A DNA stretch of 64,000 nt from Nostoc sp. HK-01 (lineage in GTDB: Bacteria; Cyanobacteriota; Cyanobacteriia; Cyanobacteriales; Nostocaceae). The notes under the pieces are model-generated. The model searched no databases. It had not been told where the DNA came from and worked only from the letters and a program-made list of their open reading frames with translations. Shown here one piece after another: positions 1 through 64,000 of the stretch; position 1 is the first letter of the stretch; each line of letters starts with the position of its first letter. The stretch lies in NCBI GenBank assembly GCA_003990705.1, contig AP018319.1, positions 372,001 to 436,000 of the forward strand. Direction: 5' to 3'. The translations under genes and the position numbers were made by a program.

Positions 1-333
1 GATTTGTGAACGAAGTAATTGAACTTGGTCGGGACAAACCCAATCAGTTGGTAGAGTAAGAGTGTAAATGTTGGTAGTTCCAAGACGTTCTTGGATTTTA
101 ATCATTCCGGCTGCTAATAAAAGTTTGATGGCATTTTTAGCAGTTTTGAGAGCCATGTAACAATGTTGAGCCATCTTCGGAATAGATTCAAAACAACCGA
201 CTGTTCCTGCCCTTCTTTGAATATGTGCGTACAGCCTAAATTCTGCTGATTCAAGTGGGTAATCATCAAAAAAGCCAGGAATAAAAACACCGAAATCTGC
301 ACGGTTATTTAACTCATTTACTGCTAAACTCAT
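1..333 (-). CDS. Partial winged-helix DNA-binding protein (runs off left edge)
   Basis: An open frame on the minus strand starts at ATG 331-333 and stays open to base 1, giving at least 111 residues. A GTGAGGTG ribosome-binding site lies about 8 nt upstream of the ATG. Residues 30-95 (FRLYAHIQRRAG, then SIPKMAQHCYMALKTAKNAI, then a hydrophobic strand ending IYTLTLP) read like the winged-helix fold of cyanobacterial plasmid replication or regulatory proteins. This is inferred from pattern, not from a recognised family signature. The C-terminus is outside the window, so the function cannot be settled. Confidence 0.7.
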   Translation of the reverse strand, partial: MSLAVNELNNRADFGVFIPGFFDDYPLESAEFRLYAHIQRRAGTVGCFESIPKMAQHCYMALKTAKNAIKLLLAAGMIKIQERLGTTNIYTLTLPTDWVCPDQVQLLRSQI

Positions 334-400
334 GGTTATACACCTCACTTTCATAAATGTCTTCCCTCGATTTACTTTGAAGAATTGAGGGATTTTGCTC

Positions 401-1204
401 TTAATCAATTTGGAGACAGGGAAAATCTTGAATTTGTAGTTGTTGAATAAATTCAGAAATATCTCCACCTTTCTTGTCACGGGTCTTAAATTGCTGTTGT
501 TGAAAGTAGGGATTTGCCCCCACTTGTTTAACAAACACACTCTTTTGGAAAGATTGAGATTGTTGAACAATTGACATTAGCCATTCAATGTGACACGGGC
601 GAGAATTGGGGACAGACTCACCGCCGCAAATAACCCAATGAATATTTTGAAGAAATTGACTAATATCACCCAAATCTTCTAACAATGGTTCGGCTGACCA
701 AAACCGAACATGAGCCGGAATTTGTGCAAGAATTGGACTGCGTTGAGAGAGGGTTTGACGATTTTCTATTGAAGTGCCAACCCAAATGTTATGAGGTAAT
801 TTGTCTAGTCCATGAGCCTCAAGCCACGCTTCAATAGAAGACAGCATGATTGATGGTCGTTTTGTGAGGATTTGAAAGGTTTGTTTAGGAGCAGCAAACA
901 TCCCGTTTAACATTTCATACTGCCAAGAACGCGGAACCCACTCACCAAAAACATCTGTCATGGAAGCAACAAAGTGTTTTTTAGGTTTCTTCTGGAATTC
1001 CCACTTACGGATGGTTTCTATGTCGAGTATTAGTTCGGGTGGCTGTCCAGAATATGGAAGTTTATTTCCACCAAAGAAAGAGTTTTGATTCAGCTTCTCG
1101 CTATAACATTTTGCACAGCCTGGGGAAATTTTCTGACACCACCAACCGCCACCTTTAGCACGAATGATATTATCTGTTAAGTCAGTCCACTGAATGTTTG
1201 TCAT
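401..1204 (-). CDS. DUF5131 (phage Gp37/Gp68) family protein
   Basis: A 267-residue protein opening with NIQWTDLTDNIIRAKGGGWWC and a cysteine cluster, C..ISPGCAKCY, near residues 23-33. This is the characteristic start of the phage Gp37/Gp68 family (DUF5131), whose cysteines resemble the three-cysteine motif of radical-SAM-like proteins. Later motifs typical of the family are ILTKRP (about residue 112), WVGTSIEN (about 142) and WVICGGES (about 190). The length matches full-length members. The biochemical role of the family is not firmly established; it is common on phages and plasmids. It is transcribed in the same direction as the partial gene to its left, with a gap of about 70 bp. Confidence 0.85.
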   Translation of the reverse strand: MTNIQWTDLTDNIIRAKGGGWWCQKISPGCAKCYSEKLNQNSFFGGNKLPYSGQPPELILDIETIRKWEFQKKPKKHFVASMTDVFGEWVPRSWQYEMLNGMFAAPKQTFQILTKRPSIMLSSIEAWLEAHGLDKLPHNIWVGTSIENRQTLSQRSPILAQIPAHVRFWSAEPLLEDLGDISQFLQNIHWVICGGESVPNSRPCHIEWLMSIVQQSQSFQKSVFVKQVGANPYFQQQQFKTRDKKGGDISEFIQQLQIQDFPCLQID

Positions 1205-1318
1205 AATTTATCAGATGTAATACCAATTAACTTGCTTTTTATTCCACGCAATTTAAGTTCATTGAAAAATTTCCCCTAAAACGGAAACTCAAGATATTCT
1301 TTTAGTTCAATCAAAGAT

Positions 1319-2098
1319 ATGAGAACGGATACGATTTTTTACACACTGTTTCAAAATCTCCCTAGCGTTCTGTTTGAATTGCTTGAGCAATCTCCTGATG
1401 TGGCAACACATTATCAATTCACCTCTGTAGAAATTAAAGAATTAACCCGACGCTTAGATGGTTTGTTTTTGCCATTTGATGAGTTCCCAGAAGACACAAT
1501 TTATTTTGTAGAAGTGCAATTTCAGAAAGATGATGATCTGTATTGGCGGTTAATAACGGAGGCGTTTGTGTATCTCAACCAATACAGACCTTCTAGAGCT
1601 TGGCAAGCCGTGGTACTTTGGGCGAAACGTAGCCTTGATTCTGGTGTACCTCTGGCTTACAGAACTTCACTTGCGCCAGGGCAGATTCAGATACTATATT
1701 TGGATGAATTAGTTGATACATCGTCCGACTCTATTGGTTTAGGAATAGTTCAGTTAGTGGTAGCAAAAGAAAAGGAAGCAGTAGCAAAAGCAAGAAGTTT
1801 AATTAATTTGGTGCAACAAGCGACTCAATCAAATCAGAGAAATCTTTTAGAATTAATAGAAAGAATGTTGGTGTACAAATTTGCAGACAAAACTCGACAG
1901 GAACTAGAAGCAATGTTTGGATTAACACAGTGGCAACAAACTCGGTTTTATCAAGAAGTGAAGGAAGAAACGAAGTTAGAAACAATACCTCGGATGCTGA
2001 AAGCAGGACTGAGTACAGAACAAATAGCTGAGATACTGGAGTTAGATATCGAAACAGTGCGACAAGAAATTGCCAAGCAAAGTGGTCAAAATTCTTAG
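1319..2098 (+). CDS. Rpn/PD-(D/E)XK nuclease-like protein (DUF2887 type)
   Basis: A 259-residue protein beginning MRTDTIFYTLFQNLPSVLFE, the usual start of DUF2887 proteins related to recombination-promoting nucleases and putative transposases. A catalytic-looking D...ExQ set is visible: LDGLFLP followed by FVEVQFQKDDDLYWRL near residues 63-76. The C-terminal 40 residues (MLKAGLSTEQIAEILELD) look like a small helix-turn-helix often seen at the end of this family. It converges on the methyltransferase on the other strand, and their stop codons overlap by 4 bp. Known members are often present in many copies in cyanobacteria; whether this one is active cannot be told. Confidence 0.85.
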   Translation: MRTDTIFYTLFQNLPSVLFELLEQSPDVATHYQFTSVEIKELTRRLDGLFLPFDEFPEDTIYFVEVQFQKDDDLYWRLITEAFVYLNQYRPSRAWQAVVLWAKRSLDSGVPLAYRTSLAPGQIQILYLDELVDTSSDSIGLGIVQLVVAKEKEAVAKARSLINLVQQATQSNQRNLLELIERMLVYKFADKTRQELEAMFGLTQWQQTRFYQEVKEETKLETIPRMLKAGLSTEQIAEILELDIETVRQEIAKQSGQNS

Positions 2099-2859
2099 AA
2101 ATTATCTCCTCTAGTAATTGGAGTAAGCATTTTTTGCTCTTGTCTGGCTGCCAATGATCTTGAATAATTCGTACTGACTTCAAGACAAGCGATCGCCCGT
2201 ACAATTTCTTCTGCCCGTTCTTGTGAAATAGCCTGTTCGGGATTCTTGTAAAACCCAACAATTTGAGATTTGGGACGCACGATAATGCGCTGCGTGGTTA
2301 CACGTTTGTCCCACACAAAACACGAGATGGTGATGTTATCGGTGGCCCAGCGAGTACCCCGTTTATCCTTGCGAAAACAAAAGCGGGGCAATACCAGCAC
2401 TAATGACGGCGGATATTGCATCAGAAAATCCGCTCGGTCATCACAGGGTTCAATAAAGCTGGTCAACAAAAATGCGGCAACACCAACACGGGCTTTGTGG
2501 TAAGCATTCTTGATAATAGGTGCAGCAAATTCGGCATAAGGTGGATTAGTGCAGATCCAGTCGCATTCGGGAAATTTAGCCCAAGATTCAGATAGCGTTG
2601 CATCCAAATGGTAATCAGCCGCCTTATGTGGATCAATATCGTTCGTCCACATTTGTTTGGTGTCGGGCCATGCCAAAAGTAATGATGCGATCGCCCGATG
2701 CCCAACACAAGGTTCACCAATCACACCTGATAACCGGACATGACGCAATAGCTCAGTTGTGAACCACGAGGGAGACTCGTAGAAGTTGAGAGGGTGTCGG
2801 GTGACGGTGGGAGTGGGAGTAACAGTTGTCTCTTGTGTTAATAATGGTGTGACTGTCAT
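2095..2859 (-). CDS. NPPY-type (adenine) DNA methyltransferase-like protein, copy 1
   Basis: A 254-residue protein with a SAM-binding-like motif GEPCVGHRAI near residue 47 and a CTNPPYAEF motif near residue 105, the catalytic signature of N6-adenine and related amino-methyltransferases. A close paralogue lies at 59675-60358. There the first motif reads GEPCVGMGAI, so the glycine-rich loop here may be degraded (H-R in place of M-G). No target-recognition domain and no paired restriction endonuclease are visible, so a solitary plasmid or phage-type methyltransferase is the best guess. The start codon overlaps the stop of the disrupted upstream gene (ATGA), which implies translational coupling before that gene was split by an IS. 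Confidence 0.75.
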   Translation of the reverse strand: MTVTPLLTQETTVTPTPTVTRHPLNFYESPSWFTTELLRHVRLSGVIGEPCVGHRAIASLLLAWPDTKQMWTNDIDPHKAADYHLDATLSESWAKFPECDWICTNPPYAEFAAPIIKNAYHKARVGVAAFLLTSFIEPCDDRADFLMQYPPSLVLVLPRFCFRKDKRGTRWATDNITISCFVWDKRVTTQRIIVRPKSQIVGFYKNPEQAISQERAEEIVRAIACLEVSTNYSRSLAARQEQKMLTPITRGDNF

Positions 2860-2976
2860 GCTGCTTCCTCTTCAATGTTTGCCAAGTCTTGATTTTTAAC
2901 AATCGTTGCGCTAATTGACTCAAAATCCACCTGAAAAATATTCAAATCAGGAGTTATTTCGCCGGAATTATATCGG

Positions 2977-2985
2977 TCTGTAATG
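2977..2985. repeat. 9-bp target site duplication, left copy (pairs with 4056-4064)
   Basis: TCTGTAATG is present immediately left of the IS end and again at 4056-4064 immediately right of it. The duplicated bases are codons of the interrupted small gene. Confidence 0.92.
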
Positions 2986-4055
2986 GGCGTTGTTGCGTGA
3001 ATAGGCAAAATGGTAAATTTACTTATAGCCGATGTTTTCGAGCCGCCTAACCCTGCATATGAAGACGAAAGCCCAGTACAAAGTTAAGAATTGGAACGCT
3101 TATGATGCTGCCCTCAAGCAACGAGGCAGTATAACTTTTTGGGTGAACGAAGAAATCATCGAGCAGTGGCGCAATCAGCAAAAAACCGGGAAAAAGGGGG
3201 CATCGAATCATTACAGTGATGTGGCAATCGCCACTATGGGAACAATCCAATCGGTGTTTCATTTACCAGGGCGACAAGCAGAGGGGTTTTTAGAATCGCT
3301 GTTCACGCTCATGGGAATTGAGCTAGAAGTACCAGACCATTCCACGCTGTCTCGTCGTTTGAGCAAGTTGTCTGTGGAACTACCAGTTATCCCAAAAGAC
3401 AAAGCTGTTCATGTGGTAGTGGATTCAACTGGTGTAAAAGTCTATGGTGAAGGTGAGTGGAAAGTCCGCACACATGGAGTAGGAAAACGACGGACGTGGC
3501 GGAAGTTGCATCTAGGCGTTGACTGTGAAAGCGGCGAAATTCTGGGTGCGGTGGTGACTACTAATGATATGGCTGATTGCGAGGTACTGCCTGACATATT
3601 GGAGCAGATTGAGCAACCGATAGAACAAGTATCTGGTGATGGTGGCTATGATACAAAAGGTTGTTACGACACCATTTCACAACACGGGGCCAAAGCCATA
3701 ATTCCACCGCGTAGCAACGCCAAAATCCAACAACACACCAACAATGAAACACACTTCCATCCCAGAGATGAAAATCTGCGACGAGTGAATCAAGTTGGGC
3801 GCAAGCAATGGAAACAAGAGAGTGGATATCATCGCCGTTCATTATCCGAGACAGCTATATTTCGACTCAAAACCATTTTTGGTGGTAAGTTACGACGACG
3901 CTTTTTTAACAATCAAGCTGTCGAGCTATTTCTACAGTGTGCCGCCCTTAACCGCATGATCCAGTTGGGCAAGCCAGACAGTTACAAAGTAGACAACTAA
4001 CTTCTGTTCTAGTACCAGATTGGTGTGTCTTTTTTTTCTTTCATGCAACAAAGCC
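2986..4055 (+). mobile_element. IS5-family (IS903-group) insertion sequence, intact, 1070 bp
   Basis: The left end reads GGCGTTGTTGCGTGAA and the right end, reverse-complemented, reads GGCTTTGTTGCATGAA. These are 16-bp terminal inverted repeats with two mismatches, and they resemble the ends of IS903. The element carries one complete transposase frame and is flanked by the 9-bp direct repeat TCTGTAATG at 2977-2985 and 4056-4064, the duplication length known for the IS903 group. Intact ends, an intact frame and identical target copies suggest a recent insertion. Confidence 0.93.
3059..4000 (+). CDS. IS903-group DDE transposase
   Basis: The protein starts best at the ATG of MKTKAQYKVKNW (3059); the frame extends 9 codons further upstream to 3032. 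It is 313 residues long from 3059. The DDE triad is visible: D122 in VVVDSTGVKVYG, D194 in VSGDGGYDTKG and E264 in YHRRSLSETAIFRLK. Y-2-R-3-E-type spacing around the last acid is typical of IS5/IS903-like enzymes. The gene fills the element between the inverted repeats. No frameshift or stop is present, so it is probably functional. Confidence 0.93.
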   Translation: MKTKAQYKVKNWNAYDAALKQRGSITFWVNEEIIEQWRNQQKTGKKGASNHYSDVAIATMGTIQSVFHLPGRQAEGFLESLFTLMGIELEVPDHSTLSRRLSKLSVELPVIPKDKAVHVVVDSTGVKVYGEGEWKVRTHGVGKRRTWRKLHLGVDCESGEILGAVVTTNDMADCEVLPDILEQIEQPIEQVSGDGGYDTKGCYDTISQHGAKAIIPPRSNAKIQQHTNNETHFHPRDENLRRVNQVGRKQWKQESGYHRRSLSETAIFRLKTIFGGKLRRRFFNNQAVELFLQCAALNRMIQLGKPDSYKVDN

Positions 4056-4171
4056 TCTGTAATGACTTGTCTGATAGCTGCTTCTGTCATTCCATCTGGT
4101 ATATAAATGTGTGCTTCACTAACGACTTTCTCGACTATTTGAACTACAACTTTCATAAATTCTCCTAAAAC

Positions 4172-4486
4172 TTATTTAATTTCAGCTTTGAGTAATAGAC
4201 CGAGTGGAGATAACACCCAATACGTATAATCTCCGTTATTAACTTCTTGCACGAATTTCCAAATTTCAAGCTCTTTAAGAGCATCTAAAAGAAATTCATC
4301 AACACCATCACCACAAAAACCACCACCAAGGGCAATCATGTCTATAGTGCCTTGCATTTCGGGGTCTATAAGTGCTTCTGCTGGTGAAGTCAGGATTTGA
4401 ATAATATCGACGTAAACCGTACTGATGATGCACTTCCTACCATCGGTGGCTATAACTTGGGTTTGTAGATCAAAAGGGATAATCAT
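4172..4486 (-). CDS. Hypothetical protein, 104 aa
   Basis: A short leftward gene between the 294-aa protein and the IS-split gene. It begins MIIPFDLQTQVIATDGRKCI and contains a Gly-rich stretch IALGGGFCGDGVDEFLLDAL near residues 51-70. A TTAGGAGAT-like AGGAG site lies just upstream of the ATG. No domain was recognised. Its place in a tight leftward series (15 bp before the disrupted gene, which restarts with its own ribosome-binding site) suggests it belongs to the module A operon. Confidence 0.6.
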   Translation of the reverse strand: MIIPFDLQTQVIATDGRKCIISTVYVDIIQILTSPAEALIDPEMQGTIDMIALGGGFCGDGVDEFLLDALKELEIWKFVQEVNNGDYTYWVLSPLGLLLKAEIK

Positions 4487-4507
4487 AAAATCTCCTGTTT
4501 TGAGTGC

Positions 4508-4598
4508 TGACTGTTAACTGTTGACTAATGACCGATGACTGATAACCAATGACCGATGACCAATGACCAATGACTGTTGACCAATGACCGATAACCAT
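4508..4598. repeat. Heptanucleotide tandem repeat, 13 units, consensus TGACCRA
   Basis: Thirteen consecutive 7-mers can be read without a gap: TGACTGT, TAACTGT, TGACTAA, TGACCGA, TGACTGA, TAACCAA and so on to TAACCAT. Tandem heptamers of this kind are a known feature of Nostoc/Anabaena genomes. The array fills the space between two genes and abuts the stop codon of the 294-aa gene at 4598. Confidence 0.9.
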
Positions 4599-5482
4599 CA
4601 AGCAGTAACCACAGCTTTCTTAGAGAATGCCCCTGCTTTCTTGAGTGCCGCCGCAGGATTCGGGTGTGTGAAAAACTCCTCAATTGCTTTGGTTAACCCC
4701 GTAACTACGATAGGGTCATGACACGCGTAAACGTAAACTGGTTGTTGAGTGCCGTTAACTAGTCTGTTTTCTTGGCGCTCACCCAATTGTGGGTAAAATG
4801 TGCGAACCCATGTACCTAGATGCCCTCGGTAGTGTGAACCACTTAGGGGGACTTTTCTCCCCAACTGGTTCTCTGCAAAGTTGACCACCCCAAGCCAGCG
4901 TTCTTCTGAAGGAGACAACATCTTCCGGTTGTGTTCAGCCAAAAGATTCCCAGCATAGTCCTTAAACTGCTGTTCCATATAAGGGTTGAGTCGTCCACCA
5001 GTCAATTCGGCTAAAGTTTTCATTGCTTCGACAAGAGTGTGCAATCGCTGTTCAACTGGAGGAAGTGTTGGTGTGGGTAGTTGTTGGGGTTGAGTGGTGG
5101 GTTTTGTCCAGCCCATGATGTCTTGCATCCAGGCGCGAACACCGATGGTTTTGAATGTTCGGCAGATTACCTTTGCTTGTTTTGTACAGTAGCGGCCTGC
5201 TTCGTAAGCGTAGTAGTCAAGAATAATAGCGATCGCAATGTCTGGAATGCCATTCGTTTTCCAATCTTTTAGGTTCGCCCCATCAAAGCCTTGCTCCATA
5301 AGCATTAGGGCGAGTTTAGATGGTTCCAGGTTCGCGCTTTCTAATGCTTTACCAATAGCTTTGTCGCTAACACCAGCTAATCGAGCAGTAGCTTTCATGC
5401 TGGCTTTACCCTTTCCATTAGAGTCAACAGTAATCTCTTGCTTTATCTGGTCAATAATTTGGGCTACTTCGATAGACGACAT
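4598..5482 (-). CDS. Plasmid protein, antirepressor-like, 294 aa (family of three in this window)
   Basis: The N-terminal 170 residues match the 252-aa protein at 34026-34784 almost throughout (IEVAQII.QIKQEI, ATARLAGV, KLA.MLMEQGF, AIAIIL.YYA). The core IGVRAWMQDIMGWTKP also resembles VARAGLRVFIWSQTGY in the 285-aa protein at 58758-59570. The arrangement, a helix-rich core with a GVRAW-type motif and a variable C-terminal DNA-binding-like part (residues about 195-294), is reminiscent of phage Rha/antirepressor proteins, but this is an inference. It follows the 152-aa gene by 26 bp in the leftward operon. Function unknown. Confidence 0.7.
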   Translation of the reverse strand: MSSIEVAQIIDQIKQEITVDSNGKGKASMKATARLAGVSDKAIGKALESANLEPSKLALMLMEQGFDGANLKDWKTNGIPDIAIAIILDYYAYEAGRYCTKQAKVICRTFKTIGVRAWMQDIMGWTKPTTQPQQLPTPTLPPVEQRLHTLVEAMKTLAELTGGRLNPYMEQQFKDYAGNLLAEHNRKMLSPSEERWLGVVNFAENQLGRKVPLSGSHYRGHLGTWVRTFYPQLGERQENRLVNGTQQPVYVYACHDPIVVTGLTKAIEEFFTHPNPAAALKKAGAFSKKAVVTA

Positions 5483-5508
5483 AATCGTTGCTCCCTGTTA
5501 AAAAATAC

Positions 5509-5967
5509 TTACATACAAACTCGAATTAAATCTGTTTCGCCCACCAACGGAAAACGAGCAGGTGCAGCCAGTGGTTGAACCAAAGCCGGGGACATTAGCT
5601 CGACAACGTAAAACCAAGCGTTATTCACCAGCACAATCCCCAAAACCAAACGCTGCTTTGTGGCATGACTATCAATACGGAGCATGACGCGATCGCCCAG
5701 AACAAACGCAGGTTTTCTCATATAAGTAGACTGAACCCTTCCAGTACCGATAATCTCGTGTTTAGTGATGTAGGTGATTGAGCGCTCGCACTTCACTGCA
5801 TAAACCCATCCGTCTTGTTGCCACAACACCCCGCAGCAGTAGCCGAATGTTTTGGAATCGGTGAGGTAGACTTTCTCGGAGAGGTTCACTTCTAGGGATG
5901 GAATTTGTTGACCCCAAGGAGGCGACAAATACCAGCATCGTTCAAGGGTGATGATTGCACAAGTCAT
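5509..5967 (-). CDS. Conserved plasmid protein of unknown function, 152 aa (paralogue at 34826-35284)
   Basis: The protein has the pattern LERCWYLSPPW...EVN..EKVYL and KTFGYCCGVLW, followed by RVQSTYMRKPAFVLGDRVML and KQRLVLGI. The paralogue at 34826-35284 repeats each block in the same order (LERCWFLSPPW, RTFGYCLGVQW, KPSFVLGQRVLL, KQRLILGIELI). The predicted strands and the absence of membrane segments suggest a small beta-rich, possibly SH3-like, cytoplasmic protein. In both modules it lies directly upstream of the 294/252-aa antirepressor-like gene, so the two are probably functionally linked. Confidence 0.7.
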   Translation of the reverse strand: MTCAIITLERCWYLSPPWGQQIPSLEVNLSEKVYLTDSKTFGYCCGVLWQQDGWVYAVKCERSITYITKHEIIGTGRVQSTYMRKPAFVLGDRVMLRIDSHATKQRLVLGIVLVNNAWFYVVELMSPALVQPLAAPARFPLVGETDLIRVCM

Positions 5968-6092
5968 GGTTTTGGCTATGAATGAAGGGATTGATGAGAA
6001 AATTACTGAGGGCTATTATCAAGCTGATAGCTATATTTGAAGCTGGTACGTTATTGGATTCGGTCTAGTGGGCATCCAAGCCCACTGTTTCC

Positions 6093-6932
6093 CTACACAC
6101 CCACTAACGCCGCAGTCTCAAATAACCCCTGCAATTCCCCCGACGACAGTTGCTCAAGCGGATGATATTGCAGATATTCGTTAGTGCTTGGTAAACCATC
6201 CGGTATTTGCAACAGCCATACGGCATCCGCCGCAGAATCGCAAAAGACTTTCTCTTGATTGCCTTGGGTTGCGCTTGTGAACCACCAGTGACCGTTTGTG
6301 CAGCCTGCTTGTCCGAGTTTTACGTCATTGAGGTATATGCCGTCTTCGAGCAGTTCTAATCCGTGCTGTTCACAGGCATTGAAAATCTGCACCATGATTT
6401 CGTTGCCAGTTGTGCAGGGTTCTTCTGCTTCTAACTGTTCTGTTGGTGGCAGGGCTGGTTGTGTTGTTTGGGTTGGTAGTTCTATAAATTCTTCGTTGAG
6501 TGTTCCGTCCTTATAATGCCATTCGATGAAGCGGTGGCATCTAGCCCATGTATTAGCGCGGAATCTCTCTTTACCGTTAACTATGACCATCCAAGGTCGA
6601 GTTAAATCATTGTCGTAAGTAATGATGGCTATTAAACCAGCAGCGTAAAAGATTTCATTGTCGAAGAAGTTGATTTCTCTGATTGTCAATTCTTCTGGAG
6701 TAACAGCCTGGGCTTGATCTGCGATGTACCCGTCGAACTCGCCTTGAGCTATGTCCTGCTCGTCAACCTTTTGAAGTTTGCTTTCTTGGTAGTTAGCGAT
6801 CGCACTAATCCATTCGTCTCTGTAGCGTCTGTCGTTTACTTCTGTTGTGCAGCCGACTTCGCTGTAGATGCGCTTTAGCTGGGGTAGGGATTTGCAGCGT
6901 AGCTGTTGTTGGGTGTATGTAACTTGGGTCAT
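6093..6932 (-). CDS. Plasmid protein with N-terminal SAP-like segment, 279 aa (paralogues at 37387 and 61825)
   Basis: First gene of the leftward module A operon. Residues 1-50 (YTQQQLRCKSLPQLKRIYSEVGC) resemble a SAP-type helix pair used for nucleic-acid contact. Residues 80-150 contain LTIREINFFDNEIFYAAGLIA and ITYDNDLTRPWMVIVNGKERFRA. Residues 175-240 contain GNEIM and LELLEDGIYLNDVKLGQAGCTNGHWWF. All blocks recur in the 261-aa protein at 37387, and the last two recur in the 212-aa protein at 61825, which lacks the SAP-like segment. A strong inverted repeat sits 27 bp upstream of the start. Function unknown. Confidence 0.7.
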   Translation of the reverse strand: MTQVTYTQQQLRCKSLPQLKRIYSEVGCTTEVNDRRYRDEWISAIANYQESKLQKVDEQDIAQGEFDGYIADQAQAVTPEELTIREINFFDNEIFYAAGLIAIITYDNDLTRPWMVIVNGKERFRANTWARCHRFIEWHYKDGTLNEEFIELPTQTTQPALPPTEQLEAEEPCTTGNEIMVQIFNACEQHGLELLEDGIYLNDVKLGQAGCTNGHWWFTSATQGNQEKVFCDSAADAVWLLQIPDGLPSTNEYLQYHPLEQLSSGELQGLFETAALVGV

Positions 6933-6958
6933 AATGGAGATTCCTTGAATATAAGGGC

Positions 6959-6998
6959 AGAGAAAGCACTTTAGATTCGCAGTCGGGGTGCTTTCTCT
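6959..6998. promoter_or_regulatory. Inverted repeat in the leader of the 279-aa gene
   Basis: AGAGAAAGCAC (6959-6969) and GTGCTTTCTCT (6988-6998) form a perfect 11-bp stem with an 18-nt loop. On the + strand it is followed by ATTTTTA, so it could stop rightward transcription or fold in the leader of the leftward operon. Comparable hairpins precede the two paralogues. Confidence 0.65.
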
Positions 6999-7007
6999 AT
7001 TTTTATG

Positions 7008-7072
7008 GTAGCACTACTTTAATGCTACTACAACATTTTTATTGTGCTAAAGTAGCGTTACCCTCGTGCTAC
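7008..7072. promoter_or_regulatory. Candidate operator region upstream of the RHH regulator
   Basis: Repeated GTAGC/GCTAC and TACTTTA/TAAAGTA elements are seen: GTAGCA (7008-7013) with TGCTAC (7023-7028), then GTGCTAAAGTAGCG (7044-7057), then GTGCTAC (7066-7072). Short clustered inverted and direct repeats of this kind are typical binding sites of ribbon-helix-helix repressors. The site lies between the divergent 279-aa operon and the RHH gene. Confidence 0.5.
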
Positions 7073-7103
7073 AATGAAGGGAGTATAGTTTTGGAGTAGC
7101 GTT

Positions 7104-7283
7104 ATGGTGTTATCGGTGGTTACAGCCAAAAAGCGAATCTCGCTTTATTTGGATGAAGCATTAAAGTCTGACTTGGAACGGTTAGCCAAGATTCGGAAGC
7201 GTTCTCTATCAAATTTGATAGAAGTCATTTGCGAAGAAGAAGTAGAACGCGCCAAGAAGAGTGGAGAACTAAAGGATGCGTAA
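7104..7283 (+). CDS. CopG-type ribbon-helix-helix regulator, 59 aa
   Basis: ATG 7104 to TAA 7281-7283 encodes a 59-residue protein. KKRISLYLDEALKSDLERLA is the strand-helix of a ribbon-helix-helix DNA-binding protein, and KRSLSNLIEVICEEEVERAK is the second helix. TTTGGAG precedes the start. The gene faces away from the 279-aa operon across a repeat-rich 170-bp region and lies upstream of the 306-aa protein gene, so it is a good candidate for the autorepressor of module A. In module B an XRE-type regulator occupies the same position. Confidence 0.8.
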   Translation: MVLSVVTAKKRISLYLDEALKSDLERLAKIRKRSLSNLIEVICEEEVERAKKSGELKDA

Positions 7284-7566
7284 CCTTCAGCCATCGGTTT
7301 TAACGCTTTACCTTCATTTCAGTGGCAACAGAATTTGAAAAAACTGAGTCAGATTTGCATAAATTGAGATGAAAGAAATACTAAATGCTTTACTAGGAGG
7401 CACTTTGAGAAAATTTGAGTTAAATTCGGTGTCTACTTCAAAATCAAGTTTGATCCTCTGGCTCTGTGTTTCTAGCTTCTGATAAAAATTGATTGCAACG
7501 ATCTGCAAAACTTGGAATCTCTTGGACTTAACTCTAAGCAAATACCAATAAACGGAAAGAGGTGGA
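7284..7566. other. Intergenic region with no recognised gene
   Basis: About 280 bp of A/T-rich sequence between the RHH gene and the 306-aa gene. No credible frame, RNA or strong repeat was seen. Confidence 0.5.
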
Positions 7567-8487
7567 ATGATGAACACCCCACCCCATAAACGCAAAAAAA
7601 CCACCTCTACCTCACCACTCAACTCAGACATCACCCCTTCAGAAGATCCCGCTTCAGCAACTATCGACGTTCCCGCCGTTGAAGTACCAGAATTAACCGA
7701 AGATGAGCAACGCGATCGCTTGCACTTGAAACGCAAAGTCGAGAGGGCGTTTTTTGAAGCGGGTAAGGCTTTGGCAGAATTACGCGATCGCAGGTTATAC
7801 CGTTCCACTCACAAAACCTTTGAGGAATATTGCCGTGACAGGTTTGGTTACACGCGGATTGCCGCAAGTTATAAAATTGCTGCCGCCGCAGTTATGGATA
7901 ATTTGTTAACCAATGGTTTACAAAATTCAGAAATATCTCAAGCTGACCTACAAGTTTTTCCGACAAATGAACGTCAAGTCAGACCTTTGGTAGCTTTAGA
8001 ACCCCAACAACAGCAAGAAGCATGGCAGACCGCAGTGCAAGAAGCCAAGGGCAAAGTGCCGTCAGGACGCATTGTTAAAGATGTCGTACAAAGGATAATG
8101 GAGAGTACCAAAATACCCAACACCTACCAAATCGGTGAAGTCTGCCAAATTCTTGCAAAGGACAACCCAGAACTTAGGGGTAAAGGCGGCTGTTGGGCGA
8201 TTGTTAGCCAAGTGAATGACTTCAGTTGTACCGTGAGAACTTGGGATAAAGAACTGACGGTTGGAGTTCAGCATCTCAAGTCTTTCAATTATCTGCCCCA
8301 GGAATGCCAGCAGATGCAGGAAGTGTGCGATCGCCTTGCTCGAATATATTCTGATTCTCTGGAGGAGACAGTCAAAAATCTGTTGCAGTCGTTGGGAAAG
8401 CTGAACCGTCCTTATCTCACGGCGGTGGAAGAAAAGCTATTGAGTTTGATTGAGCGAGAATACAGTGTGATAAAAATATCACCATAG
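7567..8487 (+). CDS. 306-aa plasmid DNA-binding-like protein, copy A
   Basis: The N-terminus is Pro/Ser/Thr-rich and basic. Residues 45-110 (AFFEAGKALAELRDRRLYRS, TFEEYCRDRFGYTRIAASYK) resemble the helix-turn-helix region of DUF3102/ParB-type DNA-binding proteins. Residues 190-240 (GGCWAIVSQVNDFSCTVRTW, VGVQHLKSF) look like an SH3/KOW-like strand domain. The C-terminal 50 residues (EETVKNLLQSLGKLNRPYLT, EEKLL) form a helical tail. The paralogue at 38871-39791 is similar over its full length. Fragments of this gene are scattered through the window on the + strand. The presence of an RHH or XRE regulator just upstream suggests plasmid maintenance, but the function is unknown. Confidence 0.75.
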   Translation: MMNTPPHKRKKTTSTSPLNSDITPSEDPASATIDVPAVEVPELTEDEQRDRLHLKRKVERAFFEAGKALAELRDRRLYRSTHKTFEEYCRDRFGYTRIAASYKIAAAAVMDNLLTNGLQNSEISQADLQVFPTNERQVRPLVALEPQQQQEAWQTAVQEAKGKVPSGRIVKDVVQRIMESTKIPNTYQIGEVCQILAKDNPELRGKGGCWAIVSQVNDFSCTVRTWDKELTVGVQHLKSFNYLPQECQQMQEVCDRLARIYSDSLEETVKNLLQSLGKLNRPYLTAVEEKLLSLIEREYSVIKISP

Positions 8488-8625
8488 ACAGATGGGTATA
8501 AAGTGATTTTTGAAGATTATCTACTGAGGAGAGGCAAGCAACTAAATAGTTTGTGGCAAGAGCATTCAAGTCTTGCTTAGAATATAACAATTTCAGCAAT
8601 GTTTCTCAATTAACATGAGAATGCT

Positions 8626-9981
8626 ATGACCACACTTAACTTTTCTCAACACCAAATTCCCACAGTCCAAGATCTGCTGCGAGATGATACCCGCCTTGTA
8701 CCGCCGGTGTTGTTAGAGGAATCAGCACCTAATTTGGGAACCCAGGAAGTGGCGCGGGAAGTTTTTTTCTCTCAGGAATATCACGATATTGAGGTAGACA
8801 AACTTTGGAAGAAGGTATGGCAATGGGCTTGTCGTGAGGAGAATATTCCTGATGTCGGTGACTACATAGTGTATGACATTGCCGACCTATCAGTAATCGT
8901 TGTTCGTAGTAAGGCTAACGAAATCCGAGCATTCTATAACTCCTGCTTACACCGAGGCACAAAGCTGTGCCTTGAGGATGGTAACGTTCGGGCATTGCGG
9001 TGTCCGTTTCATGGTTGGACATGGAAACTCAATGGCACACTTGCTCATATTCCTTGCCAATGGGATTTTGAGCATATAGACGAGAATGACTTTAGTTTGC
9101 CAGAGGTGAAAGTAGCAACGTGGCAGGGTTTTGTATTTGTTAACTTTGATCCCAGTTGCGAACCATTAGAAGTTTATCTGGAAAATCTACCCGAACATTT
9201 TCAATATTTCCCGCTCAAAGATCGCTTTAGTGCAGGCCATGTAGCCAAAGTGATGCCAGCCAATTGGAAAGTGACACAAGAAGCGTTTATGGAAGCATAT
9301 CACTCAGTAGCAACTCATCCACAAATCTTGAAATTTACTGGTGATGTCAATTCGCAATACGATGTGTACGGTCGGCACAACCGGATGATTACACCTTTTG
9401 CAGTTCAGAGTCCGCATTTAGGTACTCAACTCGATCAACAAGCATTAGCCGAGGCACTAGCCGCTTTTGAAGGTGCTGATCTAGCAGAGGTAAAAGTGCC
9501 GCCTGGGGTAACGGCTCGTGCGTATGCGGCTGAGGGTGCAAGAGCTAAAATGTTGAATCAGCTTGGTGTTGACTGCTCAAAGTTCTCTGATACGGAAATG
9601 CTGGATGCCATTCAATACTTTATCTTCCCGAATTTTATGCCTTGGGTCGGTGTTGGCGCACCACTCCAGTATAGATTCCGACCAAATGGCAATGACCCGA
9701 ATTCTTGCATCATGGAAGTGCTACTGCTATTGCCATGTCCACCGCAGAATCGTCCACCAGCAGCCAAAACCCATTGGCTGACAGCCGATGAAAGCTGGAC
9801 TAATGCCCCACAGCTAGGAGGGCTGGGTGAAGTCTTCGATCAAGACACCTCGAACCTACGCCGCATCCAACAGGGTTTAAAGGCATCTGCAAAGTCTAGG
9901 ATTACGTTGGGCAGATACCAAGAGTCTCGTATCCGGCACTTCCACCAAGTTTTGTCACGTTACATCAACCATCCAGGCTAA
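8626..9981 (+). CDS. Rieske non-heme iron ring-hydroxylating oxygenase, alpha subunit
   Basis: A 451-residue protein with both iron centres visible. The Rieske [2Fe-2S] ligands are C107-x-H109 (SCLHRG) and C126-xx-H129 (RCPFHGWTW). The mononuclear iron ligands H226 and H231 lie in EAYHSVATHP. The length fits alpha subunits of aromatic ring-hydroxylating dioxygenases and related demethylases. No beta subunit, ferredoxin or reductase gene is adjacent, so electrons must come from a partner elsewhere. The substrate cannot be predicted. It stands alone between a full copy of the 306-aa gene and a tail fragment of that gene. Confidence 0.93.
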   Translation: MTTLNFSQHQIPTVQDLLRDDTRLVPPVLLEESAPNLGTQEVAREVFFSQEYHDIEVDKLWKKVWQWACREENIPDVGDYIVYDIADLSVIVVRSKANEIRAFYNSCLHRGTKLCLEDGNVRALRCPFHGWTWKLNGTLAHIPCQWDFEHIDENDFSLPEVKVATWQGFVFVNFDPSCEPLEVYLENLPEHFQYFPLKDRFSAGHVAKVMPANWKVTQEAFMEAYHSVATHPQILKFTGDVNSQYDVYGRHNRMITPFAVQSPHLGTQLDQQALAEALAAFEGADLAEVKVPPGVTARAYAAEGARAKMLNQLGVDCSKFSDTEMLDAIQYFIFPNFMPWVGVGAPLQYRFRPNGNDPNSCIMEVLLLLPCPPQNRPPAAKTHWLTADESWTNAPQLGGLGEVFDQDTSNLRRIQQGLKASAKSRITLGRYQESRIRHFHQVLSRYINHPG

Positions 9982-10019
9982 TTTATTGACCACTAGTAAG
10001 CTCTAAGTTAAACAATCAA

Positions 10020-10146
10020 ATGTATTCGAGTGGACTGGAGGAATCAGTGCAGAGGTTTTTGGAGTCGTTGGGAAGCTGAAGCGGAGTTATCTAAGTGCTT
10101 TGGAAGAAAAAGTTTTAAAGCTGTTGGAGTCGGAAATCAGAAATTA
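10020..10146 (+). pseudogene. 3' fragment of the 306-aa gene, frameshifted
   Basis: The sequence aligns with the last 120 bp of the 306-aa gene: GGACTGGAGGAATCAGTGCA followed by GGAGTCGTTGGGAAGCTGAA and TTGGAAGAAAAAGTT. One G is missing near 10072 relative to copy B, which shifts the frame after SLG. It starts about 40 bp after the Rieske gene stop. No upstream part of the family gene is present. Confidence 0.85.
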
Positions 10147-10180
10147 ATTCAACAAAGAAATAATGCAACAATCCTGTAGC

Positions 10181-10816
10181 TTAAGACTCTGTAACAATGC
10201 TACCCAAATGCTTGAGGATTTTTAAAACTCCAGATAAATTGTTAAGGTACTGAGAGCGCGTGGCAAATAGATCGGAAGTACCATACTTTTTTCCCAAGGT
10301 TTTGACAAACAAAAAGCTGCTACCGTTGGCAATCATGCCATACAAAGGTTGTTCTGGTTTGGGATGAACAGCCATGTAAGCTAATGTTTGGGGAATTGCT
10401 AACTCTAGATCAAATGTTGTCTTTTTTGACTCAATTAGGGTAATCCACAATTTACCTTGTAAAACTAAAACATCAATTCTTCCGCGCAAAATCTCTTCAT
10501 TATCTCCCTGAGCTTCAATCTCAACAGATACCTCGGTTTGAAATCTGTAGGGTGCTTGGTAGAAGCCTGCCAGTTCAAGTAATGGTGACAGGACAACCAT
10601 TTTGATAGTTTCTTCTAAAAGACTTCCATAAGAGATTTGATAGAGATAATTTTGTCGAACTTGCTCTAATCTCGTCTGCTCTGCTTCACTTAATTCAGGT
10701 TTTTCAGCCCTCCATTCGGTAAAAAATTGACTATCCTCACTTAGTCTTATTCCTAGTTTCTCCTCAACTTGGCGAAGGGTAGTAATTTTTTCTGCAATGG
10801 CTATACTTGTGGTCAT
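10181..10816 (-). CDS. Type I restriction R-subunit N-terminal-like nuclease domain protein
   Basis: A 211-residue stand-alone protein with a PD-(D/E)XK core: GRIDVLVLQGKLWITLIESK near residues 107-127, preceded by a YRFQTEVSVEIEA strand. It resembles the HsdR N-terminal domain found as single-domain proteins in many cyanobacteria. No HsdM, HsdS or helicase domain is adjacent, so this is not a complete restriction system. A function in nucleic-acid cleavage is inferred from the fold only. Confidence 0.8.
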   Translation of the reverse strand: MTTSIAIAEKITTLRQVEEKLGIRLSEDSQFFTEWRAEKPELSEAEQTRLEQVRQNYLYQISYGSLLEETIKMVVLSPLLELAGFYQAPYRFQTEVSVEIEAQGDNEEILRGRIDVLVLQGKLWITLIESKKTTFDLELAIPQTLAYMAVHPKPEQPLYGMIANGSSFLFVKTLGKKYGTSDLFATRSQYLNNLSGVLKILKHLGSIVTES

Positions 10817-10914
10817 GGTGGAATTTGCACTACTTGCTTAATATCTAGGATAATTTAAAGAACTACTGAACTACTGTGCTAGGACGCTCAGGAACTTAGA
10901 ATAACGAAAAGTTG

Positions 10915-11385
10915 ATGAAAACGAATGCTGCTCGACTACTTGATAAACTAGGCATTATCTACCAAATCCTAAGCTATGAAGTAGATCCTGATGATCTGGC
11001 AGCCCAAAGTACAGCGCAAAAAGTGGGGCTTCCTCCAGAGCAGGTTTTTAAAACTTTAGTAGTCAGAGGTGAAACAACAGGTATCGGTTTTGCTGTTATA
11101 CCTGGAAACGCTCAGTTGGACTTAAAAGCCTTAGCACTAATTTCAGGAAATCGGAAGGTTGAGACAGTAGCTCTCAAAGAAGTCCAGCCACTAACAGGAT
11201 ATATTCGTGGAGGTGTAACGGCTTTAGCAAGTAAAAAAAGCTATAAGGTCTATGTTGATGAAACAGCACAACTATTTGAGCAGATTACTGTTTCTGCGGG
11301 AATACGAGGAATGCTACTTCTGTTATCCCCAGATGATTATTTACGTGCAGTCAATGGCACTTTAGGGGCTATTGTAAAAAATTAA
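10915..11385 (+). CDS. ybaK: YbaK/EbsC-family Cys-tRNA(Pro) deacylase
   Basis: A 156-residue protein from ATG 10915 (a TTG lies 3 bp earlier). Family features are KTNAARLLDKLGI at the start, AAQSTAQKVGLPPEQVFKTL near residue 35, KALALISGNRKVE near 75, and GYIRGGVTALASKK and SAGIRGMLLLLSPDDYL near the end. Members clear cysteine mischarged on tRNA(Pro). The length is typical. This housekeeping-type gene is out of place on a plasmid-like stretch and may have been carried in. It is divergent from the HsdR-N-like gene. Confidence 0.9.
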   Translation: MKTNAARLLDKLGIIYQILSYEVDPDDLAAQSTAQKVGLPPEQVFKTLVVRGETTGIGFAVIPGNAQLDLKALALISGNRKVETVALKEVQPLTGYIRGGVTALASKKSYKVYVDETAQLFEQITVSAGIRGMLLLLSPDDYLRAVNGTLGAIVKN

Positions 11386-11415
11386 GGGGAATCTAAAGGG
11401 GTTTCGAGATAGATA

Positions 11416-12432
11416 TCAAATTCTAGCAAGCCACTTAGTCAGTGCTAAATCCGCTAAAGATTCCAAAGAGTTAGAAACATCGTTGTAACCTTGAGGAATT
11501 GGGACAGGTATAAATGATTTATGTGAAAGACTCCAATATAAATTTCCCGGACGTTTTTCTCGTGGCATAGCATCCCATTCGGATTGAAGTTTCATTCGTC
11601 CAAAACCCTCTGGCACATGACCAACATGAGTAACTATTTCACCTTCTAGCCATAGCCGTAAACGACCAATTACTTCTTTTTGTCGTGAGTTAGGAGTTGG
11701 CAACCACAGAAACACAACTGGTTTATGAGATGTCCTGTGATAGCAAATTTCAGCTACAGGTTTAGATTTGCCTTTGCCATACCTGATAGTATTCCTGCCC
11801 TCAATTTCTTCTGTGATTCGCTCATCAAAACTCAAAATTTTCTCTCGAAGTTTGAGAATTGCTTGCTGTTCCTCCCCGGTACAAGCACCAAGCCAATCTA
11901 AAAGCAATTGCGGTGCTGCTGGAATGTCATGTGTTGTACTGCTGAAATTTAGTTCTTGATAGGGAATAGGAATTGACCAAGTTTGATTAGTATTGATGTC
12001 TTGCAAACGCAAGTAAAACTGTTGATTATCTTTTAATATCTGAATCTGTAATAAATCGATTTTGAGTAGATTATACTTGCAATCAATCAGATTATGCCTG
12101 TGAAACGAGGGTACGGCGGCTATCAATTTAACTGGTTGGCTGTAGTCTATTTGTTCAGGAAAAGGTCGTTCGTCTAGCAAATTGTCATAGTAACGGGTTA
12201 GCTGCTGAATAACGTATCTATCTTCAGCGTTTTTTAATTCTAGGATTACTAACTGTTTACTTTCATTTAAGGCTAAGATATCGCAGAATTCGCCCTTAGC
12301 AGCATATTGTCGTTTGAGAGGGGTAAAACCTAACAATTGCTGAAGATTTTCCCAGAGAAAATCTTCTAGTGCAGATTCTGAGGCGAATTCCCAAGCATCA
12401 CCTGTTTTTCTTAAAGCAGCACCAGCTAACAT
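11416..12432 (-). CDS. NucS/DUF91-like nuclease-fold protein
   Basis: A 338-residue protein whose first 110 residues carry a PD-(D/E)XK nuclease pattern: ESALEDFLWENLQQLLGF, then GEFCDILALNESKQLVILEL with the following K-N. This is the arrangement of the C-terminal catalytic domain of endonuclease NucS and of the DUF91 group. Residues 190-338 form a second region (TIRYGKGKSKPVAEICYHR, RLRLWLEGEI) that may be a DUF5655-like domain. No partner gene is obvious. DNA cleavage is inferred from the fold. Confidence 0.75.
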   Translation of the reverse strand: MLAGAALRKTGDAWEFASESALEDFLWENLQQLLGFTPLKRQYAAKGEFCDILALNESKQLVILELKNAEDRYVIQQLTRYYDNLLDERPFPEQIDYSQPVKLIAAVPSFHRHNLIDCKYNLLKIDLLQIQILKDNQQFYLRLQDINTNQTWSIPIPYQELNFSSTTHDIPAAPQLLLDWLGACTGEEQQAILKLREKILSFDERITEEIEGRNTIRYGKGKSKPVAEICYHRTSHKPVVFLWLPTPNSRQKEVIGRLRLWLEGEIVTHVGHVPEGFGRMKLQSEWDAMPREKRPGNLYWSLSHKSFIPVPIPQGYNDVSNSLESLADLALTKWLARI

Positions 12433-12708
12433 ACTTTCTTCATCCGTTTAAATACTCAAGTACAATCAATCAGCTTATCTTTAGATGGGCGTTTGATAAG
12501 CTAATGTAACCATGTATTTTTACTGAATATTTAACCTTATAAAAAAATTTAGCTTATATTCTATTCACAGTTCTCGCTATTAAATTTTTAAAACTTCACA
12601 CTCTAGAATTCATTTAAGCACTTCATGACAGGTTTAAAGATAGTAGCTGTTTCTTAACAGCATCTTGAATCTAATTCCATTAGATATATCGTGGTAGCAA
12701 CAGTCTAG

Positions 12709-12909
12709 ATGATTGATATTAAAGAAGTGGTATCAAATAAGGCTGATGAACCTGTGAATAAGAAATGGGCTGTTAAAAGGCTGACAATCAATCTGACATC
12801 AGGCGAAGCAGAAAGATTAGAAAAATACTGTTCAACTACAGGACGACCAGCAACAGATGTAATCCGAGAGTTAATTCGCTCTTTGACTGTTGAAGAAGTA
12901 CCAAATTGA
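12709..12909 (+). CDS. Ribbon-helix-helix-like small protein, 66 aa
   Basis: Residues 24-60 read RLTINLTSGEAERLEKYCST and then GRPATDVIRELIRSL, a strand-helix-helix pattern of CopG-type proteins. It is the first of four closely spaced rightward genes. It may regulate the two following genes, which start 57 bp downstream. No toxin gene is recognised beside it. Confidence 0.7.
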   Translation: MIDIKEVVSNKADEPVNKKWAVKRLTINLTSGEAERLEKYCSTTGRPATDVIRELIRSLTVEEVPN

Positions 12910-12966
12910 ATAATAGCAACTAGGCTAAAGCATCAGGTAAAGCATCTAATAAATGGTAAGACAAGT

Positions 12967-13470
12967 ATGAAAAGTAATCAGCCTCTTCCTGAAATTACAG
13001 GAAAACCTGCTCAGGTGTGGGGGAATATTCTAATTCCTGCTAAAGGGCAAATAACTGTCAAAGTAACTGGTGATACTCTTCAAGCTACAGTTAAAACCTT
13101 CTTAGAGAAGAAAGACACTTGGATAAGGATTCAAAATATTGATTCAGTTGAGACTCAGGAAGCACCTATTTATGGACTGCTAGGTTTAGGAGGTTCTTGC
13201 ATCTTCTTTGCTTTAGGTTTACTAGCTCATTCTTTTTTCGGTGGCTTAATTATCATCTGTTTAGGTGCTGCTTTAATCATATATGCAATTACAAATAAAA
13301 ATCGGTATTTAGCAATTCATAGCCACCGTAACTCTATCGTCATCTTCATGAATAAGTCACCTGAAGTATATCAGCAATTTGCTATGGGTGTGCTGGCATT
13401 ATCTCGCAAGTTAAATACACCCAGCAGTATGCAAACAAAGCCTGCTCAAACTCCGGTTCAAGTTAATTGA
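12967..13470 (+). CDS. Membrane protein of unknown function, 167 aa
   Basis: Residues 1-60 are soluble (GNILIPAKGQITVKVTGDTL). Residues 69-110 contain two adjacent hydrophobic segments (IYGLLGLGGSCIFFALGLLA and GGLIIICLGAALIIYAI), followed by a soluble tail. It precedes the NERD-domain gene by 4 bp, so the two are almost certainly co-transcribed. Function not recognised. Confidence 0.7.
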   Translation: MKSNQPLPEITGKPAQVWGNILIPAKGQITVKVTGDTLQATVKTFLEKKDTWIRIQNIDSVETQEAPIYGLLGLGGSCIFFALGLLAHSFFGGLIIICLGAALIIYAITNKNRYLAIHSHRNSIVIFMNKSPEVYQQFAMGVLALSRKLNTPSSMQTKPAQTPVQVN

Positions 13471-13474
13471 AGAA

Positions 13475-14218
13475 TTGGTTATGAGAACTCTGCAACAGTC
13501 ATCAAAGTTAAGAGCAGTATTCCAAGAAAAAATCACAGCTAAAAAGTCTGCTGTACATCAGGAAATTCACCAAGCTTTAGGTGATAGTACATTAGGTGGG
13601 TTAGCTTCATTCGTTTATGAATTTAAGCAAGCCAAAAATCAACTCAAAGGTAGCATGGGTGAATGGGGAATATCAGCTATATTCCAATGCTTTCCAGATA
13701 CTTGGGTAATGTTCAATAATGCCTTAATCCCTACTAACAACTCCGGTGGTTTAACTGAAATAGACCATTTAATTATAGGTACAAAAGGCATTTTTTTACT
13801 AGAAATCAAGACTTGGAAGGGTTCATTTAGCGCATACAACGATAAGTGGAAACGTCGAGAAGGCAATAATTGGGTGGCAATCTCTAATAGTCCAACGTCT
13901 CAAAGTGCTTACCATCAACAGATGTTTGCTCAATGGATAGTTTCTGTAATTCCCAATCTACCTGATAGTTGCGTTTATGCTCCTGTGGTTTTCCCTATCG
14001 CCAAATGGTTGGGAGTGAACAATTGTTCAGTGCAAGTCTTTCAAGGTGTACCTGCACTGCTGCAAGCAATGGTTAGCTGCCCTGAGTGTTTGAGTGAGCA
14101 GCAAATACAGGCAATCGCCTCTGCTGTGGCTAATTATGAGATTCCAGAAAATACAACTCCAGCGCCTAAACCAATTCCCAAGCCAAAGCCTGTTAAGCGT
14201 CAGAATTCTAGCAATTGA
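13475..14218 (+). CDS. NERD-domain (nuclease-related) protein
   Basis: A 247-residue protein. Residues 55-125 contain GSMGEWGISAIFQCF, GGLTEIDHLIIGTKGIFLLE and IKTWKGSF. This E...D...ExK pattern is the NERD domain, a PD-(D/E)XK-like fold often found on plasmids and next to helicases. The C-terminus is a Pro/Lys-rich tail (PAPKPIPKPKPVKRQN). It is coupled to the membrane protein upstream, suggesting a membrane-associated two-gene unit of unknown role. Confidence 0.85.
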   Translation: MVMRTLQQSSKLRAVFQEKITAKKSAVHQEIHQALGDSTLGGLASFVYEFKQAKNQLKGSMGEWGISAIFQCFPDTWVMFNNALIPTNNSGGLTEIDHLIIGTKGIFLLEIKTWKGSFSAYNDKWKRREGNNWVAISNSPTSQSAYHQQMFAQWIVSVIPNLPDSCVYAPVVFPIAKWLGVNNCSVQVFQGVPALLQAMVSCPECLSEQQIQAIASAVANYEIPENTTPAPKPIPKPKPVKRQNSSN

Positions 14219-14352
14219 GTGTTGCTACTTTATTTTTTAGGCAAAACCTAAATAGGATTATTTACCAGCCAGAACAGACAGCACATTACAAATGATGTTT
14301 ATAGCTGTAAAAAGGGAATACTAGACATAGAAAATTGTTTTAATTTCATACT

Positions 14353-14952
14353 ATGAATAAACCCAGTAGTGTAGATAATGCAGAACAAAAACGGAGAAAG
14401 TCTCATTGGCCTGCATATCTACCATATCCTAGTTGCTGGTTAAAATCCTTTATTTTAATGATATTTCTAAGAGTAATTGGATTTGTAGCTGAGATTTCAA
14501 TAAAATTAGGATATGGTGTTGCTAAGTTGGCGGATAGCCCAGAATTACTAGCTATATTTGGAATAATAACCATACTTTCTCCTATTGTCGTTATTGCTTT
14601 TACTCATCATTACTTACATCTAATTTTCAGCCGTTTTATTTCAGAAATTCAAGCACCAGAAGTAGGTATTGTAAAAGGATTATTACCAAAATTAATGAGT
14701 TGGTGGGAAGGGTTATATGGCTGGGTTGTAATTATCTTGTCTACATTTGTCGCTGCATTGCTATGTACTATCATTTTACCCGTATTTCATCTGAGTTATG
14801 CAAAACCTCCTGAAACTTACACTCAGTTTGAGCAGCAAATTATAGTGATATTTGGAATTATATGGTTAATTCAAGGTTCGCTTATTTACCAAATTGACTA
14901 CTTGGTTAAACAACGTTTGATATCTGTATACTCTAGCATTAAAAAGATATAG
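14353..14952 (+). CDS. Multi-pass membrane protein, 199 aa, unknown function
   Basis: Hydrophobic segments are visible near residues 33-55 (SFILMIFLRVIGFVAEISIK), 65-85 (LLAIFGIITILSPIVVIAFT), 120-145 (YGWVVIILSTFVAALLCTII) and 165-185 (QQIIVIFGIIWLIQGSLIYQ), so four membrane helices are likely. No family motif was recognised. It is the last of the rightward group starting at 12709, separated by 134 bp from the NERD gene. Confidence 0.65.
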   Translation: MNKPSSVDNAEQKRRKSHWPAYLPYPSCWLKSFILMIFLRVIGFVAEISIKLGYGVAKLADSPELLAIFGIITILSPIVVIAFTHHYLHLIFSRFISEIQAPEVGIVKGLLPKLMSWWEGLYGWVVIILSTFVAALLCTIILPVFHLSYAKPPETYTQFEQQIIVIFGIIWLIQGSLIYQIDYLVKQRLISVYSSIKKI

Positions 14953-15016
14953 CTCTCAAAAGTATTATTATAATAAATGCTTTGATTAAGACCAACATAA
15001 AAATCAAAATTATATC

Positions 15017-15187
15017 ATGAGAATAAATATTCAATCAGTTCAACAAGCAATTCAGATCTCTGAGTTTGAAAATACAAAATTTCTTGAGATTGCATTGACT
15101 CATCCTTCACGAATTTATGAAAGTTCTATAAATCATCAACAGAAAGATGAACAAAAACGAGAGTATCGGAGATGTTTACATAGATGA
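15017..15187 (+). pseudogene. N-terminal remnant of a ribonuclease III-family gene
   Basis: ATG 15017 to TGA 15185-15187 encodes 56 residues including NTKFLEIALTHPSRIYESSI and DEQKREYRRC. LEIALTHPS and the E-RxYRR stretch are the start of an RNase III catalytic domain, but the frame ends just before the position of the catalytic LGDAVL motif. The stop overlaps the ATG of the nuclease gene downstream (ATGA). The rest of the gene appears to have been replaced by that nuclease gene. Confidence 0.75.
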
Positions 15188-15867
15188 ACAAAGCCAGTAT
15201 TCTCGCAGCATCCCTACTGTTGCTCTCTGGAGTGCCAACACTAGCGCAAACGAGTCTCCCAAAGATGACAGTGGTTAGCGTGAGTGATGGCGATACCTTA
15301 AGAGTTCGCAATCAACAAGGGCAAACAATTACTGTTCGGCTTGGTTGTGTGGATGCACCCGAACTCAAACAAAACCCTTGGGGTCAGCAATCTAAATCTC
15401 GCCTTCAAAAACTTCTGCCAGCGGGACAGTCTGTGCAAGTTCGGTCAATTAAGCGTGATAAGTACAAAAGAGTAGTAGCTGAGATTTTCATGAATAACCG
15501 TTCGGTGAACCTGACAATGGTGCAAGAAGGACAAGCTGTAGTTTATCGGCAGTATCTCAAAGGATGCGATCGCACCCTTGGCCAATTTCTGCAAGCTGAG
15601 GCTGATGCTAAAAGTAAGAAGCTGGGCTTTTGGAATCAATCGCAGTCGGTGATGCCTTGGGATTTTAGGCGCGGTAAGAAAACAACTCAAGGGACAACCG
15701 CACAATCCCAAGTCCAGAAATGCGAACCGTCTTATCCCGATATTTGCATTTCACCTAATTCGGCAGACCTGAACTGCCCTGATATTCCTTATCGCAGATT
15801 TAGAGTGGTTCCACCAGATCCGCACGGGTTTGATAGAGATGGGGATGGTGTGGGTTGTGAGCGGTAG
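15184..15867 (+). CDS. Secreted thermonuclease (SNase) with C-terminal excalibur domain
   Basis: A 227-residue protein with a signal peptide (ILAASLLLLSGVPTLAQ, residues 5-21). The SNase core is clear: VVSVSDGDTLRVR near residue 30, VRLGCVDAPELKQNPWGQQS near 52, and KRDKYKRVVAEIF near 83. Residues 190-227 form an excalibur calcium-binding motif (FDRDGDGVGCER). Extracellular or periplasmic nuclease activity is expected. Its start overlaps the stop of the RNase III remnant. Confidence 0.92.
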   Translation: MNKASILAASLLLLSGVPTLAQTSLPKMTVVSVSDGDTLRVRNQQGQTITVRLGCVDAPELKQNPWGQQSKSRLQKLLPAGQSVQVRSIKRDKYKRVVAEIFMNNRSVNLTMVQEGQAVVYRQYLKGCDRTLGQFLQAEADAKSKKLGFWNQSQSVMPWDFRRGKKTTQGTTAQSQVQKCEPSYPDICISPNSADLNCPDIPYRRFRVVPPDPHGFDRDGDGVGCER

Positions 15868-15881
15868 AGGTATGATGTCAA

Positions 15882-16307
15882 ATGAGACTAATTAAAAAAC
15901 TTTTAGCATTCTGTTTTCTCGGATTTGGGATTCCATTTTCGATTTTTATGTTCCTGGAAATGATGAATCCTAAAGCTGCGCCTAAAGACAAAGAAGGTGC
16001 TGTAGCTGCTTTAATTATTTTCACTATTCCGTCAACAATCATTGGGGGCGGTTTAAGTTGGTCTTTAGTACAGCAGAAGAAAAGAGAACAAATATTTCTT
16101 ATTGAATCAGAACAGAAGCGGATTCGCTTAGTGTTTTTAGAATTGCTTGAAAGCAACTTTGGAACAATAACGGTATTGCAACTAGCGAAAAATGCTGATA
16201 TATCAACTCAGTTAGCTAAACAATATTTAGATGAGAAAGCTTTGGAACTCAGTGCTGATTTTGAAGTGAACGAGAATGGAAATATTTCATATCGATTTCT
16301 CTTATAA
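15882..16307 (+). CDS. Small membrane protein with C-terminal helix-turn-helix-like part, 141 aa
   Basis: Two hydrophobic segments occur near residues 6-25 (KLLAFCFLGFGIPFSIFMFL) and 42-62 (AALIIFTIPSTIIGGGLSWS). Residues 85-141 (FGTITVLQLAKNADISTQLA, KQYLDEKALEL) look like a small winged helix. Similar proteins occur in Nostoc, with no assigned role. It follows the SNase gene by 14 bp and is probably co-transcribed with it. Confidence 0.65.
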   Translation: MRLIKKLLAFCFLGFGIPFSIFMFLEMMNPKAAPKDKEGAVAALIIFTIPSTIIGGGLSWSLVQQKKREQIFLIESEQKRIRLVFLELLESNFGTITVLQLAKNADISTQLAKQYLDEKALELSADFEVNENGNISYRFLL

Positions 16308-16360
16308 GATTGTGGCAATTGCAGAAGTAATGTTTCCAGTTTGATTGACTACTAGCAGGT

Positions 16361-16927
16361 TTACTTAAACGGCTGACCCCACAAGTTCCAGTTTTCTTTA
16401 TTGAACGGAGTTCGCCACTTGAGAATTAACTTTAACTCCAACTGTTGCCGTGCGAGTCGCTCAACAGGCGCATCCCACCAGAAAGCTGCATTCACGGCCG
16501 TCGTCAACCCATATCGAGAATGCAAATCCTGGTAACTGGCGATGTAGTCTTTGCAATCATGAATCCCTTTCCACCGCTTGTTACTGCGGCAAGTTTCCCC
16601 AACATAAAGCACTAAACCAACTGCCGAATCCAGAATGAAATACAGGCAAGCCTCACCTTGACTATCAGCAGGTTTTCGGTAGAATGACATTGGGACAAGC
16701 TGTAGCGTCAGTGGGTCAATTGCATCGGGATCGCAGTGCTTGGGGGTGAGGTCGAATAAAGATGTTTGCTGTGGTGGTTGGCTTTCTCTCACCCGTTGTT
16801 GATGAGCGAGTATTCGGGATTTCCACTTCAGTAGAGCATCGGCACTCATCACCAGTTGATTTGTTCTGGGTGCTGAGGTAGATTTTACATCTGCAAACAG
16901 GTTGAGTTGCTGGTTTTCCAAGCGCAT
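16361..16927 (-). CDS. GIY-YIG-type nuclease with clamp-binding-like motif
   Basis: A 188-residue protein. Residues 90-185 contain ACLYFILDSAVGLVLYVGET and NKRWKGIH, then WWDAPVERLARQQLELKLIL; these fit a GIY-YIG fold (YVGET replaces the second triplet, with R, E and a terminal N). QQLNLFADV at the N-terminus matches the QL-x-LF consensus for binding the DNA polymerase sliding clamp, and QQTSLFDLT near residue 54 is a weaker second match. A DNA repair or processing nuclease is likely. Confidence 0.8.
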   Translation of the reverse strand: MRLENQQLNLFADVKSTSAPRTNQLVMSADALLKWKSRILAHQQRVRESQPPQQTSLFDLTPKHCDPDAIDPLTLQLVPMSFYRKPADSQGEACLYFILDSAVGLVLYVGETCRSNKRWKGIHDCKDYIASYQDLHSRYGLTTAVNAAFWWDAPVERLARQQLELKLILKWRTPFNKENWNLWGQPFK

Positions 16928-16982
16928 TGACTAAATCTGAACAAAGTCATCATAAAGCATTCCACTCGAAAAACCACATACT

Positions 16983-17495
16983 TTAAATTTGACCAAGGAA
17001 GTCACGTTTACCAAGTTCTACGCCGCAGTGCCTGAGAATGTCATAGGTAGTTGTGGCATGGAAATAAAGGTTTGGTAAAACGAAGTATAGGAGAAACTGC
17101 ATTCCTAGAAAGGATAAAGTGTTGTCACGTATTGGTAAGGTAATTGTTTTTTCTTCTGAACCATCAATTTGTTCAGGTTGAAATGTATTGAGATGAGAAA
17201 TAGTCTTTTGAATGCGTTCAATCAGTTGCCCAAAAGTTGTTTCATTATCTTCAAACTGGGGCGGTTCTGTGCCTGCTAACCGTGCTGCACCTCTATTAAC
17301 AATGTCACAGGCGATTTGTACTTGGCGAGATAAGGGAAACATATCTGGGTACAAACGACTATTGAGCAATACAGAAGGCTCTATCTTTCTAGTTTCTGCA
17401 TAGGTAGCACCTTTTTCCAGAATGGCTATGAGATTATTGAGTACATGAAGAGAAACAGGGATTGAAGCTTGGTACATTGAAATAGTCATAGACAT
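16983..17495 (-). CDS. DUF1993 family protein
   Basis: A 170-residue protein beginning with MSMTISMYQASIPVSLHVLN, the typical DUF1993 start. LYPDMFPLSRQVQIACDIVN near residue 48 and FGQLIERIQKTISHL near 108 are also typical. The closing PNLYFHATTTYDILRHCGVE segment fits too. The length is usual for the family, whose biochemical role is unknown (a DinB-like helical bundle is predicted for relatives). Confidence 0.9.
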   Translation of the reverse strand: MSMTISMYQASIPVSLHVLNNLIAILEKGATYAETRKIEPSVLLNSRLYPDMFPLSRQVQIACDIVNRGAARLAGTEPPQFEDNETTFGQLIERIQKTISHLNTFQPEQIDGSEEKTITLPIRDNTLSFLGMQFLLYFVLPNLYFHATTTYDILRHCGVELGKRDFLGQI

Positions 17496-17882
17496 TGCTC
17501 TATAAACACTTAAATACTTTTGATAAGTCTAAGTTTAGATGAATTTTAGAATTTTACTTGAGTAAATTCTGAAATTTAAACTAAAATTAAGCTCTGATTA
17601 ATGTTAGTTTTTTGAAAAAGTGATTCTTTGTTAATAGGTTGCTATAGGCTAAGAGTAAAGTTATAGATGTTTTAGGTTAAATGAATAACTTTTTAATTCT
17701 TAAATCTTTATTATTACTTTCTCAAATAGCAAGTCCTGAGCCAAACAACAGGTTAGTTTGAATAGAAATGCCGCGGGATAGTCCGCAATGTTTGCACTGG
17801 GTATCTCTTTGGGTATAGGTTTTTGTTGCAAGGTATTGCAAATATTAAAGATTATCACCTTAGCCAAACCTGAAGAAAGTTT
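17496..17882. other. Intergenic region, 387 bp
   Basis: A/T-rich spacer between two divergent genes, expected to hold both promoters. Apart from a short GCGG/CCGC stem at about 17772-17786 nothing distinct was seen. Confidence 0.4.
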
Positions 17883-18443
17883 ATGATACTAGATCTTCCG
17901 CCTGAAACTCAAGAAAGTATTCACAAAAGTACAGGTCGGATTATTTTTCTGAGCATTGTGCTGATTATTCTGGGTATCATTGCCATACTCATGCCTGTAG
18001 TAGCAACGATTCTCTCTGTCTCTGCCTTTGGTTGGTTCTTTCTGTTTGCAGGGATTGTGCGGATTATTAAATCGTTTCAATCTAAACCTATTCGTGGATT
18101 TTGGCTCAGTCTTTCACTAGGAGTTCTCTACATCATTGCAGGGATAATTCTCCTGAGTAATGTGTTAGCTGGTGCGCTTACTCTAACACTAGTGTTAGCT
18201 ACGATTTTTATTGCCGAAGGTATTTTTGAAATAATTGCCTGTTTTAAAGCCAGAACTGGGGGTAATTTGTCATGGTTAGTATTAATGGATGGGATAATTA
18301 CTCTGATCCTGGGAATTTTTATTTGGTACAGTTGGCCTAATAATTCGCTTTGGATAATCGGATTGTACGTTGGTATTAGTTTTATCTTTAGTGGTGCATC
18401 ACTGTTGTTGATTGCTACTGATACTCGTAAGACACTTAGCTAA
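17883..18443 (+). CDS. HdeD-family membrane protein
   Basis: A 186-residue protein with six closely spaced hydrophobic segments, for example IIFLSIVLIILGIIAILMPV (residues 20-39), FLFAGIVRIIKSF and ILGIFIWYSWP. The repeated helix pairs with G.I.L..P spacing are characteristic of HdeD/DUF308 proteins. In enteric bacteria HdeD is linked to acid resistance, but in cyanobacteria the role is not known. The gene stands alone. Confidence 0.85.
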   Translation: MILDLPPETQESIHKSTGRIIFLSIVLIILGIIAILMPVVATILSVSAFGWFFLFAGIVRIIKSFQSKPIRGFWLSLSLGVLYIIAGIILLSNVLAGALTLTLVLATIFIAEGIFEIIACFKARTGGNLSWLVLMDGIITLILGIFIWYSWPNNSLWIIGLYVGISFIFSGASLLLIATDTRKTLS

Positions 18444-18487
18444 AACAGAAAAACATACCAAATTCAAATTATATTTACAGTAAGTAT

Positions 18488-18520
18488 TCAGGAGTCAGGA
18501 TTTAGGAGTCAGGAGTGTTT
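18488..18520. repeat. Short direct repeat of CAGGAGTCAGGA type
   Basis: AGGAGTCAGGA occurs twice within 33 bp, separated by TTT. Such AGTCAGGA repeats are common intergenic elements in Nostoc; no gene is affected. Confidence 0.5.
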
Positions 18521-18649
18521 AAAAATCGGGAGAAAAATTTGAGGAATCAATTTATTAATTTTAGAAATACTTATTCATTCTGGGTACTGAATTCTTACTA
18601 TTTGCAGAGAAGATCACAGGTTGTAAATTTGATTCAAAAGAATAATACT

Positions 18650-19228
18650 TTAATTCAAATTCCTGTGTAATATCTGCCTAGTTTGTAATGGTGCTATTTG
18701 ATTATGCTTCACTGTACTAATTGTTATACCTAAAGCTGAAAGTGCAACTACTGTAATTGCTGTTAGCCATCTCACCTGTTGATGTAAATACACTATCTCT
18801 TTTCTCAGACTATCTGCCTCTACTGGAGAATATGATTTTCCTTGTGGAACTTCAACAACTACATTTTTAGGTTTAGCTGTTGGCGTGACAAAAGCTACTT
18901 GAGTTTGTAACCAATTGGCAATTAACTGAGGACTTTTTTTCCTAAACCAACGCCAAGCATAAACTCTAAATACAGGCTTAGACATTCGAGCAATTAACTT
19001 CATTGTTTTATTCAAGAAACGAGGACGAAACTTTTGATCAATGAAATTAGCTGCCCCAACATCATAAAGACAATCCAGCACAAGTTTAACAGTTGCTTCC
19101 TCGCTATCAATTAAGTTTTGTAGCAACAAACGAACATTTTGCATTCGCTCGGCTGTCAAATGCTTGTGCGCCAACTTTTTGGGTGATTCTACTGGTTTTC
19201 TAAGAGAGTGTCGTGTAACTAGTGTCAT
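18650..19228 (-). CDS. Hypothetical protein with C-terminal membrane segment, 192 aa
   Basis: The N-terminal 110 residues are basic and helical (LRKPVESPKKLAHKHLTAER, VKLVLDCLYDVGAANFIDQK). A hydrophobic stretch WLTAITVVALSALGITIS near residues 155-172 predicts one C-terminal membrane helix, with a short tail after it. No family was recognised. It is a solitary gene. Confidence 0.6.
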   Translation of the reverse strand: MTLVTRHSLRKPVESPKKLAHKHLTAERMQNVRLLLQNLIDSEEATVKLVLDCLYDVGAANFIDQKFRPRFLNKTMKLIARMSKPVFRVYAWRWFRKKSPQLIANWLQTQVAFVTPTAKPKNVVVEVPQGKSYSPVEADSLRKEIVYLHQQVRWLTAITVVALSALGITISTVKHNQIAPLQTRQILHRNLN

Positions 19229-19361
19229 TTTTAGACGATAACAATCACGTCCTTTTCATAGTAGTATCTTGAGGAAGAGATACAAGATAAATTGCAGATG
19301 TAACTTGCGAGTGATGCCCTATTGCTAAACTGCTAGATTTTCTCAAACTTTTTAAGGAAAA

Positions 19362-19480
19362 TCAATCTTATCGAGTAGTTTTTGTGCGATGCCTGCGGCA
19401 ACCCAAAACACTAACGCAACAGGAGTTAGTTTCTCCAAAATAGTCACATCCAGGTAATTCTTGATCAGGAACCGATGCCG
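19362..19480 (-). pseudogene. Relic of a second CyRepA1-type replication gene
   Basis: On the minus strand this stretch aligns with bases 30110-30215 of the intact rep gene: TTATCGAGTAGTTTTTGTGC matches TTGTCGAGTAACTTCTGTGC, then GTTTCTCC, then CTTGAT and AACGAT-like blocks. The matching rep residues are LNVSISEKFTPVAIAQKLLD. About 25 bp of extra sequence near 19390-19415 breaks the match. No other part of rep is seen nearby. The relic has the same orientation as the intact rep and lies on the other side of the MAA locus. Confidence 0.75.
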
Positions 19481-19677
19481 TAGCGCGATCACCTTAAACA
19501 GTACAAGTCCTCAGTGTGTAATCTCCAGTTGAGAACGGAACATTTAAACGGGATGCTGATATCAGCACAAGCCTTTGAAATTTATATTTTCTTTTCAAAA
19601 TGAATATTTCAGGTTAATTATTTGCTGCCCAAACTGTATAACTTTAGTAAACAATCCTTTACTAGAACTATGAGCCA

Positions 19678-20112
19678 ATGAAACAAGCGTTCTTTTGGGG
19701 TAGCTGGTTCACAACACTAGGAACTACTGCTCTACTACTTTTGTGGTCGTTGCCACTATCACCATTTACACACCCTGGAATTACAGCAAATGAAGCTGCG
19801 ATCATCTTCTTCCCGGTTATGGGTCTTCGCTGGTTAGCTATTGCTAGTGCTATGACGTTGGTGATCATGCTTTGGGGGCAACGATTGAATTTAGGAACAA
19901 GTTCTGTGATTGGTTTAATAGTTTTGGCATTAGCCTTACACTTGATTTTTGGTTTAGTTAATCTTGGGATAATGAATGTTTGGTTATCTGTCGAGCCGAT
20001 AAAGACACGCACTACTAATGCTGTTTACGCAGGAATTTATTTTGGATTGCCGATGTTTTGGATATTGCTGACAGCAATTTTAATGCTGAGATTGGCTCAT
20101 TTCCGTAACTGA
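19678..20112 (+). CDS. Four-helix membrane protein of unknown function, 144 aa
   Basis: Hydrophobic segments are seen near residues 8-28 (WGSWFTTLGTTALLLLWSLP), 45-65, 75-100 (VIGLIVLALALHLIFGLVNL) and 118-138 (YFGLPMFWILLTAILMLRLA). No family motif was recognised. The gene sits between rep and module C relics, so it may have arrived with the neighbouring rearranged DNA. Confidence 0.65.
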   Translation: MKQAFFWGSWFTTLGTTALLLLWSLPLSPFTHPGITANEAAIIFFPVMGLRWLAIASAMTLVIMLWGQRLNLGTSSVIGLIVLALALHLIFGLVNLGIMNVWLSVEPIKTRTTNAVYAGIYFGLPMFWILLTAILMLRLAHFRN

Positions 20113-20134
20113 AGCATAGTATAAAATATTTAAC

Positions 20135-20401
20135 TTATTCCCCAACCGGAAACCGCCGCATCATCGAGAGCAACTCCACAGCCTCCCCATCCGGCGCATA
20201 CACCACATTACCCGACATCGCCAGTACGATCCGCTGCCGCCTCGCCCACTCAAACCACTCACTAACATCGGCAGTGACAGTATTCTTGCCCTTGGCTCCA
20301 CTCTTGCACGAGTTGATGAACAGCCCAGTCGGATTATCACACCAACCCTCTGCGATGTCTGCGACAAGCCGCAAGCGTCTACGCATCTTTAACTCTAGCA
20401 A
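20135..20401 (-). CDS. Small plasmid protein, 83-88 aa (paralogue at 57742-57975)
   Basis: The sequence LVADIAEGWCDNPTGLFINS, TVTADVSEWFEWARRQRIVL and AMSGNVVYAPDGEAVELL is nearly identical to the frame at 57742. The start is ATG 20386 or ATG 20401. In this copy ATGCGTAGACGCTTGCGG leads directly into the conserved frame, so it has a good ATG start, unlike its paralogue. Downstream on the same strand nothing follows. Function unknown. Confidence 0.6.
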   Translation of the reverse strand: MLELKMRRRLRLVADIAEGWCDNPTGLFINSCKSGAKGKNTVTADVSEWFEWARRQRIVLAMSGNVVYAPDGEAVELLSMMRRFPVGE

Positions 20402-20656
20402 TCAATCGCCCCCTACACATTATCCCAATGCTTCTTGACCACCCCCAAGCAAGGCTGAGGATTGATCCGCAACCGCCTCAACTCGTTACAGACTTCCGCA
20501 ATTTCCTGCTTAGGCACATTAAAATCAGCTTTAGCTGCCGCCCCGGAATATTCGTCCTCATGATGGTCTTCCTTGTTAGTTGAGTCATCTTGTTCTTGTT
20601 CATCAACGAAGCGAGAGGTCTGGAGTTGCTCTGGTTCTTGGGTTAAACAAGTTGTA
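20402..20656 (-). pseudogene. 3' fragment of the module C winged-helix gene (parent at 57981-58742)
   Basis: On the minus strand the frame reads TQEPEQLQTSRFVDEQEQDD, then HHEDEYSGAAAKADF, then NELRRLRINPQPCLGVVKKH WDNV and a stop. It matches the last 85 residues of the 257-aa protein, but its final codons are altered to a premature stop. The match ends abruptly at GGTTAAACAA near 20650, marking a recombination boundary on the left side of the MAA locus. Confidence 0.88.
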
Positions 20657-21651
20657 ATTTGAGGGATCTGTGCAGAAATGATAAAACCTTCACTGCTGCT
20701 TCTGTGCCACCTGCGGTCTTAACGATAAGTCTTTCACCAGACACGATATTAGAACTAGCTGTTACTAAGAAAAATATTTTTTAATAATTAACCGCTGTAT
20801 AAAATAACTACCCTTAGACATACTTTCTAGAAATATTTTATTACCTAGTACACTTCGCATGGCAGATTGACCCGGAACGATTTACATATGTTATGATTTT
20901 TCAGGCATAAATGTTACAGTTTGTATCGCAACTCTAATTAATTAGGAGGAAATCTTTTTTGTTCAACTTAAAATGGCTTAAAAACAAAGTTTAAAAACCA
21001 ACTTAACTAATTTTGAATATATTTTATTTAATAAAGTTAGTTTTTCTTAAAAACTTACTCATGTAGATTTAAGCTTTAATTTTCAATGGTTACGTAGACA
21101 ATCATCTTAAGTACTGAGTAGTAATTTACTCAAACGAGGAAAGTCATAGAAGGTTTAACAATAATGCTAAATAACAGCGAACTTAAAGTTAATCAGAGTG
21201 CGAGACTAAAACTAAAGCTTGGAGATGAACGATACGAGAAGTTCTCCAGGACAGAAGTTTTTCAGAACCGAACAATTGGAAAACCTTTAATTTAAAATCT
21301 AGTAGAATAATCCTAAATTCAGCGAAATACTCCAATTATTAAATTCAGGGATCGCCAAAAGTAGGATGCAAACTTCATGGCGAAAGATTTACTGTAGAAA
21401 AATTTGAATAATTTAGAGATTTTCTGAATAGAAGGTTAACTAATCTCTAGAATTTACTTCAATGAATCTTCGTATTTAATAACATTGTTAAACAGCCATA
21501 AAAGCAAGCTTTTTTCTTAAAAGCCTAGTTTATGATGTCTTTATTCTTTGGGATAAAAAGCATTAGTTATTACTCAGTTTCATTAAAGTAAATTGGATTT
21601 ACTGCCAACATCATCAAATTTTCTAATCAATTTGAATAAAGGACAAAGAAT
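20657..21651. other. Long A/T-rich region upstream of mysA
   Basis: About 1 kb with no convincing long gene. An AGGAGG at 20944-20949 is followed only by an 11-codon TTG frame. A 43-codon ATG frame at 21164-21295 (MLNNSELKVNQSARLKLK and on) has a weak ribosome-binding site and is of uncertain reality. The mys promoter must lie here or close to 21600, but no single -35/-10 pair stands out. Confidence 0.4.
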
Positions 21652-22881
21652 ATGAATCAAGTCCAAGCAACCTTTGAGGCAACAGAAACAGCGTTTCACG
21701 TACAAGGTTACGAAAAAATTGATTTTAGTCTTGTTTATGTCAACGGTGTCTTCAATATTAATAACAGAGAAATTGCAGATAGCTATGCAAAATTTGGACG
21801 CTGTTTAACTGTAATTGATGCTAATGTCTATGAGCTTTATGGCAAGCAAATCAGGTCATATTTTAAGCACTATGACATCGAGCTAACAGTATTTCCCATC
21901 ATCATTACTGAGCCAGCTAAAACCCTTGCAACTTTTGAGAAAATAGTTGATACTTTTTCAGACTTCGGCTTAGTTCGTAAGGAACCAGTCTTAGTTATCG
22001 GTGGTGGATTAATTACTGATGTGGCTGGTTTTGCTTGTGCTGCTTACCGTCGCAAGAGTAACTATATTCGCATCCCTACTACGTTAATTGGTTTAATCGA
22101 TGCAGGTGTAGCAATTAAGGTAGCGGTAAATCATCGCAAGTTAAAAAATCGCCTGGGTGCATATCATGCACCTTTAAAAGTGATTTTGGATTTCTCATTT
22201 TTGAAAACTTTGCCAACGGCTCAAGTTCGCAATGGTATGGCAGAGTTAGTGAAAATTGCTGTAGTTGCTAACTCAGAAGTTTTTGAACTGCTATACGAAC
22301 ATGGCGAAGAGCTGCTGTCCACTCATTTTGGACACTTGGATGGTACACCAAAAATTAAAGAAATTGCTCATAGAGTCAATTACGAAGCAATCAAAACTAT
22401 GTTGGAGTTAGAAACTCCAAACTTGCATGAATTAGACCTTGATCGGGTTATTGCTTACGGTCACACTTGGAGTCCGACTCTAGAATTAGCACCTCAAGTA
22501 CCTCTATATCACGGTCATGCTGTCAATATCGATATGGCCTTGTCTGCAACTATTTCAGCAAGACGTGGTTATATTCCTACACAAGAGCGCGATCGCATCT
22601 TAGACTTGATGAGTCGTATAGGTTTAGCACTCGATCATCCTCTACTAGATGGGGATTTGCTCTGGTATGCTACTCAGTCTATTAGCCTGACACGAGACGG
22701 CAAACAACGCGCAGCTATGCCTCGTCCGATTGGAGAGTGCTTCTTTGCCAATGATTTGACTCGTGAAGAACTTGATGCGGCCTTAACTGAACACAAACGT
22801 CTTTGTGCTAAATACCCTCGTAGCGGCGCAGGCGTTGACGCATACATTGAAACTCAAGAAGCTCAGTTATTGGGGGTGTAA
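21652..22881 (+). CDS. mysA: MysA, demethyl-4-deoxygadusol synthase
   Basis: A 409-residue sugar-phosphate cyclase of the dehydroquinate-synthase superfamily. It should convert sedoheptulose 7-phosphate to demethyl-4-deoxygadusol, the first step of mycosporine-like amino acid synthesis. The NAD-binding motif [18 protein letters not shown] lies near residue 118. Likely metal ligands are the E of [11 protein letters not shown], the H of AYGHTWSP and the H of [12 protein letters not shown]. Superfamily members making valiolones are similar, but the directly following methyltransferase and ATP-grasp genes identify the pathway. AAAGGAC precedes the ATG. mysB starts 4 bp after its stop. Confidence 0.95.
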
Positions 22882-22885
22882 ACAG

Positions 22886-23719
22886 ATGACGAGTGTTGCA
22901 GAACTTCCCAAAGCTAGACCAATCACACCACACAGCATTTTAGTAGCCCAGCTACAACAAACCCTCAAATTAGCCCAAGAGAACAACATACCTGCCCAGG
23001 TATTAGATTCTTTGGCGCAAGCGGTGCAATTAGCCCAAGGTTTAGATCCTTACTTGGATGATTACACCACCCCAGAATCGAGTGCATTAAAAGCATTGGC
23101 GCACAAAACCTGCAAAGAAGACTGGAGTAAACGCTTCAGTGATGGAGAAACAGTACGTCAACTAGAACAAGAAATGCTCTCAGGGCATCTCGAAGGACAA
23201 ACATTGAAAATGTTCGTTCACATGACCAAAGCCAAGCGCATTTTAGAAGTAGGAATGTTCACCGGATATTCAGCCTTGGCAATGGCAGAAGCACTACCAA
23301 GCGATGGGCAACTGGTAGGTTGCGAAGTTGACCCTTACGTTGCTCAATTTGCTCAAGCTTGCTTTAATGAATCTCCTCACGGCAATAAAATCGTCGTTGA
23401 AGTAGCACCGGCTTTAGAGACACTTCACAAGTTAGCAGCCAATAAGGAATCATTTGATTTAATCTTTATCGATGCCGATAAAAAGGAGTATGTAAAGTAC
23501 TTCCAGACAATCTTGGATAATGACTTACTAACTACTGACGGGTTAATCTGCGTGGATAATACATTGTTGCAAGGACAAGTTTACCTACCGCCAGAACAAC
23601 GTACCGCTAACGGTGAAGCGATCGCACAGTTTAACTCTGTTGTTGCTGCCGATCCGCGTGTAGAGCAAGTTTTGTTACCCATACGAGATGGTGTGACTTT
23701 GATTAGACGCGTAGCGTAA
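22886..23719 (+). CDS. mysB: MysB, O-methyltransferase forming 4-deoxygadusol
   Basis: A 277-residue SAM-dependent O-methyltransferase that should methylate demethyl-4-deoxygadusol to 4-deoxygadusol. SAM and metal motifs are ILEVGMFTGYSALAMAEAL, LVGCEVDPYVAQFA, FDLIFIDADKKEYVKYF and GLICVDNTLLQG, the order of the caffeoyl-CoA/catechol methyltransferase group. The frame is open upstream into mysA, but the start is taken at ATG 22886 (MTSVAELPKARPITPHS), just after the mysA stop, which gives the usual length. mysA and mysB are surely co-transcribed. Confidence 0.94.
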   Translation: MTSVAELPKARPITPHSILVAQLQQTLKLAQENNIPAQVLDSLAQAVQLAQGLDPYLDDYTTPESSALKALAHKTCKEDWSKRFSDGETVRQLEQEMLSGHLEGQTLKMFVHMTKAKRILEVGMFTGYSALAMAEALPSDGQLVGCEVDPYVAQFAQACFNESPHGNKIVVEVAPALETLHKLAANKESFDLIFIDADKKEYVKYFQTILDNDLLTTDGLICVDNTLLQGQVYLPPEQRTANGEAIAQFNSVVAADPRVEQVLLPIRDGVTLIRRVA

Positions 23720-23725
23720 CGAAGT

Positions 23726-23750
23726 AGAGACGTTGCATTGCAACGTCTCT
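23726..23750. repeat. Perfect 12-bp palindrome between mysB and mysC
   Basis: AGAGACGTTGCA and TGCAACGTCTCT flank a single T, directly after the mysB stop and 25 bp before the mysC start. The same type of palindrome is a dispersed repeat in Nostoc. In the transcript it would be a strong stem without a following U-run, so it might stabilise the mysAB mRNA or reduce read-through into mysC. Confidence 0.8.
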
Positions 23751-23774
23751 GCAACCAACACAAAGGAAAGACGT

Positions 23775-25169
23775 ATGACACAATCAATCTCTCTATCTCT
23801 GCCTGAATCTACAACGCCTTCTACAGGTATAAAGGTAAAGATAGTAGCTTTATTCAAGACCCTTGGTACTTTGACATTATTACTAATAGCGTTGCCATTC
23901 AATGTTTTAATAGTGCTGATATCTTTGCTATGGGGCATTGTCAGAGTACCATTTACCAAAAATGTCGTAGCTACTCATCCTCAAACTATCTTGGTTAGTG
24001 GAGCCAAGATGACTAAAGCCTTGCAACTTGCGCGTAGCTTCCATGCAGATGGACACAGAGTTATTCTGATTGAAGGTCACAAATACTGGTTGTCTGGTCA
24101 TAGATTCTCAAAAGCTGTGAGTCGTTTTTATACAGTTCCGGCTCCGCAATCAGACCCAGAAGGTTATATCCAGGCATTGATAGAGATTGTCAAAAAAGAG
24201 AAGGTTGATGTTTATGTACCTGTGTGCAGTCCGGTTGCTAGTTACTACGACTCTTTAGCAAAGCCTGCACTATCAGAATACTGTGAAGTTTTTCACTTTG
24301 ATGCAGATATCACCAAGATGTTGGATGATAAATTTGCCTTTACAGAGAAAGCGCGATCGCTTGGTTTATCTGTCCCTAAGTCTTTTAAAATCACAGACCC
24401 TCAACAAGTTATCAATTTTGATTTTAGCCAAGAAACCCGCAAATACATTCTTAAAAGTATTAATTATGACTCGGTTCGCCGCTTAAATTTAACTAAACTT
24501 CCCTGTGATACACCAGAACAGACAGCAGCGTTTGTCAAAAGTTTACCCATCAGTCCCGAAACACCTTGGATTATGCAAGAGTTTATCCCCGGTAAGGAAT
24601 TCTGTACCCATAGTACAGTGCGGGATGGAGAATTAAGATTACATTGCTGTTGCCACTCTTCGGCATTTCAAATCAACTATGAAAACGTCGAAAACCCCCA
24701 AATCCAAGCATGGATACAACACTTTGTCAAGAGTTTAAGACTGACTGGACAAGTCTCTTTCGATTTTATTCAAGCCGAAGACGGTCAAGTTTATGCCATT
24801 GAATGTAATCCCCGGACTCATTCGGCAATCACAATGTTCTACAATCATCCAGGTGTCGCAGAGGCTTATTTCGGTAAAACTCCCCTAGCTGCACCTCTAG
24901 AACCTTTGCCAAGTAGCAAGCCTACTTACTGGACATATCACGAAATCTGGCGGCTCACTGGGGTTCGTTCTTGGAAGCAATTGCAAACACGGCTTAATAT
25001 TTTATTGCGAGGTACTGACGCTATTTATTGTCTTGATGATCCTATACCATTTTTAACTTTGCATCACTGGCAAATTCCTTTACTTTTACTCCAGAATCTG
25101 CAACAACTTAAAGCATGGGTAAAAATAGATTTCAACATTGGTAAACTGGTGGAATTAGGTGGGGATTAA
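23775..25169 (+). CDS. mysC: MysC, ATP-grasp ligase forming mycosporine-glycine
   Basis: A 464-residue ATP-grasp enzyme that should join glycine to 4-deoxygadusol. AAGGAAAG before ATG 23775 decides the start; the open frame goes 14 codons further up, into the palindrome. Residues 20-55 (KTLGTLTLLLIALPFNVLIV) form one or two membrane helices, a known N-terminal feature of MysC. ATP-grasp motifs include YILKSINYDS, WIMQEFIPGKEFCTHS, SFDFIQAEDGQVYAIECNPR and THSAITMFYNHPG. It follows mysAB in the same direction. Downstream, a hairpin separates it from the convergent mysH. Confidence 0.95.
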   Translation: MTQSISLSLPESTTPSTGIKVKIVALFKTLGTLTLLLIALPFNVLIVLISLLWGIVRVPFTKNVVATHPQTILVSGAKMTKALQLARSFHADGHRVILIEGHKYWLSGHRFSKAVSRFYTVPAPQSDPEGYIQALIEIVKKEKVDVYVPVCSPVASYYDSLAKPALSEYCEVFHFDADITKMLDDKFAFTEKARSLGLSVPKSFKITDPQQVINFDFSQETRKYILKSINYDSVRRLNLTKLPCDTPEQTAAFVKSLPISPETPWIMQEFIPGKEFCTHSTVRDGELRLHCCCHSSAFQINYENVENPQIQAWIQHFVKSLRLTGQVSFDFIQAEDGQVYAIECNPRTHSAITMFYNHPGVAEAYFGKTPLAAPLEPLPSSKPTYWTYHEIWRLTGVRSWKQLQTRLNILLRGTDAIYCLDDPIPFLTLHHWQIPLLLLQNLQQLKAWVKIDFNIGKLVELGGD

Positions 25170-25208
25170 AAGAGTAATTTTATCGTGTTTTAGAGTTACT
25201 AAAACAAG

Positions 25209-25244
25209 CAGGAGGTAAAAGAAAATTTGTACTTTTGCCTCCTG
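25209..25244. terminator. Stem-loop between convergent mysC and mysH
   Basis: CAGGAGGTAAAAG (25209-25221) and CTTTTGCCTCCTG (25232-25244) form a 13-bp stem with one T-G pair and a 10-nt loop. It lies 40 bp past the mysC stop and 40 bp past the mysH stop, a suitable place for a bidirectional terminator, although a clear U-run is missing. Confidence 0.6.
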
Positions 25245-25284
25245 TGCGCGACTATTGGACATATTTAAATGTAGGATTCACCAA

Positions 25285-26088
25285 CTAGCGATGCCATTTA
25301 ATTTTAGGAAACATATCACAGTCTATCGGCTCACCTGGTTTTTTAGCTTTTAATGAATCAAACTCTGGAATGTCAATCTCATCCAGAGGTCTAAAAGGCC
25401 ATGCCTTTGGACGAGGATAATAAGTAACATCATCACCAGTCCAATTTGTCACTACTGCACGTCGTTGTGTAGAAGATATATTAGTTACTGAATGATGGAT
25501 TGTCAGCAAATGATGAACTAAACAATCTCCAGGCTCCATATCCCAAGATAAAAGTTCGTGAGATTCTGGTTGTGAAAACCACGCGGGATTTGAGTCTTCA
25601 CGTAACTCTTTCCCCCACCGATGAGAGCCTTTGATGTACTCTAGTCGACCATTTTGTTGATTAACTTTATCTAAAGCAAGCCAAATTTTACAACACTGCC
25701 AACCTTGTATAGGCCAGTAAGGGAGGTCATTATGCCATCCAACACGGCTAGTTGCTTTCGGTTGTTTTACAAAAAAGCCGTCAGCTAAGAAGTTGAGTTT
25801 TGTTGATTTTAAGATTTGAGCAGCAAGGGTCGCTAGTGGAGATTCAAAAACTAAAGCACGAAAATCGGCATCAACCAGCCATAAGCTATTAGTATGTTCT
25901 ACATTACCTTCTGGTTTGGAAATACCTTTTACTTCCAAAGGCCCAGCAATTGATATATTTTTATCCACGGCTTTTCGCATCCGTTCCACCCAGATATTAT
26001 CCAAAACATTTTTGACGCAAATAACACCATCTTGCTCAAAAGCTTCTATTTCTTGGAGGGTGATTTTGGGCAATTCTAACTTTAGCAT
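25285..26088 (-). CDS. mysH: MysH, phytanoyl-CoA dioxygenase-family MAA-modifying enzyme
   Basis: A 267-residue non-heme iron, 2-oxoglutarate-dependent oxygenase. The iron ligands are H119-x-D121 in VGWHNDLPYW and a distal His in LVHHLLTIHHSVTN, followed by the 2-oxoglutarate-binding R in QRRAVV. Enzymes of this family in MAA clusters (MysH) convert disubstituted MAAs into palythines. The assignment rests on family plus location between mysC and mysD. It is encoded on the opposite strand, so it must have its own promoter in the 417-bp gap it shares with mysD, and it could be controlled separately from mysABC. Confidence 0.88.
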   Translation of the reverse strand: MLKLELPKITLQEIEAFEQDGVICVKNVLDNIWVERMRKAVDKNISIAGPLEVKGISKPEGNVEHTNSLWLVDADFRALVFESPLATLAAQILKSTKLNFLADGFFVKQPKATSRVGWHNDLPYWPIQGWQCCKIWLALDKVNQQNGRLEYIKGSHRWGKELREDSNPAWFSQPESHELLSWDMEPGDCLVHHLLTIHHSVTNISSTQRRAVVTNWTGDDVTYYPRPKAWPFRPLDEIDIPEFDSLKAKKPGEPIDCDMFPKIKWHR

Positions 26089-26505
26089 TTGATATTTTTC
26101 CGGTAGTGGTAAATTTTTTGATTCATATAGCAGCGATAACTAACTAGTGCCAATTAGTAAACCAATCGCTGTAAATGAAAAATGCAATAAATAAATTTTA
26201 ATTGTTGTCAAATACCTATCTAACTATCATTTGATAGAGCTAGATTATCTACCTAGAGAAAATATTTAATCTACCTAAAGAAAATGCAAAAATATTTTAT
26301 TAGGTTTTATGGCATTACTTGTACTAATTAATATTTAGATCACGAACTCTGCTAATAGTTTGAAAAATAAGTGTTTTAATAAAAAAATAAATATTACCGT
26401 AATTATTGATGAATTGATTTTTGTAATTTTTATCGTTGATAATTCAATACAAGAACTAAATAAATCACTAAACTTTCACCACAACAGTAAATAGGAAGAT
26501 AAATT
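26089..26505. promoter_or_regulatory. Divergent mysH/mysD intergenic region
   Basis: A 417-bp very A/T-rich spacer between the divergent mysH and mysD starts. It must hold both promoters. The direct repeats CTACCTAGAGAAAATATTTA and CTACCTAAAGAAAATGCAAA (about 26250-26290) may mark a regulator site. No palindromic operator was obvious. Confidence 0.45.
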
Positions 26506-27552
26506 ATGCCATTACTTCGTATCCTTCATTTAGTTGGATCTGCACAAGACGATTTTTACTGTGATTTATCACGCCTTTATGCTCAAGACTGTCTAGCAGC
26601 AACAGCAGAGCGATCGCTCTATGACTTTCAGATTGCGTACATTACACCCGATGGCATCTGGCGATTTCCTCATTCCCTCAGTCCAGAAGATATTGTGATC
26701 GCAAAACCGATGCCGTTGTCTGATGCCATACAATTTATAGCAGCGCAAAACATTGACCTTGTGTTACCACAAATGTTTTGTATTCCGGGAATGACGCACT
26801 ACCGAGCTTTATTCGACCTGCTAAAAATTCCTTACATCGGCAATACTCCAGATATTATGGCGATCGCTGCTCATAAAGCCAAAGCCAAAGCAATTGTCGC
26901 AGCAGCAGGAGTCAAAGTACCTCGCGGAGAACTACTCCGCCAAGGAGACTTGCCGACAATTTTACCTCCAGCAATCGTCAAACCCGCAAGTTCTGACAAC
27001 TCTTTAGGGGTAGTCTTAGTTAAAAATATTACTGAATATGATGCTGCCTTGCAAAAAGCATTTGAATATGATTCAGAAGTCATTGTAGAAGAATTCATTC
27101 AACTCGGTCGAGAAGTCAGATGCGGCCTCATCGTCAAAGACGGTAAACTAGTAGGTTTACCCTTGGAAGAGTATTCGGTAGACCCTCAAGAAAAACCTAT
27201 CCGCAACTATGCTGATAAACTCAAACAAACAGATGATGGCAACTTGGGCTTCGCCGCTAAAGATAATATTAAGTCTTGGATTGTAGACCCTAACGACCCA
27301 ATCACCCAAAAAGTTCAGCAAGTGGCTAAGAAGTGTCATCAGGCTTTGGGTTGTCGTCATTATAGTTTATTTGATTTCCGGATTGACCCACAGGGACAAC
27401 CTTGGTTTCTTGAAGCCGGGTTGTATTGTTCTTTTGCGCCAAAAAGTGTGATTTCTACTATGGCGAAAGCAGCAGGAATCTCTCTGAATGAGTTATTAAA
27501 GATAGCAGTTAATGAAACATTGGCTAATAAAATGTCATGCTTATCAAGATAA
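26506..27552 (+). CDS. mysD: MysD, D-Ala-D-Ala ligase-like enzyme forming disubstituted MAAs
   Basis: A 348-residue ATP-grasp ligase of the D-Ala-D-Ala ligase family. It should attach a second amino acid to mycosporine-glycine, giving an imine MAA such as shinorine or porphyra-334. Motifs are VLPQMFCIPGMTHYRALFDL near residue 85, AIVKPASSDNSLGVVLVKN near 162, VIVEEFIQLGREVRCGLIV near 193 and FDFRIDPQGQPWFLEAGLYC near 289. MysD enzymes differ in amino-acid choice, and that cannot be read from the sequence. A strong terminator lies about 205 bp after the stop, so it is probably monocistronic. Confidence 0.94.
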   Translation: MPLLRILHLVGSAQDDFYCDLSRLYAQDCLAATAERSLYDFQIAYITPDGIWRFPHSLSPEDIVIAKPMPLSDAIQFIAAQNIDLVLPQMFCIPGMTHYRALFDLLKIPYIGNTPDIMAIAAHKAKAKAIVAAAGVKVPRGELLRQGDLPTILPPAIVKPASSDNSLGVVLVKNITEYDAALQKAFEYDSEVIVEEFIQLGREVRCGLIVKDGKLVGLPLEEYSVDPQEKPIRNYADKLKQTDDGNLGFAAKDNIKSWIVDPNDPITQKVQQVAKKCHQALGCRHYSLFDFRIDPQGQPWFLEAGLYCSFAPKSVISTMAKAAGISLNELLKIAVNETLANKMSCLSR

Positions 27553-28262
27553 AATTCTTGTGTTTGGCTTGCTGTCAATGATTCCGACTCAGTTTCCAGC
27601 GATCGCTACAACTGACAGGACTTACATAAAAGACCTGTCAAACTATCCTTTCTCGGTGGTTTTTGCGCCTGGAGTGGTTAGATTTTCCATAACCTGTGCT
27701 TAAGTCCGAACCTAGTAAGGACTGTACACCAGGTTTTACCAATCGAAATATTGGACAAAATCTGAGCTGCTCATATTAGCTCAGATTTTTTTATAAATAC
27801 TCTAAATCGTAAGCAATTATACTTGGAATAACTGTACGCCACAATTGTTAGCAAAAAATTACTTTACAAATTCTAATAGCCAAAACATTATCTAAATAAA
27901 GCTTTGTTGGAACTATTTGTTGCTGTTTTTTATACTCAATGTTCTGTAATCATAATTTTGGGCAAAATTGCTTTTAATTTTTGAAATATTGGAGATATTG
28001 ATAAGTGTCGCGCGACTTAGCATCTCCGCAGGTTGTTGGAGCGCAAATTGACAACAAAATTACAGACTTATAATTTAAGTTTCTTTACAAAAAATTTGTT
28101 GATGGTGATTTAAGTAAGCCACTGGGGAACCATTTAATGAATTCAGATTTTTGTTAGTTGTAACCACTTAGTAAGTGATTAAAAACTAACAGGAATCTGT
28201 TCATGCTGGTTGCCTATTTTTCATAATAAAGGCATTAATTACTAAAATTAAATCACTAAAAA
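27553..28262. other. Intergenic region between mysD and the MFS gene, 710 bp
   Basis: Holds the mysD terminator and an A/T-rich stretch expected to contain the MFS gene promoter. A GACAGG/CCTGTC pair near 27615-27640 is the only other repeat noticed. No credible gene was seen. Confidence 0.45.
27758..27793 (+). terminator. Rho-independent terminator after mysD
   Basis: AAATCTGAGCT (27758-27768) pairs perfectly with AGCTCAGATTT (27778-27788) around a 9-nt loop, and the 3' arm runs into a T-tract to 27791. The position and strand suit termination of mysD. Confidence 0.88.
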
Positions 28263-29519
28263 ATGATTAACTCTGAAATTCAAAAAGACCTTCGCCATAA
28301 CTTTACTGTTAATATTTTTGAAAGTGCATTTTTTGGCTTAGGGGTTGGTTTTGCTTCATTTATAACGATAATTCCACTATTTGTTAGTGGTTTTACTAAT
28401 TCTTCGTTACTTATTGCTTTGATACCAGCTATTCCGCGTTTAGGCTGGCAACTACCTCAGCTATTAGTAGCCGATAAAGTAGCTCGCTTAAATTGTTACA
28501 AACCAACTGTAATGTTGTTAACAATTCATCAAAAACTTCCTTTTTTAGGATTGGCTGTGGTCGCTTTATTACAGCTACAACTTAATAATCAAACTATTTT
28601 AGAGTTGACATTTCTCATACTTATTTGGCAGGGATTAGGTGGTGGATTTAGTGCTACTGCTTGGCAAAGCATGGTTGCTAAAATTATTCCCTCTAGTAAC
28701 CGTGGGATTTTTTACGGTGCTTTGGCAGCGTCTGCTAATCTGATGAGCGTTTGTGGTGCGTTAATAGCTGGTTTACTGCTCAAGCAATTTACCCAACCAT
28801 TTAACTTTGCTGTTTGTTTTTTGTGTGCCAGTGTTGCGATGGCTGTATCTTGGATGTTTATGTCTAGAACACGGGAGCCAGTAAGTACACAATCATCTGT
28901 AATTCAAACTAAACGCGAATTTTGGGAGAGTCTGAGTGTGATTCTCCGATCCGATCAAAATTTCCGTTACTTTGTAATTGGGCGTATGCTTTCACAGTTC
29001 GCACTGATGCCACTACCTTTTTATACACTTTATGCCGTACACAAATATGCAATGGCAGAAACATCAATTGGTTTAATTACTAGTTTATTGATGATCACGC
29101 AAACTATTGCTGGCTTAATTTTAGGTTGGAGTGGCGATCGCTGGGGTTATAAGTTAGTCTTGCAAATAGGTTGTCTTGCTTGTACATTCAGTTCGGTTCT
29201 AGCTTGTATAGCACCAAACGTAAACTGGTTTTACTTGGTATTTATCGGAGCAGGAATAGGTATGGTGGCTCTGCAAAATATTGCTGCGGTCATGACCTTA
29301 GAATTTGGTAATCATTGCCAACGACCAGCCTATATTGGTCTTGGCAACACCCTTGTCGCTCCTGCCACTATCCTTGCTCCTATACTAGGTGGATGGATTG
29401 TTGACAATATAGACTATAGAGCTACCTTTTTAGTGGCAGCTATCGGTGGATTAATTACGGCGCTGTTTTTGCTTATAGGCGTTCGTAACCCACGCTATCT
29501 TAAACACAACTTCAGCTAA
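28263..29519 (+). CDS. Major facilitator superfamily transporter near the MAA genes
   Basis: A 418-residue protein with about twelve hydrophobic segments, for example FESAFFGLGVGFASFITIIP and LIALIPAIPRLGWQLPQLLV, and a loop GWSGDRWGYKLVL near residue 295 that matches the MFS inter-helix signature G-x-x-x-D-R-x-G. There is no adjacent ABC or periplasmic partner. The gene directly follows the mys genes on the same strand but after a terminator. Export or uptake of MAAs is a reasonable guess from position alone. Confidence 0.88.
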   Translation: MINSEIQKDLRHNFTVNIFESAFFGLGVGFASFITIIPLFVSGFTNSSLLIALIPAIPRLGWQLPQLLVADKVARLNCYKPTVMLLTIHQKLPFLGLAVVALLQLQLNNQTILELTFLILIWQGLGGGFSATAWQSMVAKIIPSSNRGIFYGALAASANLMSVCGALIAGLLLKQFTQPFNFAVCFLCASVAMAVSWMFMSRTREPVSTQSSVIQTKREFWESLSVILRSDQNFRYFVIGRMLSQFALMPLPFYTLYAVHKYAMAETSIGLITSLLMITQTIAGLILGWSGDRWGYKLVLQIGCLACTFSSVLACIAPNVNWFYLVFIGAGIGMVALQNIAAVMTLEFGNHCQRPAYIGLGNTLVAPATILAPILGGWIVDNIDYRATFLVAAIGGLITALFLLIGVRNPRYLKHNFS

Positions 29520-29680
29520 AACACGACACACAGTTTCATTTTAAAGTTGATACATATGGGTAGGCCGAGTGGCAAGGGAGGAGAGGCAAAAACTTTCCCC
29601 CGCTCTTGTACTCTTCCTACCTTACCTAGTAAAGTTGGGCGTTATTGCATCAATACGGTGTGATCGCCCCAAACCCTAAC

Positions 29681-32600
29681 CTACGCCAAGCATTCCACCC
29701 AATTGGGAGCATCTGCAACCAACTGCCCAAACAACTGCGGCTCCGCCTCTTCAAACGCCACCATCACTCCCCAACGCTCATCTGAAGTAAGAGTGGAGAG
29801 AAACTCTTTGACTGATTCCACACCATCTTTCACTCGTTCCATGACCAACGCAGCATAAGATTTAACCTGCTGCCACCATGAATCAGTCGGATTTTCCTGT
29901 CCCTCCATATCCTGATTACTGGGGATTGATGTTGTGTCAGTGATTGGTGTTGTTAAATCTATATTACTGGTGACTGACACCAACTCCCGATTTAACCACT
30001 TCTGGAAAATCACATCCCGCCCATCATCAGTCCCAACAAACTTATACACACACTCCCGTTTCCCCCTCGGCCCCAACCGCCCAACATAGGACAACCGCAA
30101 ATCGATTTTGTCGAGTAACTTCTGTGCGATCGCCACAGGGGTAAATTTCTCCGAAATACTCACGTTCAAGCAAGTCTTGATAAGATAACGATTCTCAACA
30201 GCCGCCCGTTTCAACTGCTGCATTTCCTCATCAGACCCCCGCAAACGTACCCCTGGCTTGAGCAATTCCAGCAGATTCAGTTTTTCTAACAACAGCACCG
30301 ACGACAACATCTGCCCCTTGTTAAAGTCCGGCTTCCAGATAGCATTCTCCCCAGCTTCAGCCTGTGCCTTAGCTCTTTTGCTGTCCCGGCTGGCTAAAAA
30401 CTGTCGCCCCACAGTTAGATAATAGTGCAGCCGCAGTTGAGGATACCAGCCGTCATCATCTTTTTCTACCAAATCCGGCGTAACCTCCACTTCATAACGC
30501 CGGGACAACTCACCCTTACGCTGCTGGTATCTTTCCTCTTCAGTCTTCACCCGCTTCTCCTGCAATTTCTTCAGTTCGGCATCAGAAACATCATCAGATT
30601 CAGAAACCCCCAAGCATTGACCAGAATATAATTCCTTGGAAGCTGCTTTCACCTCTTTAACAACTTCCTTGGTTTCGTCAGGGTCAGAATCGTCGGCATC
30701 AATCACGGTATAGCCATCAGTCACCAACCCCTTCAGCACAAATTCCTGGTAACGGCGCATTTCCACGTTAATGACAGCACCTCGCTTGCCCCAAGTCTGC
30801 AATGATTCGGGTTGAAAGTTCTGGTCAATGAACGAGTAATCGTCGTTATCAGCCGCAGACAACAGAGCAATATTGGCTTGTGTTGCAATATCCTGACTCC
30901 GCAACAATCCGCCCATCGAAGTTGAACCATTGCCCACAGTTCCCATCCCATACCGGCTCACCCAAATATGGCGGTCAACTGTTTCGCGCAGCCGTGCTAA
31001 CATCTGGCGCACAGAGTCCACAGGCTGCACTCCCTGGAATATCCCCCAAACCGAATCAAAATGACCTCGAATGTCGATAGACACGCCAGTTTCCAAGCTG
31101 GGCGAGGCGATGACTAAATCATACTGGGTGAGAATTTCGTTGAGATGAGCAATACACTCAAAAGCCGGGTGTTTCGGATCTAAAACTGAATGACTATCAA
31201 TCCGCAGTATTCGCAGGTGTGGGAATTTCTGCTTAAACCGTTGTTCTAAGGCTTGAGTTCCCCATTTGGATTTAGCTTTCTGGGCAGAACAGCACAACAG
31301 AAAGCGAGGTGGACAAGATGATTCTGCGTTTTGGCTGGCAGAGGGGCAGGGGGGCAGAGGTGCAGGGGAGAGTGTAGTTTCATTCTCCTCTGCTCCCCCG
31401 CTCCCCTGCTCCCCTGCTTGACCTACACGACAATTCTGGTTTACTAAACCACGCGCGATCGCCCGATCTAACGCCGCAATCAAATTCTTGGGGTTGCTGC
31501 CAGAATAGTTGTAGCACTTGCCAGATACGGGCTGATAATTATTTACGATCACGAAGGGATTCACCCGATATTCTCCAGCCAGAGACAAAATGTACTTGAC
31601 ATCGGTATCTGAGGCATCAGCAGAAGACAGGTAAATCTTGCCGTGTTCGCTACCCAAAACATTCTGTACCAGTTGCTTGAAATTTCGCAGTATCGCTACC
31701 CGCCGCTTGGCCACATCAGTAGTAGAGTGGAGCAAATGCCAGAATACTTGGTCGCATTCATCAATAATAATGACATCGTTTGACCAGTCGTTGGGATTGA
31801 AATGGGCTTGACTATCTTTGTGCAACGAATCAACGCATACGCCGTACCCCAATAAACCGCCTGTGTCAGATGTATGGATTTCGCTGACGTAATCAACACC
31901 GAAGCGATCGCACAATGCCTCACCCAGTTGTATGCGATGGGTGATTATGAGTACTTTACGCCCCTGGTCGTGTGCTTTGGCTACTTCCTGAGACAACCAT
32001 TCGGTTTTACCAGTACCTTTGGGAGCTTTGAGGACAATCAACTTTTCACCTTCAGGTGCAATCAGCCCACCCAAGAATCGTTGGTTGAGAGCGATCGCTG
32101 GAGGATAGGTCAATAAGGTGAATAATTTGATTTCCCACAGTTCCAAGGTTTCGGCTGTATTGTACAGTGCGTGGAATGAATCAGCACCATGAGCCACTAC
32201 AAAATCATCAACTCCTTTTTCTGTCCCTGGCAGATCAATCACTCGTAACTGACAGCCTTCGTTGATGAGCAGTCGCCCCATCCGGCTGATAGCAGTTCTG
32301 ACTCGTTGGACTGTTTCTGGCTTGGTGTCCTTGTCAAAGCAGATGTTGATTTGTCTGTTTGTTGTTGCGAAATGTTTCAAATCGGGAATGAGCGATGGCT
32401 TACCAGTGGCAGTACTGGAATCATCTTTTGGGGTGCGGTAGCCAGCGTTTACTCCCGGAATGGCGATCGCAGCATACCCAGCACTCAACAGACAAGCAGC
32501 TTTTTTGGCTCCCTCGACAATTACAATTGGTACATTGTTTTTCCAAACCCAATGCCAGAACCCACCCGGATGCTGTAAATCTTCGTCAGTGATGGGAATA

Positions 32601-32995
32601 CCGCAACGATTCGACACTTTGACCCAAATCTTCTTGGTAACTTGTAAAAAGAAAGCGCGTGTTTGCTCCCTGTAAGGATGCTCATACTTGATGAATTTGT
32701 GGATTTTCTGTGAATCTCTGCGGGGTTTGTCGGGCTTGAAACAACCCCAGAGCATTTGTTCATAATTGCTCAGTGGGTCAATGCCGTTACACCACCAACC
32801 GCCCAATTCAATGTGTTGGTATTTCTTCAAGTCCCTGTCCCGCAATCGCCCATCGTTGCGGCGGGAGATTTTTGGACTGTACAGCAGATATTCATAAGGT
32901 GTTCTGCCGACAAGCGATCTCACATTCAAAGCAATCAGTTCTTCATCAACGCCACTGTTGAGCCATTCTTGTAAGTGATGAGATTCGAGACTCAT
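29681..32995 (-). CDS. CyRepA1-type plasmid replication protein (DUF3854 plus helicase)
   Basis: A 1104-residue protein. The N-terminal 270 residues form a DUF3854/toprim-like region (IVIVEGAKKAACLLSAGYAA, then ICFDKDTKPETVQRVR). A helicase-like ATPase follows: Walker A APKGTGKTEW near residue 330 and Walker B VIIIDECDQVFW near 412. This architecture is that of cyanobacterial plasmid initiators. The start is placed at MSLESHHLQE (32995) because GGAGGG lies just upstream; the open frame begins 7 codons earlier and would put this site inside the gene. Residues about 523-555 are a G/C-rich repeat insertion. It marks the region as plasmid-borne. Confidence 0.9.
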   Translation of the reverse strand: MSLESHHLQEWLNSGVDEELIALNVRSLVGRTPYEYLLYSPKISRRNDGRLRDRDLKKYQHIELGGWWCNGIDPLSNYEQMLWGCFKPDKPRRDSQKIHKFIKYEHPYREQTRAFFLQVTKKIWVKVSNRCGIPITDEDLQHPGGFWHWVWKNNVPIVIVEGAKKAACLLSAGYAAIAIPGVNAGYRTPKDDSSTATGKPSLIPDLKHFATTNRQINICFDKDTKPETVQRVRTAISRMGRLLINEGCQLRVIDLPGTEKGVDDFVVAHGADSFHALYNTAETLELWEIKLFTLLTYPPAIALNQRFLGGLIAPEGEKLIVLKAPKGTGKTEWLSQEVAKAHDQGRKVLIITHRIQLGEALCDRFGVDYVSEIHTSDTGGLLGYGVCVDSLHKDSQAHFNPNDWSNDVIIIDECDQVFWHLLHSTTDVAKRRVAILRNFKQLVQNVLGSEHGKIYLSSADASDTDVKYILSLAGEYRVNPFVIVNNYQPVSGKCYNYSGSNPKNLIAALDRAIARGLVNQNCRVGQAGEQGSGGAEENETTLSPAPLPPCPSASQNAESSCPPRFLLCCSAQKAKSKWGTQALEQRFKQKFPHLRILRIDSHSVLDPKHPAFECIAHLNEILTQYDLVIASPSLETGVSIDIRGHFDSVWGIFQGVQPVDSVRQMLARLRETVDRHIWVSRYGMGTVGNGSTSMGGLLRSQDIATQANIALLSAADNDDYSFIDQNFQPESLQTWGKRGAVINVEMRRYQEFVLKGLVTDGYTVIDADDSDPDETKEVVKEVKAASKELYSGQCLGVSESDDVSDAELKKLQEKRVKTEEERYQQRKGELSRRYEVEVTPDLVEKDDDGWYPQLRLHYYLTVGRQFLASRDSKRAKAQAEAGENAIWKPDFNKGQMLSSVLLLEKLNLLELLKPGVRLRGSDEEMQQLKRAAVENRYLIKTCLNVSISEKFTPVAIAQKLLDKIDLRLSYVGRLGPRGKRECVYKFVGTDDGRDVIFQKWLNRELVSVTSNIDLTTPITDTTSIPSNQDMEGQENPTDSWWQQVKSYAALVMERVKDGVESVKEFLSTLTSDERWGVMVAFEEAEPQLFGQLVADAPNWVECLA
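31325..31425. repeat. G/C-rich dispersed repeat inserted in frame in the replication gene
   Basis: GGGGCAGGGGGGCAGAGG and, about 60 bp later, CTCCCCTGCTCCCCTGC are arms of an imperfect inverted repeat. They encode a low-complexity peptide (GQAGEQGSGGAEEN, then PAPLPPCPSASQ) that interrupts otherwise conserved-looking sequence without breaking the frame. A related repeat lies inside the gene at 61825. Confidence 0.75.
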
Positions 32996-33023
32996 AATTC
33001 CCTCCGATAGACGCATGAAAGAG

Positions 33024-33049
33024 TTAGCGGTATGAGTGCATACCGCTAA
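33024..33049. promoter_or_regulatory. Perfect inverted repeat in front of the replication gene
   Basis: TTAGCGGTATG (33024-33034) and CATACCGCTAA (33039-33049) form a perfect 11-bp stem with a 4-nt loop, only 29 bp upstream of the rep start at 32995. It could be an operator, a rep-binding site, or a leader hairpin limiting rep expression. Confidence 0.75.
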
Positions 33050-33188
33050 AGCAAAAACAGAAATTAACTAGAAAACTAAATTAAGTAGTACATCTGAACT
33101 AAGTCCACATACTTTACACTATTTTGGAAAATTGGGTTGAAACTCCAACGGGCAGGGAAGGTCAATGATTAAATTGGATAAGTAGTTT

Positions 33189-33785
33189 TTATCTGCCCCC
33201 GGTGTGTGGTCGAAAAGTCAGGTTGATTCTTGTGGTGACGAATTTGGTTGTTTTTGGAAGTTGATGTACCTGAGTCGATTGGCAACCACTGTGCATCAAC
33301 AGCAGACTGCCGTGTTCTAACCAAAAGTCCGTAGGACGGCCACCGATGGGTTTGATCTGAAACTTGCGAACAGCACCAAGACTGATGGACGCGATCGCGG
33401 GGTCAATTCCCATAGATGAATCACTGTCCGAATGCCATCCGATGGAGTCCGAACCTGTACGATATTGGTTGCCGATGACTACACGGAAGGTGTGACCAGT
33501 GAACGCAGTAATTCTGTCTCTTAGTTGGGCCAGTTGTTCATTCCAGGGCAGAGGTTTCAGGAGTACACTCTTGGAATAAAAGTAATTACAACCCTTATCG
33601 CCATACAAACATTCCAACCGAGGTACATCAGTTGTCTTCCCCAACATTCGTATTTGATTCTGCTGCCATTGCAGTCCCAAGCAGTGCTGATATAACTCGT
33701 TTGCTTCTTGAGTGGTCAGGAATTGGGGGTAGTAGGTGACAGGCAGGGTTGGTGTGGATTCGGGAAATAAATTGAGTTGTTGCAT
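33189..33785 (-). CDS. alkB: AlkB-type alkylated-DNA repair dioxygenase
   Basis: A 198-residue 2-oxoglutarate/Fe(II) oxygenase that should remove alkyl groups from DNA bases. The HxD motif is IGWHSDSDSSMG near residue 117, the distal H is probably that of TQVHQLPKTT, and RINLTFR near the end is the R-x5-R AlkB signature. N-terminal MQQLNLFPES matches the sliding-clamp-binding consensus. It lies upstream of rep in the same direction, as part of the long module B leftward series. Confidence 0.9.
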   Translation of the reverse strand: MQQLNLFPESTPTLPVTYYPQFLTTQEANELYQHCLGLQWQQNQIRMLGKTTDVPRLECLYGDKGCNYFYSKSVLLKPLPWNEQLAQLRDRITAFTGHTFRVVIGNQYRTGSDSIGWHSDSDSSMGIDPAIASISLGAVRKFQIKPIGGRPTDFWLEHGSLLLMHSGCQSTQVHQLPKTTKFVTTRINLTFRPHTGGR

Positions 33786-33944
33786 AGTACTGTTTCTCCT
33801 GGAATTGAGATCATGACAACCATGTGTTTAAAGAGTTGTTTTAAGTTTTGAAAAGAATACGGAATTTTGTGAGCAATTGTGTATAAATAAACAACCTATT
33901 TTCCTCCTGCAATCGTGGCGCTTTTGTGTACGGTTGCTTTTTAC

Positions 33945-34020
33945 TTTTTCACCAGCCGCATCCCCTTCTTGTTACTGAAAGCCCCAGCCTGAGAGAGTGC
34001 TGCTGTAATGTTGTTGGGTG
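33945..34020 (-). pseudogene. Frameshifted tail relic behind the 252-aa gene
   Basis: On the minus strand the +1 frame reads TSPNNITAALSQAGAFSNKK GMRLVKK-stop, matching the end of the 294-aa paralogue (THPNPAAALKKAGAFSKK). It follows the stop of the 252-aa gene at once, so that gene has probably lost its original C-terminus through a frameshift or replacement. Confidence 0.65.
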
Positions 34021-34025
34021 ATGTA

Positions 34026-34784
34026 CTAGTTTTGACCACTAGAGAAAACCTCAATCAACACACTTTCGGGATACAAGCCGACTCTGCCAAATCTGGGGTC
34101 ATGAATGCGTTCAATTTCTATGCCCTGCTTACGACATAATGCGCTTGCTTTTCTTCCCTTAGTACTGGCTTCTTTAGCAGATATTTCCAAACCCTGAAGA
34201 TTAGCGAAACCCACGATGCTGTACTTGTGGCCGGAGGGTGTGTTAAAGCGGTCTTGTTCAATTTCGACATCCTTAAGTCGGTGCAAGATTTCGGCTTGCT
34301 GTTGTTGCTGTTGGAGTAAACGTTGTTCTTGTTCTGCCATCTGAGCCGCGATCGCAGCGAGTAACTGGATTTGGGTGAGGGCAGATTCATTAGCCGTTGT
34401 GGGTTTTGTCCAACCCAACTTTTCTTGAATCCAAGCCCGAATACCGATAGTGTTGAATGAACGGCATACCAATCTCGCTTGGGGGTTGCAATAGCGGTTT
34501 GCGTAAAAAGCATAGTATTCCAAAATAATGGCGATCGCCTTGTCGGGAATGCCATCAGTGCGCCACCCTCTTAGTTCCGCAGATTGAAAACCTTGCTCCA
34601 TAAGCATTACGGCTAATTTAGAAGGTTTTTGTTCCGCATTCTCTAGCGTATGGCGAATCGCTTTTTCATCAACTCCAGCCAGTCTTGCAGTTGCTCTGAC
34701 GCTGGCTTTAGCTTTACCTGATGCGTCAACTTCTATTTCTTGTTTAATCTGTTCGATGATTTGGGCTACTTCAATGTGTGACAT
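34026..34784 (-). CDS. Plasmid protein, antirepressor-like, 252 aa (paralogue of 4598-5482)
   Basis: Residues 1-130 match the 294-aa protein closely (IEVAQIIEQIKQEIEVD, ATARLAGV, IGIRAWIQEKLGWTKPT). Residues 140-180 are Gln-rich coiled coil (EQRLLQQQQQQAEILHRLKD). Residues 185-252 (YSIVGFANLQGLEISAKEAS, RVGLYPESVLIEVF) look like the C-terminal DNA-binding region of phage antirepressors. The family is unassigned. It lies 41 bp downstream of the 152-aa paralogue, as in module A. Confidence 0.7.
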   Translation of the reverse strand: MSHIEVAQIIEQIKQEIEVDASGKAKASVRATARLAGVDEKAIRHTLENAEQKPSKLAVMLMEQGFQSAELRGWRTDGIPDKAIAIILEYYAFYANRYCNPQARLVCRSFNTIGIRAWIQEKLGWTKPTTANESALTQIQLLAAIAAQMAEQEQRLLQQQQQQAEILHRLKDVEIEQDRFNTPSGHKYSIVGFANLQGLEISAKEASTKGRKASALCRKQGIEIERIHDPRFGRVGLYPESVLIEVFSSGQN

Positions 34785-34825
34785 AGTTTTAGTTGTGTGA
34801 TGAGTAGAGAGTATTGAGTTGGGAG

Positions 34826-35284
34826 TTAAACATTCACCCGCACTAAGTCTTCTTCCCGCACCAAAGAAAAGCGATTGGTGGTGATGAGTGGTTGTTTAAA
34901 AGTAGGTAATGCCAATTCCACCAGATAGAACCAGGACTTTTCGATTAACTCAATCCCCAGAATTAACCTTTGCTTTGTGCCGTGATTGGGAATTTTCAAC
35001 AGTACGCGCTGTCCCAACACGAAAGAAGGTTTTTTCACAGTTCTGGGTTGTATATTACCCGTGGCAATAATTTGATGTTTAGTTACATAAATGAAATCAT
35101 TTTTGATCTCAATCACGTAATTCCAGCAATCGCCATACCACTGCACACCCAAGCAGTAGCCGAATGTCCGATTGGGTTTGAGGTAAACTTTCTCTAACAC
35201 ATTGACTTCAACAGGTGGAATTTGATTACGCCACGGTGGTGAGAGAAACCAACATCTTTCTAAATCTGTGATTTGTTCTGTCAT
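34826..35284 (-). CDS. Conserved plasmid protein of unknown function, 152 aa (paralogue of 5509-5967)
   Basis: The same length and the same ordered blocks as the module A copy are seen (LERCWFLSPPWRNQIPPVEV, RTFGYCLGVQW, FVLGQRVLLKIPNHGTKQRL). Its ATG overlaps the stop of the 93-aa regulator gene upstream by 4 bp, so the two are translationally coupled. No domain recognised. Confidence 0.7.
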   Translation of the reverse strand: MTEQITDLERCWFLSPPWRNQIPPVEVNVLEKVYLKPNRTFGYCLGVQWYGDCWNYVIEIKNDFIYVTKHQIIATGNIQPRTVKKPSFVLGQRVLLKIPNHGTKQRLILGIELIEKSWFYLVELALPTFKQPLITTNRFSLVREEDLVRVNV

Positions 35285-35562
35285 ACTGTTTTACCCAACA
35301 AATAATTAATAGCTTCGGAATCTAAAGATGCAATTCGTTGTTTGATTTGATGTGGTGGGTTTTCGAGAAATTGTCTGAGATTCCCTGGTTTGACTTGATA
35401 ATATTTGGGACAACTTTGATTTGCCTTGAGCCAACCTCTTTGAATCCAATGGCGAACAGTTAATAAATTCAGCGAAAGAATACTGGCGATTTGATGGCAG
35501 GTATAATTTTCTGGATTAGTTAAAGTTTTAGTCATGTCGCTTTGCTCCAATTCAAAATTCAA
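35281..35562 (-). CDS. Excisionase/MerR-like helix-turn-helix protein, 93 aa
   Basis: Residues 18-62 (YTCHQIASILSLNLLTVRHW, IQRGWLKAN) form a helix-turn-helix of the excisionase/MerR type. The tail QRIASLDSEAINYLLGK is shared with the 132-aa neighbour, so the two genes arose by tandem duplication. A start at M10 (MTKTLTNPENY) is also possible. Likely a DNA-binding regulator of the module B operon. Confidence 0.72.
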   Translation of the reverse strand: MNFELEQSDMTKTLTNPENYTCHQIASILSLNLLTVRHWIQRGWLKANQSCPKYYQVKPGNLRQFLENPPHQIKQRIASLDSEAINYLLGKTV

Positions 35563-35568
35563 AAAAAG

Positions 35569-35967
35569 TCATAATTTCTTCCCTACAAGATAGTTAATGG
35601 CTTCAGGGTCAAGAGAGGCAATGCGTTTTTTGATAGGTTGTGGCGGATTGTCTAGAAACTCTTTGAGATGCCAAGTTCTAACTTGATAACAGCTTGCAGA
35701 ACGCTTGTTAGCTTTGAGCCATCCGTGCTTGATCCAACGACAGAGAGTAGATAAACTCAAGCAAAGGACGTTGGCAATTTCTTGGCAGCTATAGTTATCA
35801 AGTGTGGGGCGTGTAGAATAACCCAAACGATTTAACTTCAGCTTAATTGCCATAGTTGAGCGATGATAACCTTGCTTTTTTAACATCCTGGCTATCTGCT
35901 CTTTGGTGTAAAAATCAGCCTTTTCTTCAAGAATGGCAATCTCTTCTTTAGACCATTTAGCACTCAT
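35569..35967 (-). CDS. Two-part helix-turn-helix protein, 132 aa
   Basis: Residues 1-50 (WSKEEIAILEEKADFYTKEQ, IARMLKKQGYHRS) look like a SANT/Myb-like helix bundle. Residues 58-132 (YSCQEIANVLCLSLSTLCRW, IKHGWLKAN) repeat the excisionase-like domain of the 93-aa gene 6 bp downstream. A GGAGG-type site precedes the start. A DNA-binding role is likely. Confidence 0.72.
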   Translation of the reverse strand: MSAKWSKEEIAILEEKADFYTKEQIARMLKKQGYHRSTMAIKLKLNRLGYSTRPTLDNYSCQEIANVLCLSLSTLCRWIKHGWLKANKRSASCYQVRTWHLKEFLDNPPQPIKKRIASLDPEAINYLVGKKL

Positions 35968-36028
35968 TTTATTACCTCCAACTTTTCATCTCAACAAGAG
36001 AAAAAGTGTTGTGAGAATATTAGGTTGT

Positions 36029-36229
36029 TTATGTTGCTTGAACTTCGCTAACAATTCGTGCGCTGATTGATTCAAAATCAACTTGAAAAATATTCAAATC
36101 AGTCTGCATTTGACCTGTGTTATAAAGGTCTACTATTTGCTGTTTGATAACTTCTTTAGTTAACTCATCTGGTATTTCAATGTGAGCTTCGCTTGTGATT
36201 CTTTCAACTACTGTGACAATGACTCTCAT
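36029..36229 (-). CDS. Small conserved plasmid protein, 66 aa (intact form of the IS-split gene)
   Basis: MRVIVTVVERITSEAHIEIP and LNIFQVDFESISARIVSEVQ match both halves of the IS903-interrupted gene at 2856-4156. The predicted structure is strand, loop, helix, then strand; no known domain was recognised. Its conservation in two modules supports it being a real gene. Confidence 0.7.
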   Translation of the reverse strand: MRVIVTVVERITSEAHIEIPDELTKEVIKQQIVDLYNTGQMQTDLNIFQVDFESISARIVSEVQAT

Positions 36230-36518
36230 GCGATAACCCTGTATAGTTAATCGAGGTAGATAGGAATAAAAAGAGACATGGGTGCAGAGTGTAAAATTTA
36301 AGGGTGAAGTATTTTTACTCCTGCCCCAAGTCTTTTTTCTTTACTTCAAGGTATTCCAGCCTTTGATGCTGATAGAGATTAGACCTAATTTGATTTAGTT
36401 ACTCATTCCTTAACCTCCAAACTTACGGAGTATGTAACAATTGGTTTGTTGTAGAAATATCTACTTAATTCCCTTAGCAATTACCTGAATGCAAATCCTT
36501 ATTCAGGTAATTACTTCC
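36230..36518. other. Intergenic region with no recognised gene
   Basis: About 290 bp separating the 66-aa and 68-aa genes in the leftward series. No frame, hairpin or repeat of note was seen. Confidence 0.4.
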
Positions 36519-36725
36519 TCAATCTAAACTCTCAGTTAAAACTAAAGGCTGTTGATTATCTTCTAGTTCGCATTTCAAATATGAGAGTGCTGTTTGAGCA
36601 TCCCCAATGGTTAAATCAGGGAGATAATCGAGTGCTTGATAATCTGGGTGTAGTTCAATCTGAGATATCAAATATTTGGCAGATTCAACTAATAGCAATA
36701 AATCTGGTAAATCCATTTGAGTCAC
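36519..36725 (-). CDS. Hypothetical protein, 68 aa
   Basis: An acidic, helical small protein (LPDLLLLVESAKYLISQIEL, IGDAQTALSYLKCELED). It begins 12 bp after the stop of the 65-aa gene upstream in the same direction, and an AAGGAAGTGACT context gives a plausible ribosome-binding site. Unrecognised. Confidence 0.5.
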   Translation of the reverse strand: MTQMDLPDLLLLVESAKYLISQIELHPDYQALDYLPDLTIGDAQTALSYLKCELEDNQQPLVLTESLD

Positions 36726-36737
36726 TTCCTTGTTTAG

Positions 36738-36935
36738 TTAAAACTTCTCGACAACTGCCAACAAAAAGCCGTGTCCAGTGTTCTTGATTTGCACCTGTTT
36801 CTTGTCCAACAAATACTGAATGATGGTTTGCGAAAACTGAATCCTGTGCAGAGGAATCGCACCACCCGAACCTTTGAGCGATTGCAGTAGTCTTGCAGCA
36901 GTTCTTTCCACGTAACAATCGACAACTTTAGCCAT
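36738..36935 (-). CDS. Hypothetical protein, 65 aa
   Basis: The start is taken at ATG 36935 (MAKVVDCYVERTAARLLQSL), which overlaps the stop of the upstream gene by 8 bp and suggests translational coupling. The rest (IQFSQTIIQYLLDKKQVQIK) is helix followed by strand. Two other frames are open here, but this one fits the operon spacing. Unrecognised. Confidence 0.5.
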   Translation of the reverse strand: MAKVVDCYVERTAARLLQSLKGSGGAIPLHRIQFSQTIIQYLLDKKQVQIKNTGHGFLLAVVEKF

Positions 36936-37251
36936 CGTTTGACCCTCCAATTGCTGCTAATTGCTGTTGCAATACTTTAATTTGCTGCTGATGTTCTTCA
37001 ATCTCTGCTTGCAATTGCTCTTGTATCTCTGCGACAGAAAGCGTTTGGATTTGGTCATCAGAGTAATGGCGGACTTCATCTGAATGTTTGTCGGGCAGTA
37101 CTGTATACCGCCAAGAATTACCGTATTCATGGGCTAATTGTGTTCCAGCAGGTTTGTACTCTAAACCGATGACTATGCCCTGCTGAGTCCGTTGACCGAA
37201 GGTGAATCTGGGGTATTCCCAGCCGGTTGGAATGCTGATGGTGGGTTGCAT
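36928..37251 (-). CDS. Hypothetical protein with C-terminal coiled coil, 107 aa
   Basis: The start is at MQPTISIPTGWEYPRFTFGQ (37251); the open frame goes 15 codons further. Residues 1-60 look beta-rich (GIVIGLEYKPAG, YGNSWRYTVL). Residues 68-103 form a Gln/Glu-rich coiled coil (EIQEQLQAEIEEHQQQIKVL). Part of the leftward module B operon. Unrecognised. Confidence 0.6.
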   Translation of the reverse strand: MQPTISIPTGWEYPRFTFGQRTQQGIVIGLEYKPAGTQLAHEYGNSWRYTVLPDKHSDEVRHYSDDQIQTLSVAEIQEQLQAEIEEHQQQIKVLQQQLAAIGGSNDG

Positions 37252-37386
37252 AGATTTGTTGATGGTTGAAGGGATGGGTGAGCAATTGGGACACAATTAC
37301 TGAGGCTTGCCCCAATTGCAGGTGGTTATATTTGGAACTGGTAAATCATTGGATAAAGTTAGTGGGTATAAAAGCCTACTATTTCT

Positions 37387-38172
37387 CTACGCCGCGACCA
37401 ATTCCTCCACTGGCTCAAATTCCATCAAAAGCCGCCATTCCTGTTGACTGAGTTGGTCAAATGGTCTGTTTAACAATTCATCCCAATCCAAAACTTCAGC
37501 CACCAACAGCATTTGCATGGCTTCATCCACCGAATCACACGCTACCTTCTGCCCTTCTGAAACAGCCCGGATGAACCACCAATGACCATCTGTAAAACCA
37601 ACTTCGCCCAGTTTCTCGCCATCGCTGGTGTAAATCCCGTCATCTAGCAGTTCTAAACCATATTTCTCGCATTCGGTGGCAATTTGGAACATGATTTCAT
37701 TGCCTGTGCTGGCGGGTGTTTCCTGTTCTTGTACTGGCAGTGAGCCGTCTTTGTAATGGATGCGAATGTAGCGATCGCACATCATTGGGGTAGCAGCACG
37801 AAATACTTCTGCATTATTGATCGTCACTACCCAAGGCTGAGTGAGGTCATTGTCATAGTCGATGGTAGCTATCAATCTGTCAAGGGCGTAATATTCGTGG
37901 TGGTAAAAAGATATTTCGCTTACTGTCAATTCTTCAGGAGCGATCGCGTTTGCTTGGTCTGCGATGTATTGGTTGAACTCGCCTTGAGCTATGTCCTGCT
38001 CGTCAACCTTCTGAAGTTTGCTTTCTTGGTATCGAGCGATCGCACTCCTCCACGAATCCTTGCATCGTCTGTCGTTTACTTCGACTGTGCAGCCGATTTC
38101 GCTGTAGATGCGCTTTAGCTGGTCTAGGGATTTGCAGCGTAGCTGTTGTTGGGTATAAATTGGATGTGTCAT
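37387..38172 (-). CDS. Plasmid protein with N-terminal SAP-like segment, 261 aa (paralogue of 6093-6932)
   Basis: The first gene of the module B leftward operon. QQLRCKSLDQLKRIYSEIGC at the N-terminus, LTVSEISFYHHEYYALDRLI and YDNDLTQPWVVTINNAEVFR in the middle, and GLELLDDGIYTSDGEKLGEV toward the end match the module A paralogue in order. A HIP1-containing hairpin lies 38 bp upstream. Its divergent neighbour is an XRE regulator. Function unknown. Confidence 0.72.
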   Translation of the reverse strand: MTHPIYTQQQLRCKSLDQLKRIYSEIGCTVEVNDRRCKDSWRSAIARYQESKLQKVDEQDIAQGEFNQYIADQANAIAPEELTVSEISFYHHEYYALDRLIATIDYDNDLTQPWVVTINNAEVFRAATPMMCDRYIRIHYKDGSLPVQEQETPASTGNEIMFQIATECEKYGLELLDDGIYTSDGEKLGEVGFTDGHWWFIRAVSEGQKVACDSVDEAMQMLLVAEVLDWDELLNRPFDQLSQQEWRLLMEFEPVEELVAA

Positions 38173-38209
38173 TATGTTGATACTCCATCTGTATGGTGGA
38201 TGTTTTGCA

Positions 38210-38250
38210 AAAGGCGATCGCTGCTCCGGCCAAGAAACGCGGTCGCCTTT
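38210..38250. promoter_or_regulatory. HIP1-containing hairpin in the leader of the 261-aa gene
   Basis: AAAGGCGATCGC (38210-38221) and GCGGTCGCCTTT (38239-38250) pair over 12 bp with one mismatch, followed on the + strand by GTTTTTGTTT. The arms are almost the same as those at 61760-61800. Confidence 0.65.
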
Positions 38251-38382
38251 GTTTTTGTTTGTTCACAGCACTTTTGGCTGTTGAAGAGAACTTGTGATAT
38301 TGAGGCGTATAAAATACGCTTCAATATTTAATATCTTATTTTTTATAGTAAAACTTGTCAAGCGAAACTAGAAGAGTTACGC

Positions 38383-38411
38383 TTGAAACGTGAGGAAAGA
38401 AACGCTATAAT
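38383..38411 (+). promoter_or_regulatory. Sigma70-type promoter for the XRE gene
   Basis: TTGAAA (38383-38388) and TATAAT (38406-38411) are separated by exactly 17 bp and lie 29 bp before the XRE start codon. This is the best consensus promoter noticed in the window. Confidence 0.75.
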
Positions 38412-38439
38412 CCGAGTACATTAATGGAGGCGTGAATTT

Positions 38440-38694
38440 ATGAACTTAATGCAAGTTACTCTGTCTGTTGATCTGCCTGGGTTAGGCAAACGAATTAGAG
38501 ACATTCGTGAGGCTAAAGGATTATCACCAACATGGGTTGCAGCACAAGCAGGTATGAGTGTTGCTAACCTTTACCGTATTGAAAGTGAAGATGCAAAATC
38601 TCTACCCCGTGAAACTTTGCGGAAACTGTCTGAAGCTCTTGATGTAGATTTTGATGCAGAGGTAAAAGCTGCTTTAGCCCAAGAAGTTGGATAA
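38440..38694 (+). CDS. XRE-family helix-turn-helix regulator, 84 aa
   Basis: Residues 12-75 (GLGKRIRDIREAKGLSPTWV, AAQAGMSVANLYRIESE, LRKLSEALDVDF) form a complete Cro/CI-type HTH domain. ATGGAGGCG gives a good ribosome-binding site. The gene faces away from the 261-aa operon, the same position the RHH regulator has in module A. It probably controls both directions. Confidence 0.9.
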   Translation: MNLMQVTLSVDLPGLGKRIRDIREAKGLSPTWVAAQAGMSVANLYRIESEDAKSLPRETLRKLSEALDVDFDAEVKAALAQEVG

Positions 38695-38870
38695 AACATT
38701 GTCTTCATCGAAATATTGATGATTGTTAGCTTTAATCCTCTACCTCTATTTAATGATGCTTGATTGCTCGTAATGGTAAGCCCAACAGTAATTGCTTGTA
38801 CACATCAAAATTCAACTCTATCTGCAATCGACTTGAGCAAATGCCACTGAATTAAAAAAGAGGTGGATAA

Positions 38871-39791
38871 ATGAACTCCCCACCCAATAAGCGCAAAAAA
38901 GCCACCTCTACCTCACCACTCAACTCAGACATCTCCCTTTCAGAAAACCCAGCTTCAGCAACCATCGACGTTCCCGCCGTTGAAGTACCAGAATTAACCG
39001 AGGATGAGCAACGCGATCGCTTGCACTTGGAACGGAAGGTCGAGAGGGCGTTTTTTGAGGCTGGTAAAGCATTGGCAGAATTACGCGATCGCAGACTGTA
39101 CAGATCCACTCATCGCACATTTGAGGAATACTGCCGTGATAGATTTGGGCATAGTCGGCAACAGTCAAACTATTTGATTGCCGCAGCTGGTGTTTATGAA
39201 AATCTGACAACCAATGGTTGTCAAAATGTAGCGGACGAAAATTTGACAACCAATGGTTGTCAAATTCTACCAACGAGTGAACGACAAGTTAGACCCTTGG
39301 TTCCTTTGACAGTGGAGGAACAACTTACCTGTTGGCAGTCCGCAGTCAAAGAAGCGGGTGGTAAAGTGCCAACTGGCCGCATCGTTAAGTACGTTGTGCA
39401 AAAAATTATGGAGCGTACCAAATTACCCAACAGCTACCAGATAGGTGAAGTATGCCAAATCTTAGCCAAGGATAACCCAGAGCTTAGGGGTAAGGGAGGC
39501 TGTTGGTGTATAGTGGTTGCTGTCCATGAGTTCAGTTGCACTGTAAAGCTTTGGGATGGTGAACTGGTGGTTGGGGTGCAGCATCTGAAGTCGTATGATT
39601 ACTTGCCTGATGAATGTCAGCAGATGCAACAGATGAGCGATCGCATTTCACGGGTGTATTCTACTGAACTGGAGGAAACAGTCAAAAATCTGTTGCAGTC
39701 GTTGGGGAAGGTCAATCGGCCTTATCTTACGGCGGTTGAGGAGAAGCTGTTGAGTGTTATTGAACAAGAATCTGAGATTAATAAAAGATGA
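38871..39791 (+). CDS. 306-aa plasmid DNA-binding-like protein, copy B
   Basis: Matches copy A (7567-8487) over its full length. The helix-turn-helix-like block TFEEYCRDRFGHSRQQSNYL, the GGCWCIVVAVHEFSCTVKLW domain and the tail EETVKNLLQSLGKVNRPYLT are all present. Between them, ENLTTNGCQ occurs twice in tandem (about residues 112-130), apparently a short internal duplication absent from copy A. It is followed 109 bp later by the TPR-CHAT gene. Function unknown; possibly plasmid maintenance. Confidence 0.75.
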   Translation: MNSPPNKRKKATSTSPLNSDISLSENPASATIDVPAVEVPELTEDEQRDRLHLERKVERAFFEAGKALAELRDRRLYRSTHRTFEEYCRDRFGHSRQQSNYLIAAAGVYENLTTNGCQNVADENLTTNGCQILPTSERQVRPLVPLTVEEQLTCWQSAVKEAGGKVPTGRIVKYVVQKIMERTKLPNSYQIGEVCQILAKDNPELRGKGGCWCIVVAVHEFSCTVKLWDGELVVGVQHLKSYDYLPDECQQMQQMSDRISRVYSTELEETVKNLLQSLGKVNRPYLTAVEEKLLSVIEQESEINKR

Positions 39792-39900
39792 GTGTTTAAG
39801 CTACGGAAATTAATTTTCCCAGCAAAATTCAGTAATATTTCGGTTAGCTATTGAATAATGATTCAACAGCAGTAATGGCTGTAGTTGTCCTTAATGATAA

Positions 39901-42900
39901 TTGAGGCTGAAGATGAACGGGTGTGTAAAGTCTCAGTGGTTGTTTCGGTGTCTACCAAAATGGAAAGGTTACAGTTTAATTGTATTACTGAGTATAGTTT
40001 TGCTATCTGATTCAGTCAGTGCAATATCGACGAACGAAGGCTTGCAAGTAGTACAGCAGCCAGAGACAACATTACAGCAATTACCGCCTGATGCTGGTGC
40101 AGCGATACAACAAGCTAATGAAGCAAGACAGCTAGAGGAAGAGGCCAAAAAACTTTCCCAGCAAGGCACAGAAGAATCTCAAAAGCAAGCGATCGCTAAA
40201 TATGAAGCAGCATTGCAAATCTGGCATAAGCTAGGAGATCGCAATTCTGAAGCTAATACAATCACAAGCATCGCTTTCCTTTATGTTTCGCACAATGATT
40301 ATCAAAAGGCATTGGAATATTATAATCAGGCACTAGCGCTCACGCGTGAACTGAAAGATCAAATTGCGGAAGCTGATGCGCTCAAATATGTTGCTGAAAC
40401 TTACTTTAATTTAGGTGAAACCCAAAAAGCACTTTCATATTACAACCAAGCGCTGTCATTATTTCACGTTCTTAAACAACCTGACTTAGAAGCATATACA
40501 CTGATTGGCATTGGCGGAGTATACAAAAACTTGGGTGAGACGCAAAAGGCTTTAGATTCTTACAACCAAGCACTGAAAATTAGACGTGAGCAGAAAGATT
40601 TGGCTGGACAAGCTCAAACTCTTGAAGTTATTGGTTCTCTCTACACTGATTTGAGCGAATCTCAAAAAGCTTTAGAAGCTTTCCATCAAGCACTAGAAAT
40701 CCGACGTGCAATGAAGAATTTGACTGGGCAAGCCAACATTCTCGATAATATTTCTACAGTCTACGCTTCTTTGGGGCAGTATAATAAAGCATTAGACTTA
40801 TCACAGCAAGCGTTAGAGTTACAACGACAAGCGCAAAAACACCTTTCGGGGCAAGACCTTCAACTTAATTTAATTTATCAAGCTGGAATTCTCAGTGGAA
40901 TAGCTTCAAGTTATTTTGTATCAGGTGAATTTCAGAAAGCATTAGATTACGAGAATCAAGCACTGGTGCTTTATCAGAAGGCAGGTCTTCGTAGTGGAGA
41001 AGCTTATAAACTGAGCACTATTGGGGCAGCCTACGGCAGTTTAGGTGAAACTAACAAAGCACTAGATTTTCTCAACCAAGCATTGCAACTTCACCGTGAC
41101 ATACAAGATCGTACAGGAGAAAACGGGACTTTAAGGGCAATTGCTGAAATCTATAAATTATCTGGTAATTATCAGCAAGCACTAGAGTTTTACAACCAAG
41201 CACTGATTATTAGTCGTCAAGTAAGCAATCCTACTCAAGAAGCCTCTACGCTATTTGATACAGCTTCAGTTTATAATTGGTTAGGCGAATATAAATTAGC
41301 TATTGAAACTTACAACCAAGCACTAAATATTTTCCAACAAATAGGCGTTCACGCTAGTGAAGCTCAGACTCTAGGTGAAATAGGCGATGTTTACCGAGCA
41401 GCAGAAAATTATCCCAAAGCCCTAGACTATTACAACCAGTCTCTAGGATTGTCACGAAAACAGGGAAATTTTCTGAATGAGTTCAGTGTGCTTATAGGCA
41501 GTGTTAGAGTTTACGAAGCATTAAAGAATTATCCTAAAGCTTTTGATGTGGCTAATCAAGTGCTGGCTTTGTCACGTCAACAAAAAAACAGCCTCAATTC
41601 AGAAACCACAAGTCTTGCCTTATTGGCTAGAGTTCATCAAGCATCAGGTAATTACCAAAAAGCGTTAGATTTGTTCACTCAGGTAGCTGCTGAGTTCCAC
41701 AAGTTGGGACAACCGTATTCAGAAGCTAACGTCTTGGGCAACATTGGCACAGCTTACGAATCATTAAAACAACCTCTGAAGGCGATCTCTACTTATAAGC
41801 AAGAATTAAAACTGTGGCAAAAATTAGGTTATCGTGCAAATGAAGCATACGCATTCTATGAGATTGCCGTTACACAAAGAGATAGAGGCAATCTCAAATC
41901 TGCCTTGACAAATATAGAAGCAACAATTCAAATTTTTGAACAAATACGTAGCCAAGTTACTAGTCAAGAATTACGTACTTCGTACTTTGCCAAAGTCCAT
42001 CAGTACTACCAGTTTTATATCGATTTGCTAATGCAATTGCACAAACAAAATCCATCAAAAGGCTACAACGCATTAGCTCTTCATATCAGCGAACGCTCCC
42101 GCGCCAGAAGTTTATTAGAACTATTAACCGAAGCCAATGCCAAAATCCGTAAAGGTGTTGACCCCAAATTATTAGCACAAGAACAAAGTCTGCAAGAACA
42201 AATTGATGCAATAGCTAAACTGCGCCAAGATTTTATCAATAAATCAGCACCCGCCACCGCAGTCCAAAAACTTGAACAACAAATCACCAATCTCTTGAGC
42301 CAATACCAACAACTACAAACAAAAATTCGGACAACTAGCCCTAAATATGCGGCACTAAAATATCCTGACCCTTTAAAATTGCCACAAATTCAGCAACAAC
42401 TTGATTCAGATAGCGTGCTGTTGCAATATTCCTTGGGTAAAGAACACAGTTATCTTTGGGCTGTGACTCCTAATTCTCTAGACAGCTATGAACTCCCGCC
42501 ACAAGACCAGATAGAAAAAGCCGCAGATGATTTTCGCCAAAATTTGGTAAAACCATTCGCCTCTGATCAACAACAAGTAACAACTGCAAAACAGCTTAGT
42601 CAAATTATCCTCGCTCCAGTCGCCAACAAGTTAGCAAATAAACGTTTGGTAATTGTCGCGGATGGGGCTTTACAAAATATTCCCTTTGCAGCCTTAACTG
42701 AACCAACTGCTCCAGAATATCAACCACTGTTAGTTAACCACGAAATTGTCAATCTTCCTTCCGCTTCAACTATCGCCATCCTCAGACAAGAAACACAAAA
42801 TCGTCCTAAAGCACCCAAAGCTCTTGCTATTCTTGCAGATCCTGTATTTAGTGCTGATGATTCACGGATGACTCTTAAACCAGAGAGTAATTCCATTACT

Positions 42901-43542
42901 CCTGAATTAGAGCTACAGCGTTCTGCACTCTCCCGGTCAGCCAGAAATCTCAACCGCAACGGTTGGGACAGATTAACTGGAACTCGTGAAGAAGCGCAAG
43001 CAATTCTCAAACTTGGTTCACCAAAAGCCAGCCTAGCCGCATTTGATTTTGATGCTAATTATAACTGGGTAACAAACCCCCAACTGAGCCAATATCGTGT
43101 GATTCACCTAGCTACTCACGGTTTTGCTGATGACGCTAATCCAGAGTTATCAGGTATTGTACTTTCACTAGTAGACAAAGTTGGTAAACCACAAAGGGGG
43201 TATCTGCGGTTAAACGATATCTTCAACCTGGATTTTCCGGCAGATTTAGTTGTGTTGAGTGCTTGTGAAACTGGACAGGGAAAAGAAATTCAAGGGGAAG
43301 GACTAGTAGGTTTAACAAGAGGACTGATGTATGCAGGTTCACCGAGAGTTGTCGTGTCTTTATGGAGTGTGGATGATCAGGGAACAAAAGAATTGATGAC
43401 CCAGTTTTACCGCCAAATGTGGCAGCAGGGGAAATCGCCTGTTGCAGCCCTCAGAGCCGCACAACTAAGTTTATGGCAAAATCCCGATTGGCGTAAACCT
43501 GTGTATTGGGCGGCTTTTACTCTCCAAGGGGAGTGGCGATAG
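39901..43542 (+). CDS. Secreted TPR-CHAT protein, about 1210 aa
   Basis: A signal peptide-like stretch SLIVLLSIVLLSDSVSA lies near residues 25-41. The start is TTG 39901 or, more likely, ATG 39913. Residues 100-700 hold about 15 tetratricopeptide repeats (KALEYYNQALAL type). Residues 740-830 are coiled coil. Residues 860-1213 form a CHAT caspase-like domain with H1073 in IHLATHGFAD and C1122 in VLSACETGQG, the expected catalytic pair. CHAT proteases act in signalling, toxin or defence systems, but this secreted form is common in Nostoc with no known substrate. No partner gene is adjacent. Confidence 0.9.
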   Translation: MRLKMNGCVKSQWLFRCLPKWKGYSLIVLLSIVLLSDSVSAISTNEGLQVVQQPETTLQQLPPDAGAAIQQANEARQLEEEAKKLSQQGTEESQKQAIAKYEAALQIWHKLGDRNSEANTITSIAFLYVSHNDYQKALEYYNQALALTRELKDQIAEADALKYVAETYFNLGETQKALSYYNQALSLFHVLKQPDLEAYTLIGIGGVYKNLGETQKALDSYNQALKIRREQKDLAGQAQTLEVIGSLYTDLSESQKALEAFHQALEIRRAMKNLTGQANILDNISTVYASLGQYNKALDLSQQALELQRQAQKHLSGQDLQLNLIYQAGILSGIASSYFVSGEFQKALDYENQALVLYQKAGLRSGEAYKLSTIGAAYGSLGETNKALDFLNQALQLHRDIQDRTGENGTLRAIAEIYKLSGNYQQALEFYNQALIISRQVSNPTQEASTLFDTASVYNWLGEYKLAIETYNQALNIFQQIGVHASEAQTLGEIGDVYRAAENYPKALDYYNQSLGLSRKQGNFLNEFSVLIGSVRVYEALKNYPKAFDVANQVLALSRQQKNSLNSETTSLALLARVHQASGNYQKALDLFTQVAAEFHKLGQPYSEANVLGNIGTAYESLKQPLKAISTYKQELKLWQKLGYRANEAYAFYEIAVTQRDRGNLKSALTNIEATIQIFEQIRSQVTSQELRTSYFAKVHQYYQFYIDLLMQLHKQNPSKGYNALALHISERSRARSLLELLTEANAKIRKGVDPKLLAQEQSLQEQIDAIAKLRQDFINKSAPATAVQKLEQQITNLLSQYQQLQTKIRTTSPKYAALKYPDPLKLPQIQQQLDSDSVLLQYSLGKEHSYLWAVTPNSLDSYELPPQDQIEKAADDFRQNLVKPFASDQQQVTTAKQLSQIILAPVANKLANKRLVIVADGALQNIPFAALTEPTAPEYQPLLVNHEIVNLPSASTIAILRQETQNRPKAPKALAILADPVFSADDSRMTLKPESNSITPELELQRSALSRSARNLNRNGWDRLTGTREEAQAILKLGSPKASLAAFDFDANYNWVTNPQLSQYRVIHLATHGFADDANPELSGIVLSLVDKVGKPQRGYLRLNDIFNLDFPADLVVLSACETGQGKEIQGEGLVGLTRGLMYAGSPRVVVSLWSVDDQGTKELMTQFYRQMWQQGKSPVAALRAAQLSLWQNPDWRKPVYWAAFTLQGEWR

Positions 43543-43589
43543 GCAAATTTGAGGTGACGGATGGGTGCGATACTGACGGCAAGCCGAAA

Positions 43590-43781
43590 AGTGCGATCAC
43601 ATCAGCCGAATGTATTCTGATTCGCTCTTTGGAGACAGTCAAAAATCTGTTGCAGTTGCTGGGAAAGCCCAAGCGTCCTTATCTGACTGCTTTGGACGAG
43701 AAATTGCTAGTGCTTCTGGAGTTGGAGTACAGAAATAAGCCACCAAACGTGTTTAGCACTCTCAACATTGCCCCAAATTGA
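43590..43781 (+). pseudogene. 3' fragment of the 306-aa gene behind the TPR-CHAT gene
   Basis: The frame contains SLETVKNLLQLLGKPKRPYL and EKLLVLLELEYRNK, matching the last 45 residues of the 306-aa family. The match starts near GTGCGATCAC (43590), about 50 bp after the CHAT stop. A 91-codon frame (43506-43781) covers it, but its first part overlaps the CHAT gene and is not conserved. Confidence 0.85.
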
Positions 43782-43840
43782 GAATCTTGAATTTTTAGGA
43801 GCATTCTTAAACTGCTTTATTTAGCAAACTTCTTATTATA

Positions 43841-44933
43841 GAACTCTTGCATAAATATTTTCTGATATAATGAAAGGTTATTTTTTTTGAGGTTAGAGAA
43901 GTTAAAATAGCCGCAATTTACAAATTTACTCATATTAACTGTTGCTGGAGAATCCTTACTTAAAAAGTTGATATAACGAACTGGTTCAGCAATTATTTAT
44001 TTGCTGAATTAGGATGATTAATTCTGCTTTATTTAAGCTTTTAAAGCTAATTCATGATTATAGATTCCGGCAATCAAATTAGACCTTAATCCAAATCTGC
44101 GATGGCGATTTCGGTATTGATTAGATAAAATATTGAATATTTTTAGCCTACGATTAATGTGTTCAACCACAATTCTTAATCGATTAAGTTCTCGATTAGA
44201 TTGCTTCTGTTCTTTAGTCAATTTCTTACCTTTCAGTTTCTTAATCGGTGTTTTGCTTAATTGATGAATTTTCTTAATCCCTTGATAGCCTTTATCCGCG
44301 ATAACTTTGAGCAATTCTCCAAATCTTACACCACTTGTTTTAAATAGTCGAAAATCATGAATTCTTCCTTTGCCATGCCCTATACAGATGATAGCAGTAC
44401 TTTGTTGGTGGATGATTAATTGGGTTTTTAAAGTATGCTCCCCTTGTTTACCGCTAAAAAATTTCTTTTGACCTTTTTTGGGTCTTTCAATTGGGCTTTC
44501 AGTCACGTCCATCACCACTAAATCTTCTTGTGATGACATCTTTAATAGTTCTTTCTTTCCTGGTAAGCTAAACTTTCTTGAACTAATTAAAATGTTTTCA
44601 ATTTTATATACTGTTCGACATACTGCGGATTCTGAAAGCCCCCAATCTAATCCAATATGATAATAAGTGCGATACTCTCTCCAATATTGGATAACCATTA
44701 AAACTTGGTCTTCAATAGTTAATTTAGCACGGCGACCAGGCTTCTTCTTTTTTTGAGCATCAGCTTTAACTACATCAACCATTAATTCAAAGGTTTTACG
44801 GCTTACTCCAGTCATTCGCTTAAATTTTTTTGCAGTAAGCTGTTTGGCGTTCTCTATTTTCACTGCTCCTCAAAGTCCTAATCTCAAATTGCCAAACTTT
44901 ACATTGTACCACAAAACACTTTTGCAAGAGTTC
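43841..44933 (-). mobile_element. IS5-family insertion sequence, 1093 bp
   Basis: The ends read GAACTCTTGCATAA and, reverse-complemented, GAACTCTTGCAAAA. TA dinucleotides flank both sides (43839-43840, 44934-44935) and may be the target duplication, although ISL2-type relatives usually duplicate 3 bp. One intact transposase gene fills the element. It lies next to the remains of an IS4-type transposase. Confidence 0.85.
44033..44863 (-). CDS. IS5-family DDE transposase (DDE_Tnp_4 type)
   Basis: A 276-residue protein with an N-terminal helix-turn-helix region (FELMVDVVKADAQKKKKPGR, LDWGLSESAVCRTVYKIEN). The catalytic acids are D119 in LVVMDVTESPIERPKKGQK, D190 in VIADKGYQG and E234 in IVVEHINRRLK. 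The order and spacing fit the IS5/ISL2 and DDE_Tnp_4 group. No frameshift or stop is present, so it may be active. Confidence 0.9.
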   Translation of the reverse strand: MKIENAKQLTAKKFKRMTGVSRKTFELMVDVVKADAQKKKKPGRRAKLTIEDQVLMVIQYWREYRTYYHIGLDWGLSESAVCRTVYKIENILISSRKFSLPGKKELLKMSSQEDLVVMDVTESPIERPKKGQKKFFSGKQGEHTLKTQLIIHQQSTAIICIGHGKGRIHDFRLFKTSGVRFGELLKVIADKGYQGIKKIHQLSKTPIKKLKGKKLTKEQKQSNRELNRLRIVVEHINRRLKIFNILSNQYRNRHRRFGLRSNLIAGIYNHELALKA

Positions 44934-44935
44934 TA

Positions 44936-45114
44936 GTGGTGAAGAGCGAACGCGGAAATTGCCATCTGGGTTGGTGGTGTGTCTAGTCATAGCGATGAAT
45001 CTATGGTCATCAGACGCAATGGGGGATGTACTGAAAAATCTGGTGAATGGACTAAGTAGAGAGTGGACGCGATTAGGGCAGTATTGGAAAGTACCAAGTA
45101 GTTCTTCCATCTAG
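44936..45114 (+). pseudogene. N-terminal remnant of an IS4-family transposase
   Basis: The frame reads RKLPSGLVVCLVIAMNLWSS, DAMGDVLKNLVNGLSREWTR and LGQYWKVPSSSSI-stop, a typical N-terminal sequence of cyanobacterial IS4-type transposases. The region normally continues with a QARQRLG motif, which is missing. The upstream start was lost where the IS5-type element sits. Confidence 0.85.
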
Positions 45115-45223
45115 AAAACCAATCCACTCAGGAACAGGTACTAAATTTCAACCACGCTCTTTTTTTATCCTTAATACTGCTTAATTCTTAACCGAGAGGT
45201 ATTGGGCAGAGTGTGGCTGTACC

Positions 45224-45705
45224 ATGTGCTAGAAAATTTCCACTAGAACACAAACAGAATTTTAATTCCTCTAATTTCTAGGCGATTATCATATCAATTT
45301 TTTTAGGTTAGAAGCTGTTTTTTCAGGATTACCAGAGAAAGGGAAAATTAAGATACTTTTAATGTTGGGATTATTAACTAATTGTGTTAAACGACTTAGT
45401 TGCTGATCTGTAATTGCGACTCCAGCGTATTTTTGAGCGTAGATTAGTTCTTCATTAAAATTTTTATCATTATAAGCTTGGATAAATACCCGATCTATCC
45501 CCCACTTTTCCCAGTCAGCCGCAAAATATCTTTTAGCCCAATAAGGATTATGATGACAAATATCGAAACTAACCGCAGAATTAGCTTTTTTCATAGAGCT
45601 TGTCATTTGTTGCACAAACTTAGTTAAATTAGCAGTGCGGTCAACTTTCCCAGGCAATTCAGCATAATAACCCAGATAATCATCCCATTGAACTGCATCA
45701 ATATT
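45224..45705 (-). pseudogene. Duplicated 3' end of the glycosidase-like gene (direct repeat 1)
   Basis: 482 bp match 46642-47123 at a constant offset of 1418 bp with only scattered differences. The last 122 codons encode the same protein as the intact gene without amino-acid differences. The copy is cut at CATCAATATT (45705) and joined to cas6 sequence. Recent duplication is implied. Confidence 0.93.
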
Positions 45706-46617
45706 ATTGAAACTAGTGGCTAACCAAATCTACCATTGGCATATCAATGCGCTGTCTCAACGAGTGGCATTGTTTCTCAAGCAGTGGTTGGCTAACTTAC
45801 CAACGGTTATCGATTTGAGAGGAGCATCCTTGCAAATCCAACAAGTGAGTATCGCTCATCCTCCCACGACTTACGCACAGTTGCTGCGATCGCCAACCGA
45901 GCAATCTGTAGTAGACCTCAGTTTTGTTTCACCAACCAGCTTCCGCCGCAAAGGTCATCATTTCCCACTGCCAGTTCCAGAAAACTTGTTCCACAGCTAC
46001 TTACGGCGGTGGAACGACTTTTCGCAGCAGCCAGTAGAACAAGAGGCTTTTCTGAACTGGATTGATGAAAGCGTTATCATTCACCAGCACCGTTTGGAAT
46101 CAACCAAGGTGGCAGCAGGAAAGCAAGGGTCGGCTAAAACAATTCGCAATTACCAGTTCGCAATTCGCAATTAATACATCATACATAAATATGAGGGCTT
46201 GAACATTGATACCACTTGTTTTGTTTTTCCTAATTGAAATTGGGGTCTTGTATTCCAAATGAATCAATTATTCAATTACAAACGCAATTGCGAATTGCGA
46301 GTTGCGAATTGGTAACCCGCTTAGGTTGGTTGGTAGAACAAAAGTCAGCTACAGCCGAGCAGTTGATTACAGATATGCTGGCTCAACGGATTGAAGAACT
46401 CACAGAAATATTTACTGACCAGCGTAAGCGAAAAGGTGGTGAGCGCACAGACAGGATTGCCGTGACGTGGGCGACTGTACTGGCCCGTCGAGAACATGGG
46501 GATTCTTTAGCGGCGATCGCACAGGACTTGGAAATGAAACCGGAGACGGTGAAAACTTATGTCAAGTTAGCTCGAAAAGCTCTCAAGGGGTTACTGGAGG
46601 GGGCTATCGAGAATTAG
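45706..46617 (+). pseudogene. cas6: Broken cas6-like gene, copy 1
   Basis: The reading frame from TTGAAACTAG (45707) encodes KLVANQIYHWHINALSQRVA, SPTSFRRKGHHFPLPVPEN and LFHSYLRRWNDFSQQP, as in the second copy. The N-terminus is missing at the junction with the glycosidase fragment. At 46133-46312 about 140 bp of coding sequence, including the Gly-rich loop region, is replaced by about 180 bp of foldback DNA. The frame then resumes as TRLGWLVEQKSATAEQLITD through the C-terminal helix-turn-helix. Not functional as Cas6. Confidence 0.82.
46134..46312. repeat. Foldback element inside cas6 copy 1
   Basis: The left part (46139-46174) has repeated TTCGCAATT units, and the right part (46283-46314) has repeated AATTGCGAA units, so the ends are inverted copies of each other. 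The interior has no coding frame. It replaces the cas6 Gly-rich region. Confidence 0.7.
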
Positions 46618-46706
46618 TAATCGGCGGGTCTTGGCTGTGTGATGTGCTAGAAAATTTTCAGTAGAACACAAACAAAGTGTTAATTCCTCTGATTTCTAGG
46701 CGATTA

Positions 46707-47906
46707 TCATATCAATTTTTTTAAGTTAGAAGCTGTTTTTTCAGGATTACCAGAAAAAGGGAAAATTAAGATACTTTTAATATTGGGATTATTAACTAAT
46801 TGTGTTAAACGGCTTAGTTGCTGATCTGTAATTGCGACTCCAGCGTATTTTTGAGCGTAGATTAGTTCTTCATTAAAATTTTTATCATTATAAGCTTGGA
46901 TAAATACCCGATCTATCCCCCACTTTTCCCAGTCAGCCGCAAAATATCTTTTAGCCCAATAAGGATTATGATGACAAATATCGAAACTAACCGCAGAATT
47001 AGCTTTTTTCATAGAGCTTGTCATTTGTTGCACAAACTTAGTTAAATTAGCAGTGCGGTCAACTTTCCCAGGCAATTCAGCATAATAACCCAGATAATCA
47101 TCCCATTGAACTGCATCAATATTAGGGTATTTCTTGACAAACTCTACTAAAATATTTTTAAAGAAAGCAGCGACTTCAGGATTCTCTACATCAAGAACAT
47201 AATGATCAATGCCGGAGTAAGTTTTATCTACTCCTGGTACAATCCATTTCTTGGCAACTGCTAAATCAAAAATTGGACTATTTTTATCTAGTTTAATTCC
47301 CTTTTCAAAGTAAGCATGAACTTGCATTCCTTGTTTATGTGCTTCATCAATCAACCAATACAACCATTGCTCTTGAAACTGATTTGGGCAACTATTATAT
47401 CCTAGTGTTTGTTGCATAACTTCGCTTTTGTACATTGTACAACCATTCCCCCAAACACCATGAATGATAGTATTGATTCCTTGAGAACGATAGTAGCGAA
47501 CTCTTTGACGAATTGTTTGTTCATCTGCATTATTTGTAGCTTGATAGCGAGTTAAGTATATTCCTCTAATGACTTTTTTCTCCCAAGGAGTTGGAGGTAA
47601 AGAGAGTTTTTGAGGTTGGATTTTCTCACTTGTAGCTATGGTATCCTTAGCAGGTAAAATTAAAGGTGTTGATGAAGAGACTGTTGGTGTGACAGAAGCA
47701 GTTGGAATAGGAGTTGAGGGATTAGTTGGAGCAGATTTAAAAATAGGAATATTTATTTGTCTATTTTTATGTACAAATTGGCTGATGATATCTAGAGTTC
47801 CTTTCTGGCTAAACCACCAGTAACCACTTCCAAAGAGAACTATGATTACCGATAATGGAATATTTAAGCATCCACATCCGTTTGGTTCTTTTTTTGGGTG
47901 CGGCAT
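46707..47906 (-). CDS. Glycoside hydrolase-like (GHL10/DUF4015 type) membrane-anchored protein
   Basis: A 399-residue protein. Residues 17-35 (IPLSVIIVLFGSGYWWFS) form a membrane anchor, followed by a Ser/Thr/Pro-rich linker (residues 55-95). The rest is a TIM-barrel glycosidase-like domain: VIRGIYLTRYQATNN, HGVWGNGCTMYKSEVMQQTL, GMQVHAYFEKGIKL, NIDAVQWDDYLGYYAELP, and VFIQAYN. W-D-D in AVQWDDYLGY is the likely catalytic region. An envelope glycan-active role is inferred. Its 3' end is duplicated at 45224-45705. Confidence 0.82.
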   Translation of the reverse strand: MPHPKKEPNGCGCLNIPLSVIIVLFGSGYWWFSQKGTLDIISQFVHKNRQINIPIFKSAPTNPSTPIPTASVTPTVSSSTPLILPAKDTIATSEKIQPQKLSLPPTPWEKKVIRGIYLTRYQATNNADEQTIRQRVRYYRSQGINTIIHGVWGNGCTMYKSEVMQQTLGYNSCPNQFQEQWLYWLIDEAHKQGMQVHAYFEKGIKLDKNSPIFDLAVAKKWIVPGVDKTYSGIDHYVLDVENPEVAAFFKNILVEFVKKYPNIDAVQWDDYLGYYAELPGKVDRTANLTKFVQQMTSSMKKANSAVSFDICHHNPYWAKRYFAADWEKWGIDRVFIQAYNDKNFNEELIYAQKYAGVAITDQQLSRLTQLVNNPNIKSILIFPFSGNPEKTASNLKKLI

Positions 47907-48111
47907 ATTAAAACAAAATTTATTAGTTAGTCTCGTTATATATAGATTGCTACCATTCGATATTGAAATTTTCCAGACTATTTTTGGAAAAAATTAGGTA
48001 GAAGCAACTAGATTAGCTATCATAACAAACTAAGTTAGCATAACCCTGCACTGACTCCGCTCTCTATTAGCAACTGACTGCTTTAAACCCAACAATCAAA
48101 GGATTAGCATA

Positions 48112-48861
48112 ATGAAAAAACTGGAAGGAAAAATCGCCCTTGTCACGGGTGGCAACAGTGGTCTCGGTCTTGCCACAGCCAAACAGTTTGTTGCTGAAGG
48201 AGCCTATGTCTACATTACAGGTCGTCGCCAAGCCGAACTGGATGCTGCTATAGAAGCCATTGGTAAAAATGTTACGGCTGTGCAGAGTGATGTTTCTAAT
48301 CTGGCAGACCTTGATCGTCTGTTTGCCACCATTAAGCAAGAGCAAGGACACCTCGATATCATCTTCGCTAATGCTGGCGGTGGACAAATTGCCCCACTTG
48401 GAGAAATTACTGAGGAACACTTTGACAAAACATTCAACACAAACGTCAAAGGTTTGCTGTTCACAGTACAAAAGTCACTGCCACTGTTGCCAGAGGGTGC
48501 TTCTATTATTTTGAATGCTTCGATTACTTCTATAAAAGGTACGCCAGCTTTCAGTGTTTACAGTGCTACCAAAGCTGCCGTGAGATCGTTTGCTCGGAAT
48601 TGGATACTCGACCTCAGAGAACGCAAGATCCGAGTGAATGCCATTAGCCCTGGTGTGGTTCCGACTCCTGGTTACGATCATTTGGGACTAAATGACCAGC
48701 AGTTGCAAGAATTTGTGGACAGCCAAGCCAGCAGCATTCCACTAGGACGAGTCGGTACACCCGATGAGATTGCCAAAGCGGTTGTTTTTCTGGCTTCAGA
48801 TGACAGCAGCTTTGTGAACGGGATTGAGTTATTTGTTGATGGCGGTATGGCACAGATTTGA
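48112..48861 (+). CDS. Short-chain dehydrogenase/reductase
   Basis: A 249-residue classical SDR. The cofactor motif is [10 protein letters not shown] near residue 13, NAG appears in FANAGGGQ near 88, and the catalytic Ser-Tyr-Lys set is NASITS and YSATKAA near 139-160. The Arg in ITGRRQ after the second strand suggests NADP preference. Substrate unknown. It is followed 20 bp later by a short tail fragment of the 306-aa gene. Confidence 0.92.
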
Positions 48862-48880
48862 AGTCCAAAAGGAGTTAAAG

Positions 48881-48973
48881 ATGAAGCTGAAGTGGGCTTA
48901 TTTGACAGTTTTAGAGGAGAAAGTGTTAAGTATTCTAGAGTCTGAATATGGGAGTAAAATAACGCGGTTGTAA
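48881..48973 (+). pseudogene. Short 3' fragment of the 306-aa gene behind the SDR gene
   Basis: The 30-codon frame MKLKWAYLTVLEEKVLSILE SEYGSK corresponds to GKLNRPYLTVVEEKLLSVLE at the end of the 306-aa protein. AGGAG lies 8 bp before the ATG, so it might even be translated. It starts 20 bp after the SDR stop. Confidence 0.75.
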
Positions 48974-49065
48974 AATACTTTTATTATCTAAAGCAGATTG
49001 ATTAAAAGAGTGCTAGTTGCTCAAAGTAAGACGATTAGCCTTGCAAAAAATAGTACCTAAAGAGG

Positions 49066-49545
49066 ATGAACAGACTCCTAACAAGTTACAAAGATGCTGA
49101 GTTTGGACAGATTGTAATCAAAGATAACCACTGGACTTTAGAACAATCTGCGGTTTTGGGCGATCGCCGTGTACCGATTTGCGTGGATTTTGAACAGGGG
49201 CAGATTGGGGAACTTTCATCACTTCAGCGTGAAGCTATTCGGCAAGCTCTAACTTTGCCAGCCGATGTGTTAGGCATCACTGCTCCTGTTGTGCTGCAAA
49301 ATTATGATGTATATCGTGAGATGATTGGAGATCAGGAAATGCCGCCGTTGGCTAATCCCATTCACGTCTGGGATCAGGTTACTTTCTCATATATTTATGT
49401 GCCACCCCATGTTGAGTATGAACTGGATACTCCTACCTTTGAGTTGATAGCTGAGTGTGACTGGGAGCCAGAACACGGACTAGAAGTACGCTTTCGCAAT
49501 GGAGTAGCAATGGAGGCAGATCAGATAGGTGAAACAGGACGCTAA
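49066..49545 (+). CDS. Hypothetical protein, 159 aa (DUF6985-like pattern)
   Basis: Contains FGQIVIKDNHWTLEQSAVLG and VPICVDFEQGQIGELSSLQR near the start, then VWDQVTFSYIYVPPH and LIAECDWEPEHGLEVRFRNG toward the end. The latter pattern resembles DUF6985, a group often near polymorphic toxin immunity genes; this is a weak match. It stands alone, followed by a tail fragment of the 306-aa gene. Confidence 0.6.
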   Translation: MNRLLTSYKDAEFGQIVIKDNHWTLEQSAVLGDRRVPICVDFEQGQIGELSSLQREAIRQALTLPADVLGITAPVVLQNYDVYREMIGDQEMPPLANPIHVWDQVTFSYIYVPPHVEYELDTPTFELIAECDWEPEHGLEVRFRNGVAMEADQIGETGR

Positions 49546-49599
49546 AAACTATCTTGTCTGCGTGTTATGCTCCCGCATTGTCGTAACTTGCCTCAGCAC

Positions 49600-49779
49600 G
49601 AGGTCTGGCTAACAGCAAGCCGAAGAGCGCGTCTACGCATTACTCAAATATATTCTGATTCTCTGGAGGAGACAGCCAAAAATCTGTTGCAGTCGTTGGG
49701 GAAGCTGAACCGTCCTTATCTTACGGTGGTGGAAGAGAAGTTGTTGAGTGTTCTGGAGTCTGAATATAAAGAAAGATAA
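49600..49779 (+). pseudogene. 3' fragment of the 306-aa gene behind the 159-aa gene
   Basis: The frame reads RITQIYSDSLEETAKNLLQS and LGKLNRPYLTVVEEKLLSVL, almost identical to the last 50 residues of copy A, and ends in TAA 49777-49779. It starts about 70 bp after the 159-aa gene. The first codons carry the dispersed GCAAGCCGAA/GTCTACGC repeat found in several other copies. Confidence 0.88.
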
Positions 49780-49949
49780 CTACTGACGAATTATTACTAG
49801 ACATGGCAAGCATTACTGCTGGCATACTCTCAATAAGAAAGAGTGATTGCCTTTGTTTGGACTAGTATGATTTCTGTTAAGATAAGTGCGGCATTCCATC
49901 AAGCTACAATACTGGGATGCCGAAAGTCGTAAAACTTGTGTGAGGAGAA

Positions 49950-50366
49950 ATGGCAGCTAAAGATATATTTCACGCTGCTGTTAGACAAGCGTTGATTAAA
50001 GAACAGTGGGTAATTACAGCCGACCCACTTGTAATTAAAATTAATAAAGTGAAGCTAGAAATTGATTTAGCAGCAGAGAAAATCTTTGCTGCCCAGAAAG
50101 CGGGGCGAAAAATTGCAGTTGAGGTCAAAAGCTTTGTCAGCAGTTCAGTAATTTCCGACTTTCATTTAGCTTTGGGTCAGTTTTTGAACTATCGACTGGC
50201 TCTACAAATGAAAGAACCCGATAGAATAATTTATTTAGCAGTACCACTCGATACTTTTAACTCTTTCTTTCAAGAAATATTTGTTCAAGAAGCTATAAAG
50301 ATTTATCAACTCAAGCTAATTGTCTATGAGCCAAATAAGGAGGAAATTGTTGAATGGAGAGAATAG
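49950..50366 (+). CDS. xisH: XisH-family protein
   Basis: A 138-residue protein beginning MAAKDIFHAAVRQALIKEQW. KVKLEIDLAAEKIFAAQKAG and KIAVEVKSFVSSSVISDFH follow, the D...ExK arrangement of the XisH endonuclease-like family. XisH and XisI were first known as factors for excision of the fdxN element in Anabaena, but many copies exist away from any such element. The xisI start overlaps its end by 13 bp. Confidence 0.93.
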   Translation: MAAKDIFHAAVRQALIKEQWVITADPLVIKINKVKLEIDLAAEKIFAAQKAGRKIAVEVKSFVSSSVISDFHLALGQFLNYRLALQMKEPDRIIYLAVPLDTFNSFFQEIFVQEAIKIYQLKLIVYEPNKEEIVEWRE

Positions 50367-50689
50367 AATTTTATCGTCAATGTATCCGAGACTTATTAAC
50401 AAAAGAAGCTACTTTAAATGAGAAAAACTCTAACGTTGAATCTCAGTTAGTTTTTGATACAGAACATGACCATTATCAGTTAATAGATATAGGTTGGGAA
50501 AATTTGAACCGGATTTATAACTGTTTTATTCATATAGATATTAAAGATAGCAAAATCTGGATTCAGCATAATATGACGGATGTAGATTTAGCCCTTAAAC
50601 TTGTGGAGATGGGAGTGGCAAAAGAAGAAATTGTGTTAGGGTTGCATCCACCTTATAAGCGTCCTCATACCGGGTACGGTGTGGCGTGA
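50354..50689 (+). CDS. xisI: XisI-family protein
   Basis: A 111-residue protein with IEFYRQCIRDLLTKEATL, LVFDTEHDHYQLIDIGWEN and KIWIQHNMTDVDLALKLVEM, the usual XisI sequence blocks, ending in the ILGLHPP-like VLGLHPPYKRPHTGYGVA. It is translationally coupled to xisH. A fragment of the 306-aa gene follows directly. Confidence 0.93.
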   Translation: MERIEFYRQCIRDLLTKEATLNEKNSNVESQLVFDTEHDHYQLIDIGWENLNRIYNCFIHIDIKDSKIWIQHNMTDVDLALKLVEMGVAKEEIVLGLHPPYKRPHTGYGVA

Positions 50690-50732
50690 AAAGTTCAGAG
50701 AGTGAACGCTGATCCCCAGTCTTTACCAAAAA

Positions 50733-50935
50733 GCGTGAAATCTGCTAAATTTTTTGAGCGCAGGAAAACCCCGAACTGGGGGGTAGAGGCGGTTGCTGGG
50801 CGATTATTAGGCGGGTAAATGACTTTAGCTGCACCGTGAGAACTTGGGATGGAGAACTGACGGTTGGGGTGCAGCATTTGAAGTTTTATGAGTATCGGAC
50901 TGATGAATGCCAGCAGATGTGGGTGATTTGTGATA
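50733..50935 (+). pseudogene. Middle fragment of the 306-aa gene behind xisI
   Basis: GAGGCGGTTGCTGGGCGATT, TGCACCGTGAGAACTTGGGA and GAATGCCAGCAGATG match bases 8180-8320 of copy A at high identity, but the frame is broken by several indels. The upstream part still resembles the EVCQILAKDNPEL region. The fragment ends near GATACCTGACGGTAAGCCG, the dispersed repeat seen in the other copies. Confidence 0.8.
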
Positions 50936-50974
50936 CCTGACGGTAAGCCGCTTTGTGGCTTGTTGTGAGACATT

Positions 50975-51032
50975 TTTTGCATCTTAAACGCAAAGTTGAA
51001 AGGATCTTTTTCGAGGTAGGTAATGGTTATTA
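50975..51032 (+). pseudogene. N-proximal fragment of the 306-aa gene
   Basis: TTGCATCTTAAACGCAAAGT and the bases following encode LHLKRKVERIFFEVGNG, matching LHLKRKVERAFFEAGKALAE at residues 37-56 of copy A. It lies after, not before, the middle fragment, so the two cannot be one gene broken in place. Confidence 0.75.
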
Positions 51033-51581
51033 CTTTGAGCTATTGCTCCACTGCGTTCTTGTAATTCGCCAATTTACTTCGCTCCAACCTCGGTTGTCCA
51101 TCCATGTGGAACCTGGACGGATGGTAACTACTTCTGCTCCCATCCACTCTGCCAACCGAGCGATTCGCACGTTTGCACTGACTGTAAAACCAGAGATCAC
51201 TTCTAGCCTGAGTTCCTTAAATCCGAAGTCGAGCAAGGCGCGTCCAACCTCGATTGCGTAGGCATATCGCCCCCAATAGTCTGGCGCAAGTTCAATCCCC
51301 AGTTCCATTTCACCTGCATCATACCCCTTTGAACGCAGTCCGCAACAACCGACAAGCGCGTAAGGTTCATGCCGTGGGACAATCGCCAGCTGGTAGTTAA
51401 GTCTCGGCTGCTCACAAGCCCATGTGCAAAATGTCTCAAACAAACGTGCTGAATTTTCTGGACTAGTTTCGTCCTTTTGAGAAAATACTTGAGTGCGTGG
51501 ATCTGCTTGATAGTTTAGGAATGACGATCTGTCTAACTCAACGAAATCACGCAGTAAAAATCTCTTGGTCACTATCTCCAT
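51030..51581 (-). CDS. GNAT-family (RimJ/RimL type) acetyltransferase
   Basis: A 183-residue protein with TKRFLLRDFVELD at the start, ALVGCCGLRSKGYDAGEMEL near residue 74, ELAPDYWGRYAYAIEVGRAL near 96 and FTVSANVRIARLAEWMG near 131. These are the strands and acetyl-CoA loop of RimJ/RimL-type N-acetyltransferases. Substrate unknown. It is the only minus-strand cargo in the 48-54 kb stretch. Confidence 0.9.
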   Translation of the reverse strand: MEIVTKRFLLRDFVELDRSSFLNYQADPRTQVFSQKDETSPENSARLFETFCTWACEQPRLNYQLAIVPRHEPYALVGCCGLRSKGYDAGEMELGIELAPDYWGRYAYAIEVGRALLDFGFKELRLEVISGFTVSANVRIARLAEWMGAEVVTIRPGSTWMDNRGWSEVNWRITRTQWSNSSK

Positions 51582-51740
51582 ATAAATAGCTAAATAGTTT
51601 ATAAGGTTTTAATTGGATAGTTACTTGGTGTGAGTGGTAAGCATGAATTGGCGGATTGGAATGATGAGCTTCACAACTTCTTAAAGTATCGGGCAACTGG
51701 GAACAACCCGAAACCTAGTTTTTGATATGTAAAACGTGCT

Positions 51741-51815
51741 GTTACTCGTATAGGAGAGTTTAGCTGTACAGTAACAGCTTGGGAAGGCAAATGTAGTGTT
51801 GGGGTAGCGATGAGG
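51741..51815 (+). pseudogene. Middle fragment of the 306-aa gene upstream of the EF-hand gene
   Basis: The frame reads IGEFSCTVTAWEGKCSVGVA, corresponding to VNDFSCTVRTWDKELTVGVQ in copy A. It is short and diverged, so it seems older than the others. Confidence 0.7.
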
Positions 51816-51905
51816 AATAAGTGATTAAGTTCTTCCTAACTGTGCTTGTGTCTTTGTCAAAATTTTGAGATATTAAGTTGAAAAAATTAATTCAGATAAA
51901 AAATT

Positions 51906-52136
51906 ATGGCAACCCAGCAAGAACTTCAATCTCTTTTTAATACCTTAGATACCGATCAAGATGGCAAAATTTCTATAAATGAGCTTTTTTTTAGCCCTGG
52001 CTTAAGCGCAATCATCTCAGCCGAAACAGGTGTCAGTAGCCCCCAGGAATTACTAGCTATGTATGGAGATAAAGACGGTAGTATCACCTTTGAAGAGTTG
52101 AAACAAGTTGTTGAGTCAGCTGGAAATTTAAACTAG
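51906..52136 (+). CDS. Small EF-hand calcium-binding protein, 76 aa
   Basis: Two EF-hand loops are visible. The first is DTDQDGKISINE (residues 16-27), a perfect 12-residue calcium loop. The second is YGDKDGSITFEE, which lacks the first acid (Y in place of D) if counted from D-K-D. The size and arrangement resemble the calcium sensor EF-hand (CSE) proteins of heterocyst-forming cyanobacteria, though this link is from memory of family layout only. Confidence 0.85.
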   Translation: MATQQELQSLFNTLDTDQDGKISINELFFSPGLSAIISAETGVSSPQELLAMYGDKDGSITFEELKQVVESAGNLN

Positions 52137-52201
52137 CTGTACCCCATCTCCGCCCAAGCAAGAGCAAGCACTGCCGTCCTCTGAACTACTAAGAGGCGGT
52201 T

Positions 52202-53189
52202 TTGATTCGTGGTATATCAGCCTACCTCCACGATGGAGAATCAGAAAAAGCCTTCAGTATCTCAGCACTGGAAGGTCAACTGCTACCTAGTGGCAAGCAA
52301 TTGAAACTAGTCGCCAACCAAATCTATCACTGGCATATCAATGGGCTATCTCAACGAGTGGCATCCTTTCTCAAGCTGTGGTTAGCTAACTTACCAAAAG
52401 TTATCGATTTGAGAGGAGCATCGTTACAAATAAAGCAGGTGAGTATAGCTCATGCTCCCACGACTTATGCCCAATTGCTGCGATCGCCCATTGAACAATC
52501 TGTAGTAGACCTCAGTTTCGTTTCACCAACCAGCTTTCGGCGCAAAGGCCATCACTTTCCACTGCCAGTCCCAGAGAATTTATTCCACAGTTACCTACGG
52601 CGGTGGAACGACTTTTCGCAGCAGTCAGTAGAACAAGAGGCTTTTATAGAGTGGATTGATGAAGTGGATTGATGAAAGCGTTATCATCCATCAGCACCGT
52701 TTGGAATCAACAAAAGTGGCAGCAGGCAAACAAGGGTCGGTCACTGGATTTACGGGAGCAATATCTTTGGGTTTGAGCAGGGCAGCTTTGGCAAATACCG
52801 AATTTACCCAGCTATTCTATACTTTGCTCAAGCTTGCGCCGTACTGTGGAACAGGACACAAGACAACCTTTGGATTGGGACAAACTCGCTCTGGTTGGCT
52901 ATCAGAGCAAAAGGCAACTGTAGCCGAGCAGTTACTTGCAGATACGTTGGCGCAAAGGATTGAAGAATTGACAACGATATTTACTGACCAACGCAAACGC
53001 AAGGGTGGCGATCGCACCGATAGGATTGCTGTGACCTGGGCGACTGTTTTGGCCCGTCGAGAGCATGGGGATTCTTTAGGGGCGATCGCGCTTGATTTGG
53101 AGATGAAATCGGAAACGGTGAAAACTTACGTGAAGCTGGCTCGAAAGGCTCTTAAGGGGACTGATGAAGGAGCTATTGGGAATCAGTAA
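52202..53189 (+). pseudogene. cas6: Frameshifted cas6-like gene with fused C-terminal HTH, copy 2
   Basis: The first frame (52202-52672) has LVANQIYHWHINGLSQRVAS and SPTSFRRKGHHFPLPVPEN. The second (from about 52660) has FTGAISLGLSRAAL and the Cas6 Gly-rich loop GTGHKTTFGLGQTR. A tandem 13-bp duplication of GTGGATTGATGAA near 52650-52676 shifts the frame between them. The first about 30 residues normal for Cas6 are also absent. Residues after the loop (TVAEQLLADTLAQRIEELTT to VKTYVKLARKALK) form a sigma-region-4-like HTH, an unusual extension for Cas6. No other cas gene or array is near. Confidence 0.85.
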
Positions 53190-53404
53190 TCGGCGTATTA
53201 AGGCTGATCTAGAATATCCTAACTACAGCTTCGTTGATCTTGGATAGCAGTTGTTGATATTTTGGTGAGCTAATTCTTTTAGTGCAGCCATCTATTGAGC
53301 ATTTTCTGTATAGTTTGAATTATGGAATAGCAAGATAGAGCGTTCTATTTAAGATGGACATTTCGCAATAGCATTATTTAAGATAACTCACTTGCATTGA
53401 GATC

Positions 53405-54688
53405 ATGTTTGACCCTACAGAGTCAGAAGAAATATATACAGTTTCCGAATCACAGTTACAATTGTTACATGAACAACAAATTTCGGAAAATGGCCCAGGA
53501 ACAATCCTCAAAGATTTCCAAATGTTATTGGATTTCATTGGTACAAAAGGAATTGAGGTTAGCAAAACCCAAAACTTCTTGCCGATAAAATGTTTGGCCG
53601 AACTCAATAGTCGTTTAACAGATCCAATTCAAGTTGAGCTTAACCGTCCCCAACAAAAAGCTTATCCTCATCTTCATGGTTTGTATTTATTGTTGAGAGC
53701 TTCTGCTATATCTTATGTTGAACCTCAGGGCAAAAAATTCTTTATCTACCTAGAACCTAAAGTGGTTGACTCTTGGAACAATTTAAATCCCACAGAACGT
53801 TATTTTAATCTTTTAGAAACTTGGTGGATTTGGGGAAATGAAGAAATCTTAGGTAGTAGAGAACAAAATACTGGATTTCACAAATGCTTAACGTTTTTGC
53901 ATATCCTGGACTCAAGTAAAAATTTGGTTATCAAGCCAGAACAACAAAAATGGTTAAGCTATACCCTAGGACTTCACCACATTGCATTACTGTCGATGTT
54001 TGGAATTATAGAAATTCAAAATGGCAAATCAAAAAAAGGTCAAGGTTGGCAGTTTACTAAAATCAAAAGAACTCCTTGGGGAAATGCTTTACCTAATTTA
54101 ATTCAAAAGATTGCTTTTGAATCCTTAATTTCAGAAAATGCACAAGAGGACTTGCAGGATGAAGAAAATCCGCTTGGGATTTGGCAGTCTCAATTACAAG
54201 TTTTCTTTCCTGAATGGCAGAAGAATCTTGCGGTTTCTCAAGTAGAAACACAACCAGGAATTTACGTTTTTAAAGTTACTTTAGGTAAAATTTGGCGGCG
54301 GATTGCTATTCCTCATGATTACAGCCTCTATGATTTAAGCAGTATAATTTTAGAATCTGTAAACTTTGATGACGATCATTTGCATGAATTCTCTTACAAA
54401 AGTCGATATGGTTATACAGTTACAGTAAATCATCCGGCAACGGAGGAGCAGCCTTTTAGTGATGAATTTTTAATTGAAGATTTGTCTTTATCTTTAAAAG
54501 TTGGTCACACAATAGATTACTTGTTTGATTATGGGGATAATTGGCGATTTAAAGTGCAATTAGAAAGTATTGAGCCAGATAATATAGAAATTAAAGAACC
54601 AACAATTTTATCCTTTCATGGGAAGGCACCTGAACAATATCCGAGTTGGGATGATGACAATGAGTGGGATGATGAGGATGAAGAATAA
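53405..54688 (+). CDS. Protein with C-terminal plasmid pRiA4b ORF-3-like domain, 427 aa
   Basis: Residues 285-420 contain YVFKVTLGKIWRRIAIPHDY, LYDLSSIILESVNFDDDHLH and IDYLFDYGDNWRFKVQLESI, the signature of the pRiA4b ORF-3-like domain (PF07929). Residues 1-280 are a helical region with no recognised domain (LLRASAISYVEPQGKKFFI, ERYFNLLETWWIWGNEEIL). The acidic end WDDDNEWDDEDEE is typical of the family. Members occur on plasmids and next to transposons; their function is unknown. Confidence 0.88.
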   Translation: MFDPTESEEIYTVSESQLQLLHEQQISENGPGTILKDFQMLLDFIGTKGIEVSKTQNFLPIKCLAELNSRLTDPIQVELNRPQQKAYPHLHGLYLLLRASAISYVEPQGKKFFIYLEPKVVDSWNNLNPTERYFNLLETWWIWGNEEILGSREQNTGFHKCLTFLHILDSSKNLVIKPEQQKWLSYTLGLHHIALLSMFGIIEIQNGKSKKGQGWQFTKIKRTPWGNALPNLIQKIAFESLISENAQEDLQDEENPLGIWQSQLQVFFPEWQKNLAVSQVETQPGIYVFKVTLGKIWRRIAIPHDYSLYDLSSIILESVNFDDDHLHEFSYKSRYGYTVTVNHPATEEQPFSDEFLIEDLSLSLKVGHTIDYLFDYGDNWRFKVQLESIEPDNIEIKEPTILSFHGKAPEQYPSWDDDNEWDDEDEE

Positions 54689-54763
54689 CAGCCCATTTGC
54701 CCACAAATGGAGTATTAATATATTCAGGTAGGCTTAACAAGCGTGAGCGGCAAACGTAGTGAT

Positions 54764-54961
54764 TTAATGACGACGGAACAAAGTCTCTAGATAAACTTGC
54801 GCCACTCGGCGGTCGCCGTCAGCATTCTGTAGCAGAAACAGTGAGACAGCAGCGGTCAATACCCGGTTCTCATCCCATTCAGGGTGCTGTTGTAAGTAGT
54901 CTTTGAGACACTCATGTAAAGTTTCGGGAATCTCTGTGAAGATGCTAACGGTTGCGTTCAT
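54764..54961 (-). CDS. DUF2811 family protein, 65 aa
   Basis: Nearly the complete family pattern is present: MNATVSIFTEIPETLHECLK, DYLQQHPEWDENRVLTAAVS, LFLLQNADGDRRVAQVYLET LF. DUF2811 is a short cyanobacterial protein group of unknown function. Length is typical. Confidence 0.92.
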   Translation of the reverse strand: MNATVSIFTEIPETLHECLKDYLQQHPEWDENRVLTAAVSLFLLQNADGDRRVAQVYLETLFRRH

Positions 54962-55303
54962 AGGGTAAAGGCTTCTAGTAAATCAGTCAGGGCAACTAGC
55001 TTTAAATGAGGCAGCTAAAAGCAAATATGCTGCCACTACTGAAGCAGGTTTATACAGTTAGTCTTTGTAGCTTACAGAACTATAGAAGCTAGTCGAATTA
55101 TTGTGCGGCCAGAGGGGGTAGGTTTGTCAATGCTACGAAATATTAAGTAGAAGTACAGAAAGAATCAAGATTTACGGCAGCATCAGAGTTGAAGATAGAT
55201 TTTCGTTACTTTGCTTAATAAAAACTCAGTGTTTAAGTTTTCCAGGAGCTATCAAATAAAATCCCCAGCGATGCAACCAAAGGCTATGAGTCTGTAGAGT
55301 CTT

Positions 55304-55356
55304 TGTGGAAAACATTCTTAACACCTGTGGAAAAGTTGTGGAATGAGTGCGGAAAA
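55304..55356. promoter_or_regulatory. Cluster of four DnaA-box-like sites with 11-bp phasing
   Basis: TGTGGAAAA occurs at 55304 and 55326, TGTGGAATG at 55337 and TGCGGAAAA at 55348. The reverse of the first form, TTTTCCACA, is used as a DnaA box in cyanobacteria. Start-to-start spacings are 22, 11 and 11 bp, so all lie on about the same helical face. A replication origin or iteron-like protein site is suggested. Confidence 0.5.
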
Positions 55357-55551
55357 GTTAGGCTAATGATAAGAATTGCAAAACATCTAGAAATTAGGAA
55401 GAATTGCTAAAGTGCGATCGCTTTTTCGTCAGTAAAGATAGAGATGTTGATGATTCGGGTGATTAAAGACTAAATTCAATCATCTGTAATAATATCTGTT
55501 GATAGTGGGAAGTTTTTCTCATTAGATTAGTTAATAATTTGATTATCCGGA

Positions 55552-55594
55552 CTGTATACACCCGACAAAGTACTCTGATAGAGGCTGTATACAG
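55552..55594. promoter_or_regulatory. Paired CTGTATAC operator-like sites upstream of the 147-aa gene
   Basis: CTGTATACAC (55552-55561) and the perfect palindrome CTGTATACAG (55585-55594) are 33 bp apart start-to-start, close to three helical turns. They lie 52-95 bp upstream of the ATG at 55647. A dimeric repressor, possibly the gene product itself, is a likely user. Confidence 0.5.
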
Positions 55595-55646
55595 ATGTTA
55601 ACCAGCAAAAATCCATTATTTAAATATACTTACCCCAGTTAAGAGT

Positions 55647-56090
55647 ATGTCTAAAGTTTCAATATCAATTCAGTTAAGTGAGGCTGAAGTTAAAGTACTT
55701 TCAGCAATGCAACTTTCAGAAAATGAGTCGCTCAATCAAACAGCGACCAGACTACTCAAAGGTATTCTGGGTCAGTCAAAAGCTGGGCAGACATTATCTG
55801 ATGATGAAGACATAAAACAAATTTTCAGGCAGGAACTGGCTTCGGCAGTAGCCCAAATTCAGGATTTAATCACGCAGCGTCCAGGCGAAGTTGATAGCCA
55901 AACACAAGAGCCTGTTGCTGTAGTGCAGCAATCAAAGCCAGATTATGAAGCAATACGTTCCAATCTTCTCTCTAAAATGAAAGCAGGCAAGCAGTCTGCT
56001 GCCAAAGCCATTGATGCTTTTATCCAGGAATTAGATGCTGCCAGCCAACAGCAGAAGCCAGAAACTGAGGAGTTAGATGTAGCGTCTTAG
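55647..56090 (+). CDS. Hypothetical protein with N-terminal RHH-like segment, 147 aa
   Basis: VSISIQLSEAEVKVLSAMQL, then ENESLNQTATRLLKGILG near residues 3-44, resemble a strand followed by two helices, as in ribbon-helix-helix proteins. The rest is Gln/Glu/Lys-rich and helical (RQELASAVAQIQDLI, KQSAAKAIDAFIQELDAA). The position beside origin-like and operator-like sites fits a plasmid copy-control or partition accessory protein, but no family was recognised. Confidence 0.65.
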   Translation: MSKVSISIQLSEAEVKVLSAMQLSENESLNQTATRLLKGILGQSKAGQTLSDDEDIKQIFRQELASAVAQIQDLITQRPGEVDSQTQEPVAVVQQSKPDYEAIRSNLLSKMKAGKQSAAKAIDAFIQELDAASQQQKPETEELDVAS

Positions 56091-56210
56091 CATTTTTGGG
56101 TCAGCAAATGAAGCCCTGGTATTCCCAGTGTGAACGCTTAATTACTAGTATATTTGAGCCGTCTTTCCCACTCCCAACACCATGCTGTATCTACTTTTTC
56201 CTTATTTCAG

Positions 56211-56591
56211 TTACAAATTTTTTGAAGTAGTTAACAAAGTTTCTTTCGCCAAACGAGTTTGTAAATCTACAATCAAATTATCGCCACTTCGTCGCGCTTC
56301 CCACGAACCAGAATAATGTAAACCAATGTTCCACTTACCCTGCATATAATCCTCTTTTTGTGAGATTGTGCCTGTATAAGTAACTGGTGCATTTGAGGTT
56401 ACTAAATAGCACTTCGTAAAGCTGAGACTACGCCCGATTACATCACCATTAACGGTTGCTTCTCCTAAATAGCTATCATCTAGGATAGAACCTGTCAAAG
56501 CATTTCCGCTCTGCACAAACGCGGCTTCAAATCGTGTTGGTATTTCATCTTGCCAATATGTGCCTAACCAATTACCGCTTATGTCTGTCAT
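56211..56591 (-). CDS. Hypothetical protein, about 126 aa, beta-rich
   Basis: The start is taken at MTDISGNWLGTYWQDEIPTR (56591); the frame goes 9 codons further upstream. GNWLGTYWQ, ALTGSILDD, YTGTISQKEDYMQGKWNIG, and GSWEARR form repeated short strands, suggestive of a lipocalin-like or beta-barrel fold. It follows the glycosylase gene in the same direction after 38 bp. Unrecognised. Confidence 0.6.
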   Translation of the reverse strand: MTDISGNWLGTYWQDEIPTRFEAAFVQSGNALTGSILDDSYLGEATVNGDVIGRSLSFTKCYLVTSNAPVTYTGTISQKEDYMQGKWNIGLHYSGSWEARRSGDNLIVDLQTRLAKETLLTTSKNL

Positions 56592-56628
56592 AGAATTTTC
56601 AGTAATTGTTATGAGCATAATTTTAACT

Positions 56629-57255
56629 CTAGTTACTCAAACTTGTTTTTACTTCCAGGCTGCGCCATAAATACCAACAGGCCAAGGAACGGTAAGGTTC
56701 CCATTTCTGCCCTAAATCCTCGACAGTTTTTTTATTAGGGAGTTGGGCTAAACCATACAGGTTGCGAATGGCGGCACGAATACCTAAATCATCTACAGGC
56801 AGAACATCCAGCCGATGTAAGCGAAACATTAATAACATCTGAACTGTCCAACGCCCAATACCCTTGATTGGTATTAAGGCTTTGATTATTTCCTCATCAT
56901 TCATCGTCTGCAATTGTTCCACAGTCGGTAATCCATCTGTGACTTTTTGAGCTAAATCTTTTAGATACACAATCTTAGGACGTGAAATCCCAGCAGTACG
57001 CAAAACTTCATCTGGGGTATTCAGGATACCTAAAGCTGTTGGTAGATTTTGCGGATAAAGCAGCAAAAATCTACTGTGAATGGCGGCTGCTGCTTTACCA
57101 GATAATTGTTGGTAAAGGATTGACCTTGAGAGCGAAAACAGCAAGTCTTGTGTTTGTTGCACTTGATAGAGTTGGCAATCTCCTACTGCTTCGATAACAT
57201 TTGCCAAGATAGAATCTGAGTTTTTGAGTGTTTGGATTGCGGTTGAGTAATCCAT
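56629..57255 (-). CDS. DNA-3-methyladenine glycosylase II-like (AlkA type)
   Basis: A 208-residue HhH-GPD protein. The helix-hairpin-helix is LIPIKGIGRWTVQMLLMFRL near residues 127-146, and the catalytic Asp is in LDVLPVDDLGIRAAIRNLYG. There is no [4Fe-4S] cluster region at the C-terminus, which fits AlkA rather than EndoIII/MutY. The length equals that of short AlkA proteins without the N-terminal domain. It should remove alkylated bases from DNA, and together with AlkB at 33 kb gives two alkylation repair enzymes. Confidence 0.9.
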   Translation of the reverse strand: MDYSTAIQTLKNSDSILANVIEAVGDCQLYQVQQTQDLLFSLSRSILYQQLSGKAAAAIHSRFLLLYPQNLPTALGILNTPDEVLRTAGISRPKIVYLKDLAQKVTDGLPTVEQLQTMNDEEIIKALIPIKGIGRWTVQMLLMFRLHRLDVLPVDDLGIRAAIRNLYGLAQLPNKKTVEDLGQKWEPYRSLACWYLWRSLEVKTSLSN

Positions 57256-57383
57256 TCTATTGCCCAGTCATCTTCAAGAGATCGCTCTAAACTCTATCAT
57301 CTTTTGAATTAAGTTAATTTTGCGGTAAGCTTTTGTGGTTAACAAACAATTTATTAGCCTCATCAGCAGCAAAAAATACTGTT

Positions 57384-57710
57384 ATGAGTCAGGATGCCTA
57401 TCCAGCTAATTGGAAACAAATCGCCACAGCACTTAAGGCTGCTTCTAATTGGCGTTGTACTCGCTGTGATCGCTTATGCTTACGCCCCGATGAAAAAGCA
57501 CCTCATTTATCCCTATCTCAACGCAAAGCCTACACCTTGCAGGTACATCATTGGAATTGCGACCCAACTGATAATCGTCTCGATAACTTAGTTTGCCTAT
57601 GTAGTGGCTGTCACCTTTACTATCACCGCTTTGGACGTGGTAACGTTTCGCCTGGGCAATTATCTTTGTTTGACCAAGTTTCAACGATTTTGCCATCTAC
57701 AATCTGTTGA
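57384..57710 (+). CDS. HNH nuclease-like protein with clamp-binding-like motif
   Basis: A 108-residue protein from ATG 57384 (a GTG lies 17 codons upstream). CTRCDRLCLRP and VCLCSGCHLYYHRF provide two Cys pairs, and YTLQVHHWNCDPTDNRLDNL carries the HH...N core of HNH endonucleases. The ending GQLSLFDQVSTI matches the QL-S-LF sliding-clamp-binding consensus. Short HNH proteins of this kind are common in cyanobacteria. Confidence 0.87.
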   Translation: MSQDAYPANWKQIATALKAASNWRCTRCDRLCLRPDEKAPHLSLSQRKAYTLQVHHWNCDPTDNRLDNLVCLCSGCHLYYHRFGRGNVSPGQLSLFDQVSTILPSTIC

Positions 57711-57741
57711 ATGTAGCTATAAAAGTCTGTTATATTACCCC

Positions 57742-57975
57742 TTAACCCGGAAACCGCCGCATCATCTCCGCCAACTCAACAGCCTCCCCATCAACTGTAT
57801 AAACCACGTTACCCGACATCGCCAGCACGATCCTCTGCTTCCTCGCCCACTCAAACCAAGCACCCACATCAGCAGTGACAGTATTCTTGCCCTTAGCCCC
57901 ACTCTTGCAGGAATTAATAAACAGGCCAGTGGGATTATCACACCAGCCTTCAGCGATGTCTACGACAAGCCGCAA
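57742..57975 (-). CDS. Small plasmid protein, 77 aa (paralogue of 20135-20401)
   Basis: LRLVVDIAEGWCDNPTGLFI, NTVTADVGAWFEWARKQRIV and LAMSGNVVYTVDGEAVELAE match the other copy. Here one extra T in ATGCGTAGACGCTTTGCGG puts the upstream ATG out of frame, so translation would need the TTG at 57975, or the gene is broken. The extra base makes the dispersed GACGCTTTGCGGCTTGTCG repeat. It follows the winged-helix gene in the same direction after 5 bp. Confidence 0.55.
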   Translation of the reverse strand: MRLVVDIAEGWCDNPTGLFINSCKSGAKGKNTVTADVGAWFEWARKQRIVLAMSGNVVYTVDGEAVELAEMMRRFPG

Positions 57976-57980
57976 AGCGT

Positions 57981-58742
57981 CTACGCATCCTTCACCCTAG
58001 CGATCGCACCTTGCACATTATCCCAATGCTTTTTGATCACCCCCAAGCAAGGCTGAGGATTAATCCGCAACCGCCTTAACTCGTTACAAACCTCCGCAAT
58101 TTCTTGCTTAGACACATTAAAATCAGCTTCAGTCGCCGCCCCGGAAAGTTCGTCCTCATGATGGTCTTCCTCGTTAGTTGAGTCATCCTGTTCTTGCTCA
58201 TCAACGAAGCGAGAAGTCTGGGATTGCTCTGGTTCTTGGGTTAAACAAACTGATTCGGGTTCGCTGTCCGAGATTTGGCTTTCTTCCAGTTCACCTTTTT
58301 CTTCCTCAGCAGCAGCGTGTTGTTGTGAAGAGAACTCTTTAGGGGTGAACTCTTTGATATCATCTGCTTGTTGTGAACACATGGATGCTGGCATTATAGA
58401 CATATCGATATGTTCATCGAGGAATAATTGGACAGCGATTGTGTTAACGCTGTACCAATTCGCTTGATAGTAAGTCTTGGCAGACAGTTTTTCTATCGCT
58501 ATTAACCCCAGTGATTTCAGGAGTGCGATCGCTCGTCTGACGGTGCTAACAGACAAAGACAATTCTGCTGCCCATTGTGGATAGGTTTTCCAAAACCATT
58601 TCACGCCATCAATTGTTTTACCGCCTTTGATACTCATCCAGTAATGGGCTTGCTGTAAAACAGTGGCCGCACTACGTCCGATTTGAGATGCAAGTGCGGG
58701 AGAATATAGTGCGTGCTGACCATCAATTAGGAGTTTGCTCAT
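57981..58742 (-). CDS. Winged-helix DNA-binding plasmid protein, 253 aa
   Basis: The start is at MSKLLIDGQHALYSPALASQ (58742). Residues 15-100 (ATVLQQAHYWMSIKGGKTID, WKTYPQWAAELSLSVSTVRR, AIALLKSLGLIAIEKL) are a winged-helix domain like those of plasmid/phage replication initiators. Residues 120-200 are acidic and low in complexity (SDSEPESVCLTQEPEQSQTS). Residues 205-253 form a helical tail (EIAEVCNELRRLRINPQPCL). A truncated copy of the last third lies at 20402-20656. Confidence 0.75.
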   Translation of the reverse strand: MSKLLIDGQHALYSPALASQIGRSAATVLQQAHYWMSIKGGKTIDGVKWFWKTYPQWAAELSLSVSTVRRAIALLKSLGLIAIEKLSAKTYYQANWYSVNTIAVQLFLDEHIDMSIMPASMCSQQADDIKEFTPKEFSSQQHAAAEEEKGELEESQISDSEPESVCLTQEPEQSQTSRFVDEQEQDDSTNEEDHHEDELSGAATEADFNVSKQEIAEVCNELRRLRINPQPCLGVIKKHWDNVQGAIARVKDA

Positions 58743-58757
58743 ACTTTTACCCACTGT

Positions 58758-59570
58758 CTAAAATGGCATATCCTTTTGTTCTTCAACTGATGCTTGCGAC
58801 CAAAACTCTCTGAGCTTTTGGAGCTTCGCTGCTTGAAACTGCTGTTTCTCTTCGGGTGACACTTCACCAACCAATCGCTCAACCTCAGCCCGTTGCCGTT
58901 CCTTCAACTGCTCAACAGTGGCCGCAGGGAGGGCTAATGGTTGATTCTCTTGGGATGGTCGGAAGTTGCGACGGCGGTACAAGAACCTAAAGTGGCGTTT
59001 GTCTTGTGAAGGAAGCGATCGCCAGACTTCGGCATCCCAGCCGGGGGGTATGAAATCGGCTGATGGGGGCAGTAGGTTTTGGATTTGGGCTTGGAGTTGG
59101 GCGATCGCCTGTTGCATCGCCGGAATAGCTTGGAGCAGTGCCAACTGTTCATTGCTGAGGGTCTGCGGAGAGTAACCCGTTTGCGACCAGATGAATACCC
59201 GCAGCCCTGCCCTGGCAACCATGCGGTAATTGTTGACGGCGATTTGCTTACCTTTGTATTTACGTGCGTCTACAGCGTAGTATTCGAGAATCGCGTGGCA
59301 AAGTTCGTCAATTACGTACAAGCTCCCGTGAGAGTCGTTCGTTTCCAGTCTCAAACGTTGACCAGCAAATGGTTTTAGCGTTTCTGGAAGAGTATTCGTT
59401 TCCGGCTCGGAATCCTCAATTTGTGTTAGTAAATTAGAAATGGCAGAACTAGAACCTTCAGCCAGTCCACAGAAATTGGACAAAGCTCTGATTGTCATTC
59501 CGCTAACCCCATCACTTTGACGGGTACAAAATCCTAACTCGTCCTTGGTTTGAAATGTAATCGCGTCCAT
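58758..59570 (-). CDS. Plasmid protein, antirepressor-like, 270 aa
   Basis: GGAGGAGCT before ATG 59570 (MDAITFQTKDELGFCTRQSD) fixes the start; the frame is open 15 codons further up. Residues 90-140 (CHAILEYYAVDARKYKGKQI, AVNNYRMVARAGLRVFIWSQ TGY) share the core of the 294/252-aa proteins. The C-terminal region is basic and coiled-coil rich (LKERQRAEVERLVGEVSPEE). The start resembles phage-derived regulatory proteins. It is in the same operon as the 253-aa protein, 15 bp apart. Confidence 0.7.
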   Translation of the reverse strand: MDAITFQTKDELGFCTRQSDGVSGMTIRALSNFCGLAEGSSSAISNLLTQIEDSEPETNTLPETLKPFAGQRLRLETNDSHGSLYVIDELCHAILEYYAVDARKYKGKQIAVNNYRMVARAGLRVFIWSQTGYSPQTLSNEQLALLQAIPAMQQAIAQLQAQIQNLLPPSADFIPPGWDAEVWRSLPSQDKRHFRFLYRRRNFRPSQENQPLALPAATVEQLKERQRAEVERLVGEVSPEEKQQFQAAKLQKLREFWSQASVEEQKDMPF

Positions 59571-59674
59571 AGCTCCTCCGAATTTTTGACGCATGGAACT
59601 GTCGCGGCATTGCAACTATGCCGTCAGGTAGGTTAAACTTCTGCAACTAAAATTTATTGACTAGTAATAAATGC

Positions 59675-60358
59675 TTAGTAATCTTGAGCGATCGCACTAA
59701 CGATACTCAAAGCTTGTTGAGGAGTAATAGCTTGTTCAGGGTTTTTGTAAAAACCAAGGATTTTAGATTTAGGACGGACGATAATGGTTTGCCCTGTAGT
59801 GCATTTATCCCAAACAAAGCAGGAAATAGTGATGTTGTCGGTAGCCCAGCGAGTACCCCGTTTGTCTCTCCTAAAGCAAAAGCGGGGCAGAATTAAAACC
59901 AGTGAAGGCGAATGCTGTTCTAAAAAATCGGCCCGATCATCACAAGGTTCCAAGAAACTGGTCAATAGAAATGCGGCAACTCCTATACGTGCTTTGGTAT
60001 AAGCATTTTTGATAATCGGTGCAGCATCTTGCGCGTATGGCGGATTAGTACAAACCCAATCGCAATCAGGGAATACTTGCCAAGATTGGGCATCGGTAGC
60101 ATCTAAGTGAAAGTGAGCCTGTTTATTGGGGTCAATGTCGTTAGTCCAAATAGATTTTGTGTGCGGCCATGCTTCTAATAGAGAAGATATCGCGCCCATC
60201 CCTACACACGGTTCGCCAATAGTCCCAGATAATTTTACCTGACGCAGTAGTTCTGTAGTGAACCACGAAGGAGACTCGTAAAAGTTGAGAGGATGTCGAG
60301 TGATGGGTTCGATTGGAGTAACTGTAGTCGCTGGTATTAATAGTGTTGTGGTAGTCAT
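59675..60358 (-). CDS. NPPY-type (adenine) DNA methyltransferase-like protein, copy 2
   Basis: A 227-residue protein with LSGTIGEPCVGMGAISSLLE near residue 43 and DWVCTNPPYAQDAAPIIKNA near 103. The central region (GVAAFLLTSFLEPCDDRADF, LPRFCFRRDKRGTRWATDNI) is nearly the same as in copy 1 at 2095-2859. The SAM loop is better preserved here. It lacks about 25 residues at the C-terminus compared with copy 1. Probably a solitary methyltransferase of plasmid or phage type. Confidence 0.8.
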   Translation of the reverse strand: MTTTTLLIPATTVTPIEPITRHPLNFYESPSWFTTELLRQVKLSGTIGEPCVGMGAISSLLEAWPHTKSIWTNDIDPNKQAHFHLDATDAQSWQVFPDCDWVCTNPPYAQDAAPIIKNAYTKARIGVAAFLLTSFLEPCDDRADFLEQHSPSLVLILPRFCFRRDKRGTRWATDNITISCFVWDKCTTGQTIIVRPKSKILGFYKNPEQAITPQQALSIVSAIAQDY

Positions 60359-60638
60359 CTAAACCTCTATTTGATTTAATAGGTTTTGATTTCTAACAAT
60401 CTCCCTTATAAGTGCTTTTAAACACAGCAATAGACGCAATAATCTTGTTTCAGGTATGAAGTAGCTGCCAGTTTACTCAAAATGAAGAAGTAAATGGGGT
60501 TCTTTGCTCTGTCAAAAGTATGTCGGCGTTATGAATAACTCATGCAGTTGTAAATAATTTCCGCAAAGCGATTGCATTGCTCCTTTTAGCGATCGCTTTT
60601 GTTTTAACGTAGACAAGTCAGACTATAACATTTACAAT
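60359..60638. other. Divergent intergenic region between the methyltransferase and XRE genes
   Basis: About 280 bp. A TATAAC at 60624-60629 could be the -10 of the XRE gene. HIP1-like GCGATCGC is present near 60589. No gene was seen. Confidence 0.4.
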
Positions 60639-60959
60639 ATGGTGGAGTCAAGTGAAACTTGTCGAGAATTGATTATGTTGGAGCTAAATATAGTTGCTAG
60701 TGTAAATTGGAATGCCACGTATGGAGAACGATTAAGAGAAATGCGTGGCAAGGTTCCTATGCAACGCCTAGCAGATGAAGTAAGCGAAAAATATGGGTAT
60801 CGAGTAACTAAACAATATATTCAAATGTTAGAACGTCCTTTTGGCGAAAAAGCCTCTAAAACAGTCTCTTTTATACTATTACGTTATATATGTGCTGCAT
60901 TAGGTAATGATGTTCAGTCCCTTTTTGGTTCTCCTAAAATTATAGAGCAGAACAAGTAA
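60639..60959 (+). CDS. XRE-like helix-turn-helix regulator, 94-106 aa
   Basis: Residues 24-95 (NATYGERLREMRGKVPMQRL, ADEVSEKYGYRVTKQYIQML, LRYICAALGNDVQSLF) form a Cro/CI-type HTH domain with a longer middle turn than usual. The start is ATG 60639 or ATG 60675 (MLELNIVASVNW). It faces away from the methyltransferase operon, the position regulators have in modules A and B. Confidence 0.8.
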   Translation: MVESSETCRELIMLELNIVASVNWNATYGERLREMRGKVPMQRLADEVSEKYGYRVTKQYIQMLERPFGEKASKTVSFILLRYICAALGNDVQSLFGSPKIIEQNK

Positions 60960-61444
60960 CCCTTGACAAAAGACAAGTGTGACTTTACTATGAAATTGTA
61001 AGGGCAAGGAAACAGCAAACTGCCAGCACCCGAACGCGAAAGAGTTTGCATCAGCATTCAGAACCATGAAATAGACAATCAATCAACCACCTGGAAGGGT
61101 ACTTGATGCACTGGTAAACCCAGAGAAGAGGATGGATACAGGAGGGGAGAGCGATTGCACCGATGTAAATCATTGGTGAATAAAAGATTGTCACAGCAGC
61201 ACTACATAAGCTTTCAACGCTCTTGTTGTGAGACTGCGCCAGATCAATAGATATGCTGCTGTTGCAAGCTCCGGTCACTGACGCGGAGTAATGTGTAAAA
61301 CTTCGCCAAAGTTCCGAGAGAAACGAAGTGCGGTTGCCGTCCTTGTGATGAGCGATCGCACTTCTCGGTTTTTACAACGCTTCGCTGATTTTCGATGAGT
61401 GTGTAGACGCTCTGCAAAAAAAATTCAGCAAGAGGTTAACAGGA
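60960..61444. other. Gene-free region, 485 bp, with a terminator-like stem
   Basis: No credible gene. GAAGTGCG (61325-61332) with CGCACTTC (61357-61364), extended by CCGAG/TCGG and followed by TTTTT at 61369-61373, could terminate transcription from the XRE gene. The rest is unremarkable. Confidence 0.45.
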
Positions 61445-61696
61445 ATGGACTTCGATTTTATTGATATTGATGATGCAGAATTAGCCCAATTAGAGCTAAC
61501 CCCAGAAGAGATAGAGCGATGCGAACTGTGGGCTGAAAGGCGCACACTCATTGAGGAAATTAGAAATCTTCAAGACCGCATAGTAGTTGCCCAAGCCAAA
61601 ACCTCTAATTCTCTAGAGGCTTACTGGAAAGCTTCTGCTAGTGCCTCGGTTGAGAGAGATTATCGGCTTGGTCGAGTCAAAACAATTCGTATTTAA
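61445..61696 (+). CDS. Hypothetical acidic coiled-coil protein, 83 aa
   Basis: An acidic start (MDFDFIDIDDAELAQLELTP) is followed by a helix rich in E and R (RRTLIEEIRNLQDRIVVAQA). TTAACAGGA lies just before the ATG. No domain recognised. It is between the XRE gene and the 212-aa paralogue in module C. Confidence 0.55.
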   Translation: MDFDFIDIDDAELAQLELTPEEIERCELWAERRTLIEEIRNLQDRIVVAQAKTSNSLEAYWKASASASVERDYRLGRVKTIRI

Positions 61697-61759
61697 CGCT
61701 TCGCTAAAAACTAGTGAGTGCGTTGTGGAAATCCACAACGTAATTCATATCCAAAATCA

Positions 61760-61800
61760 AAAGGCGATCGCTGTCCCTGGAAAAGTCTGCGATCGCCTTT
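61760..61800. promoter_or_regulatory. HIP1-containing hairpin in front of the 212-aa gene
   Basis: AAAGGCGATCGC (61760-61771) and GCGATCGCCTTT (61789-61800) form a perfect 12-bp stem with a 17-nt loop, 24 bp before the ATG. The arms are the same as those before the 261-aa paralogue at 38210-38250 apart from one base. Confidence 0.7.
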
Positions 61801-61824
61801 CTATCCATCAAAGGAATTACTATC

Positions 61825-62463
61825 ATGCCACAAACAACAACAATAGAGCAACTGCGGTCAGTCGAAATCGACTTCTACAACCACGAGATTTACGACGGAC
61901 AAAAGCTAATCGCCCGAATCACTTATGATCACAATGATCTAACGCAACCTTGGGTAGTTGAAATCAACAACCAAGAAGTATTCCGTCGTGCTTGGTGGCA
62001 GAAGTCTTTTGACGATATTTGCTGGTACTACAAAAAAGGCACTTTGCCAGTACAGGAAGAGGACAAGGAGCAGGGAGCGGGGAGCATGGGAGAGAATCTT
62101 GCCCCTCTGCGCCCTGCACCCTGCACCCCTACCTCTTCCGCTACAACGGGGAATGAAATCATGTGCGAAGTTGCCCGTTACTGTGAGATTTTTGGCTTGG
62201 AACTATCAGACGACGACAGTATTTACCGTGACGGACAAAAGCTGGGTCAAGTCGGCTGCACAGATGGTCAGGTGTGGTACACCAGAGCTTTTGCAAACCA
62301 TCGACAGAATGTTGCTTCAGCTAGAAATACAGTGGTGGCATTATCTGGGGTACAGCCAGTGTTCTTCGAGAGTCTTATGGATAAGCCGTTTGATCTCATC
62401 ACGCCTGAAGAATGGCTGATGTTGGCGGAGTATGAGCCAGTGCCGGAGTTGGTGGCGGCGTAG
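61825..62463 (+). CDS. Plasmid protein, 212 aa (short paralogue of the 279/261-aa proteins)
   Basis: QLRSVEIDFYNHEIYDGQKL and TYDHNDLTQPWVVEINNQEV match the middle of the 279/261-aa proteins. GNEIMCEVARYCEIFGLELS, QKLGQVGCTDGQVWYTRAFA and the ending VLAEYEPVPELVAA match their C-terminal part. The SAP-like N-terminus is missing. A G/C-rich repeat inserted in frame encodes KEQGAGSMGENLAPLRPAPC between the two conserved blocks. Function unknown. Confidence 0.7.
   Translation: MPQTTTIEQLRSVEIDFYNHEIYDGQKLIARITYDHNDLTQPWVVEINNQEVFRRAWWQKSFDDICWYYKKGTLPVQEEDKEQGAGSMGENLAPLRPAPCTPTSSATTGNEIMCEVARYCEIFGLELSDDDSIYRDGQKLGQVGCTDGQVWYTRAFANHRQNVASARNTVVALSGVQPVFFESLMDKPFDLITPEEWLMLAEYEPVPELVAA
62060..62135. 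repeat. G/C-rich dispersed repeat inserted in frame in the 212-aa gene
   Basis: GGAGCAGGGAGCGGGGAGCA and, about 35 bp later, CTGCGCCCTGCACCCTGCAC are inverted-repeat arms like those in the replication gene at 31325-31425. The paralogues at 6093 and 37387 lack it at this place. Confidence 0.75.
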
Positions 62464-62566
62464 TCAAGAAAAAGGGCGATTGCAGGCTCCACAAGCAATC
62501 GCCTCCCCTATACTGTTATCAAGATGTTTTATGATGCCACAAATCAGGACACAAGGTTCCACTTGT

Positions 62567-63043
62567 TCAAAAATGGCTTACCAGCACAATAAATGGCTGT
62601 TGAGTATTTTGTGCAAGAAATAATTGTACTCTGACAAATCCAGTTTTTTGCCATGCTCGGAGCGCACGTTGATTAAATGCTGCGACTGTAATCCGTAAAA
62701 ATTGGGGGTTGAAAGTTAAACGTGCAAATTCCAGGACATCTGTAATATACATCTGTCCTTTTCCCTGCCCTGTTAAGTCTGGGCGTACTCCTAAACCAAT
62801 ATCGAGTGCTTCTCTTTGATAATCGCCGAATGGCACTTGGGCTTCTTTGCCAAAGCAGCAATAAGCTACCAATTCACCATTGTCAAGAATGCTGTAGTAA
62901 GCGTTTTGAGGATCTACAAAATACTCGATTACTGTCGGGTCAGATGTGCTGTTATACATTTGGTACGGTGGCTCGTAATGCCAGTTTGTCAGTTTTTCGG
63001 CATTAGTCACATTCATCGGTTCAAAATGGAAGCGCATTGACAT
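62567..63043 (-). CDS. GNAT-family acetyltransferase
   Basis: A 158-residue protein with FEPMNVTNAEKLTNWHYEPP at the start, YYSILDNGELVAYCCFGKEA in the middle, and DIGLGVRPDLTGQGKGQMYI (the acetyl-CoA loop RPDLTGQGKG) near residue 83. NQRALRAWQKTGFVRVQLF near the end is the usual closing region. Substrate unknown. Stand-alone gene converging on the 212-aa gene. Confidence 0.9.
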   Translation of the reverse strand: MSMRFHFEPMNVTNAEKLTNWHYEPPYQMYNSTSDPTVIEYFVDPQNAYYSILDNGELVAYCCFGKEAQVPFGDYQREALDIGLGVRPDLTGQGKGQMYITDVLEFARLTFNPQFLRITVAAFNQRALRAWQKTGFVRVQLFLAQNTQQPFIVLVSHF

Positions 63044-63271
63044 ACTCCCAATTATTCAATCTATGCTTGGTGATCAAAGTATTCTTTTGCCTGATAAGTT
63101 CTAACTTTGGGACTAAAACTACTTTTACATTTAGGTAGAAGTAGCAATTTATTTGAGATGAAAAGGCGATTGCCGACTCTACAGGAGTAGACGCTTTGCG
63201 GCTTGTCGTTCGCGGTAGCGTCTCTGAAAGAGAAGACATCGCCTCAAATACTGAAAGTGGAATCATCAATC

Positions 63272-63604
63272 ATGCCACAATTAACAATTATCGATTCAAC
63301 TTATCTACCTGTTGGTTCACAACACCGCGTTCTTCTACCCCCAATAGACCTAAATGCAGAGATATCTAATATCTCTGGGTACAGACTGGTCTATTGCAGG
63401 GGCGAATGTCTAAGGGTTTATCAAGCCTACAAAGGCGATTCAATGCTGGGTCTGCTTTTCGAGCATTTAACTCACTGGTCAAACGCTGTAGACAACATTC
63501 GGCATCAGGAGCCTTTAACTGCGGCGATCGCATTAGATGAGTTCATGCAAGCGGCTGGTGTCATCAGAAAAGCAGAGAAAACGCGTTTGGGGGCTGCGGC
63601 TTAG
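63272..63604 (+). CDS. Hypothetical protein, 110 aa
   Basis: The start is ATG 63272 (MPQLTIIDSTYLPVGSQHRV); the frame is open 23 codons upstream through the dispersed GACGCTTTGCGGCTTGTCG repeat, which is not conserved coding. The body is GYRLVYCRGECLRVYQAYKG and LTAAIALDEFMQAAGVIRKA. No domain recognised. It is preceded by HIP1-like hairpin sequence, as are the paralogous genes of this module. Confidence 0.55.
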   Translation: MPQLTIIDSTYLPVGSQHRVLLPPIDLNAEISNISGYRLVYCRGECLRVYQAYKGDSMLGLLFEHLTHWSNAVDNIRHQEPLTAAIALDEFMQAAGVIRKAEKTRLGAAA

Positions 63605-64000
63605 GGAAGGCTCAGATTTAGTAAATGGCAGACTTTAGCACTCGTAATCAGGGATAGTTGCCTACTTGTTAATAAATCTGAGTTGGGTTAACTACTACCA
63701 AAGAGTGTGAATGGCTAAGGAGCTTTAGCAGTTCATCTAACAGCTTACTTGATGGTGATGTGCTGTGTCTAGTGTTTTCTGCTTCCTTCCTAATGCTGCT
63801 GCTAATCCGATTTTTCCAGGGTTTTTCACCTAGACAATAAAAAAGAACACCTAATACTTGTTAGCTGTTCCTAATGAATATTTCAATTAGTTGAAGGATA
63901 AGAGAGAGTTATAAATCTGACATCTGCCTTTAGATATATTAATGTTTTTTGGTCAAAACATTTGTCAAAGCCAACCCGGAGGTGCAAATTTGAAATTCTA
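63605..64000. other. Right end, gene-free except a possible start of a new gene
   Basis: About 380 bp without a credible gene. At the edge GGAGG (63978-63982) precedes TTG 63990 by 7 nt and opens a frame L-K-F that leaves the window. This may be the start of the next gene, but only four codons can be seen. Confidence 0.35.

Follow-up and report, generated by a model that had tools for sequence, protein, structure and literature searches.

In large Nostoc plasmids genes appear to be added repeatedly just behind one conserved, address-like gene

Background

In integrons, mostly single genes are lined up in an ordered array next to a fixed platform, and a repeated element separates one cargo gene from the next. 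In the orphan arrays of the CDI/Rhs systems a full gene precedes a series of 5'-truncated copies of its own 3' part, each of which has a companion gene; orphan modules have been found in other strains as the main one (PMC3150448, sections consulted). ParT of the Streptomyces plasmid SCP2 combines a ParB-like layout with an inverted repeat inside the coding sequence, and homologues have been reported in Cyanobacteriota (PMC12260392); the consulted part of that account mentions neither cargo arrays nor tails.

It appears that in large Nostoc plasmids genes are added repeatedly just behind one conserved, address-like gene, and that any such addition can leave a scar, the back end of an older copy. 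A search of titles and abstract openings, covering few subscription journals, returned no published description of such cargo arrays. They resemble integrons in being ordered, with mostly single-gene cargo and a repeated element in between, but that element is a coding relic with a variable start, and the cargo lies in both orientations; a search of the strain's own genome for the integron integrase (TIGR02249) gave 15 weak matches, none over the cut-off. As in the CDI/Rhs arrays, in so far as the consulted sections describe them, the full gene is trailed by 5'-truncated displaced copies. However, the tips in CDI/Rhs are toxins unrelated to one another that come with immunity genes, whereas the Nostoc 3' parts are homologous, and the Nostoc gene is a plasmid backbone gene with unrelated genes as cargo. 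Pfam searches of 20 of the 76 cargo ORFs and of the window cargo returned no toxin tips with immunity genes.

The gene family and the replication backbone in the window

The window, i.e. the whole 64,000-nucleotide stretch of Nostoc sp. HK-01 DNA that was analysed, was scanned over its full length with a DNA profile built from 88 full genes of the family. The features are:

7567..8487, +, second full copy of the address (ParT-like) gene (profile match 7575-8462), adjoining a partial second backbone at about 5093-6932
7902..7924, +, imperfect palindrome inside the second full copy
8626..9981, +, cargo: Rieske oxygenase (domain search)
10013..10136, +, 3' tail, profile 747-871 (E 4e-23)
29681..38694, strand unspecified, backbone: CyRepA1 replication protein, AlkB-like (2OG-Fe oxygenase), DUF1392, several unknowns, HTH regulator
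38871..39791, +, full copy of the address gene (profile match 38878-39771), adjoining the intact CyRepA1 backbone
39205-39223 and 39240-39266, +, two perfect palindromes in the 38871 gene, putative parS-like sites
39637..39644, +, HIP1 (GCGATCGC) in the 3' third of the full copy
39901..43542, +, cargo: TPR-CHAT protein (domain search)
43591..43729, +, 3' tail, profile 735-872 (E 6e-28), starting at a HIP1-like site
48112..48861, +, cargo: SDR (domain search)
48883..48948, +, short 3' tail, profile 807-872 (E 2e-10)
49066..49545, +, cargo: 159-aa DUF6985 protein (domain search)
49636..49766, +, 3' tail, profile 742-872 (E 4e-35), short repeat at the HIP1 position
49950..50689, +, cargo: xisH and xisI (domain search)
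50695..50934, +, internal fragment, profile 506-741 (E 4e-45), stopping at the HIP1 position
51740..51805, +, internal fragment, profile 612-677 (E 1.5e-5)

The first-pass annotation had listed two full copies and seven fragments, all on one strand. Both full copies and six of the fragments stand, all on the + strand, since the piece at 50975 was weakly supported (protein E 0.2, DNA profile E 0.002). The tails were correctly said to sit soon after the stops of different genes, at distances of 32 bp (Rieske), 49 bp (TPR-CHAT), 22 bp (SDR) and 91 bp (159-aa protein), and the larger internal piece does follow xisI. The strain's genome holds 15 matches at E<=0.01, confined to the contigs C2 and C3 and all on the + strand.

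In Nostoc plasmids of the CyRepA1 type, the 306-aa gene is the last one of the replication backbone. Upstream, the HTH gene and DUF1392 are found in all four annotated plasmids that were read, and CyRepA1 and the AlkB-like gene in three; downstream, the cargo is different in each of the four. In one of them insertion sequences lie in between.

A ParT-like gene with its own palindromes

No convincing match to the gene came from Pfam, PHROGs or NCBIfam, the PDB sequences gave no match below E 0.4, and the structure model of the product is poor (mean pLDDT 62.6). Judged from its sequence, the gene looks like that of a ParT-type centromere-binding protein carrying its own binding palindromes. Like ParT as described in the consulted part of PMC12260392, it has a ParB-like layout and an inverted repeat within the coding sequence, a likeness of features for which the sequences compared are three Streptomyces plasmid homologues. 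These match the family profile with E-values of 1e-18 to 1e-22; two of them, closely alike, have a palindrome at a similar codon, and two have a ParA-type gene directly upstream, the third lying at the start of its record. Beside the Nostoc gene in the window there is no ParA-type gene (such genes occur elsewhere on C2 and C3), and the Nostoc genes carry one to five palindromes.

The palindromes in the coding sequence track the recognition helix (r=0.76, 55 of 90 genes). Anchor motifs are absent from 30 of the 90 full genes in this test; of the 60 that have them, 55 contain a perfect palindrome and five do not. The palindromes number 83 in 4,572 nt, versus 5 in the remaining 48,036 nt, and in none of the 55 loci does the gene's own palindrome recur elsewhere in the fetched stretch.

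Fragments and cargo across Nostoc plasmids

A profile of the family was used to search 94 stretches, comprising the window, the strain's own plasmids and relatives. The 79 genome loci, which are not fully independent between strains, were drawn from the best 80 of 407 relatives and chosen for holding a near-full gene, so that the number of full genes reflects this choice. The search returned 90 full genes, 42 3' tails, 18 middles and 7 heads; the reversed sequences of the same stretches gave no match at E<0.01, versus 67 real non-full members. The strand is common to 97 of 101 same-locus pairs. Most tails (35 of 42) lie on the same strand as, and downstream of, the nearest full gene, four lie upstream and three are in stretches lacking a full gene.

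The proposal that the architecture is cassette-like, with cargo entering at or near the 3' end of the gene, is borne out in that fragment-bounded cargo recurs in related plasmids. Among the 63 full genes with at least 5 kb downstream, 31 are followed within that distance by a fragment of the family (24 tails, 5 middles, 2 heads); the other 32 are not, which counts against the explanation that we prefer. The typical order is a full gene, mostly one or two unrelated ORFs, and a fragment. By a mechanical count of ORFs of at least 60 aa, the first interval (median 976 bp) holds one ORF in 19 of 35 cases, two in 8, none in 6 and three in 2, with 26 ORFs on the + and 15 on the - strand. Pfam assigned GST, GNAT, lipoxygenase, Rieske, CHAT and other domains to the cargo searched. 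The same cargo occurs in differing orders between loci.

The fragments are specific to this gene among the backbone genes tested: within 10 kb downstream there are 37 fragments of it, all same-strand, versus one from nine other backbone genes (624 kb), a control that was queried with the window's own backbone proteins and in which detection of some neighbours was poor on the upstream side too (15 loci with a near-full HTH, 6 with a near-full p252).

Displaced 3' ends and mosaic genes

Of the 40 non-edge tails, 9 have a counterpart at another locus, where the same DNA follows an intact gene, with identities of 71-97%. The tail of L069 with 2.9 kb matches the intact gene of L093 and its downstream DNA (88.8%), the third tail of L128 with 4.1 kb matches L133 (90.2%), and the first tail of L128 with 0.9 kb matches L076 (94.7%) and L137 (88.3%). 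Because these intact counterparts share the downstream DNA, the alignments identify the tails as displaced 3' ends of older genes. When the right junction of L069 is compared by eye with L139 and L093, an overlap of 2 bp remains.

Among the pairs listed, some genes have downstream DNA that is 92-98% identical and 5' parts differing by 20-30%, and the correlation of distances between adjacent windows shows that the gene is mosaic throughout. A search of this correlation for a single dip at HIP1 was uninformative. Synteny breaks inside the fragments are partly expected because the fragments are repeats.

Probable stepwise addition of cargo

On balance we consider it probable that the address gene, with its 3' third as a landing pad, has been the site of stepwise cargo addition. 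CyRepA1-type plasmids commonly carry a version of the gene, so that its 3' third, together with the sequence immediately following, would provide shared homology at the very border of backbone and cargo. The incoming DNA would consist of a 3' part of the gene and a cargo gene, its simplest source being a circle from another plasmid (we saw none), closed at what becomes the right junction, where the end of the cargo would have been joined to the gene by chance. It would cross over, on the left, with the homologous resident gene; the resident 5' half and the address would be retained and the gene would now end in the incoming 3' part. The cargo would come next, and the old 3' end, shoved downstream, would become the tail. 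Repeated rounds would yield ordered arrays with the newest cargo beside the full gene, and selection would act against the retention of a second address module. The left change points are scattered (38 informative of 331 pairs), which counts against this explanation. So does the finding that intact copies with different palindromes share one plasmid (three on C2, two on C3), two address modules thus not being forbidden, and that three of the 47 non-edge tails keep the palindrome module.

We hold more tentatively the wider reading that this is a gene-cassette system free of a recombinase, in which the 5' half would be a self-contained specificity module (one coding stretch holding both a recognition helix and the palindromic site that belongs to it) and the 3' third a shared landing pad, the plasmids gaining and trading cargo while keeping their address, with past additions recorded in order.

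If stepwise addition holds, large cyanobacterial plasmids would acquire genes in small numbers at a single site, with no need of a dedicated integrase, the arrays would be a readable record of past additions, and an unannotated plasmid gene would receive an identity. The match of helix and palindrome in one coding sequence may provide a natural set of protein-DNA specificity pairs, by which the coexistence of several related plasmids in one cell would become directly testable.

Alternative explanations and the role of HIP1

Whole plasmids might instead fuse via the gene, so that cargo comes to lie between two complete copies; deletion would then remove the second backbone and the 5' half of the displaced copy, perhaps because a second address module does harm. 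In line with this, C2 holds four or more copies of the backbone in differing states, the two heads C2:83644 and C3:187409 are joined to backbones, and within 10 kb downstream of full genes there are five near-full copies of the gene and two of CyRepA1. Furthermore, 43 of the 47 non-edge tails begin behind the palindrome module. Random deletion, however, should leave fragments of the neighbouring genes, of which the control, with its limited sensitivity, found one versus 37, and the first intervals mostly hold one or two ORFs rather than multi-gene cargo regions. We regard fusion and decay as rather unlikely.

A site-specific cassette system whose attachment site would be the gene's HIP1 palindrome (GCGATCGC) is improbable. 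HIP1-linked plasmid recombination has been reported in cyanobacteria (reports cited in PMC4390886, as far as consulted), and HIP1 does lie near some Nostoc junctions: 8 of the 30 distinct tail junctions fall within 15 bp around it (scan P about 0.001), a count for which starts were entered manually (those of L120, L131, L107, L098, L087 and L137 by judgement) and which includes the cluster of L107 and L122, whose second member starts elsewhere. The palindrome is exact at its gene column in 83% of the 88 full genes and is kept across a C/S residue change (23 of 24 serines there are AGC, versus 14% of serine codons overall in these genes), and an identity jump between L069 and L111 is located at it. 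Nevertheless, 22 of the 30 junctions lie elsewhere, the stretch around HIP1 (-155 to -125) holds 1 of the 38 left change points, and block ends outside the family are not enriched in HIP1 (3/277, 1.1%, versus 0.9% random). The commonest HIP1 junction starts, by eye, about 9 bp upstream of HIP1, and for this junction type other continuations of the preceding element show no HIP1 there. These continuations, the spread of change points and the unenriched block ends lower the case for HIP1 as a two-sided exchange site, and at most a modest junction preference is left. L003, the first tail of L128, L081 and the second tail of L109 were rejected as HIP1 starts, gene homology extending upstream of the HIP1-set repeat.

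The suggestion that GCAAGCCGAA might be a conserved boundary sequence fails, as no constant motif was found: it occurs three times in the window, twice beside tails, and at some junctions of other plasmids similar short repeats lie within the HIP1 palindrome, so it is not a constant boundary. The first-pass annotation also took random breakpoints as pointing to ordinary decay; since the tail starts spread over the gene the breakpoints are partly of this kind, apart from those near the one HIP1. Ordinary decay of tandem duplicates, with no link to the cargo, is nonetheless very improbable: several fragments do contain stops, but tails far outnumber heads (42 versus 7), the DNA downstream of tails is also met behind intact genes at other loci, and cargo units recur in different orders.

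Transposase genes lie in the window at 44033-44863, immediately after a tail, and at 3032-4000; as such genes occur in or near arrays both here and in another plasmid, some of the rearrangement may be IS-driven. Finally, an element of about 250 bp, which had no Rfam match in the five loci scanned, lies past the stop of 25 full genes and one tail, and is predicted to fold more stably than shuffled sequences (z -3.1).

Copies and fragments of the address gene in Nostoc sp. HK-01

The 306-aa gene that closes the CyRepA1-type plasmid backbone (here called the address gene) had been reported in the first-pass annotation as two full copies and seven fragments, all on the + strand. Protein and DNA profiles recovered both full copies (7567-8487 and 38871-39791) and six of the seven fragments; the piece at 50975 found no firm support.

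Fragments of the address gene in the window (protein and DNA profiles)
10013-10136, +, 3' tail
43591-43729, +, 3' tail
48883-48948, +, 3' tail
49636-49766, +, 3' tail
50695-50934, +, internal piece
51740-51805, +, internal piece

The four tails do lie behind unrelated genes, encoding a Rieske oxygenase, a TPR-CHAT protein, an SDR and a DUF6985 protein, and xisH/xisI sit ahead of the larger internal piece (50695-50934), as had been proposed. A DDE transposase gene (44033-44863) comes after the tail at 43591. Among the eight contigs of the genome the family is confined to the plasmids C2 (485 kb, containing the window) and C3 (312 kb), with 15 of 15 matches on the + strand. C2 holds at least four CyRepA1-type backbone copies in differing states, which would fit a fusion of several plasmids. 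A row of window genes (21652-29519: DHQ-synthase-like, O-methyltransferase, ATP-grasp, D-Ala ligase-like, MFS) looks like a mycosporine-type sunscreen cluster carried by a plasmid.

Fragments downstream of the gene in related plasmids

The comparison covered 94 stretches: 79 loci (from the best 80 of 407 relatives in a genome collection), four annotated Nostoc plasmids and stretches of the own plasmids. The protein profile identified 157 family members, namely 90 full genes, 42 3' tails, 18 middles (internal pieces) and 7 heads (5' parts). Reversed-sequence decoys of the stretches yielded no match at the same threshold. Members of a locus share the strand in 97 of 101 pairs. With one genome taken per genus, 15 of 24 genera of the same family of organisms gave a match; within the genus the figure was 9 of 11.

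For 63 full genes the sequence extends 5 kb or more downstream; 31 of them are followed within 5 kb by a fragment (24 tails, 5 middles, 2 heads), the other 32 are not. The first interval behind a full gene has a median length of 976 bp and mostly holds a single ORF of 60 aa or longer (one in 19 of 35, two in 8, none in 6, three in 2). Pfam matches among 20 of the 76 cargo ORFs include GST, GNAT, lipoxygenase, 2OG-Fe oxygenase, Coq4, AhpC-like, phospholipid methyltransferase and STAND-WD40; several of these 20 had no match, and none was a recombinase.

In the four annotated plasmids an HTH regulator precedes the gene (in one, insertion sequences separate the two), with DUF1392 upstream in all four and CyRepA1 and AlkB-like genes in three. 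Downstream they are unlike: AAA ATPase and two-component genes, methyltransferase and helicase genes, Hen1/Pnkp RNA repair, and type I-D CRISPR-Cas. Up to 10 kb downstream of full genes (624 kb) we found 37 fragments of the gene at 31 loci, 37 of 37 on the same strand, against a single fragment for nine other backbone genes combined. The contrast is strongest for the well-detected of these (near-full upstream copies: p261 66, DUF1392 39, p122 39), since the searches used proteins from the window, some of which recognise their neighbours weakly even on the upstream side (HTH near-full at 15 loci, p252 at 6). Near-full copies in the same 624 kb were five of the gene itself and two of CyRepA1. 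This contrast would be hard to obtain from a general decay of backbone copies.

A putative specificity module in the 5' half

The coding sequence of 55 of 60 genes with anchor motifs contains between one and five perfect palindromes, each 17-27 bp long, right after the likely recognition helix (e.g. window 39205-39266 and the full genes of L062-L144, loci from related genomes). With HIP1, a short palindrome of the gene's 3' third, left out, there are 83 in 4,572 nt there versus 5 in the remaining 48,036 nt of the genes. The half-site tracks the 16-residue recognition region (Mantel r 0.76, P 0.0005), versus r -0.01 for the preceding stretch and 0.24 for the 60 residues after. Each of the five intact copies in the own genome has a different palindrome; one is imperfect, and two are close to each other. 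The gene's own palindrome recurred elsewhere in the fetched DNA at 0 of 55 loci. The putative specificity module lies in the 5' half of the gene, and the matching of palindrome and helix within one coding sequence would make these genes a set of natural specificity pairs.

ParT of plasmid SCP2 is ParB-like, has no CTPase domain and carries an 18-bp parS within the gene that encodes it; Cyanobacteriota are reported to have homologues (PMC12260392). The Nostoc gene agrees with that description in having palindromes in its coding sequence, as do two of three Streptomyces plasmid homologues. These two, closely alike, have a perfect one at codon 118-119, compared with codon 115-129 in three own copies; a ParA-type gene lies directly upstream in two of three records, the third starting at the record start. 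The gene in the window has no ParA-type neighbour; ParA-type genes do occur elsewhere on both C2 and C3. We infer the name 'address gene' from these features, candidate roles being partition, incompatibility or silencing.

Just 3' of the stop, 25 full genes and one tail (e.g. L063, L068, L120, L125) have a noncoding element of about 250 bp with a stable fold, in many pairs far better conserved (92-98%) than the gene; it had no Rfam match in five loci.

Tails as displaced 3' ends

The tails represent displaced 3' ends of the gene. Locus L069 reads full gene, 250-aa cargo gene, tail, and from the tail onward 2.9 kb match the intact gene and downstream region of L093 (88.8% identity). In L128, which has three cargo units, the third tail with the 4.1 kb after it corresponds to the intact gene of L133 (90.2%), and the first tail plus 0.9 kb to those of L076 and L137. 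An intact counterpart at another locus was found for 10 of 42 tails (9 of 40 non-edge), with identities of 71-97% across matches from 164 bp up to the 900-bp limit; for the L120 and L122 tails the counterpart's C-terminal part is itself of another type. Since tails match an intact gene together with its downstream DNA, the newest cargo likely adjoins the full gene. Cargo units recur across loci in differing orders, and 16-20% of 352 shared-block ends fall inside fragments versus 2.5-2.7% of random positions, part of that excess being expected from the repeated nature of the fragments.

Of 47 non-edge tails placed with the DNA profile, 43 begin behind the specificity module, three retain it, and the remaining one comes from a copy situated at a contig start. 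Cargo would be added at the 3' third with the resident address retained, and tails may be born short, from a circle carrying only the 3' part of the gene. Alternatively, tails may have been shortened later through loss of the displaced 5' half, which the several backbones on C2 keep viable; the scarcity of fragments from neighbouring backbone genes speaks for tails born short.

No integron integrase exceeded the cut-off in the own genome. CDI/Rhs orphan arrays (PMC3150448) have a similar architecture; unlike those, the Nostoc arrays have homologous 3' parts and unrelated cargo. In the part of the literature covered, no description of such gene-cargo-tail arrays was found.

Junctions and HIP1

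At the right junction, from cargo to tail, the tail start is variable. Eight of 30 distinct junctions (DNA profile and upstream clustering) fall within 15 bp around HIP1 (scan P about 0.001), a count with some tail starts set by hand and one mixed cluster among the HIP1-near junctions. Other continuations of the element preceding the commonest HIP1 junction lack HIP1 at that place. The best resolved non-HIP1 junction, L069, has a 2-bp overlap only (read by eye; L139 donor-like, L093 target-like). On the left, the side of the resident gene, pairs with 92-98% downstream identity can diverge by 20-30% in the 5' part, and change points are spread over the gene's last part and the DNA beyond (38 informative of 331 pairs), lying at HIP1 in the L069/L111 pair. 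This pattern is consistent with homologous crossover at the left junction and a chance join at the right one.

Short dispersed repeats occur at the HIP1 position in the L105 full gene, L125, L131 and at window 49615, once in frame inside a full gene. In the window, the tail 49636-49766 (profile 742-872) and the later internal piece 50695-50934 (profile 506-741) are complementary at HIP1; their order is swapped around xisHI, as expected from a circle opened at HIP1, in this single case, and they are unequal in divergence from the 7567 copy.
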